A model generated the notes under the pieces. The model was not told the origin of the DNA and did not search any database. It worked only from the letters and a program-made list of their open reading frames with translations. Source: an uncultured Oscillospiraceae bacterium (GTDB lineage Bacteria; Bacillota; Clostridia; Oscillospirales; Oscillospiraceae). From it: a stretch of DNA of 38,844 nt. Location: assembly GCA_905234625.1 (NCBI GenBank), contig CAJOIC010000028.1:1-38844 (forward strand), in the 5' to 3' direction. How positions within the stretch are numbered: position 1 is the stretch's first letter; every line of letters starts with the position of its first letter. The position numbers and the translations under genes are program-made. Shown here piece after piece: positions 1 to 38,844 of the stretch.

Positions 1-373
1 CCTCGGCCTTTTGGAACTGCTTGGGCATCTGGATGTGCTTCACGTATTCGTCCGTCATCTCGAACAGCACCTGGTATTTCCATCCGTAGAGCGCCGCCAC
101 GATGAGATAAGCGATCAGGCCGATCACGAGAAAGACGGCGGTCAATATCAGAAACGGCCACGTCAGCGTCCAAAGCTCCGTCAGGTTGCGCATATTGCCG
201 CCAAAGAGCTCTATCAATAGCGCGAACAAATATACCGCTCCGAGGGAGATGCCCAGCACCTTATACACGGTGATGAGGATCGTGGGATTTTTCAGCATGT
301 CGAACTCGTAAGTCCATCGATACACACCATCCGGACAGATACGGATGCCGGGCGAGACCTGCCTTTCTGTCAT
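1..373 (-). CDS. Membrane protein, C-terminus beyond window edge
   Basis: Reading leftward from the ATG at 371-373, an open frame of about 124 codons runs off the window edge, so the gene is partial at its 3' end. It begins MTERQVSPGIRICPDG. Two hydrophobic segments are visible, roughly residues 35-55 (ILITVYKVLGISLGAVYLF) and 70-95 (WPFLILTAVFLVIGLIAYLI), followed by a charged stretch with KYQVLFEMTDEYVKHIQ. A good ribosome-binding site (AGGAAGAGG) precedes the ATG. It lies 63 bases downstream of the large zinc-ribbon gene on the same strand, so it is probably the third gene of that operon. I do not recognise a family. The topology suggests a small integral membrane protein with a cytoplasmic C-terminal domain. 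Confidence 0.75.
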   Translation of the reverse strand, partial: MTERQVSPGIRICPDGVYRWTYEFDMLKNPTILITVYKVLGISLGAVYLFALLIELFGGNMRNLTELWTLTWPFLILTAVFLVIGLIAYLIVAALYGWKYQVLFEMTDEYVKHIQMPKQFQKAE

Positions 374-436
374 TTTGTTTTCCTCTTCCTTATACATCTC
401 TACAGTAATACGGTCCATGCAACGGCGGGAAGCAAG

Positions 437-2860
437 TCAGGGTCTTGTGAACGTCGCAGAGCCATTATACAGCTTCGTTATGACCTCGCCGCTGACCTCT
501 GCGGCTGTCAGCTCCAGACTTGTGATAGATGCGTCGATCTCAAGGGGGCGCTCCTCATATACGGAAGCGTCCAGCTTATCGGGGCCGACGACCCAGCTGG
601 TCAGACCGTAAAGGTTCAGGGTCTGGGAGCCTTCGTTGTACTCGACCCGATATTCGGTGCACACTACGTCCCCGCCGTACCAGGAAAGATCGGGCTCCTT
701 TATTATGACGTTCTCTCCGCTGGCCATCAGGATCATGCGCATTCCCTCGGCGTCGACCCAAGTCCCCATAAAGGCCTCCGGGGAGATCGGGCTGGGACTC
801 GGGCCGCCCAACTCGATCTCGGTGCTTCGGTTGCCGTCCAGCACCGGCGTAAAGTCCTTGGTGAAGATGGGCGCGGCGCTGCTTTCGAAGTCCGCTTCGC
901 TGGAATAAACCAGCACCTGATCGGGCATCCCCATGGTCAGATAGCCGTACATAGTGCAGATAAAATCTGTAGCCCAGCCATCGTCATATTCTTCGCTGTC
1001 GGGGACGTTTTGATGCCAACCCGGAACGGGTACGCCATCGGAGCCGAAGGCAACGGTACAGCCCTTATACATCGCCACATCAGCGGATTCAAGATCGACA
1101 GTCTCGGTGATCTGGAAATAGAGCGTGCGGTTGTAGGGCTCCGCTATCTTTGCAAGCTCCTTTAGTGTGTTGATCTGAAGCTGCTCCAGTAGGAAACGTT
1201 GGATCTTTTTCATGGACTTTGTCTCGATCAGCTGCCAGACCTTTGCCTTCTGCTGCTCGGTAAGGGCGGCCTTTTGCTCGTCGTCAGCGTTGAAGAACAC
1301 GTTTTTGTAGCCCGCAGCGTCAGCCGCGAAGAGGATGTCCTCGTTGGTGTCGTTATAGACCTCCTGCCAGAATCGGGCGCAGTATTTATCTACCGCTGTC
1401 TTGACTGCGGACATGGCCATGTCGGGGTCGCCGTCATTCTGCCAGTAGGCATCGTAGAACACCTGAAACCAGTGGTCATCGTCAAAGGCCTCGATTTCGC
1501 TGTAATACGCATCGAAAACAGCGGCGACGTTCTCCGCCTGTTCCGCCTTTGCCGCGTCCACAAAGCTGTCAAGCTCCATGCCGAACAGAGACACCCCGAG
1601 GAAGGCCAGGGTGAAGCCCAGGTGAGAATAGCCTGTGACCATGGAATAGACGGTGCCGCTGCTGCCGATGAGGTTCTTATAGAGATTGGCTCCTGCGGTG
1701 TCGATATCATTGAGATCCATATGGCGCATATCGTACGCCACCTGTGCCGTCATGCTCAAAATTGGGATAAGGTTCATGGCGCTGCCCAGGTCTGACGCAT
1801 GACTGCTGAGGAAATTCACGACCCGGCTCTGGCTGCTCACAGGCAGAGCCTCCATGCCGATGTTGATCAGCGGATCACAGAAGCTCCATAGCGTGTTTGC
1901 CTGCGAGAATGCCTCGTGGGCAGCTGTCAGACTCATCTCCGGATCCAGTTGAGGGATCTCTATTGCATAGTTATTCGGATCGTCGATGTAGCGGGTCACC
2001 TCGTCGGAGTATTCGGCGGGGTTGGTACGCTGCAGGATGCTCCAGTAATTGGAGCATACCTCAACCGTCTGGTAATAGGGGTTTTCACCGTCGGTTTCCA
2101 CATAGAAGATCGAGGGGTTGACGCCTACGGGACGATAACTCACCCGTACCGGAGAAAAGCTGCCAAAATATGCTGTGACCGTACCGGCCTGCTCGTCCAC
2201 ATAGGAGATCAGCGGCATCCACGAACCGTCAACGTAATGCTCCACCACCACATCCGTGTCCGCCGATACGGTGCAGGGAAACGTGACCTCCACCGGGATA
2301 TAAAAGCCTCCGTCCTCATCCATGGTCAGCTCGTATTCCTCATAGCGCGAGCCGTCCGTGTCCGTTCCGCCCTCCAGGACTGACACGCTCACATTCTTTG
2401 CACCATCCGATAACATGAGCGCGTCCACATCTACCGTCACCCCGCACAGGGTAACGGAGGGTGCTTCTGCACTGACGCCGGCAGAGCCGGAGGAGGCGGC
2501 ATTTCCGGCAAAGACGGAGGGGCTGTTTGACTTGTCGGCGTCGGGCTTGGGCGATTCGCTGAAAAGTTTCTTATCCCCGGTCAGAAAGCCCGGCCAGCCA
2601 AAGCCGGTCACAAGAAGCGCGATCACAAGGATGACCGCCACGACGCCGCTGCGTTTCTTTTTCGGCGGTGCTGTATGTACACCAACGCGGGCTGATGTCG
2701 TTCGCGGCTGGGGTGGAATAGCGGCGTTCTGTGCAGAGTTCCGTGCGGAGGCGGCCGCCCCATTGGATGCTCGCTGCCCGCCGATCCGTGCGCCGCAGGT
2801 CTTGCAGAAGTTCGCGTCCTCCCGGACGGGTTTTCCGCAATAACGGCAGAAATTCGCCAT
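437..2860 (-). CDS. Zinc-ribbon, single-pass membrane protein (807 aa)
   Basis: The N-terminus carries a zinc ribbon with cysteines at 5, 8, 19 and 22 (FCRYCG ... FCKTCG). A disordered Ala/Ser/Pro-rich linker, a basic KKKR patch and one hydrophobic helix (about 71-93) follow. The remaining 700 residues should therefore lie outside the cell. That part contains a beta-rich section (about 130-250) and a longer helical section with no motif I can name. The start is supported by AAAGGAGG six bases upstream, which overlaps the stop of the preceding gene. Proteins of the form zinc ribbon, transmembrane helix, extracellular domain are common in Clostridia and mostly uncharacterised. The shared architecture with the upstream gene suggests the two act together at the cell surface, but no function can be assigned. 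Confidence 0.85.
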   Translation of the reverse strand: MANFCRYCGKPVREDANFCKTCGARIGGQRASNGAAASARNSAQNAAIPPQPRTTSARVGVHTAPPKKKRSGVVAVILVIALLVTGFGWPGFLTGDKKLFSESPKPDADKSNSPSVFAGNAASSGSAGVSAEAPSVTLCGVTVDVDALMLSDGAKNVSVSVLEGGTDTDGSRYEEYELTMDEDGGFYIPVEVTFPCTVSADTDVVVEHYVDGSWMPLISYVDEQAGTVTAYFGSFSPVRVSYRPVGVNPSIFYVETDGENPYYQTVEVCSNYWSILQRTNPAEYSDEVTRYIDDPNNYAIEIPQLDPEMSLTAAHEAFSQANTLWSFCDPLINIGMEALPVSSQSRVVNFLSSHASDLGSAMNLIPILSMTAQVAYDMRHMDLNDIDTAGANLYKNLIGSSGTVYSMVTGYSHLGFTLAFLGVSLFGMELDSFVDAAKAEQAENVAAVFDAYYSEIEAFDDDHWFQVFYDAYWQNDGDPDMAMSAVKTAVDKYCARFWQEVYNDTNEDILFAADAAGYKNVFFNADDEQKAALTEQQKAKVWQLIETKSMKKIQRFLLEQLQINTLKELAKIAEPYNRTLYFQITETVDLESADVAMYKGCTVAFGSDGVPVPGWHQNVPDSEEYDDGWATDFICTMYGYLTMGMPDQVLVYSSEADFESSAAPIFTKDFTPVLDGNRSTEIELGGPSPSPISPEAFMGTWVDAEGMRMILMASGENVIIKEPDLSWYGGDVVCTEYRVEYNEGSQTLNLYGLTSWVVGPDKLDASVYEERPLEIDASITSLELTAAEVSGEVITKLYNGSATFTRP

Positions 2861-2872
2861 GTCGAGCCTCCT

Positions 2873-3982
2873 TTACGGCCTCACCATATAAACGTCCGCG
2901 CTGCTTTCATCGTGGACTGAGAACGTACCGACGCCATACTGTGTGCCATAGCTTTCCAGGAAGGTGTAAAGGCTGATCGAGCCGTAGCTTCCCGAACCAT
3001 AAACACTGCTGATATCAAATGTGCCGTCAAACAGATACGGTTCCCCGCCTGTTTCATCCTCCCAGCCGTCGCCGTAGTTGATCTGATACGGCTCGATGGT
3101 GATGCTTCCGCTTGTGTCGATCGTTACATAGACCAGCTCCCATATGCCGTCATAGATGATCTCGCCCTTCCATTTGCCGATAAGCTCGTCGTTGCCGAGG
3201 AAGGAGCCGGTCAGATCGCCGGTCTGCACGTCGGGGATCCAGGCGAAATCCTCTGCCGCGGGGACGCCGAGACTGTCGATATATGGCAGCGGAACCGATT
3301 CGGGCTCCGGCTCCGGCTCGGATTCAGGTTCCGGTTCGGGTTCTGGTTCGGATTCTGGTTCGGACTCGGACGTCTGGTCAGCTTCCGGCTCGGCTCCCGC
3401 CTCCTGCCCGCTCTGTTCCTGACGCAGCTTCTCCTCGGCGCGAGCGGCAAAGTCAATGGCAGATGTGCTCTCCTCCGGCTCGGGTTCGACGCTCTGCGGT
3501 TCCGCCCGCTGTGTGAATGTCTGCGGTCTGTCCTCGACAGTCTCCTTCTCGCCGCCGAGCTTCGCATAGATCACAAGCCCGATCACGGCGGCCGCGATCA
3601 CAGCGAGAACGATCCACATGGCCTTGCCGCGCACGGGGATGCCCAGGATGCGCATCTCCGGCCTTGCGCTGACAGAATGCACGCTCCGGGTGTTCTGCGG
3701 GCGGCTCGGTGAATCACAGGTCGGCCGATTGCTTGATCTCTGCCCATATGTTGAGGCAGAGGATGAATATGCCGCATCCCGCCGCGTGTAAGGCGACGTG
3801 GAGCCGTCCAGCTTTTTCCCGCAGTTGTCGCAGAAAACGGAATCCAAGTCCAGCGCCGCACCGCAGAACGGACATAGGTTTTGTACCGGTGCGGGAGCAG
3901 CCTCCGGCTCCTGCCGTGCTCCGCATTCAGGACAGAATTTCGCGCCATCCGAAAGGGACGCGCCGCAGTTTTGACAGAACAT
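2873..3982 (-). CDS. Double zinc-ribbon membrane protein with Glu-Pro linker (369 aa)
   Basis: Two zinc ribbons lie in tandem at the N-terminus: cysteines 3/6 with 17/20 and 37/40 with 51/54, each as CxxCG. A Ser-rich linker leads to one transmembrane helix (about 121-141, IVLAVIAAAVIGLVIYA). Outside the membrane is an acidic Ser-Glu-Pro repeat linker (about 205-232), then a small, probably beta-rich C-terminal domain. The linker is encoded by an imperfect hexamer-like repeat at about 3296-3372. The start has AAGGCGGT upstream. This is the first gene of a minus-strand operon, with only 12 bases between its stop and the next ATG. The family is zinc-ribbon domain-containing proteins; the role is unknown. 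Confidence 0.85.
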   Translation of the reverse strand: MFCQNCGASLSDGAKFCPECGARQEPEAAPAPVQNLCPFCGAALDLDSVFCDNCGKKLDGSTSPYTRRDAAYSSSASTYGQRSSNRPTCDSPSRPQNTRSVHSVSARPEMRILGIPVRGKAMWIVLAVIAAAVIGLVIYAKLGGEKETVEDRPQTFTQRAEPQSVEPEPEESTSAIDFAARAEEKLRQEQSGQEAGAEPEADQTSESEPESEPEPEPEPESEPEPEPESVPLPYIDSLGVPAAEDFAWIPDVQTGDLTGSFLGNDELIGKWKGEIIYDGIWELVYVTIDTSGSITIEPYQINYGDGWEDETGGEPYLFDGTFDISSVYGSGSYGSISLYTFLESYGTQYGVGTFSVHDESSADVYMVRP

Positions 3983-4017
3983 ATCGTCACCGCCTTGTAT
4001 TCATTATATTTTTACTA

Positions 4018-4045
4018 TTGTATTCTATCAGTTGTATGCTATAAT
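4018..4045 (+). promoter_or_regulatory. Candidate promoter for the HTH regulator
   Basis: TTGTAT at 4018-4023, a 16-base spacer and TATAAT at 4040-4045 lie about 45 bases before the ATG at 4090, in a very AT-rich stretch between divergent genes. The -10 is a perfect consensus and the -35 is weak. Confidence 0.5.
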
Positions 4046-4089
4046 TTCATTAAATTCACATATTTCTGCATTGAAGAATTTTGTGAAAA

Positions 4090-4692
4090 ATGAAGAACCG
4101 GGATATGCGTATCATGTTATCGGATCGGATCACCGAGCTGTTCCGGCTGCTGCAATGCGGCAATACGGAGATCGCCCGGTTTGCGGGCTGCTCGCCCTCC
4201 AATATCTCAAGGCTGAAACGGGGCCTCACCCGTCCGAAGCCGGGGAGCCGCTCCGCCCTGCGGCTGGCGGAGGGCATCTATCGCTACGCGGATTACGAAA
4301 ACATGCTGGGTATGCTGGGCGAGCTCTGCCATACGGCGGAGACGAGCGCCGGGACGATGGTCCCCGCCATCGCCGCCTGGCTGTATGAGGAGAGCGACTA
4401 TTCACCGCCGAGAGCGGTCGTGCCGAAGAGCAAGCTCCGACTGGAGCGTCAGCGGCAGAGCTTCGGCGAGCGCTTGGACAAAGCCATGACGCTGCTGGGT
4501 ATCACGAACGGCCAGCTGGCCGGTGCGCTGAACATCGACAGTTCTCTTGTGAGCCGCTACCGCAGCGGGGTTTTGTATCCGAATCGAAACGAACAGATAA
4601 AAGAGCGCCTGTGCGAGCATCTCATGGGCCGCGCCGAGAGGGCAAAAAGGAGGAGCTCGCTGCGCTGTGCGGCGTCGAGACAGAAAACTTAG
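4090..4692 (+). CDS. Double-HTH regulator, N-terminal part (frameshifted gene)
   Basis: The first about 185 residues contain two Cro/C1-type helix-turn-helix units. One is near residues 20-45 (NTEIARFAGCSPSNISRLKRG), the other near 135-160 (GQLAGALNIDSSLVSRYRSG), joined by a helical linker. From about base 4640 this frame degrades into Arg codons AGG AGG and an unnatural basic tail, then stops. At the same place the -1 frame becomes clean coding sequence and continues for more than 420 codons. The most economical reading is that 4090-5921 was one gene of about 610 codons, with one base missing near the GGGCAAAAAGG run at 4640-4650. No strong ribosome-binding site is visible, and ATGs at 4105 and 4114 are alternatives. 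This could be a true mutation, a sequencing error or, less likely, programmed slippage. Confidence 0.7.
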   Translation: MKNRDMRIMLSDRITELFRLLQCGNTEIARFAGCSPSNISRLKRGLTRPKPGSRSALRLAEGIYRYADYENMLGMLGELCHTAETSAGTMVPAIAAWLYEESDYSPPRAVVPKSKLRLERQRQSFGERLDKAMTLLGITNGQLAGALNIDSSLVSRYRSGVLYPNRNEQIKERLCEHLMGRAERAKRRSSLRCAASRQKT

Positions 4693-5921
4693 GCCCGGAG
4701 GCGCTGACGGAGTGGCTGTTCGACGAGGCGGGGGATCGGCCCTCGGAAATGGCGGAGACGCTGTTTCGCTCCATCGACGCCTTTACGCCGGGCCGCGGCG
4801 TGCCGGACGCGGCTCCGCAGCTCCTGCCCATACAGGAACTGGATAAATACGTGGGCACGGAGGGCCTGCGCAGCGCCGTGGTGCGGTTTCTTGTGGACTC
4901 CGCTCGAGAGGGCGGGGAGCTTCTGCTCTATTCCGATGAGCCCATGGGCTGGATGAGCGGCGACCGGGCCTATTTTGCCCTGTGGGCCTCGCTGATGGTC
5001 GCCTGCGTCCAAAACGGCGTTCGCATCAAGATCATCCACAATGTTGACCGGGTCGGCCCGGAAATGGTCGACGCGATCCATGGGTGGATCCCGCTGTATA
5101 TGTCCGGCTTGATCGAGCCGTATGTCTTCCGAAAGCCGAGGAACGCCCGGTTTTATCACACGCTGTTCCTGCGGCCCAGCGGGGCGGCCATCCAGAGCTT
5201 TTTCCCCGTGGAGGCGGGGGAGGATCGCCTGTACGACTATATCACCGCAGAAGATCATCTGGCCGTTTTGGAAAAAAGCTACAAGGCCATGCTCTCCCAT
5301 GCATCCCCGTTTTTGAAGACCTATCCCGTCACAAGAGCGGATGACCTCTGGCAGTTCTACCGGGACAACGATCCCGAAAGCTGGTGCTCGATCCTGAACG
5401 GCCTGTCCCTCCCCACCATGCCGGAGGGCCTGCTCGAGCGAATGCTCGACCGGGAGGGGATCACCGGCGCGCAGCGGGAGCTTCTGCTGGGACGGTATCA
5501 GGAACGTCGGCGGCAGCTTCGGGAAAGGCTGGCGCAGGGCAGCGTCGATGAAATACTGTGCCTGCCGGATCGCGAGGCGGTACAAAGCGGCAGCGTGAAG
5601 CTGAACCTCGGCGCGGAGATGCTCGAGGCGTCCGTATCCTATACACAGGAGGAATACGCGGAGCACATCGCCGCGATCCGGGAGCTGGTGAACGGAGAGA
5701 AGAATTATCATCTCACGCTCCTGCCGCAGGCGCCGTTCCGGGATCTGCAGATCTTCATGCTGAAGGACGCCGTCGCCGTCTTCCGCTGCCGGGCGCCCTT
5801 TACCGCTTTTGCCTTCAAGAACGAGACGCTGACGCGCTCGGTCGCCGATTACTGCGCCTCCCTGATCGAACAGTTCGCTTCGGATCGCCATACGACGACG
5901 CAGGCGCTGAGCGGCGTATAA
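4611..5921 (+). CDS. Regulator C-terminal domain in the -1 frame (frameshifted gene)
   Basis: Clean coding begins at about 4641 (GKKEELAALCGVE) and runs to the stop at 5921. The first in-frame initiator is a GTG at 4611 that lies inside the upstream frame and gives an unnatural start (MRASHGPRRE), with no ribosome-binding site. The protein has conserved-looking blocks such as LLLYSDEPMGWMSGD, GVRIKIIHNVDRVG and IEPYVF, and looks like a large ligand-sensing or oligomerisation domain. I cannot assign it to a named family. Together with the preceding frame it would make an HTH-HTH-sensor protein of about 610 residues. As it stands the sensor part is separated from its DNA-binding domains, so the gene is probably inactive unless the frameshift is artefactual or bypassed. 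Confidence 0.65.
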   Translation: MRASHGPRREGKKEELAALCGVETENLGPEALTEWLFDEAGDRPSEMAETLFRSIDAFTPGRGVPDAAPQLLPIQELDKYVGTEGLRSAVVRFLVDSAREGGELLLYSDEPMGWMSGDRAYFALWASLMVACVQNGVRIKIIHNVDRVGPEMVDAIHGWIPLYMSGLIEPYVFRKPRNARFYHTLFLRPSGAAIQSFFPVEAGEDRLYDYITAEDHLAVLEKSYKAMLSHASPFLKTYPVTRADDLWQFYRDNDPESWCSILNGLSLPTMPEGLLERMLDREGITGAQRELLLGRYQERRRQLRERLAQGSVDEILCLPDREAVQSGSVKLNLGAEMLEASVSYTQEEYAEHIAAIRELVNGEKNYHLTLLPQAPFRDLQIFMLKDAVAVFRCRAPFTAFAFKNETLTRSVADYCASLIEQFASDRHTTTQALSGV

Positions 5922-5952
5922 TAAGTACCGATAATCAATAGCCGATGTGTGC

Positions 5953-6189
5953 TTATCGCGAGGGATCGCTTCTTGCCCGATCTTCTCTGCTCAAATGCTG
6001 TTCCTGATATACCCTTTGCCTATGCTCCTCAACAAGACGATCAAACGCCAGATCGAGATCGGTCTCCTTCGTCGCGTCGGATAGGAGATTCGGATCGAAG
6101 CTGTCGCCGTAGATTTTGGAAACGGTTTCCGAAATCCGGCTTTCGCTTTCGGCGCGGAGCCGCTGGCGTTCAGCGGAAATAAGAATGCC
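5953..6189 (-). pseudogene. Gene remnant without a start codon (78 codons)
   Basis: A minus-strand frame opens just after a TGA at 6190-6192 and ends at TAA 5953-5955. Its translation looks like real, charged helical protein (ISAERQRLRAESESR, then KIYGDSFDPNLLSD and FDRLVEEHRQRVYQEQ). There is no ATG, GTG or TTG near its beginning. That fits the C-terminal remainder of a gene whose 5' part is lost. The family is not recognised; a coiled-coil tail of a mobile-element protein is one possibility. The sequence immediately upstream is a perfect-looking hairpin (6187-6226), so the breakpoint may be there. The 300-base stretch around it holds no other convincing gene. Confidence 0.35.
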
Positions 6190-6226
6190 TCAGATGCCGG
6201 TATCATGCGATATGGCGTCTGAGGCG
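6187..6226. other. Strong hairpin beside the gene remnant
   Basis: The arms GCCTCAGATGCC and GGCGTCTGAGGC pair over 12 positions with one G-T wobble, around a 15-base loop. On the minus strand it is followed by ATTCTTATTT, so it could act as a weak terminator. It may also mark the junction where the neighbouring remnant lost its 5' part. Confidence 0.5.
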
Positions 6227-6293
6227 TATGTATGCCGTCAATGGATGTTTGGTGATGAAGCGGCGCTCAGGCATCATCGAATACTACTGACGT

Positions 6294-6317
6294 AAAAAAG
6301 GGCAGACTACTCCCTTT
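6294..6317 (-). terminator. Candidate terminator after the G3E GTPase-like gene
   Basis: On the minus strand AAAGGG, a nine-base loop and CCCTTT are followed by TTTT. It lies about 60 bases downstream of the stop at 6375. The stem is short, so confidence is moderate. Confidence 0.45.
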
Positions 6318-6374
6318 GGGTTCGGGAGAGCTTTCATCCCGGTTTTCGTCACGGTTAGTGTATCCACGGTTGTG

Positions 6375-7328
6375 TTAATCGGATTCTTTATGATCTTCCG
6401 AACGAGCCGCATCCAAAACCAGCCTGTCTGGAGCATGAACATAGTGGGAATCGATCGACCGGAGCGTTAAGCGCTTCTGTCCATATTCATCGATCCCGAT
6501 CAGGGCGACAGCATCAAAAACGACCCATCCCTCATGGGGGATTCTCCCGTTATCCTCCAGCGCAAACGCCATAAACTGAAGATCCGCCATACAGCAGACC
6601 ATGACGACCCGCCCGGCAAACCACGGGTCGGTCGCGCAGGAGCGCCGCAGCTCAAGGGGATCGGAGAAGTGGAGCGTTTTCCCCTCGTAATGCTCCGGGT
6701 GATCGAAGGCGTCCAGCCAGAAGAGGAGGTAATTTCCTTCGGTGATCGTGATCTCATTTGTCTCCAGGGAATAGGGCAGAAAGAGGTCGAACGCTCGCTC
6801 ATGATACCCCATGGGGTCCTGGCGGAGATAGGAGGCCGTCTGGTTCATCAGACGGAAGGGCTGTGCATACGGTTCCAGCAGTTCCTTTGAGGGGCAATCC
6901 CGGAAGGTGATCTGCTGTGACGCAGCGACCATCTGCTGTATCATCTGCTTGAAATTGCGAAAGTACAGGGGCAGAGTCTTCCAGTCGATCAGTGTGACGG
7001 CGGAGGCGACCTTCATGCTGTTGGGGAACAGTTCCCGTTGGTCCGGCATCATGGCGTTCATCTCCACATAGATTCGGTCCGGCTGAACCGTCTCGATGCA
7101 GCGCCGGCAGAATGTGCTCACGTCCTCGTTTCCCTCGTAATACGCGACAGACGTCCGTCTCGCCGTCAGGGTTTCCTCGTCGTACTCCTCTTCCCCCTGC
7201 TCGAAGCAGAGGATCAGTGTGGTCCCGTATTTGTAAGAATAGTCGTTTTGGATGCAGTCCCGGATATAGGAGGTCTTTCCCGCGTCCAGAAACCCGTATA
7301 CCAGCCTTGTCTCGATGCCTTCGCTCAT
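6375..7328 (-). CDS. G3E (CobW-like) GTPase with TIGR03943-like C-terminal domain
   Basis: The 317-residue protein starts at the ATG 7326-7328, which is preceded by GGTGGAGAG; the frame is open further upstream but that part is not coding. A P-loop GFLDAGKT sits at 12-19, as in the CobW/COG0523 metallochaperone GTPases. However, the CxCC metal motif and the NKxD guanine-specificity motif are absent: the equivalent region reads QQITFRDC, about 138-145. The C-terminal part (about 215-317) has EGKTLHFSD, then GRVVMVCCMADLQFMAF (CC at 245-246) and an EGWVVFDAVAL block. This resembles the TIGR03943/YcgQ domain that often pairs genetically with CobW-like proteins in zinc homeostasis. I infer a fused two-domain metal-related protein. 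It sits alone between terminators. Confidence 0.65.
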   Translation of the reverse strand: MSEGIETRLVYGFLDAGKTSYIRDCIQNDYSYKYGTTLILCFEQGEEEYDEETLTARRTSVAYYEGNEDVSTFCRRCIETVQPDRIYVEMNAMMPDQRELFPNSMKVASAVTLIDWKTLPLYFRNFKQMIQQMVAASQQITFRDCPSKELLEPYAQPFRLMNQTASYLRQDPMGYHERAFDLFLPYSLETNEITITEGNYLLFWLDAFDHPEHYEGKTLHFSDPLELRRSCATDPWFAGRVVMVCCMADLQFMAFALEDNGRIPHEGWVVFDAVALIGIDEYGQKRLTLRSIDSHYVHAPDRLVLDAARSEDHKESD

Positions 7329-7357
7329 GATGCAGCTCTCCACCCATGATGATCGTG

Positions 7358-7392
7358 AAAAGCGCCCCACCGCCGTAATGCCGATGGGGCGC
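7358..7392 (-). terminator. Rho-independent terminator of the dehydrogenase gene
   Basis: On the minus strand GCGCCCCA, a 15-base loop and TGGGGCGC are followed by TTTTC. It lies 16 bases past the stop at 7408 and separates the dehydrogenase from the GTPase-like gene. Confidence 0.85.
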
Positions 7393-7407
7393 TTCCTGTG
7401 TTGAAGA

Positions 7408-8373
7408 TCAGTCGTCGTACACGCACACAAGGCGGCCGCTGACCTCGCCGCGGCGCAGCTTTTCGATGCCCTCGCCGATCTCCTCAAAGGTGCAGGTGTG
7501 GATCTCGGGATCCAGCTGACCGGAAGCCAGCAGTTCGATGCACTCCTTGAGATCCTGGGTCGTGCTTCCCTGGGAGCCCTCAAAGGTCAGCTCCTTGAAG
7601 ATCATCGAATAGGTGTAGATCGTGGAGGTGTCGGTAGCCATACCCACCAGGACGACCTTGCCGTACTGCTTGACGGTGTTCAGCGCGTCCGCCGTGGTCT
7701 TGCCCGCACCGGCAAAGTCGATGATGAGGTCCAGATTCTTGTCGGCAAAGTCGGTGATGCTCGGCTTTACCTCTTTGGCGCCGAGGCTGAGAGCCAGCTC
7801 CTGCGCCGACTGCTTTCTGGTGGCGACATAGACCTCGCAGCCCTTTACAACAGCGGTGCGGACGGCAAACTGTCCCAGACCGCCGACGCCGATGATGCCC
7901 ACCTTCATCCCGGCCTTGGCGCCGCCGACCTTGCAGACGGCATGGTAGGCGGTAGCGCCCGCGTCGGTGGCCGCCGCCGCTTTATAGGGAGGAAGACCAT
8001 CCGGGACCTTGACCAGCTGTTCGACGGGAGCTGTCGTCATGGTACCGTAGCCGCCGTCTCTCGTGTAGCCCGGGGTCGTGCCGTCCTTGGCGTACATGGG
8101 GCAGACGGCTACGATGTCACCGATCTCATAACCCTCGACGCCCTCGCCGATCTCCACGATCCGGCCGCAGACCTCATGGCCCATGATCACCGGGACGTTG
8201 AAGCTTCCCATCCAGGACTCGATGTCCAGTGCGGACACGTCCGAATGGCACAGTCCACCGGCCAGTGTCTTCAGGACAACATACCCCGGTTTTGCCTTCG
8301 GATCCGGCTTCTCGACGATCTTGAGCGGCTGATGTGTACCTGTAAATTCCCAACCTTTCATGATTTTGACCAT
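7408..8373 (-). CDS. Zinc-type alcohol dehydrogenase (MDR superfamily)
   Basis: This 321-residue medium-chain dehydrogenase/reductase has the N-terminal GroES-like domain with catalytic-zinc ligands Cys42 (GGLCHSD) and the GHE signature at His66-Glu67. A Rossmann domain follows with GVGGLG at 162-167. It should oxidise an alcohol or reduce a carbonyl using NAD(P)H in the cytoplasm. The four-cysteine structural-zinc lobe present in typical ADHs is missing: the region after Cys91 reads CPMYAKDGTTPGYTRDG. This explains its shortness, and similar loss is known in some MDR branches. ATG 8373 lies very close to the AAAGG, so the ATG at 8361 (MKGWEF) is an alternative start. It is transcribed alone, with dyad elements upstream. 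The substrate is unknown. Confidence 0.85.
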   Translation of the reverse strand: MVKIMKGWEFTGTHQPLKIVEKPDPKAKPGYVVLKTLAGGLCHSDVSALDIESWMGSFNVPVIMGHEVCGRIVEIGEGVEGYEIGDIVAVCPMYAKDGTTPGYTRDGGYGTMTTAPVEQLVKVPDGLPPYKAAAATDAGATAYHAVCKVGGAKAGMKVGIIGVGGLGQFAVRTAVVKGCEVYVATRKQSAQELALSLGAKEVKPSITDFADKNLDLIIDFAGAGKTTADALNTVKQYGKVVLVGMATDTSTIYTYSMIFKELTFEGSQGSTTQDLKECIELLASGQLDPEIHTCTFEEIGEGIEKLRRGEVSGRLVCVYDD

Positions 8374-8380
8374 TCCTTTC

Positions 8381-8394
8381 CCTGATAAATCAGG
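8381..8394. promoter_or_regulatory. Dyad CCTGAT-AA-ATCAGG just upstream of the dehydrogenase
   Basis: A perfect 6-bp inverted repeat with a 2-base centre lies 8-21 bases ahead of the dehydrogenase start. This is a plausible operator or leader element; no regulator is identified. Confidence 0.35.
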
Positions 8395-8525
8395 ACAATA
8401 ATAGAGAATTCTCGCAAGCTCAAGTGTTTTGCTAATGGATAACTTAAAAACATCTTATCATAGGTTGTGCACAAGAGCAAGAATAATCACAAAAATAACA
8501 AAATTGTTGCTGTATAAATCAACCA

Positions 8526-8548
8526 AATTTAGTGATAATTACTAAATT
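8526..8548. promoter_or_regulatory. Dyad AATTTAGT-N7-ACTAAATT in the dehydrogenase upstream region
   Basis: A perfect 8-bp inverted repeat lies in a roughly 180-base AT-rich island (8395-8575) upstream of the dehydrogenase gene. It has the form of an operator and could serve a divergent gene that has since been lost. Confidence 0.4.
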
Positions 8549-8578
8549 AACAATTTGTAAGGAAAACCCTCTGCATGA

Positions 8579-8800
8579 AAGGTCCCATCCTTCCTGTTTG
8601 CCGGAAGCAGTCTGCGCTGTGTTGATCGTCTGCTCCGCCGCTTTGTCCTGTTCGATCTGAAAACAGAAAAGCAGATGCATCAAGAGCTGAGGAAGATGCA
8701 GATGTATATCAACTATCTCACTAAGAGCCAGCCCCGTCGTTCTTGTTCGCCGAAAAGGATCGCGCCCGGAGGAAGAGCTTCCGGGCGCGATCGATGTTAA
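8579..8800 (+). pseudogene. Possible C-terminal remnant of a transporter
   Basis: A plus-strand frame opens after a TGA at 8576-8578 and ends at TAA 8798-8800. It includes RRFVLFDLKTEKQMHQELRK, which recalls the cytoplasmic tail of GPH/MFS symporters. There is no early start codon, and the last third reads through a terminator hairpin, so any real gene end is earlier or lost. Very tentative. Otherwise the 500 bases between the dehydrogenase and flavodoxin genes hold only AT-rich regulatory-looking sequence and this frame. Confidence 0.25.
8753..8792 (-). terminator. Terminator after the flavodoxin transcript
   Basis: A perfect 13-bp stem (GATCGCGCCCGGA with TCCGGGCGCGATC, 8758-8770 and 8780-8792) is followed on the minus strand by CTTTTC. 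It closes the DUF3793-flavodoxin-small ORF unit. Confidence 0.85.
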
Positions 8801-8809
8801 TCTGTGTTT

Positions 8810-8890
8810 TTACCTGCGCAGCCGCCGTCTGACCTCGCTGAGAATGACACCCAGCGCCAGGCCGACTGCCGTTCCTCCCAGCGCTTCCAT
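8810..8890 (-). CDS. Possible 26-residue membrane peptide downstream of flavodoxin
   Basis: An ATG two bases after the flavodoxin stop opens a 26-codon frame, MEALGGTAVGLALGVILSEV followed by RRRLRR. This is a single hydrophobic helix with a strongly basic cytoplasmic tail. It ends just before the terminator. The spacing suggests translational coupling to flavodoxin, although there is no separate strong ribosome-binding site. The composition is that of a real small membrane protein rather than random sequence, but the frame is short enough that chance cannot be excluded. Confidence 0.4.
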   Translation of the reverse strand: MEALGGTAVGLALGVILSEVRRRLRR

Positions 8891-8892
8891 GA

Positions 8893-9315
8893 TCAGGACA
8901 GAGCCGCGCCCAACGCCTTGCAGGCTGCAAGAGCGTCGTCATCCGGCGCATCGGCGCATATAACGCTCTCCGCAGCTAGGGTGATGCCCGCCGACTCGCA
9001 GTCCGCTTCCCAGGCGCGCATCCACTCGCCGCCGCCCCAGCCATAGGAGCCGAACAGCGCCACAGCTTTGCCGCCCAGGGCGCCCTTCACCGCGTCGAAC
9101 ATCGGCTGGAATTCATCCTCCTCCAGCACCTCCGCGCCCATGGCCGGGCAGCCAAAGGCGATCGCGTCAAAGCCGGCCGCCTTGTCCGCGCCGAAATCCG
9201 AGGGTCCGAACACGGCGACCTCTGCTCCCTTCTCCCTTGCGCCGGCCTCCACCGCCGAGGCCATGGCCTCCGTATTGCCGGTGCCGCTCCAAAATACGAT
9301 AGCGATCTTGCTCAT
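8893..9315 (-). CDS. Flavodoxin
   Basis: This 140-residue short-chain flavodoxin begins MSKIAIVFWSGTGNTE. SGTGNTE is the FMN phosphate-binding loop. Further FMN-site sections are FGCPAMGAE (about 58-66) and LFGSYGWGGGEW (about 90-101). It is a soluble one-electron carrier that commonly replaces ferredoxin when iron is scarce. The start at 9315 is preceded by AAAGGACGG about 8 bases upstream; the open frame extends further but the family start is clear. It lies 26 bases downstream of the DUF3793 gene and shares its promoter, which contains dyads resembling iron-repressor boxes. This fits iron-responsive expression. Confidence 0.93.
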   Translation of the reverse strand: MSKIAIVFWSGTGNTEAMASAVEAGAREKGAEVAVFGPSDFGADKAAGFDAIAFGCPAMGAEVLEEDEFQPMFDAVKGALGGKAVALFGSYGWGGGEWMRAWEADCESAGITLAAESVICADAPDDDALAACKALGAALS

Positions 9316-9341
9316 GATATGATCCGTCCTTTCGTGAGTTA

Positions 9342-9917
9342 TTATGTACGTCCGACCGAGGGATATTTCGTACCCACGATCAGATTGTCCAGCGTTTTGC
9401 CCCGGGCCGCCGCCCGGCAGAGAGCCTCCGTACAGCGGCGATAGCGCACAAAAGTCCGCTCCGCACGCTCCCGGTCTCCGTACACCTTCCAGAAGCCCAC
9501 GCACTTATAGCCCGCGTGTGGATCGTTCATGAACCCCCGCACATCCTCCGGCGGATAGCTGAGAAACAGCCCGATCTCGTGGGGGAACTCGTCCGTCTCC
9601 TGAAACTGTCGAATGAGCCGCCTTATGCACAGGCCGGGATCGCCGGAACGATAACCCTTGGCCCGCAGGATCGCCGCCGCCTCCGGGGTGCTCAGGTCCC
9701 GGGACAGCGCCTCCGGCCGGTAGAGATAGATCAGCGCCCGCTTCTTGGAATACCGCAGAGGGATCGCCCGCAGGCCGTGCTTCGTCAGGACGCCGTTGAG
9801 CTCCCTCAGCTCCCGGGCTAACGTGGCGCGATCCGTACAGGCCGCCGTGAACAAGCTGCCGGTCTTGATCCCCGCCAGCGTCGGTGCGCAGTATTTCGCG
9901 ATGTACTGATCGGACAT
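9342..9917 (-). CDS. DUF3793 family protein
   Basis: This 191-residue protein matches the DUF3793 pattern: an N-terminal CAPTLAGIKTGSLF motif, a central RYSKKRALIYLYRPE, then FPHEIGLFLSYPPEDVRGF and CVGFWKVYGD. The family is typical of Clostridia and often sits beside a flavodoxin gene, as here. Its biochemical role is unknown; a link to iron limitation or flavodoxin maturation has only been inferred from gene context. GGGAGAGAG precedes the ATG at 9917. A near-perfect sigma-A promoter lies 43 bases upstream of the start. First gene of the DUF3793-flavodoxin operon. Confidence 0.9.
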   Translation of the reverse strand: MSDQYIAKYCAPTLAGIKTGSLFTAACTDRATLARELRELNGVLTKHGLRAIPLRYSKKRALIYLYRPEALSRDLSTPEAAAILRAKGYRSGDPGLCIRRLIRQFQETDEFPHEIGLFLSYPPEDVRGFMNDPHAGYKCVGFWKVYGDRERAERTFVRYRRCTEALCRAAARGKTLDNLIVGTKYPSVGRT

Positions 9918-9935
9918 GGCGCTCTCTCCCGTTAA

Positions 9936-9979
9936 TTAGTTATTCCTAACTTCATAGTAAGTATAGACTAACTATTTAG
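9936..9979. promoter_or_regulatory. Paired TTAG/CTAA operator-like dyads on the flavodoxin promoter
   Basis: One dyad reads TTAG-N6-CTAA (9936-9949), downstream of the -10. The other, CTAA-N4-TTAG (9968-9979), lies inside the spacer. Such TTAGG/CCTAA elements resemble DtxR/IdeR-type metal repressor sites. The position is right for repression, but the identity of the repressor is inferred. Confidence 0.5.
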
Positions 9980-9988
9980 GAATGTCAA
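9960..9988 (-). promoter_or_regulatory. Sigma-A promoter of the DUF3793-flavodoxin operon
   Basis: On the minus strand a consensus TTGACA (9983-9988), a 17-base spacer and TATACT (9960-9965) form one of the best promoters in the window. Confidence 0.85.
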
Positions 9989-10140
9989 CCCCTTTCCGGC
10001 AAAAATCGGCTCCTCTTCCTCTCTTTTCCAGTTGCGGTTGACCTACCGTTTGTTGATGAGGGGGGCCGGGGCCGGATCCCGCCATGGGCGAGCCAGTCGA
10101 TATCGCCAGGGCCGTCCTGTTTCCGGCCGGGGACCGCAAA

Positions 10141-10213
10141 ACCGCCTGTGTCAGCATCCGCATCACGAATTAAACCTTTTAATTCGGAATCAGTATCAGA
10201 TGGCACAGGCGGT
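10141..10213 (-). terminator. Large nested hairpin, probable terminator of the spoIIE unit
   Basis: Outer arms ACCGCCTGTGTCA (10141-10153) and TGGCACAGGCGGT (10201-10213) pair over 13 positions with one wobble. Inside is a second perfect 9-bp hairpin (10166-10186, arms CGAATTAAA/TTTAATTCG, loop CCT). On the minus strand the outer stem is followed by TTTTG, 20 bases past the end of the small membrane-protein gene. The two-tier structure is larger than an ordinary terminator. The neighbouring 9990-10140 stretch has no convincing gene. Confidence 0.55.
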
Positions 10214-10233
10214 CTTCTTCATCTTGTCAAGTA

Positions 10234-10611
10234 TTACACCCCCGCCAGATGGTACACGAGCCAGGCGATCCCAGCCGCCAGAGCCCCGAAGGTCCCCAGA
10301 GCCATGGCCCAGAGCCCCTTCGACGGGCGCCTTGCCGGCGCGCCGTTTTTTCGCAGATAGTCTGCGGCGGCCCTCCGGGCCTCCTCCATCACCTGGTCGG
10401 CGCCCCGCTCCTTCACATACTCGTCCCGAAGCACGAAGATGGCCTCCTCGAACACCCGTGGGTCCGGGGAGCGCACCACGATGACATGCCGGTTCGTACC
10501 CTTGACCAAAAGTCCCGCCTCCCTGCCGCGCATATGCTTCCAGTATAGCCGACGGACGGCGGACTTAAACAGCCGGGGCGTTTTTTTCCCGGCGACGCGG
10601 CCTCGGGTCAC
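10234..10611 (-). CDS. Small C-terminally anchored membrane protein after spoIIE
   Basis: This frame starts with GTG at 10609-10611, overlapping the spoIIE stop as GTGA, and gives 125 residues. The N-terminal about 95 residues are basic and soluble, with HVIVVRSPDPRVFEEAIFVL and a helical segment (ERGADQVMEEARRAAADYL). The C-terminus is one transmembrane helix, KGLWAMALGTFGALAAGIAW and following (about 99-122). The overlap implies translational coupling with spoIIE and possibly a role in sporulation, but the family is not one I recognise. Longer upstream readings of this frame lie inside spoIIE and are not used. Confidence 0.7.
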   Translation of the reverse strand: MTRGRVAGKKTPRLFKSAVRRLYWKHMRGREAGLLVKGTNRHVIVVRSPDPRVFEEAIFVLRDEYVKERGADQVMEEARRAAADYLRKNGAPARRPSKGLWAMALGTFGALAAGIAWLVYHLAGV

Positions 10612-12923
10612 TGCCGCACCTCCACCCGGAGGGCCAGGGCCGTCATGTCGTCGGCGCTGCCGAACCGGACGGCGGCGGCCCGGAGGGTCTGGCAGGCGAT
10701 CTCCTTGGTCTCCAGCCCGTCCGCCCCCGCCAGGAGCTGCCGCAGCCATTGGTCGTTCCTCTCGGCCAGGACCCCGTCCGAGGCGATGAGGGCGATGTGC
10801 CCGGGCCTGAGCTTCATGCGCACGGTATCGGGAGAGCCGTCGTCCCCCGCCAGCATCCCCGCCGCGAGAGACGCGCACTTCACCCGGCGGATCGCCCGGC
10901 CGGTCTTCACATAGGACGGCGCGGCGCCGTATTTATAGAAGCAGGTCTCTCCGGTGAACAGATCCACGCAGCACAGGTCCACCGTGGCGTAGCCCCAGTC
11001 CTCACCGTTTCGCAGCATGGCGGCGGAGTTCAGCAGCCGCATGGCGGTCATGGGCTCCATCCCCGCCCGCAAAAGCTGCTCCAGGATGGCTACTGCGGTG
11101 GTGCTCTCCCCCGCCGCGGCCTCCCCCGTGCCCATACCGTCCGACAGGATGACGCACAGAAGGCCGCTGTCCGTCTTGAAGTACGTCCCCCGGTCCCCGG
11201 AGACATTCTCCCCCTCCTTCTTCATGCAGGCGATGCCCACGGACACCGCCAGGGGCTCCGCCTGCCGCAGCCGGACCCGGCCTTTCTCATTGACTCCCAC
11301 CCGGCAGAGCCGGACCCCCAGGGCGGCGGACAGTTTCTCCAGATACTCCGGCTCCTGGGCCAGCACCTCGATATCCGCCCCCTCCACGGAGGCGTGGAGC
11401 CGTCCCCGGCCGTCCCGGAAGGCGGAGCAGACCCCCTCCAGCTCCCGGCTCTTGAGATAGCGGATGAGCCGCCGCTCCGCCTGGGAGTCCGGTCCCGCCG
11501 CGCCGGATAGCTGCCGGGCGGCGTCCGCCATGAGCTCCGCCATGTCCAGGAACTGACCGTAGGCCGCCGCCCTGCCCTCCCGCAGCCGGGCGGCGTACTG
11601 GCGGCGATACATGAGGCCCCGCAGCTCCCCGTTCACCGCGCTGACGAAGCCCCCCGGGGACACGCACCGCTGCCGAAAGGACACGGGCAGGTCCGTCACG
11701 GTCACGGTGCCCCGGCGGCTCATGCCCTCCGCCATGGAGGCGAGGGCCGTCACGGTATCGGCGTAGTCCTTCTTCCAGCACTGCTCCTTGCAGCCGCAGG
11801 TGCGGCAGACCACGTCCGCCGCCCGGTCGAAGACGGCGGTCATCTCCTCCGTCTCGGAACGCTCCGATGCCCGCTCCGAAGCGGTGTCGTACAGCTCCCG
11901 GAACCCCCGGGCCATGCGGTCCAGCCGGTCCGCGTGATAGAGGCGGAAGGCCGTCTCTCCCTGCCCCCGGCCCACCCGCAGGAGGGACCCCACCGGCGTC
12001 AGCGCCGCCTGAGGCAGGAGCATGAAGATCACCGACGCGGCGAGGCACTCATACAGCGCCGGCAGCCGGTAATCCTCCCCCCAGCCCAGGAGCACCGTCA
12101 CCGCCACCCCCGCGCAGAAGGACACGGAGAAGGTCAGCCGCCCGTACCGGTACAGTGCCCCGGACAGAAGCCCCGCCAGAGCGTAGGCCGAGCAGAAAAA
12201 GAGCGCTCCCACCTCCGCCATATCCATGCCGAGGCCCAGGGCCGCCCCCGCGGCGCAGCCCGTGAGCGGTCCGCCGCAGAAGCCCGCCGCCATCACTCCC
12301 AGCATGCCGAGGAATCGCCCCACAGACAGGGCTCCCCACAGCTTCACCTGGGCAAGGCCCATAAGACCGCAGGCGGCCAGGATCAGGACGCTGATGCTCC
12401 GGCGGGTGTCAGCCGCCTCGCCGGCCCTCTCCGGCGTCAGGATAAAGCCGAAGAGATAGGCGCAGCCTCCCGCCAGTATCACCTCCAGGAAGATCCTGGT
12501 GGGTCCCGGCAGACCCCCCACGGACACATCCGCGTACAGCGAGCCCGTCACCGCCGTCAGCACGGCGGCAGCCGCAGGCATGAACCAGCGCTTGTCCCGT
12601 ACCTTCATCCCCCGGGTCACGAATCCGACGGTAAACACCATGAAGACTGTGGCAATATAACGGAGACCGGCAAAGACGCCTCCCGCCAGAGCGTAGCCCA
12701 CCGTCGCCCCGGCCAGGCACGCGAGGCCCGTCAGCTCCGAGCCCGCCGCCGCCATGGCCGCGATGCCGAAGGGCCCGCAGCCCGAAAACAGCCTGCCCGC
12801 CGACGTGGAGAGCCCCAAAACGAAATACCCGATATACCGCGCCGCCCTGCGCACCGCGGGCCTGCGCCAAAGCGCCGGGAGCGATATCCCTCCCGGCTTC
12901 CCTATCCTGTCCCATGCCGTCAT
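10608..12923 (-). CDS. spoIIE: Stage II sporulation protein E (SpoIIE phosphatase)
   Basis: This 771-residue protein has a multi-pass N-terminal membrane region (about residues 30-310, around ten helices) and a central oligomerisation region containing CRTCGCKEQCW. A C-terminal PP2C-type phosphatase domain follows with metal-binding motifs LSDGMGTGEAAAGES, IASDGVLAE and SADDMTALAL. In spore formers SpoIIE sits at the polar septum and dephosphorylates SpoIIAA, releasing sigma-F in the forespore. GGAGG seven bases before the ATG at 12923 favours that start over the more upstream ATG at 12944. Length and architecture are normal for the family, so the gene looks intact. It indicates a spore-forming host. 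Confidence 0.95.
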   Translation of the reverse strand: MTAWDRIGKPGGISLPALWRRPAVRRAARYIGYFVLGLSTSAGRLFSGCGPFGIAAMAAAGSELTGLACLAGATVGYALAGGVFAGLRYIATVFMVFTVGFVTRGMKVRDKRWFMPAAAAVLTAVTGSLYADVSVGGLPGPTRIFLEVILAGGCAYLFGFILTPERAGEAADTRRSISVLILAACGLMGLAQVKLWGALSVGRFLGMLGVMAAGFCGGPLTGCAAGAALGLGMDMAEVGALFFCSAYALAGLLSGALYRYGRLTFSVSFCAGVAVTVLLGWGEDYRLPALYECLAASVIFMLLPQAALTPVGSLLRVGRGQGETAFRLYHADRLDRMARGFRELYDTASERASERSETEEMTAVFDRAADVVCRTCGCKEQCWKKDYADTVTALASMAEGMSRRGTVTVTDLPVSFRQRCVSPGGFVSAVNGELRGLMYRRQYAARLREGRAAAYGQFLDMAELMADAARQLSGAAGPDSQAERRLIRYLKSRELEGVCSAFRDGRGRLHASVEGADIEVLAQEPEYLEKLSAALGVRLCRVGVNEKGRVRLRQAEPLAVSVGIACMKKEGENVSGDRGTYFKTDSGLLCVILSDGMGTGEAAAGESTTAVAILEQLLRAGMEPMTAMRLLNSAAMLRNGEDWGYATVDLCCVDLFTGETCFYKYGAAPSYVKTGRAIRRVKCASLAAGMLAGDDGSPDTVRMKLRPGHIALIASDGVLAERNDQWLRQLLAGADGLETKEIACQTLRAAAVRFGSADDMTALALRVEVRQ

Positions 12924-12947
12924 CCTCGTACCTCCGGAGATCATTTG

Positions 12948-12971
12948 TTAACATAATTATACTTATGTTAA
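12948..12971 (-). promoter_or_regulatory. 9-bp dyad with embedded TATAAT upstream of spoIIE
   Basis: Arms TTAACATAA and TTATGTTAA flank six bases. On the minus strand a perfect TATAAT (12956-12961) lies in the dyad, about 33 bases before the spoIIE start. No good -35 is visible, which fits an activator-dependent promoter. The motif does not match the usual Spo0A box TGTCGAA. Confidence 0.5.
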
Positions 12972-12996
12972 TTGTTATTTTCCGTCGTTCCGAGGA

Positions 12997-13034
12997 CGAA
13001 AAAAGCGCCCCGGAAGAAAAAACTTCCGGGGCGC
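12997..13034 (-). terminator. Terminator after the 67-residue membrane protein gene
   Basis: A perfect 12-bp stem (GCGCCCCGGAAG with CTTCCGGGGCGC) and 6-base loop, followed on the minus strand by TTTTTT. Confidence 0.92.
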
Positions 13035-13048
13035 CCGCATATGGGCGG

Positions 13049-13252
13049 TCACATATGGGCGATGACCTCCATGGCTTTATAGATGGGGGAGGTGAAGAAC
13101 TCCTCCTCCGGGATATCCTCCACGGCCTCGCCCAGGGCCTTCGCCTCCGTCTTCCGCGCGAGCTTCCTCTCGTGAGCCCGCACGATCTGAAGGGACAGGA
13201 TCACGAAGCAGGCGCACACCGCCACGAAGATATAGAACAGGGTGAGCAGCAC
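13049..13252 (-). CDS. Small membrane protein (67 aa) in the beta-helix operon
   Basis: The frame starts at GTG 13250-13252 with AGGAGG ten bases upstream, placed directly after the stop of the secreted beta-helix-like gene, so the two are probably co-transcribed. The N-terminus is one transmembrane helix (about 1-25, MLLTLFYIFVAVCACFVILS). A basic stretch HERKLARK and an acidic tail EDIPEEEFFTSPIYKAMEV follow, predicted cytoplasmic. A strong terminator lies 15 bases beyond its stop. The good ribosome-binding site, terminator and topology support a real gene; the family is not recognised. It could help secretion or anchoring of the preceding product. Confidence 0.75.
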   Translation of the reverse strand: MLLTLFYIFVAVCACFVILSLQIVRAHERKLARKTEAKALGEAVEDIPEEEFFTSPIYKAMEVIAHM

Positions 13253-13277
13253 GATGATACTACCTCCTTATTCCGAA

Positions 13278-15230
13278 TCAGTCGATGCCGCCGAAGCCGC
13301 CGGGAGGCTCGTCGCTGGGACCCAGGTCCGCAGGGCGCTCGGGAGGCATGGAGCCGTCCGGCATATTGCTCGCTTCGCCCGAGGCGCTCCCGGCAGCGGG
13401 CGTCACCACGATATCGCCCTCCCAGGTGCCGCCGGCGGTGATATCCACGGCGGCGCCGTCCACGGTCACGCCGCCGGTAATGACGGCGCCGGGAGCCACG
13501 GTCAGGCGGTTGAGGTTCGATTCCTCCGTCACGTTCCAGACGGAGTCCGCGTCCATGGTGAGGAAGGTGCCGCGTACCGCGTCATATTCCTCGAAGGCAC
13601 ACAGCCAGCCATAGATGGCGCTGGGGTCCACCACCCGGAAGTTGGAGCCGGTCTCGGTGGGATCGGCCGCGTTCACATAGAGGTTCGTGGCGGGGTCCAG
13701 CACGTAGCTCACGTCCGCATAGTCCGCGAACAGGGCATTCCAATGGGCGTTGTCGTAGGTATGGATGGCGCCGGTGAGGGTGGTGTTCCTGAAGTCCAGG
13801 ACCATGGGACGCTGGTAGTCCTCGTTCACGATATCTCCGGTCCAGTCATTGTCCACGGAGTTCACCTGGCAGCCGGGGATCTCCTCGGTAGCCACGTCGT
13901 CCAGGATCTGGATGGTGCTCTCGTCCAGGTCCACACAGGACATGATGATGACGCCGTTGGAGGATTCAAGGGCCACGTTCTCCAGGTTCGCCGTGCCGCA
14001 GGCCCCCCGGAAGAGGATCGCGGCGCCCTTGAGGTGGTCGAGCCAGGCCTGCTGGATAACGGGGTACTTGTTCTCCCGCTGGTAGGTCGCCCCCGCCGTG
14101 GAGATGAGGGAATTCCTCGCGTTCAGCACGGGAAGGGTCCTCCAGGCGGTGGAGACCGCGGAGTCCTTCACGCCGGTTTCGGGGTTTGCCTGATGGAAGG
14201 TGTCCACCACGTGGAAGACGATGGCGTTCTGGTCGGCGACGATCTCGGTGGGAGTATCCTCGCTGAGCTCCTGGCCCGCCAGGTTCTCCAGGAAGATCTC
14301 GTCCTCCGCCTCCGCCGCCGCCGCGGAGGAGTCCAGGTTCAGGTTGCCGGTGTTGGTGCAGAAGGCGCCGTACTCGGCGGAGTCGAACCGGGAACCGAAG
14401 ACATTCACGGTCAGTCCGGTATCGGCGTAAGTGCCGTACCCGCCGAAGCGGTTGATGGCATCGCCGTTGTAGAGATAGAAATTATAGGAGCTGCCGCCGG
14501 TATCGGTGGACCAGGAGCCGTAGCCCTCGCTGGCCACGGTGGTGTTGTAGATGTACGCGGAAAGGGTGCCGCAGGCAATGAGGTTGCGGGAATTGCCCAG
14601 CTGCGCCGTGAACCAGGGCATATCGCAGTATTCCGCGTCCGCGCCGGTGGATTCGAAATAGCTGTCCTTGATGATCGTGGTGCCGGAGGACAGGCTCACG
14701 GTGTAGCGGCCCAGGCCGCTGTCCCGGGCGTAGACGTTGTCGATGACCATCTCGCCGCTGCCCCGGGCCGCGATGGCCACGCCGCCGGAGGTGGTGGAGC
14801 CCCAGGCGTAGCCGTCGGCCTCCCGGAGGTCGATGACGGTGTTGAAGCTCAGCTCCTCCCCGGTGTAGTGGGTGGTGACGGTATAGTTGTCCGTTTCGCC
14901 GCCCAGGATAAGCTTCTCCGTGCCGGTGTATTCCAGGCCGCCGGCGGCATTGTCCTCGCTGGTGATGCGCACGCCGGTGATCACCGACGCGCTCGCCACC
15001 GCGTCCGGCGCAAAGTCGATGGTCACGAGACTGTCGTCGATCTCCAGGCCGTCCTCCGAGACGGTGTAGACCGCCGTGCCCGCGCCCGCCGCCATATTGG
15101 GCATGGGTCCTCCCTCCGAGGCTCCGCCGGAGGCCTCGCCGGAGGCGAAGGCTCCGCCGCACAGTCCGAAGACCATCAGTACGGCCAGGGCCAGCGCCAT
15201 AACGCTCAGCTTTTGCTTTTTCATAAACAT
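13278..15230 (-). CDS. Secreted beta-helix-like protein A (650 aa)
   Basis: A clear signal peptide (MFMKKQKL, then a hydrophobic core, cleavage near AFA-SGEAS) is followed by a Gly/Ser-rich linker. A long Asn/Thr/Val-rich repetitive region then alternates short strands and turns, typical of right-handed parallel beta-helix or pectate-lyase-like folds. No LPxTG, S-layer or lipobox anchor is visible, so it is exported and either released or bound non-covalently. It is a paralogue of the divergent gene at 15387: shared blocks include NEDYQRPMVL against HEDYQRKMVL, and DADSVWNVTEESNLNRLTV against DADSSWTVTGDSSLNSLTV. GAGGAGG precedes the ATG. No catalytic motif of a known polysaccharide lyase was identified; a binding or scaffolding role is as likely as enzymatic activity. 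Confidence 0.85.
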   Translation of the reverse strand: MFMKKQKLSVMALALAVLMVFGLCGGAFASGEASGGASEGGPMPNMAAGAGTAVYTVSEDGLEIDDSLVTIDFAPDAVASASVITGVRITSEDNAAGGLEYTGTEKLILGGETDNYTVTTHYTGEELSFNTVIDLREADGYAWGSTTSGGVAIAARGSGEMVIDNVYARDSGLGRYTVSLSSGTTIIKDSYFESTGADAEYCDMPWFTAQLGNSRNLIACGTLSAYIYNTTVASEGYGSWSTDTGGSSYNFYLYNGDAINRFGGYGTYADTGLTVNVFGSRFDSAEYGAFCTNTGNLNLDSSAAAAEAEDEIFLENLAGQELSEDTPTEIVADQNAIVFHVVDTFHQANPETGVKDSAVSTAWRTLPVLNARNSLISTAGATYQRENKYPVIQQAWLDHLKGAAILFRGACGTANLENVALESSNGVIIMSCVDLDESTIQILDDVATEEIPGCQVNSVDNDWTGDIVNEDYQRPMVLDFRNTTLTGAIHTYDNAHWNALFADYADVSYVLDPATNLYVNAADPTETGSNFRVVDPSAIYGWLCAFEEYDAVRGTFLTMDADSVWNVTEESNLNRLTVAPGAVITGGVTVDGAAVDITAGGTWEGDIVVTPAAGSASGEASNMPDGSMPPERPADLGPSDEPPGGFGGID

Positions 15231-15254
15231 CCTCCTCTTTATATGATTTATTTG

Positions 15255-15283
15255 AGTATATCATCTAAATATTACAAGAGCAA
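15255..15283 (-). promoter_or_regulatory. Promoter of the beta-helix A operon
   Basis: Minus-strand TTGCTC (15278-15283), 17 bases and TATACT (15255-15260), located 25 bases before the start of the gene. It does not contain the element shared by the two plus-strand promoters nearby. Confidence 0.6.
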
Positions 15284-15310
15284 GAGGCGTTCTTTTGTGA
15301 TATCACACCA

Positions 15311-15350
15311 ATTTCGTTGCTTTACAATCATGAATTTTACAATTTATAAT
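15311..15350 (+). promoter_or_regulatory. Promoter of beta-helix B with shared cluster element
   Basis: TTTACA (15321-15326), an 18-base spacer and TATAAT (15345-15350). The 20 bases 15311-15330 agree at 17 positions with 19176-19195 upstream of the importer operon. In both, the element covers the -35 box and the ten bases ahead of it. This placement suits a common activator or repressor. Confidence 0.7.
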
Positions 15351-15386
15351 TGATCTATCAACCAACCACGAAAGGAAGAGAAAGCC

Positions 15387-17288
15387 ATGAAAAGATCCCT
15401 TAAGCTCGCGTCGCTCCTGATGGCGCTGGTCTTCGCGCTGACCCTGGGCACGGCGGCCTTCGCCTCCGGCGAGGCCTCCTCCTCCATGCCCGGCGAGGCG
15501 CCTCCCGCTCCTCCCAGCGCCATGGCGCAGAACACCGAAGACATGAAGAACACCGCCGCCGTGTCCGTGATGGACGGCGCGGTGGAGACCGACGCCGACG
15601 CCATCATCGCCGAGGGCGATATCTCCACCGGCGGCATCTCCGGCCTGCTGGCGGGCTACGACGGCATCGGCGACTGGGACGGCTCCTCCGTCTTCGGTCA
15701 CTACGGCCTCGTCCTCTCCGGCGACAGCGGCGAGTTCACCATCGGCGGACCTGAGGATCTCTACGAGATCGACGGCCAGGGCTACAACACCGTGCTGGTC
15801 CTGGGCGCTGAGGACCGGGATGAGCCGAACGCCCTCGGCGGCAGCGACACCCGCGACTACAAGGACGCCCAGGAGGGCGCTGAGGGCGCCGGCATCTACG
15901 CCGACATGCCCGTCGTCACGCTGGACAACGTCTATGTCTACACCTCCGGCTACGGCCGCAGCGCCATGCACACCACCTCCGACGTGGAGAAGACCGTCAT
16001 CCGGGACAGCTCCATCATCGCGGTGGGCTCCGAGGGCCGCGATTCCTCCGCGCCCGGCGTCATCTGCATGTACGCCAGCTCCCGCCCCCTGCTGATCGAG
16101 TCCTCCGGCAAGACCTACATCTATAACAGCGACGTCATCAGCTCTGACTGGGGCGTCTACTCCCTGGACGGCTGCTACGGCGCCGATGTCTATATCGTCA
16201 ACGACTACTCCCTGAACACCGTCGGCGGTTACAGCATGTACGCGCTGGGCTTTGCCTCCGGCCAGGAGAACAGCACGTATTTCTACGGCTCCTACGCCGC
16301 CTCCGCCCAGTACGGCACCATCCTCTGCGCCGCGGGCCGCACCTACACCGGCGCTCTGTCCGACGCCCCCGCCGAGGCTCTGGCGGAGCTGGGCGCGTCC
16401 GGACTCCGGGAGCCCACCCTGAAAAACGGCTGGTCCTACATCGGCGGCCGCACCAACGCCGTCACCATGCAGGCGGACATGTCCGGCGCGGAGATCGTGG
16501 GCATCCTGGACGCCACACACACCATCTTTGATACCCAGGGCGTCACCGACCGGGACGGCTATCAGCTGGACGACACCATGGACCTCTACGACTACAAAAA
16601 CGACATGGCCTACGGCGCCGCTCACTACTTCCTGAACTACATCCACGGCTCGGTCTTCGCCATCCGCAGCGAGAATGTGGACATGACCCTGGACGACTGC
16701 CAGGTCTTCTCCTCCAACGGCGTCGCCATCCGCAGCGTCATCGGCTACGACAACATGGCCTCCAACATCCGGGTCGCCGACGGCACCGAATACCACGGCC
16801 ATGACATCACCGTGAAGAACATGGACCTGGTTGGCGATATCCTCCACGAGGACTACCAGCGCAAGATGGTCCTCACCCTGGAGAACGCCGACCTCTGCGG
16901 CGCGGTGATCTCCGGCACCTACGCCGCCTGGCGTCAGAACATCTCCGACTTCATCGACGCGGACTGGTCCGAGTACGACGAGTCCCTGGGCCATACCAAG
17001 GACGTGGTCCTGAGCACCCTGTGCTACGATGAGGCCTACGATACCATCTGGGGTGTCCGCATGAGCCTGGACGCGGACTCCAGCTGGACCGTCACCGGCG
17101 ACTCCAGCCTGAACAGCCTCACCGTGGCGGAGGGCGCGCAGATCGCCGCTCCTGCCGGTCATGAGCTGGAGATCTACGTGGACTGCGGCATGGACGGCTC
17201 CCAGGTCTTCTACGACTGGACCTCCGGCACCCGGGTGGATTCCCTCGGCGCGGGCGAGTATTCCGGCGTCGTCATCCTGGTAAAATGA
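15387..17288 (+). CDS. Secreted beta-helix-like protein B (633 aa)
   Basis: The signal peptide MKRSLKLASLLMALVF with cleavage near AFA-SGEAS is followed by a Pro/Ser linker. A long repetitive beta-rich domain then continues to the C-terminus, containing repeats of the style TYIYNSDVISSDWGVYS and SVFAIRSENVDMTLDDC. It is the divergent paralogue of the 650-residue protein; the last about 400 residues align in the same order. It has no recognised anchor and ends VVILVK. A GGAAGAG ribosome-binding site precedes the ATG, and its promoter carries the shared cluster element. The sequence is very GC-rich with strong codon bias, suggesting high expression. Possible roles are a cell-surface binding or adsorption protein for the substrate imported by the downstream ABC system, or a polysaccharide-active protein. 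Confidence 0.85.
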   Translation: MKRSLKLASLLMALVFALTLGTAAFASGEASSSMPGEAPPAPPSAMAQNTEDMKNTAAVSVMDGAVETDADAIIAEGDISTGGISGLLAGYDGIGDWDGSSVFGHYGLVLSGDSGEFTIGGPEDLYEIDGQGYNTVLVLGAEDRDEPNALGGSDTRDYKDAQEGAEGAGIYADMPVVTLDNVYVYTSGYGRSAMHTTSDVEKTVIRDSSIIAVGSEGRDSSAPGVICMYASSRPLLIESSGKTYIYNSDVISSDWGVYSLDGCYGADVYIVNDYSLNTVGGYSMYALGFASGQENSTYFYGSYAASAQYGTILCAAGRTYTGALSDAPAEALAELGASGLREPTLKNGWSYIGGRTNAVTMQADMSGAEIVGILDATHTIFDTQGVTDRDGYQLDDTMDLYDYKNDMAYGAAHYFLNYIHGSVFAIRSENVDMTLDDCQVFSSNGVAIRSVIGYDNMASNIRVADGTEYHGHDITVKNMDLVGDILHEDYQRKMVLTLENADLCGAVISGTYAAWRQNISDFIDADWSEYDESLGHTKDVVLSTLCYDEAYDTIWGVRMSLDADSSWTVTGDSSLNSLTVAEGAQIAAPAGHELEIYVDCGMDGSQVFYDWTSGTRVDSLGAGEYSGVVILVK

Positions 17289-17303
17289 TCCTCTGCGAAA
17301 TGC

Positions 17304-17337
17304 AAGGACCTCGGCTCACGGGCCGAGGTCCTTTTTT
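17304..17337. terminator. Bidirectional terminator between beta-helix B and the LysR pair
   Basis: AAGGACCTCGGC and GCCGAGGTCCTT form a 12-bp stem with a six-base loop and T tract at 17332-17337. The A run on the other side lets it serve convergent transcription as well; it overlaps the stop of the minus-strand LysR gene. Confidence 0.92.
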
Positions 17338-18223
17338 ACGGATGGTTTTTATAATACGTCTGCAAAAATGTCGCCAGCTCCGGCAGGAGCGGGTTCTCGT
17401 TCGTCCGCTTCCAGAGGCAGATCACATCGTCCGTGATGTCCGTCGCGTGACCGACGAGGCCCTCCATCCGCACGAAGGGCGTGAATCGCCCTCCGGCCAG
17501 GGTCACGCCCCGAGTGTGGACCATTTCCGTGAGCAGGGTCTGGTAATTTGGCAGGTTTATAAGCTCCGGCGGACTCAGCCGCGCCACCAGCCGCTCCCGG
17601 AAACCCAGGAGCCGGTACTCCGTCCGGATCCAGTTCCAGGCCAGGGTCATGAGCAGCGGCAGACCCCAGCAGTCCTCCTGCATGGGACCGTCTCCCAGGT
17701 CTTTCGGCGCGTAGAGCAGGATATCCTCCCTGGCCACCACCGCCGTCTCCAGGTCCCGCCGGTCCGGCTGCTGCGCCCCGGAAAAGAAGGCGCAGTCCAC
17801 CTCCCCGTCCAGGAGCGCATCCAAAAGCTCGTTGTTCGTGAACTGATAGAACGAGAAATTCGTCCGCCGTTTCTGACCGAAGAATGCCTTAAAACCCTCC
17901 CCGAAGGCGCCGAAGGGGTCCAGCCACTCCGAGACGCCCACCTTCAGCCGCATGGCAAGGCTCTTCTGATGCAGACGGATATCCTCCATGAGGAACGCGA
18001 ACTGCCGGGCCTGGCCCTCAAACAGGCGGTAGTACATGCCGCCCATCTCCGTCAGGGACAGCCGGGGGCCGTTCCGGTCGAAGAGCCGCACGTCCAGCTC
18101 CTTCTCCAGGGCGATGACCTGCTTCGACACCGCCTGGGGCGACAGGTACAGCTCCGACGCCGCCGCGGAAAAGCTCAGCCGCTTCGCCGCCTTCAGAAAG
18201 CAATCCACTTGGTTCGTGTTCAT
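17336..18223 (-). CDS. LysR-family transcriptional regulator A
   Basis: This 295-residue protein has the LysR N-terminal winged HTH (about 3-62; LSFSAAASELYLSPQAVSKQ with recognition helix near 28-43). A linker helix and an effector-binding domain follow (about 90-295, beginning RLKVGVSEWLDPFG). Its ATG overlaps the stop of the upstream LysR gene as ATGA, so the two regulators are translated together and may form a hetero-oligomer. The effector domain resembles that of the tandem-HTH regulator at 30448: SEWL, then NNELLDALLDG against NTDLLAALESG, and REDILLYAP against REDICLFLP. It probably controls the adjacent cluster. Confidence 0.93.
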   Translation of the reverse strand: MNTNQVDCFLKAAKRLSFSAAASELYLSPQAVSKQVIALEKELDVRLFDRNGPRLSLTEMGGMYYRLFEGQARQFAFLMEDIRLHQKSLAMRLKVGVSEWLDPFGAFGEGFKAFFGQKRRTNFSFYQFTNNELLDALLDGEVDCAFFSGAQQPDRRDLETAVVAREDILLYAPKDLGDGPMQEDCWGLPLLMTLAWNWIRTEYRLLGFRERLVARLSPPELINLPNYQTLLTEMVHTRGVTLAGGRFTPFVRMEGLVGHATDITDDVICLWKRTNENPLLPELATFLQTYYKNHP

Positions 18224-19095
18224 ACGCTGCTCCTCCTCTGGCGGACATAGCTCTCGAACAGGGACACCCAGGGACTGACCCGGCCCTGCTTCGTCACGAA
18301 CACCAGCCTGAGCTTATGCTCCGGCAGGGGCAGCCAGCGCAGCCCCTCCGCGGCGGCGGACATGGGGGCGATGGTATAGCACCCGCCGCACAGCAGCTGG
18401 GTATATGTGGAGCGGACGTTTGGCACCACCTCCATCTGCTTCGGAGAGATGCCCAGCTCCGCGCAGAACATCCCCACGCGGCGGCGGACGGACTCCTCGT
18501 CCGGCTCCCCCATGGGCGCGGCGATCTGCCGCAGCTCGGACAGCTCCTCCATGGAGGGGAGCTCCTCCAGGTCCCGGGACACCACATACATGGCCTGCTC
18601 CGCGAAGGGCGGGGATATGATGAGCCCCCGCAGGCTGTAGGTGCTGTACTCCGGCAGGACCGCGATATCGGCGTTGCCGTCCTCCAGCATGTCCGCCACC
18701 TCCCGGGTAGCGCCCTGCCGGGTATGGAGCCGGACGTTGGGGTAGGTCTGTCGGAAGCCCAGAAGATCCTCCTCCAGTCCCAGGGGACAGCCCGTCCAGT
18801 CGTTCCAGGCCACGTACAGCTCGTTCATCCCCTCCACGGACATGCGGCGGCTCTGCCGCTCCAGAGTGGAGAGCTGGGCGTCGTGCTCCGTGCGCCACCG
18901 CAGGAAGCGCTCTCCCGCCCAGGTGAGGGTGATGGCGCTGCCGCCCCGGTTCAGAAGCTCAAAGCCCAGCTCCGCCTCCAGAGCCTGGATGTTGCGGCTC
19001 ACCGCCTGCTGCGTGCTGGATATCTCCCGGGCGCTGATGGTGAAGCTGCCGGTACGCGCCACCGACAGGAAACAGGCCAGCTCCATATCGTTCAC
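18220..19095 (-). CDS. LysR-family transcriptional regulator B
   Basis: This 291-residue LysR protein has an HTH at about 3-62 (TGSFTISAREISSTQQAVSR) and an effector domain from about 90. GTG at 19093-19095 is used as the start because AGGGGG lies nine bases upstream; an ATG three codons later is possible. It is divergent from the importer operon, whose first gene starts 178 bases away. This is the classic arrangement for a LysR regulator acting on the shared intergenic region. It precedes and overlaps LysR A by four bases. The TQQAVS recognition helix matches the first HTH of the tandem-HTH regulator at 30448. Confidence 0.93.
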   Translation of the reverse strand: MNDMELACFLSVARTGSFTISAREISSTQQAVSRNIQALEAELGFELLNRGGSAITLTWAGERFLRWRTEHDAQLSTLERQSRRMSVEGMNELYVAWNDWTGCPLGLEEDLLGFRQTYPNVRLHTRQGATREVADMLEDGNADIAVLPEYSTYSLRGLIISPPFAEQAMYVVSRDLEELPSMEELSELRQIAAPMGEPDEESVRRRVGMFCAELGISPKQMEVVPNVRSTYTQLLCGGCYTIAPMSAAAEGLRWLPLPEHKLRLVFVTKQGRVSPWVSLFESYVRQRRSSV

Positions 19096-19175
19096 GGGCG
19101 ATCGCCCCCTTTCTCCCGCTCATCATACCCCAGATCCTCGTTGAAGACAATATTTTTTCGTGTCGATACCCAACA

Positions 19176-19214
19176 TTTTTGTTGTTTTACAATCAAATGC
19201 ATATGATTTATACT
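19176..19214 (+). promoter_or_regulatory. Promoter of the importer operon with shared cluster element
   Basis: TTTACA (19186-19191), 17 bases and TATACT (19209-19214). The upstream element 19176-19195 matches 15311-15330 at 17 of 20 positions. A small dyad CAACA-TTTT-TGTTG (19171-19184) overlaps its left end and could be the LysR half-site pair. Confidence 0.75.
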
Positions 19215-19273
19215 CTTTATATATTAGGTTAACCGCCTAAAAACAATGGATCCAAGAAAGGACGGAACGAACG

Positions 19274-20944
19274 ATGAAACACATTTCCCGGCTTCTGGCC
19301 CTGGCTCTCTGCCTGGTCCTGTGCCTGAGCCTCGCCGCCTGCGGCGGCAGCAGCTCCAGCACCGCCAGCGAGGCCCCCGCCAACGACACCGCCGAGGCCG
19401 CCCCCGCCGCCGCGGAAGAGAGCGCCGCGGAAGCCCCTGCCGCCGACGGCGACCTGAAGGTATTCGTCTACGGCACCGACGCCAACTCCACCACCTTCGA
19501 CCCGGCCTCCGACCTGCAGACCAACTCCGGCAACTTCCTCGTCCACGCCGTGGGCGAGAGCCTGTGGACCTGCGACGCGGACGGCAACATGACCATGAAG
19601 GTCGCAAGCAATGTCGATTACAACGAGAACGTGCTGGACATCACTCTGAACCAGGGCGTCATGTTCTCAAACGGCGACGAGCTGACCGCTGAGGACGTGC
19701 TCTTCACCTTCCAGCACAACGCCAGCCAGTTCCGCACCATGGCCATGTACGCCTGCATGGATCTGGCCAACGCCGAGATCGCGGACGACTATCACCTGGT
19801 CATCCCCATGAACTACTATGACGCTGCCCTCATCGACCTGCTGGGCAACGCCTCCTGCATGATCCTCGACGCCGACGTAGCCGGCGCGGACGGCTATGCC
19901 TTCGACTGGCTCATCGGCACCGGCCCCTACATGCTCCAGGGCGACGGCATCACCGACAAGTCCGGCTGGGAGGAGTCCGTCAAGTACACCCTGGTCCGCA
20001 ACCCCAACTACTGGGGCGAGGCTCCTTATTATGACGAGTTCGACGTGTACTTCTACTCTCAGGAGTCCACCCGCTATGCCGATCTGCAGTCCGGCAAGCT
20101 GGACGCGGCCTATCTGACCGAGGCCACCTACATCAACAACCTCTCCAAGGGCGCTGTGCCCGACGCCTCCCTCATCTCCGTGAACGAGAACGCCGTCTTC
20201 TGCTTTGAGATGGCCGTGGAGATGGGCGGCGCCTCCGGCGAGGCCGGCGAGCCCGCCGTCTTCTCCGACATCAACGTCCGCAAGGCGCTGGCCCACTGCC
20301 TGGACATCCCCACCATGGTGGAGAGCCTGGGCGAGGGTGTCTACGACGTCGCCTCCTCCTTGGTGGGCGAGGGCAGCTGGGTCTATGAGGACCTGGGCGT
20401 CTACGAGTACGATCCCGAGCTGGCCGCTCAGTATCTGGCCGAGGCCGGCTATGGTCTCGACAATCCTCTGAACGTGTCCGTCTACTGCGAAGGCACCGCC
20501 TGGAACGCCGCTCTGTGTGAGGCCGCGCAGGCTTATGCCGCCGCCATCGGCATCAACCTGGATCTCTCCAACGTCACCGATTTCGCCACCATCCTGCCGA
20601 GCCTCATCGCCAACCAGGTGCCCATGTCCGTCGGCCAGGGCTCCAACGGCTCCGGCAACGACCCCGCGAACCTGCTGCAGCAGTTCGGACCCAGCTCCGA
20701 CAACTCCCTGCTCCGCGTCCGCGATGAGGAGCTGGCAGAGCTCTTCAACGCAGGCTCCTCCGAGCCCGACCACGCCAAGCGCGTGCAGATCTACCAGGAT
20801 CTGATCCGCGGCATGTACGATCAGTATCACGTCATCCCCATCTGCGTGGGCACCGTGAACTTCGGCGTGAAGGACGTCCACACGAGCTTCGCAGCAGCCA
20901 TCGACACCTCCAACCGCGTCGATCCCTGCCTGCTGACCGACTGA
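19274..20944 (+). CDS. ABC transporter substrate-binding lipoprotein, family 5 (Opp/Dpp type)
   Basis: This 556-residue lipoprotein has a signal peptide ending in the lipobox LAAC, Cys24. A Ser/Ala/Glu-rich tether leads to a mature domain typical of OppA/DppA solute-binding proteins, for example the YFYSQESTRYADLQSGKLDAAY region and the VRKALAHCLD segment. It sits on the outer face of the membrane and delivers substrate to the permeases encoded just downstream. Family 5 members bind peptides, but also nickel, glycosides and other small molecules, so the substrate is not fixed by homology. AAGAAAGGACGG precedes the ATG. First gene of the operon and divergent from LysR B. Confidence 0.95.
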   Translation: MKHISRLLALALCLVLCLSLAACGGSSSSTASEAPANDTAEAAPAAAEESAAEAPAADGDLKVFVYGTDANSTTFDPASDLQTNSGNFLVHAVGESLWTCDADGNMTMKVASNVDYNENVLDITLNQGVMFSNGDELTAEDVLFTFQHNASQFRTMAMYACMDLANAEIADDYHLVIPMNYYDAALIDLLGNASCMILDADVAGADGYAFDWLIGTGPYMLQGDGITDKSGWEESVKYTLVRNPNYWGEAPYYDEFDVYFYSQESTRYADLQSGKLDAAYLTEATYINNLSKGAVPDASLISVNENAVFCFEMAVEMGGASGEAGEPAVFSDINVRKALAHCLDIPTMVESLGEGVYDVASSLVGEGSWVYEDLGVYEYDPELAAQYLAEAGYGLDNPLNVSVYCEGTAWNAALCEAAQAYAAAIGINLDLSNVTDFATILPSLIANQVPMSVGQGSNGSGNDPANLLQQFGPSSDNSLLRVRDEELAELFNAGSSEPDHAKRVQIYQDLIRGMYDQYHVIPICVGTVNFGVKDVHTSFAAAIDTSNRVDPCLLTD

Positions 20945-21007
20945 TCGCAGACACCCATACACCGAACGCACGACCCCTGCCGCCGCGCTTTTTAAGAGGA
21001 GCGCAAC

Positions 21008-21997
21008 ATGATAAAATACATCCTCCGCAGGCTCCTGCTCATCATCCCTGTGCTGCTGGGAGCCATCATCGTGGTGTTCACCATCAACTACTTCAGCACC
21101 ACGGACCCTGCCATGGTAAAGCTGGGCCTCTCCGCCTCCGACCCCGTGAAGCTTGCGGCCATGAGAGAGCAGATGGGCCTGAACCGTCCCTACATCGTGC
21201 AGCTGGCCGACTATATCTGGCGGCTCTTCCACGGTGATCTCGGAAACTCCTACGTCTACGCCAAGACAGTGTGGGAGCTTCTCGCCGGCCGCATCCCCAA
21301 CACCCTCAAGCTCGGCCTCGGCGCCATGGTGATCTCCGTCTGCGTCGGCATCCCCCTGGGCATCGTGGCCGCCCTGCACCAGAACTCCGCCATCGACTAC
21401 ATCACCACCACCTTCGCCGTCATCATGAACGCCATGCCGGGCTTCCTGGTGGCTGTCATCCTCATGCTGATCTTCGCTCTGAAGCTGGGCTGGTTCCCGG
21501 TCTCCGGCGCGGAGGGCTTCAAGAGCTTCGTGCTCCCGGTCATCGCCGCCGGCATCGGACCCATCACGCAGAACGCCCGTATGACGCGGTCCTCCATCCT
21601 GGAGGTCATCCGCCAGGACTACGTCCGCACCGCCCGGGCCAAGGGCATCGCGGAGGGCAAGGTCATCACGAAGCACGTGCTGAAAAACTCCCTCATCCCC
21701 ATCCTCACCATGGTGGGCGCGGGTCTCGGCACCTGCCTCGCGGGCTCGATCCTCGTGGAGATGATCTTCAACATCCCCGGCATGGGCATGCTCATAAACT
21801 CCTCCATCATGGCCAAGGACTTCATCACCGTCCAGGGCTGCGTGGTGGTGTGCGCCGTCGTCGTGGCGCTAGCGAACCTTCTGACGGACCTGGCCTACGC
21901 CTACGTCGATCCCCGTATCAAGGCCCAGTACACCGCCGGCAGCAAGAAGGACAAAAAAGCGGCCGAGGCCGCGGATAAGGAGGCGAGCGCGGCATGA
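21008..21997 (+). CDS. ABC transporter permease (OppB/DppB type)
   Basis: This 329-residue integral membrane protein has six predicted helices, starting MIKYILRRLLLIIPVLLGAI. The conserved binding-protein-dependent transport loop (RQDYVRTARAKGIAEGKV, about 200-217) docks with the ATPase subunit. The C-terminus is Lys/Ala/Glu-rich. AGAGGAG lies upstream of the ATG, 63 bases after the binding-protein gene. It overlaps the next permease by four bases. It forms the translocation channel with the OppC-type partner. Confidence 0.95.
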   Translation: MIKYILRRLLLIIPVLLGAIIVVFTINYFSTTDPAMVKLGLSASDPVKLAAMREQMGLNRPYIVQLADYIWRLFHGDLGNSYVYAKTVWELLAGRIPNTLKLGLGAMVISVCVGIPLGIVAALHQNSAIDYITTTFAVIMNAMPGFLVAVILMLIFALKLGWFPVSGAEGFKSFVLPVIAAGIGPITQNARMTRSSILEVIRQDYVRTARAKGIAEGKVITKHVLKNSLIPILTMVGAGLGTCLAGSILVEMIFNIPGMGMLINSSIMAKDFITVQGCVVVCAVVVALANLLTDLAYAYVDPRIKAQYTAGSKKDKKAAEAADKEASAA

Positions 21998-22908
21998 ACG
22001 AAGTGAAGACCCCCTCTGTGGACGCTCCGGAAAAGACCGAGACGGTCCGCCTCAAAAAGCGCAGCTACTGGGGCGAGGTCTGGCACCGGCTGAAAAAGAA
22101 CCCCGTCTCCATGATCTGCCTGGCCTTCCTGGCGGTCATGCTGCTGGGCATCATCTTCGCCACCGTGCTCAGCCCCTACGACTATACCGCCCAGAACCTG
22201 GCTGAGCGCTTCCAGACCCCCTCCGCCGCCCACTGGATGGGTACGGACGACTACGGCCGCGATCTGCTGACCCGCCTTTTGGTGGGCGGACGGTACAGTC
22301 TCCTCATCGCCATCCTCTCCGTGGCCATCGGCATCGTGTTCGGCATGATCATCGGCGCCCTGTGCGGCTTCTTCGGGAAGTACGTGGACTCCGTCCTCAT
22401 GCGCATCATGGACGTCATCATGTCCATCCCCGGCATGATGCTCGCGATCTGCATCTCCGTGGCGCTGGGCTCCGGCGTCTTCAACACCGCGCTGGCCCTG
22501 GCCGTGGGCACCATCCCCATGATCGCCCGGCAGCTGCGCTCGTCTACCATGCTGATAAACGGTCAGGAGTACATCGAGGCCGCCCGCAGCTTCGGCGAGT
22601 CGAATTTCAAGATCATCATGACCCACATCATCCCCAACACCCTGGCCCCCATCATCGTGCAGACCTCTCTGTACATCGGCGGCGCCATCATGGGCATCGC
22701 GGGCCTGAGCTTCCTGGGTCTGGGCGTCCAGCCCCCCACGCCGGAGTGGGGCAACATCCTGAACAACGGCCTCGACTACATCTACGACTTCTCTACGCGC
22801 TGGCATGTCATCGTGTTCCCCGCCCTGTTCATCGTCCTGGCGGAGCTGGCCTTCAACCTTCTGGGCGACGGCCTGCGCGACGCCATGGACCCGCGTATGC
22901 GTCAGTGA
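21994..22908 (+). CDS. ABC transporter permease (OppC/DppC type)
   Basis: This 304-residue protein has the OppC-type N-terminal segment (WHRLKKNPVSMICLAFLAVM) and six helices. It includes the signature GTDDYGRDLLTRLLVGGRYSL and the coupling loop GQEYIEAARSFGESNF. It pairs with the OppB-type permease whose stop overlaps its start (ATGA). The next gene follows after 12 bases with a GAGGAGGG ribosome-binding site. Confidence 0.95.
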   Translation: MNEVKTPSVDAPEKTETVRLKKRSYWGEVWHRLKKNPVSMICLAFLAVMLLGIIFATVLSPYDYTAQNLAERFQTPSAAHWMGTDDYGRDLLTRLLVGGRYSLLIAILSVAIGIVFGMIIGALCGFFGKYVDSVLMRIMDVIMSIPGMMLAICISVALGSGVFNTALALAVGTIPMIARQLRSSTMLINGQEYIEAARSFGESNFKIIMTHIIPNTLAPIIVQTSLYIGGAIMGIAGLSFLGLGVQPPTPEWGNILNNGLDYIYDFSTRWHVIVFPALFIVLAELAFNLLGDGLRDAMDPRMRQ

Positions 22909-22920
22909 GGAGGGAACGAC

Positions 22921-23901
22921 ATGAGCTTACTTGAGATCAAAGACCTGACCATCCACTTCCAGACCGAGGACGGCGACGTGAAGGCCGTCAACGGCATCTC
23001 CTTCGCCGTGGAGCAGGGCAAGACCCTGGGCCTCGTGGGCGAGACCGGCGCCGGGAAGACCACCACGGCTCTCGGCATCCTGCGCCTCGTGCCGGAGCCC
23101 GGCAAGATCCTCTCCGGCTCCATCACCTACAAGGACCAGGACATCCTGAAGATGTCCGAGAAGGACGTGCAGGACCTGCGGGGCAACGAGATATCCATGA
23201 TCTTCCAGGACCCCATGACGGCCCTGAACCCTGTCATGACCGTGGGCGACCAGATCGCCGAGGTCATCCTGCGCCACCAGGAGTGCACCAAGGCCGAGGC
23301 CCAGCAGCGGATGCTGGAGATGCTCGGCAAGGTGGGCATCAGCTCTGACCGGGCGGGGGACTACCCCCACCAGTTCTCCGGCGGCATGAAGCAGCGCATC
23401 ATCATCGCCATCGCCCTGGCCTGCAACCCCAAGCTCCTGCTGGCCGACGAGCCCACCACCGCCCTGGACGTGACCATCCAGGCCCAGGTCATGCGGATGG
23501 TGAACGAGCTCAAAAAGGAGTTCGGCACCTCCATGGTGCTCATCACCCACGACCTCGGCATCGTGGCGGAGAGCTGCGACGCCGTCGCCATCATGTACGC
23601 CGGTGAGATCGTGGAATACGGCTCCCTGGAGGACATCTTCGACCACACCGCCCATCCCTATACCAAGGGCCTGTTCGGCTCCATCCCCCGGCTGGACCTG
23701 GACACCGAGCGGCTCCAGCCCATCCAGGGCCTCATGCCCGATCCCATCAACCTGCCCTCGGGCTGTCCCTTCCATCCCCGCTGCCCCTACTCCGCCCGGG
23801 AGTGCATGGAGCAGAACCCCGCTCATGTCGAGGTGACCCCGGGCCATCTCGTCAAATGCCTGCATTGTGACTCTATCAGCCAGGAGGTGACCGCGTCATG
23901 A
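22921..23901 (+). CDS. ABC transporter ATP-binding protein (OppD/DppD type)
   Basis: This 326-residue ATPase has Walker [10 protein letters not shown] (about 40-48), signature FSGGMKQR and Walker [13 protein letters not shown]. The C-terminal oligopeptide-transporter extension has the cysteine-containing [17 protein letters not shown], which in some Opp/Dpp ATPases binds an Fe-S cluster. It powers import with the OppF-type partner, whose ATG overlaps its stop. Confidence 0.95.
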
Positions 23902-24860
23902 CCCCCATCGTACAGGTCGAGCATCTCTGCAAATACTTCAAGACCCCCCGCGGCCAGCTCCACGCGGTAGAGGACCTGTCCTTCGCCATCCAGGAAAAGA
24001 CCACCCTGGGCGTCGTGGGCGAGTCCGGCTGCGGCAAGTCCACCCTGGGCCGGGTCATCATGGGTCTGCATGAGTCCACCGCCGGCACCCTGCTGCTGGA
24101 GGGCCAGGACGTCACCCGTCCCACCAAGGCCCAGAAGAAGGCCATGCGCAAGGACATCCAGATGATCTTCCAGGATCCCTATTCGAGCCTGGACCCCCGC
24201 ATGTGCGTCTCCGACCTCATCGCCGAGCCCATGAAGGCCTTAAAGCTCTGCGACAAGGACGAGCGGGAGCTGCGGGTGGCGGAGCTCATGGACACCGTGG
24301 GCCTGAGCCGCCGGTTCGCCTTCTCCTATCCGCATGAGCTGGACGGCGGCCGCCGCCAGCGCATCGGTATCGCCCGGGCGCTGTCCGTGGACCCGAAGTT
24401 CATCGTCTGCGACGAGCCCGTGTCCGCCCTGGACGTTTCCATCCAGGCCCAGATCCTGAACCTTCTGCAGGACCTCCAGGATCAGCGGGGCCTCACCTAC
24501 ATGTTCATCACTCACAACCTGTCCGTGGTGAAGCATATCTCCCACTCCATCCTGGTCATGTACCTGGGCTGCGAGGTGGAGATGTGCGATTCAAAGGAGC
24601 TGTTCCGCCAACCCCTGCACCCCTACACCAAGGGTCTTCTCTCCGCGATCCCCATTCCCTCCATCCACGTGCAGCGGGAGGAGATCATCATGAAGGGCGA
24701 GGTCACCTCTCCCATCAACCCCAAGCCCGGCTGCCGCTTCGCCTCCCGCTGCCCCTACGCCAAGGACAAGTGCCGGGAGTCCCTGCCGGAGGTGGAGGAG
24801 GTCCTGCCCGGACACTACGCCGCCTGCCACTATGTCCGGGAGATCAACGGTCTGACATGA
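23898..24860 (+). CDS. ABC transporter ATP-binding protein (OppF/DppF type)
   Basis: This 320-residue ATPase has Walker [10 protein letters not shown] and Walker [13 protein letters not shown]. The C-terminal extension [15 protein letters not shown] has the usual cysteine spacing. The ABC signature reads LDGGRRQR instead of LSGGQRQR, with Ser replaced by Asp. This may mark a subfamily with asymmetric ATP sites. Overlaps with OppD upstream and with the small membrane-protein gene downstream (ATGA) show tight coupling. Confidence 0.94.
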
Positions 24861-25393
24861 GGTTCCGGGACTGGTACTTCCAGGGCTGGGAACGCAGGAC
24901 CGACGAAAACGGCAAAAGCACCTTTGTCTACACCGGGGAGGTCTACACCTTCCCCGGTGGCATCCGGACCGCCAGGCGTCTGTGCCTCACGCTGTCCGCG
25001 GCCCTCATCGTCGTCTACGGGCTGGTGGCGCTGCTGCCCTCCGAGGGCGGCATGTGGCATGTGGCCGCCATCCCCCAGCTTATTGAGCTCATCCCCCTCA
25101 TCTATCTCGTGATGGGGCTCGCCCGTCTGCTGACGGTGAAGGAGCCTCTCACCTACCGCGACCATCACGCCTCCTGGCGCAGGCTGGGAAGCGCCTCCGT
25201 CGGCAGCACGGTCCTGACGGCCTGCATGGCGGCGGCGGAGATCATTTACATCGTCCTTTACGTCCGGAGCGGCTTCGGGCCGGAGCTCCTCTACCTTCTG
25301 GGAGAGCTGTCCTGCTTCGCCCTGAGCCTCGCCCTGGCGCGTTATATCCGAAAACACCCCTGCATCCCGTCCGTTCAAACAGATAAGGAGTAA
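24857..25393 (+). CDS. Four-helix membrane protein in the importer operon (178 aa)
   Basis: The start is the ATG overlapping the OppF stop; the frame is open upstream but that part is antisense-like reading of OppF. The N-terminus is soluble with FRDWYFQGWERRTDENGK and VYTGEVYTFPGG. Four hydrophobic helices follow (about 47-65, 78-97, 115-140 and 145-165). I do not recognise the family. Its place between the importer and the flavin reductase, with six bases to the next gene, implies a role in the same pathway, for example a membrane partner of the transporter or of the redox enzyme. Confidence 0.8.
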   Translation: MRFRDWYFQGWERRTDENGKSTFVYTGEVYTFPGGIRTARRLCLTLSAALIVVYGLVALLPSEGGMWHVAAIPQLIELIPLIYLVMGLARLLTVKEPLTYRDHHASWRRLGSASVGSTVLTACMAAAEIIYIVLYVRSGFGPELLYLLGELSCFALSLALARYIRKHPCIPSVQTDKE

Positions 25394-25399
25394 ATCACC

Positions 25400-27340
25400 A
25401 TGTACGAAAAGCTGCTCGCGCCGCTGAAGATCGGCGGCATCACGGTAAAGAACCGCATGTTCTCCTCCCCCACGTCCCTGGCTGAGCTGGGACCGGAGGA
25501 GCATTACTCGAAGGAAAACATCGAGTACTACAAGCTGCGCGCCCTGGGCGGCGCCGCGGTGGTGCCCGTGGGCGACGTGATCGTCGATCTGGACACCGGC
25601 CGCAGCCATCCCCAGCAGGTGGGCATCAACGACCCCGCCGCCGCGCCCTATCTCGCGGCCATGGCGGACGCCATCCACGCCGGCGGCGCCATGGCGGAGG
25701 TGGAGATCGACCACGGCGGCGCTCTCTGCTCCCCCGAGTTCATCGGCGGGAAGAACGCCTTCGGCCCCTCCGCCTACATCGACCCCTGGGGCGACCAGGT
25801 GGAGGAGATGACCGAGGATCAGATCTACTGGGTGGCGGACAAGTACGCCGAGGCCGCCGCCAACGCCAGGGCCCTGGGCTTTGACATGGTCATGCTCCAC
25901 GGCGGTCACGGCTGGCTCATCCACCAGTTCATCTCCCCCGTCACCAACCACCGCACCGACAAGTGGGGCGGCTCCCTGGAGAACCGCATGCGGTTCTGCC
26001 TGCTGGTCATCGACAAGGTCCGGGCTGCGGTGGGACGCCAGTTCCCCATCGACATCCGCATCTCCGGCACGGAGTACATCGACGGCGGCTACGACCTCGA
26101 TGAGGGCGTGGAGATCGCCAAAATGCTGGACGGCAAGGTGGACCTCATCCACGTCTCCGCCGGCACCCAGCAGGAGGAGTTCTCCGCCGCGCTCATGCAT
26201 CCCACCGCCTTCCAGGAGGACATGCACAACGGCTACCTGGCTGCGGAGATCAAAAAACACGTCAAGACCCCTGTCATGACCGTGGGCGCTTTCAACATGC
26301 CCGACGCCATGGAGAAGTATCTCGAGGACACCGGCGTGGACGCCATCGCTATGGGCCGCGCCCTCATTGCCGATCCCTTCCTGCCCCGGAAGGTGCTGGA
26401 GGGCAGGATCAACGAGATCACCCCCTGCATCCGCTGCATGGAGTGCCAGTCCGGCATGATGAAGAACCGGGTGATGCGCTGCACCGTAAACCCCTGCATC
26501 GGCCGGGAGTGCGAGGTCTTCCATCCCCAGCCCACCTACGTACACAAGAAGATCCTCATCGCCGGCGGCGGCCCCGCCGGGATGCAGGCCGCCCTCGAGG
26601 CCACCAAGCGCGGCCATGAGGTGGTGCTGTGCGAGGCCTCCGACAGGCTGGGCGCTCTGCGCTTTGCCGATAACGAAACCTGGTTCAAGCGCCCCATTCG
26701 CCGCTACCGGGACTCCCAGGTGGAGAAGGTCATGCGCTGCGGCGCGGAGATCCGCCTGAACACCAGGGTCACGAAGGAGATCGTGGACGAGGTGAAGCCC
26801 GACGTGCTGCTGGCGGCGGTGGGCAGCGAGCCCTTTGCCGTGCCCGTGCCCGGTCACGACGGCCCGAACGTGGTCTTCGGCGCATACCTGACGCCCGAGA
26901 CGAAGCTCGGCGAGAAGCTCGTCGTCATCGGCGGCGGCTTCATCGGCTGCGAGGAGGCTGTCGATCTCGCAAAGAAGGGCCACGACGTGACGATCCTCGA
27001 GATGATCGACGAGCTCGCAATCAACTGCGGGCGGATGCACCGCATCGCGCTCATGCACGAGATCGAGACCAGCGACAAGATCCACCCCGCCATGGGCATG
27101 CGCTGCTCGAAGATCGACGAGACCGGCGTTTACGCCATCGACAGGGAAGGCAAGGAGGTCTTCTATCCCGCGGACAACGTCATCATGGCCTCCGGCATGC
27201 GCTCCCGCTCTGCGGAGGTGGAGGCCCTGCGACCTCTGGTGAAGGAGTTCTACGTCATCGGAGACGCCAACAAGGCCCAGAAGATCATGAACGCGACCCG
27301 CGACGCCTATGACGCCGTGATCGCTCTTGGATACATGTAA
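25400..27340 (+). CDS. Old-Yellow-Enzyme-type flavin/Fe-S ene-reductase 1 (BaiCD/FadH-like)
   Basis: This 646-residue protein has three modules. An N-terminal FMN-binding TIM barrel (about 1-335) carries HGGHGWLIHQF and the NHRTDKWGGSLENRMRF block. A [4Fe-4S] motif has Cys343, 346, 349 and 361 (CIRCMEC, then MRC). The C-terminal FAD/NAD(P)H domains have GGGPAG at 389-394 and a second dinucleotide motif VIGGGFIGCEE. This is the layout of 2,4-dienoyl-CoA reductase, 2-enoate reductase and bile-acid BaiCD/BaiH: NADH electrons pass through FAD and the cluster to FMN, which reduces an alpha,beta-unsaturated substrate. The position of FadH Tyr166 is Trp172 here. AAGGAG precedes the ATG. It is co-transcribed with the importer and NTF2-like genes, so the substrate is probably imported. 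Confidence 0.93.
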   Translation: MYEKLLAPLKIGGITVKNRMFSSPTSLAELGPEEHYSKENIEYYKLRALGGAAVVPVGDVIVDLDTGRSHPQQVGINDPAAAPYLAAMADAIHAGGAMAEVEIDHGGALCSPEFIGGKNAFGPSAYIDPWGDQVEEMTEDQIYWVADKYAEAAANARALGFDMVMLHGGHGWLIHQFISPVTNHRTDKWGGSLENRMRFCLLVIDKVRAAVGRQFPIDIRISGTEYIDGGYDLDEGVEIAKMLDGKVDLIHVSAGTQQEEFSAALMHPTAFQEDMHNGYLAAEIKKHVKTPVMTVGAFNMPDAMEKYLEDTGVDAIAMGRALIADPFLPRKVLEGRINEITPCIRCMECQSGMMKNRVMRCTVNPCIGRECEVFHPQPTYVHKKILIAGGGPAGMQAALEATKRGHEVVLCEASDRLGALRFADNETWFKRPIRRYRDSQVEKVMRCGAEIRLNTRVTKEIVDEVKPDVLLAAVGSEPFAVPVPGHDGPNVVFGAYLTPETKLGEKLVVIGGGFIGCEEAVDLAKKGHDVTILEMIDELAINCGRMHRIALMHEIETSDKIHPAMGMRCSKIDETGVYAIDREGKEVFYPADNVIMASGMRSRSAEVEALRPLVKEFYVIGDANKAQKIMNATRDAYDAVIALGYM

Positions 27341-27359
27341 TAAAGGAGGTATGCACCGA

Positions 27360-28076
27360 ATGTACACAACAGAACAGCTCACCCAGCGGTGGGAGGATCA
27401 GCGCGCCATCAAGAACCTGATGGGCAAATACGCGAACATCGTCCTGCTGAACCGGGAGGAGGAGGTCTTCTCCCGCTTCTGGAGTGAGAACGAGCCCACC
27501 CTGGCCTTCAACGACGGCGTCTATCGCGGCGTCGAGGCGGTGAAGGGGTATTATGACGCCTGCCGTGACCGGAACGCGCTGGTGGCAAGCCTCATGCAGA
27601 AGAAGTTCCCCGAGCGCCTCGGCGGCATGACGGAGGAGGAGCTTTACGGCATCGGACCCTTCAAGGTCATGCCCATGTACTGCCCCATCATCGAGGTGGC
27701 GGGAGACGGCAGGACCGCCAAGGGCCTCTGGTACTGCCAGGGCGCGAAAAACGACGTGGAGGCCTGCGGTCCCCGCGCCCGCTGGACCCTCGGCTGGTTC
27801 GCGGTGGACTTCATCCGCGGATCCGACGGCTGGAAGATCTGGCACATGCAGTACGTGAACGACGTGGACTGCACCTGCGGCCAGAGCTGGGGCAGGGAAC
27901 CCGTCAGCTATCCCGATCTGCCGGAGTTTGCGCCGCTGAAGGACTTTGTCTATCCCGCATACACCGAGGCGAAGACCGTCCGGGCGTACTACTCCCCCGA
28001 CCGGCCCATCACCGAGGCCCCCGCCATCCCGGAGCCCTATGAGACCTTTGCTGACACGTTCAGCTACGCAGTCTGA
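27360..28076 (+). CDS. NTF2/SnoaL-like protein 1 (238 aa)
   Basis: The ATG at 27360 is chosen because AAAGGAGG lies ten bases upstream; the ATG at 27351 is too close to it. The protein has a SnoaL-like alpha+beta cone: N-terminal helices (TQRWEDQRAIKNLMGKYA), a central VEAVKGYYDACRDRN helix, and strands VKGLWYCQGAKN-like and GWKIWHMQYVNDVDC. The C-terminus is extended and ends with AIPEPYETFADTFSY. Related folds include polyketide cyclases, steroid delta-isomerase and the bile-acid dehydratase BaiE. The BaiE-type Tyr-x4-Asp pair is not preserved here. A dehydratase, isomerase or ligand-binding role in the pathway of the adjacent ene-reductase is inferred. Confidence 0.85.
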   Translation: MYTTEQLTQRWEDQRAIKNLMGKYANIVLLNREEEVFSRFWSENEPTLAFNDGVYRGVEAVKGYYDACRDRNALVASLMQKKFPERLGGMTEEELYGIGPFKVMPMYCPIIEVAGDGRTAKGLWYCQGAKNDVEACGPRARWTLGWFAVDFIRGSDGWKIWHMQYVNDVDCTCGQSWGREPVSYPDLPEFAPLKDFVYPAYTEAKTVRAYYSPDRPITEAPAIPEPYETFADTFSYAV

Positions 28077-28098
28077 TACTTTTTCTCGAAAGAAAAAG
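28073..28098 (+). other. Intra-operon hairpin after NTF2-like gene 1
   Basis: ATACTTTTTCT and AGAAAAAGTAT form a perfect 11-bp stem with a CGAA tetraloop, beginning at the stop codon. The following TCCAAAAAGAAC is not a classic T-tract. It may act as an attenuator, a 3' stabiliser or a dispersed repeat. The 120 bases that follow carry no other feature beyond the AGGAG ahead of the next gene. Confidence 0.6.
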
Positions 28099-28202
28099 TA
28101 TCCAAAAAGAACTTTGGACTCGCACGAAACAGTCTGTTATCGAGCGAAATCTGCCCGGTAACGCTCCCTGGTTCGTACATTAACAAGTTATAGGAGCGAC
28201 TT

Positions 28203-28913
28203 ATGTTCAAAAAGGATTATACTGACGACGAGCTGATCCGCCGCGTGTGGGACATCGAGGAGATCAAGAAGCTCGTGTATAAGCGCGGCGTCTACATCGC
28301 CAACGACTGGCGCGAGCGCGAGATCGACGAGCTCTGGGTGAAAGAGCCCGAGCATCAGAAGACGGCCTCCTTCGGCAAGAACATCGGCTGGTATGTCGGC
28401 ATCGACAACATCCGCGCCTGGTACGACAAGAAGCACGGCGACGGCTACATGGCCTTCCATCCCGCCTCCACGGGCCTCGTGGAGCTGGCCGGGGACGGCA
28501 AGACCGCCAAGGGCCTGTTCTACTCCATCGCCAACGAGACCGAGTCGAACGGCGACGGTACCGCCAACGCCCTCTGGATGCCCGAGAAGCTCGCCTTCGA
28601 CTTCATCAAGGAAGGGGACTCATGGAAGATCTGGCACCTGGTAGCCGCGGTGGATCTGGTCAGCGAGGCCGGTACCGATTACAGCGATCAGGACCCCTAC
28701 CCCAACTATGAGACCGACCCCGTGATGGTGGAATTCGGCACCCCCACGGTGCCCCAGCTCATCCACGACGGCACCTTCAACTGGTGGGACAACTATCCCG
28801 CCATGCCCGAGCCCTATGAGACCTGGTCCGACGATATCAGCTACGGCCCCGAGGGCTGGAAGGCCCCCAAGGGCAAGCACTACGGCGCACGGGAAGGGAG
28901 GAACTACAAATGA
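28203..28913 (+). CDS. NTF2/SnoaL-like protein 2 (236 aa)
   Basis: It has the same domain plan as its neighbours: helices WDIEEIKKLVYKRGVY, then NIRAWYDKKHGDGYMAFHP, strands TAKGLFYSIANETES and SWKIWHLVAAVDLVSE. A long tail contains NYPAMPEPYETWSDDISYGP. The core resembles SnoaL/BaiE/ketosteroid-isomerase-type proteins, which bind hydrophobic small molecules in a conical pocket and catalyse isomerisation, cyclisation or dehydration. TAGGAGCG precedes the ATG. Its stop overlaps the start of protein 3 by four bases. It is about 126 bases from protein 1 across a hairpin, so its level may differ from the upstream genes. Confidence 0.85.
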   Translation: MFKKDYTDDELIRRVWDIEEIKKLVYKRGVYIANDWREREIDELWVKEPEHQKTASFGKNIGWYVGIDNIRAWYDKKHGDGYMAFHPASTGLVELAGDGKTAKGLFYSIANETESNGDGTANALWMPEKLAFDFIKEGDSWKIWHLVAAVDLVSEAGTDYSDQDPYPNYETDPVMVEFGTPTVPQLIHDGTFNWWDNYPAMPEPYETWSDDISYGPEGWKAPKGKHYGAREGRNYK

Positions 28914-29668
28914 GAGAACTGACACTGCACGAGCGCATCCGCAACGCCGCCGCCTCCCAGGAGGTGGAGAACGTCAAGGCCCGCCACACTTACCTCCATG
29001 GCCGCGCCGACGCCACCACCGAGTGGGACGAGATCTGGTGCATGGACGAGAACGCCTCCTGGGCCCACGCCTTCGGCCGCATGCGCGGCGGGGACCAGGT
29101 CTGGTGGGGTTCCGTGGGCGACTACGACAAGATGTGCTTTGAAAACTGGCTGGAGATCCGGGAGCGCTATCCCGAGGTCACCGGCAAGGACCCCCGGCCC
29201 CTGATGGAGGCCTCCGTCCACACCCTGGTGACAGACGTCATCGAGGTCGCCGCCGACGGCAAGTCCGCCCGGGGCAGCTTCATCACCCCCGGCGTCATCC
29301 ACTCCCGCCTGACGGACGACGGCAGACCCTACTGCAACGTCCTCTGGGAGCGGTACGGCTCCGACTTCGTCCTGGTGGACGGGGAGTGGAAATACCTGCA
29401 CGAGCACGTCTGCCCGGACATCCTGACCCGGATGGACTGCTTCGACTGGGCCCACGGCGAGTACGAGCGTCTGACGGATCCCAACCCCAATCCTCCCCCT
29501 CCCCCCACTCTGGGAGCGCCTCCGGTTACGGATCCCGGCCCCCTGCACACCCCCTATTCCGTGCTGGACCGGCCGAAGAACACCGTCCCCTGGCCCGAGC
29601 CCTATGAGACTCTGGACAACGACAACACCTACACCTCCCTCGTAGCGAAGAAGGATTACTGCTCATAA
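28910..29668 (+). CDS. NTF2/SnoaL-like protein 3 (252 aa)
   Basis: Third tandem member: helices ERIRNAAASQEVENVKARHTY, a WDEIWCMDENASWAHAFG segment and strands KSARGSFITPGVIHSR and GEWKYLHEHVC. A Pro-rich linker (PNPNPPPPPTLGAP) leads to the tail WPEPYETLDNDNTYTS. The Pro-rich insertion separates the catalytic-type core from the shared PEPYET tail, as if the tail were a distinct docking segment. It overlaps protein 2 by ATGA and is followed by a strong terminator. Function is inferred only from fold and context. Confidence 0.85.
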   Translation: MRELTLHERIRNAAASQEVENVKARHTYLHGRADATTEWDEIWCMDENASWAHAFGRMRGGDQVWWGSVGDYDKMCFENWLEIRERYPEVTGKDPRPLMEASVHTLVTDVIEVAADGKSARGSFITPGVIHSRLTDDGRPYCNVLWERYGSDFVLVDGEWKYLHEHVCPDILTRMDCFDWAHGEYERLTDPNPNPPPPPTLGAPPVTDPGPLHTPYSVLDRPKNTVPWPEPYETLDNDNTYTSLVAKKDYCS

Positions 29669-29675
29669 ACCGCGC

Positions 29676-29732
29676 GTTTCCCGCGGAGAAGCCGGTCAAG
29701 CGCCGGTCTCTCCGCGGGAAACTTCTTTGTTT
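29676..29732 (+). terminator. Terminator of the importer/ene-reductase/NTF2 operon
   Basis: GTTTCCCGCGGAGA pairs with TCTCCGCGGGAAAC (14 bp), with an inner CCGG/CCGG pairing, then TTCTTTGTTT. Confidence 0.92.
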
Positions 29733-29758
29733 ACAAATCCCGCCGGATACGTTAAACT
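29730..29758 (+). promoter_or_regulatory. Promoter of the secreted YbjN-like gene
   Basis: TTTACA (29730-29735), 17 bases and TAAACT (29753-29758). The sequence TTGTTTACAAATC partly resembles the shared cluster element TTGYTTTACAATCA but lacks one T, so membership is doubtful. Confidence 0.55.
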
Positions 29759-29805
29759 ATTGTCATCGGAGCGCAGCTCCCACAACACTGAGAGGAGTAC
29801 CACCC

Positions 29806-30420
29806 ATGAAACGCATGCTGAAAGCCCTGCTCGTGACGACCCTGATCGCCTGCCTCGCCTTCTCCATGGCAGCCCCCGCCTTCGCGGATGTGCTCTCCAT
29901 GACCCGGCAGGCTGCGGAGGATGCCCTGGAGGACGAGGTCCTGGACGACGATGAGCTGGAGGAGGTCTCCGCGTCTGAGATCCGGTACGAGCATACCCGT
30001 CAGTTCACGGAAGGTCTGGACATGATCGACCTCGACTGGGAGTATCACGGTCTGGACGATGAGGACTACGAGCTCATTACGGTGGAGGATTATTTCATCG
30101 ATGACGACGAAGAAGAGCATGAATATGTCATCCAGGTGTTTTTCGAGGATGACGAGACCAGCATCGGCCTCCGCATCTGGAACGCCATCGATTTCGATGA
30201 GGAGGATTATGCCGATGTGATACTCCTGTGCAACGATATCAACTACGCGTTCCGCTACTTCAAGACCTTTGTGGACGACACCGACAATAGTGTCACCATC
30301 GCTGCGGACCTGTTGGTGGACGAGGATCAGGACGTCACCGTCCAGTCGCTGAACCTCATCGTCATGACCGAGATGTTCATGACCGAGGTCGGCCCCTACC
30401 TGCTGGATTACGCCATCTGA
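29806..30420 (+). CDS. Secreted acidic YbjN-like protein (204 aa)
   Basis: A signal peptide (cleavage near APAFA-DV) is followed by a strongly Asp/Glu-rich domain. The mature region from about 50 to 200 fits the YbjN fold: VIQVFFEDDETSIGLRIW, then LCNDINYAFRYFKTFVDDTD, VTIAADLLVDEDQD and a final amphipathic helix. YbjN relatives are related to type III secretion chaperones and are normally cytoplasmic, so an exported, very acidic version is unusual. GAGAGGAG precedes the ATG. It lies between the NTF2-like genes and the tandem-HTH LysR gene, 27 bases from the latter. A role binding a basic surface partner or metal ions outside the cell is conceivable, but nothing in the sequence proves it. Confidence 0.8.
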   Translation: MKRMLKALLVTTLIACLAFSMAAPAFADVLSMTRQAAEDALEDEVLDDDELEEVSASEIRYEHTRQFTEGLDMIDLDWEYHGLDDEDYELITVEDYFIDDDEEEHEYVIQVFFEDDETSIGLRIWNAIDFDEEDYADVILLCNDINYAFRYFKTFVDDTDNSVTIAADLLVDEDQDVTVQSLNLIVMTEMFMTEVGPYLLDYAI

Positions 30421-30447
30421 CCCCGGACATCCCTGTCCCAGCGTGCC

Positions 30448-31566
30448 ATGACCGATAAAATGCTCGCCTACTTCGCGGCCGCCCAGAGAACGGGCAGCTT
30501 CTCCACCGCCGCGTGGGAGCTGTCCGCCACCCAGCAGGCCGTGAGCTACGGCATCAAAAAGCTTGAGGAGGAGCTGGGCTTCCCCCTCTTCGTGCGCCGC
30601 GCCAGCCGCGTGGAGCTCACCGCCGGAGGTCAGGCCTTCCGCGCCTGGTACGAGGCCCTGGACCGCGAGGCCGCCCGCCTAGCGGCGGAGGAGCCCGCCC
30701 GCGTCCCCGCCGGAAGCGTCACAGACACCCAGGTGCGCTGCTTCCTGGCCGCCGCCCGGGAGGGCTCCGTGGTCACCGCCGCCGCCTCTCTTTATTACGC
30801 GCCCCAGACCCTGGCGGAGCACCTGACCGCGCTGGAGGCCGCCCTGGGGGTCTCCCTCCTGCGCAGGAAGGACGGCGTCTGCACCCTCACCCCCGCGGGA
30901 GAGGCCTACCGGCAGGTCTTCGAGAGCGCCGCCGCCGCCCTGGCCGCCCTCCGGACCGAGGCCGGGTCCCAGTACGACAGCCGCCTGAACACCGCGGTCC
31001 TGGGCCTGTCCGAATGGCTCAGCACCGACGGCCCTCTGGGCGAAGCGCTGGACGCCTTCCCCGGGAACGTGAAGGTGGAGGTCCTGTCCAACACGGACCT
31101 GCTGGCGGCCCTGGAGTCCGGCCGGGCGGATGTGGCCCTCTGGAGCGAGGGACACGCCCCCGTGAACCGGGGTTTTGAGACTACGCCCCTGGGCCGGGAG
31201 GATATCTGCCTCTTTCTGCCGGAGGAGGATGGGCCCTGCCCTCTGCTGGTCTGTCCCGGCTGGCCGCGCAGCTACCTGGAGAACCGGGCCATCGTCACCC
31301 AGGAGACACGCTTCGGCTCCTTCACCCCCAGCCGCATCCTCCAGGCGGAGGACGTAGGTCAAATGCGGGAGCTGCTGGCCCAGGGCTCCTATGCCGCCGT
31401 GGGAGACCGGCGCTTCGGCTCTCTGGCGCCGAGGGCGAGCCTGCGGGCCGTGCCCCTGGGGATCGAGAGCTCCCTGGTGGCCTGCCGCCGGACGAACGAG
31501 GGCGACTGCTGCGCCGCCCGCCTCGTCATCCATCTCCGCGCCTCCCTTGTCGGGGGGACAAAATAA
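30448..31566 (+). CDS. LysR-type regulator with two tandem DNA-binding domains (372 aa)
   Basis: Two LysR-type winged HTH units lie in one chain. The first spans about 4-64 (TGSFSTAAWELSATQQAVSY) and the second about 92-152 (EGSVVTAAASLYYAPQTLAE), joined by an Ala/Glu/Pro linker. A single effector domain follows (about 180-372, AVLGLSEWLSTDG onward). Normal LysR proteins are about 300 residues with one HTH. HTH1 resembles LysR B (18220) and HTH2 plus effector domain resembles LysR A (17336). The order is that of the overlapping B-A gene pair, so a fusion of such a pair is likely. No clear ribosome-binding site precedes the ATG, so expression may depend on read-through from the YbjN-like gene. 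It probably controls ene-reductase 2 immediately downstream. Confidence 0.92.
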   Translation: MTDKMLAYFAAAQRTGSFSTAAWELSATQQAVSYGIKKLEEELGFPLFVRRASRVELTAGGQAFRAWYEALDREAARLAAEEPARVPAGSVTDTQVRCFLAAAREGSVVTAAASLYYAPQTLAEHLTALEAALGVSLLRRKDGVCTLTPAGEAYRQVFESAAAALAALRTEAGSQYDSRLNTAVLGLSEWLSTDGPLGEALDAFPGNVKVEVLSNTDLLAALESGRADVALWSEGHAPVNRGFETTPLGREDICLFLPEEDGPCPLLVCPGWPRSYLENRAIVTQETRFGSFTPSRILQAEDVGQMRELLAQGSYAAVGDRRFGSLAPRASLRAVPLGIESSLVACRRTNEGDCCAARLVIHLRASLVGGTK

Positions 31567-31636
31567 CGCCTCTTTACCTCCGCCCTCCGCCGGAGGTATT
31601 ATAGTGACAGAAATACTGTGAATAGGAGCCTGTGCC

Positions 31637-33610
31637 ATGAATGCCTACTACCCCCACCTGTTCGAGACCTTCTCCGTCAAGGGCCTCACCTTCCGCAACC
31701 GCATCTTCTCCGCCCCCAACATGATCTCCCAGATGGACCCCAACGGCTATCCCATGCCCGACATGATCGCCTACTACGCCGAGAAGGCCAGAGGCGGCGC
31801 CGCCGTCGTCACCCTGGGCGATACTCCCGTCGATCGGGAGCACGCGGCCTCCAACCCCCGGAGCTTCAACCTGGACTATAATAACCCCATCGCGGTCCTG
31901 CCCTATCTTTCCGAGATCGCCATGGCCATCCACGAGGGCGGCGCCATCGCCTCCCACGAGCTGAACCACGCCGGTATGTACGCAAATCCCGCCGCCAACA
32001 ACGGCGGCGAGCCCATCGGCCCGGTGGACTTCTACCGGGACTGGGACGACGTGCAGGTCCGGGGCATGACCGAGAAGGACATGGACGATGTAGCGGAGCA
32101 CTTCGCCTGCTGCGCCGAGCTTCTCAAGAAGGCGGGCTATGACATGTGCCTGCTCCACGGCGGCCACGGCTGGCTCCTGGACCAGTTCCTCTCCCCCTAC
32201 TACAACACCCGCACCGACGAGTACGGCGGCTCCCTGGCCAACCGCGCCAAGTTCCCCATCATGGTCATCGACCGCGTCCGGGAGCGCGTGGGCGACAAGT
32301 TCCTCATCGAGTACCGCATGTCCGGCTGCGAGGAGATCGACGGCGGCCTGCAGATCGAGGAGGCAGTGGAATTTGCCAAAATGATCGACGGCAAGGTGGA
32401 CTTCATCCATGTCTCCGCGGGCCTCGACACCGAGGAGGCCCAGGCCGTCCGCACCCATCCCACCATGTTCCTGCCCCATGGCGTGAACGTAAAGTACGCC
32501 GCCGCGGTGAAGGCCGCCGGCGTCAAGACCCCGGTGGTCACCCTGGGCGCCATCAACACCCCGGAGCTGGCCGAGCAGGTACTGGCGGAGGGCAAGGCGG
32601 ACATCGTCGCCATGGCCCGGACCCTCATCGCCGACCCCCACTTCCCCGAGAAGGCCTCCCAGGGCCGTACCATGGAGATCACTCCCTGCCTGCGCTGCCT
32701 GGACTGCCTGACAGGCCTGCACACCGGCGAGCACTTCCAATGCTCCGTGAACCCCTCCGCCGGCCGTGAGCTGCGCTACCGCAACTATGTCCAGCCCGTG
32801 GAGAGGAAAAAGAAGGTCCTCGTCGTCGGCGGAGGCCCCGCCGGTCTCCAGGCCGCCGCCACCGCTGCCAAGCGCGGTCACGACGTGACCCTGGCGGAGC
32901 GCTCCGATAAGCTGGGCGGCTTCCTGAAATTCACCGACTATGACGATCTCAAGATCGACCTGTGGCGGCTGAAGGAGCACCTCGTCTACATGGCGGAGCA
33001 TTCCGGCGCGAAGATCCTGCTGAACACCGAGGTCACCCCGGAATTCGTGAAGGAAAACGGCTTCGAGGCCGTGCTCCTGGCGGCGGGCTCTCTGGCCGCC
33101 AAGCCCCCCATCCCCGGCCTGGACGATCCCCGGGTCCAGCACGCCACCGTGGCCTACACCCAGCTCGACAAGCTCGGCCATCACGTGGCCGTCCTGGGCG
33201 GCGGTCTCATCGGCTGCGAGACGGCCCTGTTCCTGGCCAAGGCCGGACACGAGGTCACCATCGTGGAGATGCTGCCCGCCATCGCCCCCGAGGCCAACTG
33301 GATGCACAAGGAGGGCATGATGCAGGCCTTCGCCGAGACCCCCTCCCTCCACGTCCGGGCAGGCATCCGGGTCACCGGCATCGACGACGGATCAACTGTC
33401 CACGCTGTGGATTCCGATGGCGTCGAGCATGTGATCGAGGCCGACTCCGTCATCTATGCTCTGGGCCTCCGGTCCAACATGGATGCCTACGAGAGCCTGT
33501 TCTACTCCGCGCCTCAGGTCATCGCCGTGGGCGACTGCCTGCGGGGCGTGAAGCCCAAGAAGACCCGGGAGGCCATGCTGGAGGGCTACTGGGCCGCCAT
33601 CCGCCTGTGA
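31637..33610 (+). CDS. Old-Yellow-Enzyme-type flavin/Fe-S ene-reductase 2
   Basis: This 657-residue paralogue of ene-reductase 1 has the same layout. The FMN TIM barrel contains HGGHGWLLDQFLSP and DEYGGSLANR. The cluster cysteines are 351, 354, 357 and 369 (CLRCLDC, then FQC). The FAD domain has GGGPAG at 398-403 and the NAD domain has VLGGGLIGCET. Trp179 replaces the FadH-type active-site Tyr, as in its paralogue. It should reduce a C=C bond conjugated to a carbonyl, using NADH. AATAGGAG lies eight bases before the ATG. It is the only gene between the tandem-HTH LysR gene and a terminator, so it forms its own regulator-enzyme module. Clear differences from paralogue 1 around the substrate loop suggest another substrate or another step. 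Confidence 0.93.
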   Translation: MNAYYPHLFETFSVKGLTFRNRIFSAPNMISQMDPNGYPMPDMIAYYAEKARGGAAVVTLGDTPVDREHAASNPRSFNLDYNNPIAVLPYLSEIAMAIHEGGAIASHELNHAGMYANPAANNGGEPIGPVDFYRDWDDVQVRGMTEKDMDDVAEHFACCAELLKKAGYDMCLLHGGHGWLLDQFLSPYYNTRTDEYGGSLANRAKFPIMVIDRVRERVGDKFLIEYRMSGCEEIDGGLQIEEAVEFAKMIDGKVDFIHVSAGLDTEEAQAVRTHPTMFLPHGVNVKYAAAVKAAGVKTPVVTLGAINTPELAEQVLAEGKADIVAMARTLIADPHFPEKASQGRTMEITPCLRCLDCLTGLHTGEHFQCSVNPSAGRELRYRNYVQPVERKKKVLVVGGGPAGLQAAATAAKRGHDVTLAERSDKLGGFLKFTDYDDLKIDLWRLKEHLVYMAEHSGAKILLNTEVTPEFVKENGFEAVLLAAGSLAAKPPIPGLDDPRVQHATVAYTQLDKLGHHVAVLGGGLIGCETALFLAKAGHEVTIVEMLPAIAPEANWMHKEGMMQAFAETPSLHVRAGIRVTGIDDGSTVHAVDSDGVEHVIEADSVIYALGLRSNMDAYESLFYSAPQVIAVGDCLRGVKPKKTREAMLEGYWAAIRL

Positions 33611-33631
33611 TCCCGAAAAACGCATAACAGC

Positions 33632-33665
33632 GCACCCCGCCGGGATATCCCGACGGGGTGCTTTT
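33632..33665 (+). terminator. Terminator after ene-reductase 2
   Basis: GCACCCCG and CGGGGTGC form an 8-bp outer stem with an inner GGGATATCCC palindrome, then TTTTC. It lies 21 bases after the stop. Confidence 0.88.
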
Positions 33666-33741
33666 CACATATCAACGCTTCCGGTATCCCCGCGGCGTTT
33701 CCCCGAAGGAGCGCGCTTGCGGAGGCTTTCGGTTTCAGGGA

Positions 33742-34329
33742 TCAGGCGGGGATGTCCTCCCGGCGGAAGAACTTGCCCAGGGGCTTATAGATGAGCATGG
33801 CGACGATCTCCGTCAGCACAAGCTCCGCCAGCATGTACCAGCCGTTGTACAGGAAGGAGTAAAGCCACGGACTCGTCATGGGCAGGCCCATGAACTCCTC
33901 GGGCATCCACTTGCCCCAGATCCAGGCGCCGGTGATGAGGTGGCAGACGAAGCGCAGGATGAAGGTCACGGCGATGCCCACGGCCACGGCGGACCGCTTC
34001 TTGCCCATGAACACGTCGAACACCCCGGACAGGCCGATGACGGTATAGGCGATGATGTAATCCAGGAAGACGACGCCCACGGCCATGACGAAGCTGGTGG
34101 CGTAGCCCACATTGTCCAGGCCCAGAATGAGCTGGAGGACGCTGTAAACATAGGCGGTCACGACGCCCCATTTCCAGCCCCAGCGGTGGCTGGCCACGAC
34201 AAGGGGCAGCATGCTGACGATGGTGACGCCGCCGCCGAAGGGCAGGTCGATCTTGACAAGGCTCAGCACCGTGGCGACGGCGATGAGCATGGCGCTCTCT
34301 ACGAGCTTGCGTGTGGTGATGTTTTTCAT
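33742..34329 (-). CDS. thiT: ECF thiamine transporter S component (ThiT)
   Basis: This 195-residue protein has six predicted helices, GGGVTIVSMLPLVVASHRWG in loop 1-2 and RFVCHLITGAWIWGKWMPEE, both typical of ThiT. It binds thiamine at the outer face and works with the shared ECF ATPase/EcfT module, which is encoded elsewhere. AAGGAGACATC precedes the ATG. The transcript leader contains a TPP riboswitch and terminator, which agrees fully with a thiamine substrate. Confidence 0.94.
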   Translation of the reverse strand: MKNITTRKLVESAMLIAVATVLSLVKIDLPFGGGVTIVSMLPLVVASHRWGWKWGVVTAYVYSVLQLILGLDNVGYATSFVMAVGVVFLDYIIAYTVIGLSGVFDVFMGKKRSAVAVGIAVTFILRFVCHLITGAWIWGKWMPEEFMGLPMTSPWLYSFLYNGWYMLAELVLTEIVAMLIYKPLGKFFRREDIPA

Positions 34330-34359
34330 GATGTCTCCTTTCGATTCTCCGAAGGAACG

Positions 34360-34391
34360 AAAACGCCGGCGGGCATCCCCACCGGCGTTTT
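34360..34391 (-). terminator. Riboswitch-controlled terminator upstream of thiT
   Basis: On the minus strand AAAACGCCGG and CCGGCGTTTT pair over 10 bp between the TPP aptamer and the thiT ribosome-binding site. It is expected to form when TPP is bound, stopping transcription. Confidence 0.85.
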
Positions 34392-34407
34392 CCGCAGCTT
34401 GCGCTGT

Positions 34408-34496
34408 CTTTTCCTACGCCGGCATTATCCGGATCAGGTTCCAGGGTCCGCCGCGTCCGCGCAGCGTCTCAGCCGATCAAAATCAGCGCCCCTTTT
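34408..34496 (-). ncRNA. TPP (THI-box) riboswitch
   Basis: Reading the minus strand, the conserved aptamer parts appear in order: GGGGCGC, then GGCTGAGA, a variable P3 arm (CGCTGCGCGGACGCGG), GACCCTGGAACCTGATC, then CGGATAATGCCGGCGTAGGAA. These are the canonical TPP-binding segments CUGAGA and ACCUGAUC-xGGxUAAUxCC-GCGUAGGGA. Followed by a terminator and thiT. Confidence 0.97.
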
Positions 34497-34512
34497 CGAT
34501 TATAAACGTATT

Positions 34513-35157
34513 CTACTCTTCCGCGCCGCTGTTGTCAATGCTTTCCGGCAGGCCGCAGACCGGTAGGCCGCAGCCGCAATATTCCTGCCGGTAGATGCCG
34601 TACTCCTTCGACAGCTGGATGGACCGGAGGTAGCCGTTCCGCTTCTTGAAGTCCGACGGCAGCCAGCGCACGCCGAACTCCCGCTCCAGGGCAAAGCCGA
34701 TGTCGTTGAGCAGCGGCGCGTCCTTGTGGGGACTCACGGTGAGAGTGGTGCCGAAGAAGTCGAATCCTCCCTCCGCCGCCAACCGGGCCGTTTCCCCCAG
34801 GCGCACCTGGAAGCACACCGCGCAGCGGGCGCCGCCCTCCGGCTCGTTTTCGAGGCCCTGCACGGCGGTCATGAACTCCTCGCCGCGCCAGCCGGGCTCC
34901 AGGAGCTTCACCGGGGAGGCGGTCGACATCTTCGCCAGGAGCTCCTTTAGGGCCGCCAGGCGCTTATCGTACTCCGCCTCCGGGCGGATATTGGGATTAT
35001 AGAACAGGAGGGTCACGTCGAAATGGTTCGTCAGGTATTCCAGCACATAGCTGGAGCAGGGGCCGCAGCAGCCCTGGAGCAGGAGCGTCGGACGTGTCCC
35101 CGCCGGGAAGCCCGCGATGACGGCGTCCAGCTCCTTCTGATAGTTCTTCTTTTCCAT
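34513..35157 (-). CDS. queH: Epoxyqueuosine reductase QueH
   Basis: This 214-residue protein has the QueH (former DUF208) cysteine set: GCCGPCSSY (Cys30, 31, 34), RCAVCFQVRL and the C-terminal YCGCG. It also has FFGTTLTVSPHKDAPLLNDIG and DFKKRNGYLRSIQLSKEYGIYRQ. It reduces epoxyqueuosine to queuosine in tRNA as the last step of queuosine synthesis, using an Fe-S/metal centre. ATG 35157 is favoured over 35175: the candidate promoter -10 (TATCAT) lies between the two, so the shorter start would give a nearly leaderless mRNA. It is transcribed toward the TPP riboswitch leader of thiT. Confidence 0.94.
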   Translation of the reverse strand: MEKKNYQKELDAVIAGFPAGTRPTLLLQGCCGPCSSYVLEYLTNHFDVTLLFYNPNIRPEAEYDKRLAALKELLAKMSTASPVKLLEPGWRGEEFMTAVQGLENEPEGGARCAVCFQVRLGETARLAAEGGFDFFGTTLTVSPHKDAPLLNDIGFALEREFGVRWLPSDFKKRNGYLRSIQLSKEYGIYRQEYCGCGLPVCGLPESIDNSGAEE

Positions 35158-35252
35158 GGGGCTATGATACCACAAATTAACCGATATGTAACCACTTCCC
35201 CGCGTTTTTCCCCTATAATAAGGAAAACCGAGAGACTACGGGAGGGACAGCC

Positions 35253-35729
35253 ATGGCGCGCACATCCAAGGACGACTACTATCTCGATATCGCCGACTCC
35301 GTGCGGGAACGGGCCACCTGCCTGCGCCGCACCTACGGCGCCATCATCGTGAACAACGACGAAATCATCTCCTCCGGGTACAACGGCGCCCCCAGAGGCC
35401 GCTGCAACTGCACGGATCTCGGCGTATGCCACCGGGAGGAGCTGCAGGTCCCCTCCGGCGAGCGGTATGAGCTATGCCGCTCCGTCCACGCGGAGGCCAA
35501 CGCCATCATCTCCGCCGCCCGCCGGGACATGCTGGGCGGGACGCTGTATCTGGCCGGACGGGACGCCAAGACCGGGGAACTGCTCAAGGACACTACCTGC
35601 TGCTCCATGTGCCGCCGCCTCATCATAAACGCGGGCATCAAAAAGGTCATCGCCCGCCTGGGCACGGACAGCATCCGCGTCACCGACGTCCAGGACTGGA
35701 TCGACGAGGACGACACCGTCCTGAGCTGA
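35253..35729 (+). CDS. dCMP deaminase-type protein (ComEB-like)
   Basis: This 158-residue zinc deaminase has the catalytic HAE motif at 79-81 (SVHAEANAII) and CCSMC at 116-120, which supply the active-site zinc ligands and proton shuttle. Extra cysteines at 51, 53, 59 and 75 resemble the second structural zinc site of dCMP deaminases. It converts dCMP to dUMP for thymidylate synthesis; the same family includes ComE operon protein 2. GGGAGGG precedes the ATG and TATAAT lies about 40 bases upstream (35214-35219). Confidence 0.92.
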   Translation: MARTSKDDYYLDIADSVRERATCLRRTYGAIIVNNDEIISSGYNGAPRGRCNCTDLGVCHREELQVPSGERYELCRSVHAEANAIISAARRDMLGGTLYLAGRDAKTGELLKDTTCCSMCRRLIINAGIKKVIARLGTDSIRVTDVQDWIDEDDTVLS

Positions 35730-35758
35730 AAGGATCCGCTTGTCCCGCGTAAAACCGC

Positions 35759-35797
35759 ATCAAAAAAGGAAAGGACGTGAAGTCCTTTCCTTTTTCT
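35759..35797. terminator. Bidirectional terminator between deaminase gene and rpsR
   Basis: AAAAAGGAAAGGAC and GTCCTTTCCTTTTT pair perfectly over 14 bp around a six-base loop, with T runs on both strands. It serves the convergent deaminase and ribosomal-protein units. Confidence 0.92.
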
Positions 35798-35801
35798 CTG
35801 A

Positions 35802-36044
35802 TTAGTCAGCCACGTAGGGCAGCAGAGCGATCTGACGGGCGCGCTTGATGGCCTCGGTCAGCTGGCGCTGATGCTGGGCACAGGTGCCGGTGGTGCGGCG
35901 GGGCAGGATCTTGCCGCGCTCGGAGAGGTACTTCTTCAGGCGGGCGGTGTCCTTGTAATCCACATGGGTCATCTTGTCCACGCAGAACTGGCAGACCTTC
36001 CTGCGCTTGCGGGGCTTGGACCGATTATCTCTATCGTAAGGCAT
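35802..36044 (-). CDS. rpsR: 30S ribosomal protein S18
   Basis: This 80-residue S18 has the family core [19 protein letters not shown], then [20 protein letters not shown] and ARQIALLPY. It retains the N-terminal CQFC zinc-type cysteines. It binds S6 on the small subunit. Last gene of rpsF-ssb-rpsR, 16 bases after ssb. Confidence 0.97.
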
Positions 36045-36060
36045 GTTCTATCCTCCTAAA

Positions 36061-36537
36061 TCAAAATGGTAGATCGCCGTCGTCCTCCGAGCTCAGGTCG
36101 GAAAACGCGCCGGCGCTGGCACTGGGGCCGGGAGCGGGAGCGCTCTGGCGGTTGTAGCCGCCGTTTCCATAGCCACCGCTGCCGTTTCCGTAGCTGCCGC
36201 CATCGTCGCGGGAGCGCTTGCTCTCGCCGAAATAGACGTTGTCCGCCACGATCTCGGCGCTGCGGCGCTTGTTGCCATCACGGTCGGTCCAGTCGCGCAT
36301 CTGCAGGCGGCCGGAAACCACCGCCATGCTGCCCTTCTGGAAGTACTTCGAAACGAATTCCGCCGTGGAACGCCATGCGACGCAGTCGATGAAATCGGTC
36401 TGACGCTCGCCGCCGTCCCTCGGGGCGTAGTCGCGGTCGACCGCCACGGAGAACGAAGTCACCGGGGTGTTGGACTGGGTGTAGCGCAGCTCGGGATCAC
36501 GGGTCAGGCGACCCATGACAACGATGTGGTTCAGCAT
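36061..36537 (-). CDS. ssb: Single-stranded DNA-binding protein
   Basis: This 158-residue SSB has an N-terminal OB fold (MLNHIVVMGRLTRDPELRYT, FIDCVAWRSTAEFVSKYFQKG, ADNVYFGE). A disordered Gly/Asn/Ser-rich linker leads to the acidic tail DDGDLPF that recruits repair and replication partners. It lies between rpsF and rpsR, the standard arrangement in Firmicutes. Normal length and complete. Confidence 0.97.
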   Translation of the reverse strand: MLNHIVVMGRLTRDPELRYTQSNTPVTSFSVAVDRDYAPRDGGERQTDFIDCVAWRSTAEFVSKYFQKGSMAVVSGRLQMRDWTDRDGNKRRSAEIVADNVYFGESKRSRDDGGSYGNGSGGYGNGGYNRQSAPAPGPSASAGAFSDLSSEDDGDLPF

Positions 36538-36548
36538 ATCGGTACCTC

Positions 36549-36845
36549 TTAGTCCACACGCAGGGTGATGAGACTGCGCATGATACCGTCGGTAATGCCG
36601 AGAACACGGTCCAGCTCCGCGGGGAAGCCGGGAGCGCTGGTGAACTTGATGAGAACGTAATAGCCCTCGCCGATGTAGTTGATCTCGTAAGCCAGCTTCT
36701 GCTTTTCGCTCACCGTCATCTCATCGATCGTGCCATTCGCCTCCACAAGCGCCTTGAACTTCTCGACGATGGCAGTACGGGCCTCTTCCTCCAGATTGGG
36801 GTTGATGATATACATGACCTCGTACTTCTCGCTTGTCTTAGCCAT
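36549..36845 (-). CDS. rpsF: 30S ribosomal protein S6
   Basis: This 98-residue S6 has the ferredoxin-like core: YEVMYIINPNLEEEARTAIV, then SEKQKLAYEINYIGEGYYVL and ITDGIMRSLITLRVD. AAGGAGG precedes the ATG. First gene of the rpsF-ssb-rpsR operon; a strong promoter and structured leader lie upstream. Confidence 0.97.
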   Translation of the reverse strand: MAKTSEKYEVMYIINPNLEEEARTAIVEKFKALVEANGTIDEMTVSEKQKLAYEINYIGEGYYVLIKFTSAPGFPAELDRVLGITDGIMRSLITLRVD

Positions 36846-36904
36846 TTGTGCACCTCCTTATGGTCAATTGGCCCCTGTATTTCCCAGGAGCAAGGAAAAT
36901 AACC

Positions 36905-36921
36905 TGACCGTCCACGGTCAA
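36905..36921 (-). promoter_or_regulatory. Candidate rpsF leader hairpin
   Basis: On the minus strand GACCG-TGGA-CGGTC lies in the leader just after the promoter. S6:S18-binding leaders are known for rpsF operons and use a hairpin with conserved CCG/GG elements. This one is only suggestive. Confidence 0.3.
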
Positions 36922-36929
36922 GCCTTATT

Positions 36930-36957
36930 ATTATACACGAAAACCTTTCAATGTCAA
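36930..36957 (-). promoter_or_regulatory. Promoter of rpsF-ssb-rpsR
   Basis: TTGACA (36952-36957), a 16-base spacer and TATAAT (36930-36935) on the minus strand: both boxes are perfect consensus, as expected for a ribosomal-protein operon. Confidence 0.9.
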
Positions 36958-36974
36958 ATGTTTTGTGCTATACT
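36946..36974 (+). promoter_or_regulatory. Promoter of the oligoendopeptidase gene
   Basis: TTTCAA (36946-36951), 17 bases and TATACT (36969-36974) with an extended -10 TG. Its -35 abuts and its spacer overlaps the rpsF promoter, so the two divergent promoters may compete. Confidence 0.6.
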
Positions 36975-37029
36975 TTTCCCGCTGAAGGACTATATATTTC
37001 CTGATTTTTTCAAAGGAGAAGCCATATCC

Positions 37030-38733
37030 ATGAAATTCAATGAAATGCCCTACGAACGTCCGGACAAGGATGCCATCCTTTCCCGTCTGGCAGAGCTGAC
37101 GGCGCAGATGTCCGAAGCCGCCGACTTCGAGACCGCCGAGAGGGTCTTCCTGGCGTCCGACGCCTACAACGCCCACATCGAGACCCTGGCCACCCTCGTC
37201 AGCATCCGCCACTCCATCGACACCCGGGACGAGTTCTACTCCGACGAGTCCGACTGGTGGGACGAGACCTCCCCCCTCCTGGCTGAGGGCGGCAACGCCT
37301 TCCAGCAGGCCCTGTTCGCCAGCCCCTTCCGGGAGCAGCTGGAGGCGAAGTACGGCTCCGTCGTCTTCAAGAACATCGAGCTGGAACTGAAGTCCTTCTC
37401 CCCGGAGCTCGTCCCCGACATGCAGAAGGAGAACGCCCTGGTCACGGAGTACGACAAGCTCATCGCCTCCGCCCAGATCGAGTTTGAGGGGAACACCTAC
37501 ACCGCCGCCCAGATGGGGCCCTTCCAGCAGGACCCGGACGATGACCGCCGCCGCGCCGCCTGGAACGCCGTGGGAGGCTGGTTCAAGAGCAAGCAGGAGG
37601 AGCTGGACCGGCTCTACGACGAGCTGACCCGCATCCGGGACGGCATGGGCCGCAAGCTGGGCTATGACGGCTATACCGAGCTGGGCTACTACCGCATGGT
37701 CCGCAACTGCTACGGCGCGGAGGAGATCGAAAGATTCCGCGCCGCCGTGCGCAAGTACCTGGTCCCCGTGGCGGACAAGATCCGCCGCGCTCAGGCGGAG
37801 CGCCTGGGCGTTGCCTACCCCATGAGCTACGCCGACCAGTCCCTGATGTTCCGCTCCGGCAACCCCACCCCCGTGGGTACCGCCGACGATATCGTCGCCC
37901 AGGGCAGGAAGTTCTACCACGAGCTCTCCCCGGAGACCGCCGCCTTCATCGACCACATGCTGGAGGACGGCATGATGGACCTGCTGGCCAAGCCCGGGAA
38001 GCAGGCCGGAGGCTACTGCACGGAGCTGCCCGATTACCACACTCCCTTCATCTTCTCCAACTTCAACGGCACCCAGGGAGACGTGGAGGTCATCACCCAC
38101 GAGGCCGGTCACGCCTTCCAGAACTGGACCGCCCGGGACATCGTCCCCTACGTCTGCCACTGGGCCTCCATGGAGGCCAGCGAGGTCCACTCCATGAGCA
38201 TGGAGTTCTTCGCCTGGCCTTGGGCGGAGGGCTTCTTCGGCCCGGACACGAAAAAGTTCCTGTACAGCCATCTGGCCGGAGCCCTCACCTTCATCCCCTA
38301 CGGCACCCTGGTGGACCATTTCCAGCACATCGTCTATGAGCGCCCGGACATGACGCCCGCTGAGCGGGTGGAGGTCTGGAAGGAGCTCTCAGCCCAGTAC
38401 ATGCCCTGGCTGCGCCTGGACGGGGAGATCCCCTTCTTTTCCGACGGCCGGTACTGGCAGCGGCAGATCCACATTTATCAGGCGCCGTTTTACTACATCG
38501 ACTACTGCCTGGCCCAGACCATGAGCCTCTACTTCTGGAGCGAGATCCAGAAGGACCTCCCCACCGCCTGGGAGCAGTACTACCGCTATGTGAAGCTGGC
38601 GGGCACCAAGACCTTCACGGAGCTCCTGACCGCCGCGGGACTTCCCACCCCCTTCGACGAGGACACCCTCCGGGGCATCTGCGAGAATGCCGCCAAATGG
38701 CTGGACGAGTTCGACCTCTCCGGCATCGAGTGA
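37030..38733 (+). CDS. M3-family oligoendopeptidase (PepF-type)
   Basis: This 567-residue zinc metallopeptidase has HEAGH at 357-361 (ITHEAGHAFQ) and the downstream glutamate ligand in ASEVHSMSMEFF. The helical channel architecture is that of M3 peptidases. It should cleave short peptides in the cytoplasm. The start is the ATG at 37030, with AAAGGAG upstream; the frame is open further left, but that part is antisense to rpsF. Length is normal for clostridial M3 oligoendopeptidases. It is transcribed alone, from a promoter back-to-back with rpsF, to a terminator at 38745-38788. Confidence 0.95.
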   Translation: MKFNEMPYERPDKDAILSRLAELTAQMSEAADFETAERVFLASDAYNAHIETLATLVSIRHSIDTRDEFYSDESDWWDETSPLLAEGGNAFQQALFASPFREQLEAKYGSVVFKNIELELKSFSPELVPDMQKENALVTEYDKLIASAQIEFEGNTYTAAQMGPFQQDPDDDRRRAAWNAVGGWFKSKQEELDRLYDELTRIRDGMGRKLGYDGYTELGYYRMVRNCYGAEEIERFRAAVRKYLVPVADKIRRAQAERLGVAYPMSYADQSLMFRSGNPTPVGTADDIVAQGRKFYHELSPETAAFIDHMLEDGMMDLLAKPGKQAGGYCTELPDYHTPFIFSNFNGTQGDVEVITHEAGHAFQNWTARDIVPYVCHWASMEASEVHSMSMEFFAWPWAEGFFGPDTKKFLYSHLAGALTFIPYGTLVDHFQHIVYERPDMTPAERVEVWKELSAQYMPWLRLDGEIPFFSDGRYWQRQIHIYQAPFYYIDYCLAQTMSLYFWSEIQKDLPTAWEQYYRYVKLAGTKTFTELLTAAGLPTPFDEDTLRGICENAAKWLDEFDLSGIE

Positions 38734-38744
38734 TCCCAAATACA

Positions 38745-38788
38745 CGAAGGGCGCGTTGCAGAATAGGATATTCTGTGACGCGCCTTTT
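38745..38788 (+). terminator. Terminator after the oligoendopeptidase gene
   Basis: Long imperfect stem: AAGGGCGCGTTGCAGAATA opposite TATTCTGTGACGCGCCTTTT, with G-U pairs, then TTTTC. The 55 bases remaining to the window end hold no gene. Confidence 0.75.
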
Positions 38789-38844
38789 CTACGGCAGGAA
38801 CAGGCAAAGATTGTAAAACTGCGCCCGAAATGTGGAAAATTTCC

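Follow-up and report, generated by a model that had tools for sequence, protein, structure and literature searches.

Three neighbouring SnoaL genes in the genome of an uncultured Oscillospiraceae bacterium form an ordered, repeated triad, and the locus that holds them is a real, conserved unit. Judged from sequence, this locus can be read, with a probability of roughly 0.4, as one instance of a catabolic module that recurs in a gut Oscillospiraceae-type family and in which import would be followed by elimination at the triad and reduction by OYE enzymes.

Gene content and conservation of the locus

The DNA that was analysed, hereafter the window, spans 38,844 nucleotides and is the entire contig C28 of a source genome that is 82% complete and divided over 118 contigs. 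An original prediction had listed an importer, ene-reductases, an NTF2-like trio, LysR-type regulators, a YbjN-like protein and two secreted paralogues, and every one of these genes was verified within the window, as follows.

13278-15230, minus strand: BH1, secreted protein of 650 aa, paralogue of BH2; N-terminus signal-peptide-like by eye
15387-17288, plus strand: BH2, secreted protein of 633 aa, paralogue of BH1
17336-18223, minus strand: LysR-type regulator 1 (Pfam HTH_1 and LysR_substrate)
18220-19095, minus strand: LysR-type regulator 2, divergent from the SBP gene (Pfam)
19274-20944, plus strand: SBP, family 5, of an Opp-type importer (PF00496, E 2.7e-56)
21008-21997, plus strand: Opp-type permease B (sequence and synteny)
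21994-22908, plus strand: Opp-type permease C (sequence and synteny)
22921-23901, plus strand: Opp-type ATPase D (sequence and synteny)
23898-24860, plus strand: Opp-type ATPase F (sequence and synteny)
24857-25393, plus strand: small protein of 178 aa, hydrophobic stretches by eye
25400-27340, plus strand: OYE1 (ER1), OYE plus pyridine-nucleotide reductase (PF00724, E 1.1e-66)
27357-28076, plus strand: Sno1, SnoaL_4, triad position 1 (PF13577 above the Pfam cut-off)
28203-28913, plus strand: Sno2, SnoaL_4, triad position 2 (PF13577 above the Pfam cut-off)
28910-29668, plus strand: Sno3, SnoaL_4, triad position 3 (PF13577 above the Pfam cut-off)
29806-30420, plus strand: YbjN-like secreted protein (PF10722, E 3.7e-4, 21.2 bits, just under the cut-off of 22)
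30448-31566, plus strand: LysR-type regulator 3, HTH domain present twice in tandem (sequence scan)
31637-33610, plus strand: OYE2 (ER2), OYE plus pyridine-nucleotide reductase (PF00724, E 1.8e-57)

Pfam support for the importer covers the SBP, the permeases and ATPases being assigned from sequence and synteny. According to the gene coordinates, intergenic gaps from the SBP through OYE1 are at most 63 bp with some 4-bp overlaps. Gaps of 126 bp and 137 bp separate Sno1 from Sno2 and Sno3 from the YbjN-like gene, and Sno2 and Sno3 overlap by 4 bp. Promoter-like sites numbered 11 in the window where 3.7 were expected, and were found 5' of the SBP, YbjN-like and OYE2 genes as well as at the Sno1/Sno2 junction (28051-28080 and 28180-28207). 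Terminator-like sites showed no excess in the window (9 as compared to 9.4 expected).

The gene order SBP, permease B, permease C, ATPase D, ATPase F, small protein, OYE1, Sno1, Sno2 and Sno3 was found again in related species, and importer and triad were present together in a second genus. The synteny of importer, ene-reductase and NTF2-like genes on which the original prediction had staked its case is thus found in other species, and as the order is repeated there the arrangement is more than chance. Permease B was 70–92% identical in loci L070-L073 and 85% identical in L123 and L145. The 178-aa protein, for which a Pfam scan gave no match, is flanked by ATPase F and OYE1 in L070, L071 and L073 (43–50% identity) and precedes Sno1 in L123 and L145 (31–34%); a search of 34 genomes found it in 6, among them G006, which is without a triad. 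The pair of LysR1 and LysR2 was retained next to the SBP or OYE1 in L039-L042. A tblastn search of L039-L048 with the YbjN-like protein gave no match.

Order, history and copy number of the SnoaL triad

Loci were fetched for SnoaL matches, orthologues included, so that the triad counts are not independent. The order Sno1-Sno2-Sno3 was observed, across seven genera of one family, in 47 of the 54 runs of at least three SnoaL genes in these loci; each gene was labelled after the window protein that it matched best, independent of gene position. Single or paired SnoaL genes accounted for 22 of 76 runs, in part on account of contig-end cuts. A simple home-made gene caller underlies the counts for triad order, tree, linkage, motif, distance and residue columns; the triad of L046 escaped it and was recovered in order by tblastn. 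At least seven triads were found within one genome (G241, loci L123-L127), and two genomes held 76–79 first-look SnoaL candidates each.

In a quick tree of 165 triad proteins the position labels changed 6 times, as compared to 78 times in shuffles. Distance matrices of the three subunits were correlated at 0.89–0.90 in the 49 canonical triads out of 55. Nearest neighbours were concordant for all three subunits in just 26 of these 49 triads, meaning that exchange between triads is possible, and among divergent triads concordance was seen in 4 of 17.

Linkage was evaluated within 8 kb of 53 triad runs, a length filter accounting for the difference from the 54 runs above. An importer or SBP gene was found near 40 runs, a flavin reductase near 27 and both near 19; the flavin reductase was absent within this distance in 26 of the 53 runs, many of which are cut by contig ends. 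These counts show a conserved linkage of the triad to an importer and, at roughly one in two of the triad loci fetched, to a flavin reductase. The importers next to which the triads stand vary. Of 147 neighbours, 4 were removed as near-identical.

Two fused Sno1-Sno2 frames were discarded as evidence for a complex, as both occur in the fragmentary genome G005 and frameshift errors are likely. Cargo origins were likewise rejected: Sno2 was without a phage match, and Sno3 had just three plasmid matches, all of them distant (25–29% identity).

Relationship of the triad to LdpA

The nearest solved relative of the triad profile in a profile search was LdpA (E 1.2e-11), an NTF2/SnoaL protein of sphingomonads that acts on lignin dimers as a diarylpropane (DGPD) gamma-formaldehyde lyase, while BaiE (4l8o) was matched at E 0.02. 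Used as a single query, Sno2 returned no solved structure at E 0.1, and Sno3 returned NaLdpA at a weak E of 0.07, with Sno3 His104 aligned to NaLdpA His97. Histidine occupied this column in 52 of 55 Sno3, 40 of 55 Sno2 and 5 of 55 Sno1 proteins. In the window, Sno2 retains His86, Sno1 has Met where the dyad His is expected, and Sno3 carries further conserved His residues at 26, 30 and 53. Among the 165 triad proteins, just 1 has an Asp in the column assigned to the partner Asp of the dyad, a column picked by eye from the profile alignment. As the dyad Asp is missing at all three positions, the LdpA mechanism cannot simply be transferred.

A structural model of Sno3 was of low confidence (mean pLDDT 52.5) and in Foldseek matched LdpA at ranks 1, 2 and 4 (rank 1 with E 3.5e-5 and TM 0.36); the matches included a structure titled as the H97Q mutant. 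Query TM-scores among the best 50 matches listed were 0.30–0.37, with one at 0.19, and many of these matches were CaMKII hubs, so that the Sno3 model supports the NTF2 superfamily only. By sequence and fold similarity taken together, the triad appears to be related to LdpA-type NTF2 lyases. Length is similar (251–263 aa) and the His97 position is mostly retained in Sno2 and Sno3. Unlike LdpA, which is encoded by a single gene, the triad consists of three co-inherited paralogues, lacks the dyad Asp, has extra His residues in Sno3 and is linked to an importer and OYE enzymes. The sphingomonad LdpA pathway is linked to SDR enzymes and stilbene dioxygenases (PMC12997858).

OYE reductases of triad loci

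OYE1 and OYE2 are 42.5% identical, and both combine Oxidored_FMN and Pyr_redox_2 domains, the long OYE form that resembles 2,4-dienoyl-CoA reductase. Their nearest solved structures were of 2-naphthoyl-CoA reductase (for OYE1 the chain 6qkg, 'NCR'), with matches spanning nearly the full length. The active-site motif is HGGHGWL in both, the Tyr of NCR aligns with Trp in both, and no CoA-ligating gene was seen near either. The Trp motif was present in 18 of 19 triad-linked OYEs as compared to 1 of 9 unlinked ones, the exceptions being a triad-near OYE of L126 without Trp and one unlinked OYE with it; all unlinked OYEs were ER2-labelled, so that Trp could track OYE phylogeny. OYE2 adjoins Sno3 downstream in L039 and L048, both of which end at a contig edge.

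OYE genes were counted per genome as places matching PF00724 and, as with the BH counts below, a split gene counts twice. Within the genus the 10 triad carriers had 6–14 such places and the 25 other genomes 0–2. The 9 strong carriers of the family sample had 5–45, and its 18 non-carriers had 0–5 except for G068 with 24. Places numbered 9–30 in 8 genomes whose SnoaL matches were distant and no more than one or two in number. Triad carriers are thus richer in OYE reductases than most non-carriers, and the expansion is not specific to the triad.

Secreted BH proteins

BH1 and BH2 are 27% identical over 635 columns, and a Pfam scan of both gave nothing above the cut-off. Beta_helix was matched slightly below its cut-off of 25.9 bits (24.6 bits, E 2.2e-5) in a relative that matches the end part of BH2 (28% over 130 residues). 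Of the beta-helix proteins that had been predicted, the two secreted paralogues are therefore present, whereas the fold in their name depends on weak relatives.

A relative of BH2 follows Sno3 in L043 (39%), and another adjoins the LysR pair and OYE1 in L040 (78%). Among the 35 genomes of the genus, the BH profile picked out exactly the 10 triad carriers and gave no match in the other 25. In the family sample it was found in 8 of 9 strong triad carriers and 1 of 26 other genomes. BH1/BH2-like proteins were present in 18 of 19 triad carriers as compared to 0 of 43 non-carriers, the matches in G112 and G171 being short and weak (E 7e-11 and 5e-12). These data show that the triad co-occurs with the BH1/BH2 family and with the OYE expansion; the genome-level statistics ignore relatedness, and the genus-level co-occurrences could stem from a single evolutionary event in one clade. 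The ordered repetition of the triad and its tracking by BH proteins across genomes are not visible from one window.

Proposed model

Uptake followed by elimination and ene-reduction appears to be the best reading of the locus. What the SBP and ABC importer bring in would be a small ring compound, either unsaturated or oxygenated, and more likely a phenylpropanoid, diaryl or terpenoid-type molecule of plant origin than a bile acid. The triad probably forms a hetero-oligomer, possibly a heterotrimer, with catalytic His residues from Sno3 and Sno2 and with Sno1 as an altered partner. It would perform a cofactor-free elimination that yields a conjugated C=C, be it through dehydration, isomerisation or a lyase step (formaldehyde release or another). 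OYE1 and OYE2, in which Trp replaces the usual proton-donor Tyr, would then reduce the conjugated C=C at the expense of NAD(P)H, a step that may act as an electron sink. The LysR proteins are predicted to detect the substrate, and BH1 and BH2 may be surface or substrate-related partners.

By analogy, and more tentatively, the locus family may be a diversified system of PUL-like logic for unsaturated or aromatic small molecules, multiplied within genomes. Each locus would join an importer of its own to a heterotrimeric SnoaL enzyme and to a reductase, either an OYE of the Trp type or an FAD enzyme, frequently with a BH protein as well. If this holds, a hetero-oligomeric NTF2-fold enzyme is suggested and the Sno1-Sno2-Sno3 heterotrimer would be a new enzyme architecture. 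In some gut Oscillospiraceae-type bacteria, a sizeable and hitherto unassigned share of the accessory genome would then code for the import of ring compounds of dietary or host origin and for their reductive elimination, and the ordered triad with a Trp-type OYE would serve as a metagenome marker for such pathways. The electron-sink hypothesis would also become concrete enough for an in vitro test that needs some five proteins.

Alternative explanations

BaiE is homotrimeric (PMC13101464), the dyad His is mostly retained in Sno2 (40/55) and Sno3 (52/55), and a Streptomyces plasmid with four tandem SnoaL genes, not three, fits a flexible number of steps. Sno1, Sno2 and Sno3 could on these grounds be separate homo-oligomeric enzymes that catalyse successive steps on one substrate, for instance eliminations at three positions, with the pathway keeping the genes together. 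However, three genes in a fixed order (47/54 runs) and with correlated divergence suggest a set, and the loss of His from Sno1 in 50 of 55 cases is unlikely for an independent LdpA-type enzyme, which makes this explanation rather doubtful. The same plasmid bears on the view that an ordinary peptide or nickel importer has acquired chance neighbours and that the SnoaL proteins bind a ligand rather than catalyse, since an Opp-type SBP, 24% identical to that of the window, comes after the tandem SnoaL genes there too. NCBIfam matches of the window SBP are mostly peptide and nickel binders, every one far under its cut-off, and the catalytic Asp is lost, as this view would have it; with gene order retained in several species and a second genus, and with strongly conserved His residues in Sno3, it is very improbable.

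The bai operon had been put forward as the closest parallel, and in this it is overtaken by LdpA, given the E-values above and the missing dyad Asp. Both bai and the locus pair a SnoaL_4 protein (in bai the 7alpha-dehydratase BaiE, in the locus a putative dehydratase) with an OYE-type flavoenzyme (in bai BaiCD/BaiH), and BaiE is described as a SnoaL_4 protein (PMC10382948). The locus differs in its ABC importer, its triad and the scores of its OYEs, which reach roughly half of the BaiCD cut-off: the BaiCD model was the best NCBIfam hit of ER1 at 410.7 bits and reached 381.4 bits in ER2, as compared to a cut-off of 825, and no BaiH model was listed among the NCBIfam matches of either. Reductive dehydroxylation of bile acids or steroids, with the ABC importer replacing BaiG, would draw on the BaiCD hit and on the distant match of the triad profile to BaiE, and is improbable. 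The absence of a CoA ligase and an SDR, as originally predicted, was upheld among the 25 commonest neighbour families (of 170 Pfam and of 756 NCBIfam families). A BaiB-type CoA ligase was found neither among the scanned window proteins nor among the 25 commonest of the 170 neighbour Pfam families, and CoA_transf_3, the BaiF family, was not found in the genome, where at 82% completeness a missed gene is possible. A CoA-dependent pathway was rejected, as no CoA enzyme was among the commonest neighbour families listed; a thiolase is present in one locus, L043. Further, the divergent triads of G241, at least seven in number, imply several substrates. ER1 and ER2 also matched the NCBIfam long-form bilirubin reductase (348.5 and 377 bits). 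These scores lie under the cut-off of 750, and HGGHGWL stands in both in place of HGDR, the motif reported for the BilR clade (PMC10769871), so that BilR identity was rejected as extremely unlikely.

Triad carriers of the genus also had more FAD_binding_2 (fumarate-reductase-like) places, 2–10 as compared to 0–2 in other genomes. Expansions of FAD_binding_2 reductases in gut bacteria, for which Eggerthellaceae provide a comparison, differ from the present case in that linkage here is to SnoaL triads and BH proteins. A Tat signal was matched in the two FAD_binding_2 examples that were checked.

Conserved order of importer, flavin reductase and SnoaL genes

The window is one complete contig of a genome that is 82% complete, and every gene named in the original prediction was verified in it. 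From the solute-binding protein gene (SBP) of the Opp-type importer to the flavin reductase gene OYE1, intergenic gaps were at most 63 bp, with 4-bp overlaps. OYE1 was spaced ~20 bp from Sno1, the first of three consecutive SnoaL_4 genes (the triad); Sno1 and Sno2 were 126 bp apart and Sno2 and Sno3 overlapped. Promoter-like sites were located 5' of SBP, YbjN and the second flavin reductase gene, OYE2, and since another was found at the Sno1/Sno2 junction the division into transcription units is provisional. LysR3 (window 30448-31566) consisted of two tandem winged-helix HTH domains followed by a LysR substrate domain, a layout that, apart from a fused frame in L070, recurred in no other gene of the 33 LysR-like ones scanned. 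The window also holds the following features:

33742-34329, minus strand, Thia_YuaJ thiamine transporter gene
34396-34503, minus strand, TPP riboswitch (58.2 bits), immediately 5' of the Thia_YuaJ gene

Scanning genome contigs with OYE1 as query resulted in 10 loci (L039-L048), of which L047 and L048 are partial. The order SBP-PermB-PermC-ATPd-ATPf-small protein-OYE1-Sno1-Sno2-Sno3 was kept in L041-L045, with SBP or Sno3 cut off in some, and L039 had the same order of importer, OYE1 and triad without a small-protein match. In L046, PermB to ATPf were followed by the triad and then OYE1, while L040 held a LysR pair, OYE1 and the triad, the importer being absent. Sno3 was directly succeeded by OYE2 in L039 and L048, both cut there by the contig end. 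YbjN had no match anywhere in L039-L048, and the small protein was also present in one member of the genus lacking the triad. In a second genus (g57), loci L123 and L145 retained the order from SBP to the small protein and on to Sno1-Sno2-Sno3, at 60-89% identity to the window for the importer, 31-34% for the small protein and 53-67% for the SnoaL proteins; further along, L123 also carried a gene resembling OYE2 (54%) and one related to BH. A lack of conserved synteny, which would have refuted the original prediction, was not what the loci of the two genera showed.

Sno1 and Sno2 lay in a single frame at L044:7497-8915 and L065:3873-5339, both in one fragmentary genome (G005), which is either a natural fusion or a frameshift error. 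Downstream of Sno3 in L043 (10782-18246) were a BH2 homologue, a thiolase, an esterase of BD-FAE type whose N-terminus resembles a signal peptide, and, by eye, a putative branched-chain-type solute-binding protein.

Distribution and ancestry of the triad

The Sno2-led profile A1 matched (E<=1e-12) 21 of 300 family genomes, 13 of them strongly (E<1e-60) and from seven genera; the remaining 8 had no more than two matches each, all weaker. In a phylum sample it matched 5 of 398 genomes, the window's own and four weakly. Within the genus, 10 of 35 genomes carried the triad, the own genome counted (60 genomes searched). Loci were fetched around the matches and genes called in 78 sequences, giving 76 SnoaL runs of three genes (n=50), one (15), two (7), six (3) or four (1). 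The order Sno1-Sno2-Sno3 was observed in 47 of the 54 runs with at least three genes, including three tandem double triads; the seven deviating runs include divergent sets in L066, L076, L077 and L112. At least seven triads occurred in one g57 genome, G241 (L123-L127). G241 and G090, of the same genus (2.4 and 3.1 Mb), gave, on a first look, 79 and 76 SnoaL candidates, with just 9 scored per genome, and 35 and 45 OYE places.

Mutual identity of Sno1, Sno2 and Sno3 was 24-28% over aligned parts. When the 165 proteins of 55 triads were placed on a quick tree, triad position required 6 changes (minimum 2) versus 78 in shuffles, and the distance matrices of the three subunits correlated at 0.89-0.90, matched by none of 999 permutations. 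Nearest neighbours were concordant for all three subunits in 26 of 49 canonical and 4 of 17 divergent triads. Taken together, these sequence comparisons indicate that the triad is ancient and has mostly been passed on as a set, though a degree of exchange between triads may have occurred. An ordered SnoaL triad, or loci of this type, was not described among the open-literature matches listed.

Genes within 8 kb of 53 triad runs included OYE (20 runs), Opp-type ABC parts (18), SBP_1-type lipoprotein (16), LysR (14), FAD_binding_2 (11), and TRAP, GntP-like and sugar ABC genes (3 each) and MFS (2). An importer or SBP was near 40 runs, a reductase near 27 and both near 19. Matches to any one enzyme family did not exceed two in the remaining 137 neighbours (commonest 25 of 170 Pfam families), and the matches listed from an NCBIfam scan were chiefly regulators and sugar permeases. 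Accordingly, the triad is the constant element, while uptake and reduction genes vary.

Flavin reductases and BH proteins in carrier genomes

The ten genus carriers held 13, 12, 7, 14, 6, 10, 11, 13, 12 and 9 PF00724 places versus 0-2 in each of the 25 other genus genomes (Mann-Whitney 1e-6, relatedness ignored); FAD_binding_2 places numbered 2-10 and 0-2, respectively. In a family sample (n=35), nine strong carriers had 20, 45, 12, 42, 5, 23, 29, 35 and 28 PF00724 places, eight weak SnoaL carriers 9-30 and 18 non-carriers 0-5, except for one with 24. In genus g37, carrier G171 had 23 whereas non-carrier G070 had none. The exception, G068 (genus g35), matched neither the triad nor the BH profile; its count and those of the weak carriers indicate that OYE expansion also arises without the full triad.

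Out of 31 OYEs aligned, the active site was readable in 28. Trp occupied the position of the Tyr in 2-naphthoyl-CoA reductase (NCR) in 18 of the 19 OYEs linked to a triad and in 1 of the 9 without such linkage, an association confounded by phylogeny, since the linked proteins include several orthologues and the unlinked set consists entirely of ER2-labelled OYEs. One linked OYE (L112:19165) lies 8.8 kb from a SnoaL gene in its own stretch, but the OYE itself runs on into L113, where it adjoins the triad. The Trp is of interest since residues at the corresponding site of bilirubin reductase (BilR) mark its clade and matter for activity, according to passages of PMC10769871.

The two large secreted beta-helix paralogues of the original prediction, BH1 and BH2, are both present as genes; their beta-helix nature is based on weak relatives. 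Their profile, A2, matched every one of the 10 genus carriers, at 9-20 places per genome, but had no match in the 25 other genus genomes. In the family sample, 8 of 9 strong carriers were positive, two weakly (G112, G171), as was 1 of 26 others, the weak SnoaL carrier G104 (Fisher 3e-6). G135 was missed by A2, yet a related gene adjoins one of its SnoaL runs (L112). BH-labelled genes lay within 8 kb of 9 of the 53 triad runs, several near triads being, by eye, without a signal peptide. At L040:5517-7937 a BH2 homologue was in frame with what was, by eye, a putative CoA-transferase part, maybe through chimeric assembly or recombination.

Structural relatives and proposed function

The nearest solved structures in a profile search were 8abv, 8abt and 8abu (E 1.2e-11 to 3e-11), followed by an uncharacterised protein (1.8e-4) and the bile-acid dehydratase BaiE (0.02). 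As single sequences, Sno1 reached 4e-4 and Sno3 0.07, and Sno2 found no solved structure at 0.1; the lignin-dimer lyase LdpA ranked first wherever any structure was found. Entry titles give 8abt as NaLdpA, 8abu as NaLdpA H97Q with substrate and 8abv as SpLdpA, the last also named LdpA in a passage of PMC11476836. LdpA is described in part of PMC12997858 as catalysing dehydration to a quinone methide, then formaldehyde loss.

Sno3 His104 aligned with NaLdpA His97, a column holding His in 52 of 55 Sno3, 40 of 55 Sno2 and 5 of 55 Sno1 proteins. The column taken to be that of the dyad Asp was picked by eye from the profile alignment and held Asp in 1 of 165 triad proteins. Also conserved in Sno3 were His26 (50 of 55), Tyr28 (47), His30 (51), His53 (49), Arg148 (48), His164 (46) and Asp170 (49); the protein may hold a metal or His cluster. 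Foldseek with a low-confidence Sno3 model (mean pLDDT 52.5, pTM 0.56) ranked LdpA 1, 2 and 4, with many CaMKII hubs next; query TM in this list was ~0.3-0.4, and it points to the NTF2 superfamily only.

The simplest reading of the observed gene content, order, linkage, co-occurrence and homology is that a substrate would be imported, undergo a cofactor-free elimination catalysed by the triad, perhaps as a heterotrimer, and yield a product reduced by the flavin enzyme. This reduction may act as an electron sink, and the BH proteins may have a role in the process. A plant phenylpropanoid or diaryl compound would be the favoured substrate class on just three grounds: no solved relative is closer than LdpA, titles of three carrier genomes name red deer, and L043 encodes the BD-FAE-type esterase.

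On contig C33 of the own genome, a SnoaL protein (L052:9483-10436) has, by eye, a signal-peptide-like start, and a FAD_binding_2 reductase ~2.6 kb away (L052:13064-14779) has a Tat-signal match just below cut-off; the pair may be an exported counterpart of the module.

A tblastn search of plasmids with Sno3 matched three records. Novosphingobium pTHN carries no annotation. In Rhizobium rhizogenes K84 pAtK84c (L153:5076-8753), genes for a transporter, a flavoprotein reductase and a SnoaL protein are consecutive. The Streptomyces sp. NBC_01450 plasmid, from an unrelated phylum, has four tandem SnoaL genes (L152:7528-10397), whose products end in a similar PxPYxT motif, and, ~4 kb beyond, an Opp-type SBP 24% identical to that of the window. 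Following these SnoaL genes, a putative 2-oxoacid:ferredoxin oxidoreductase and putative permeases were seen by eye; together with the SBP the permeases would form an Opp-type importer (L152:14448-18645).
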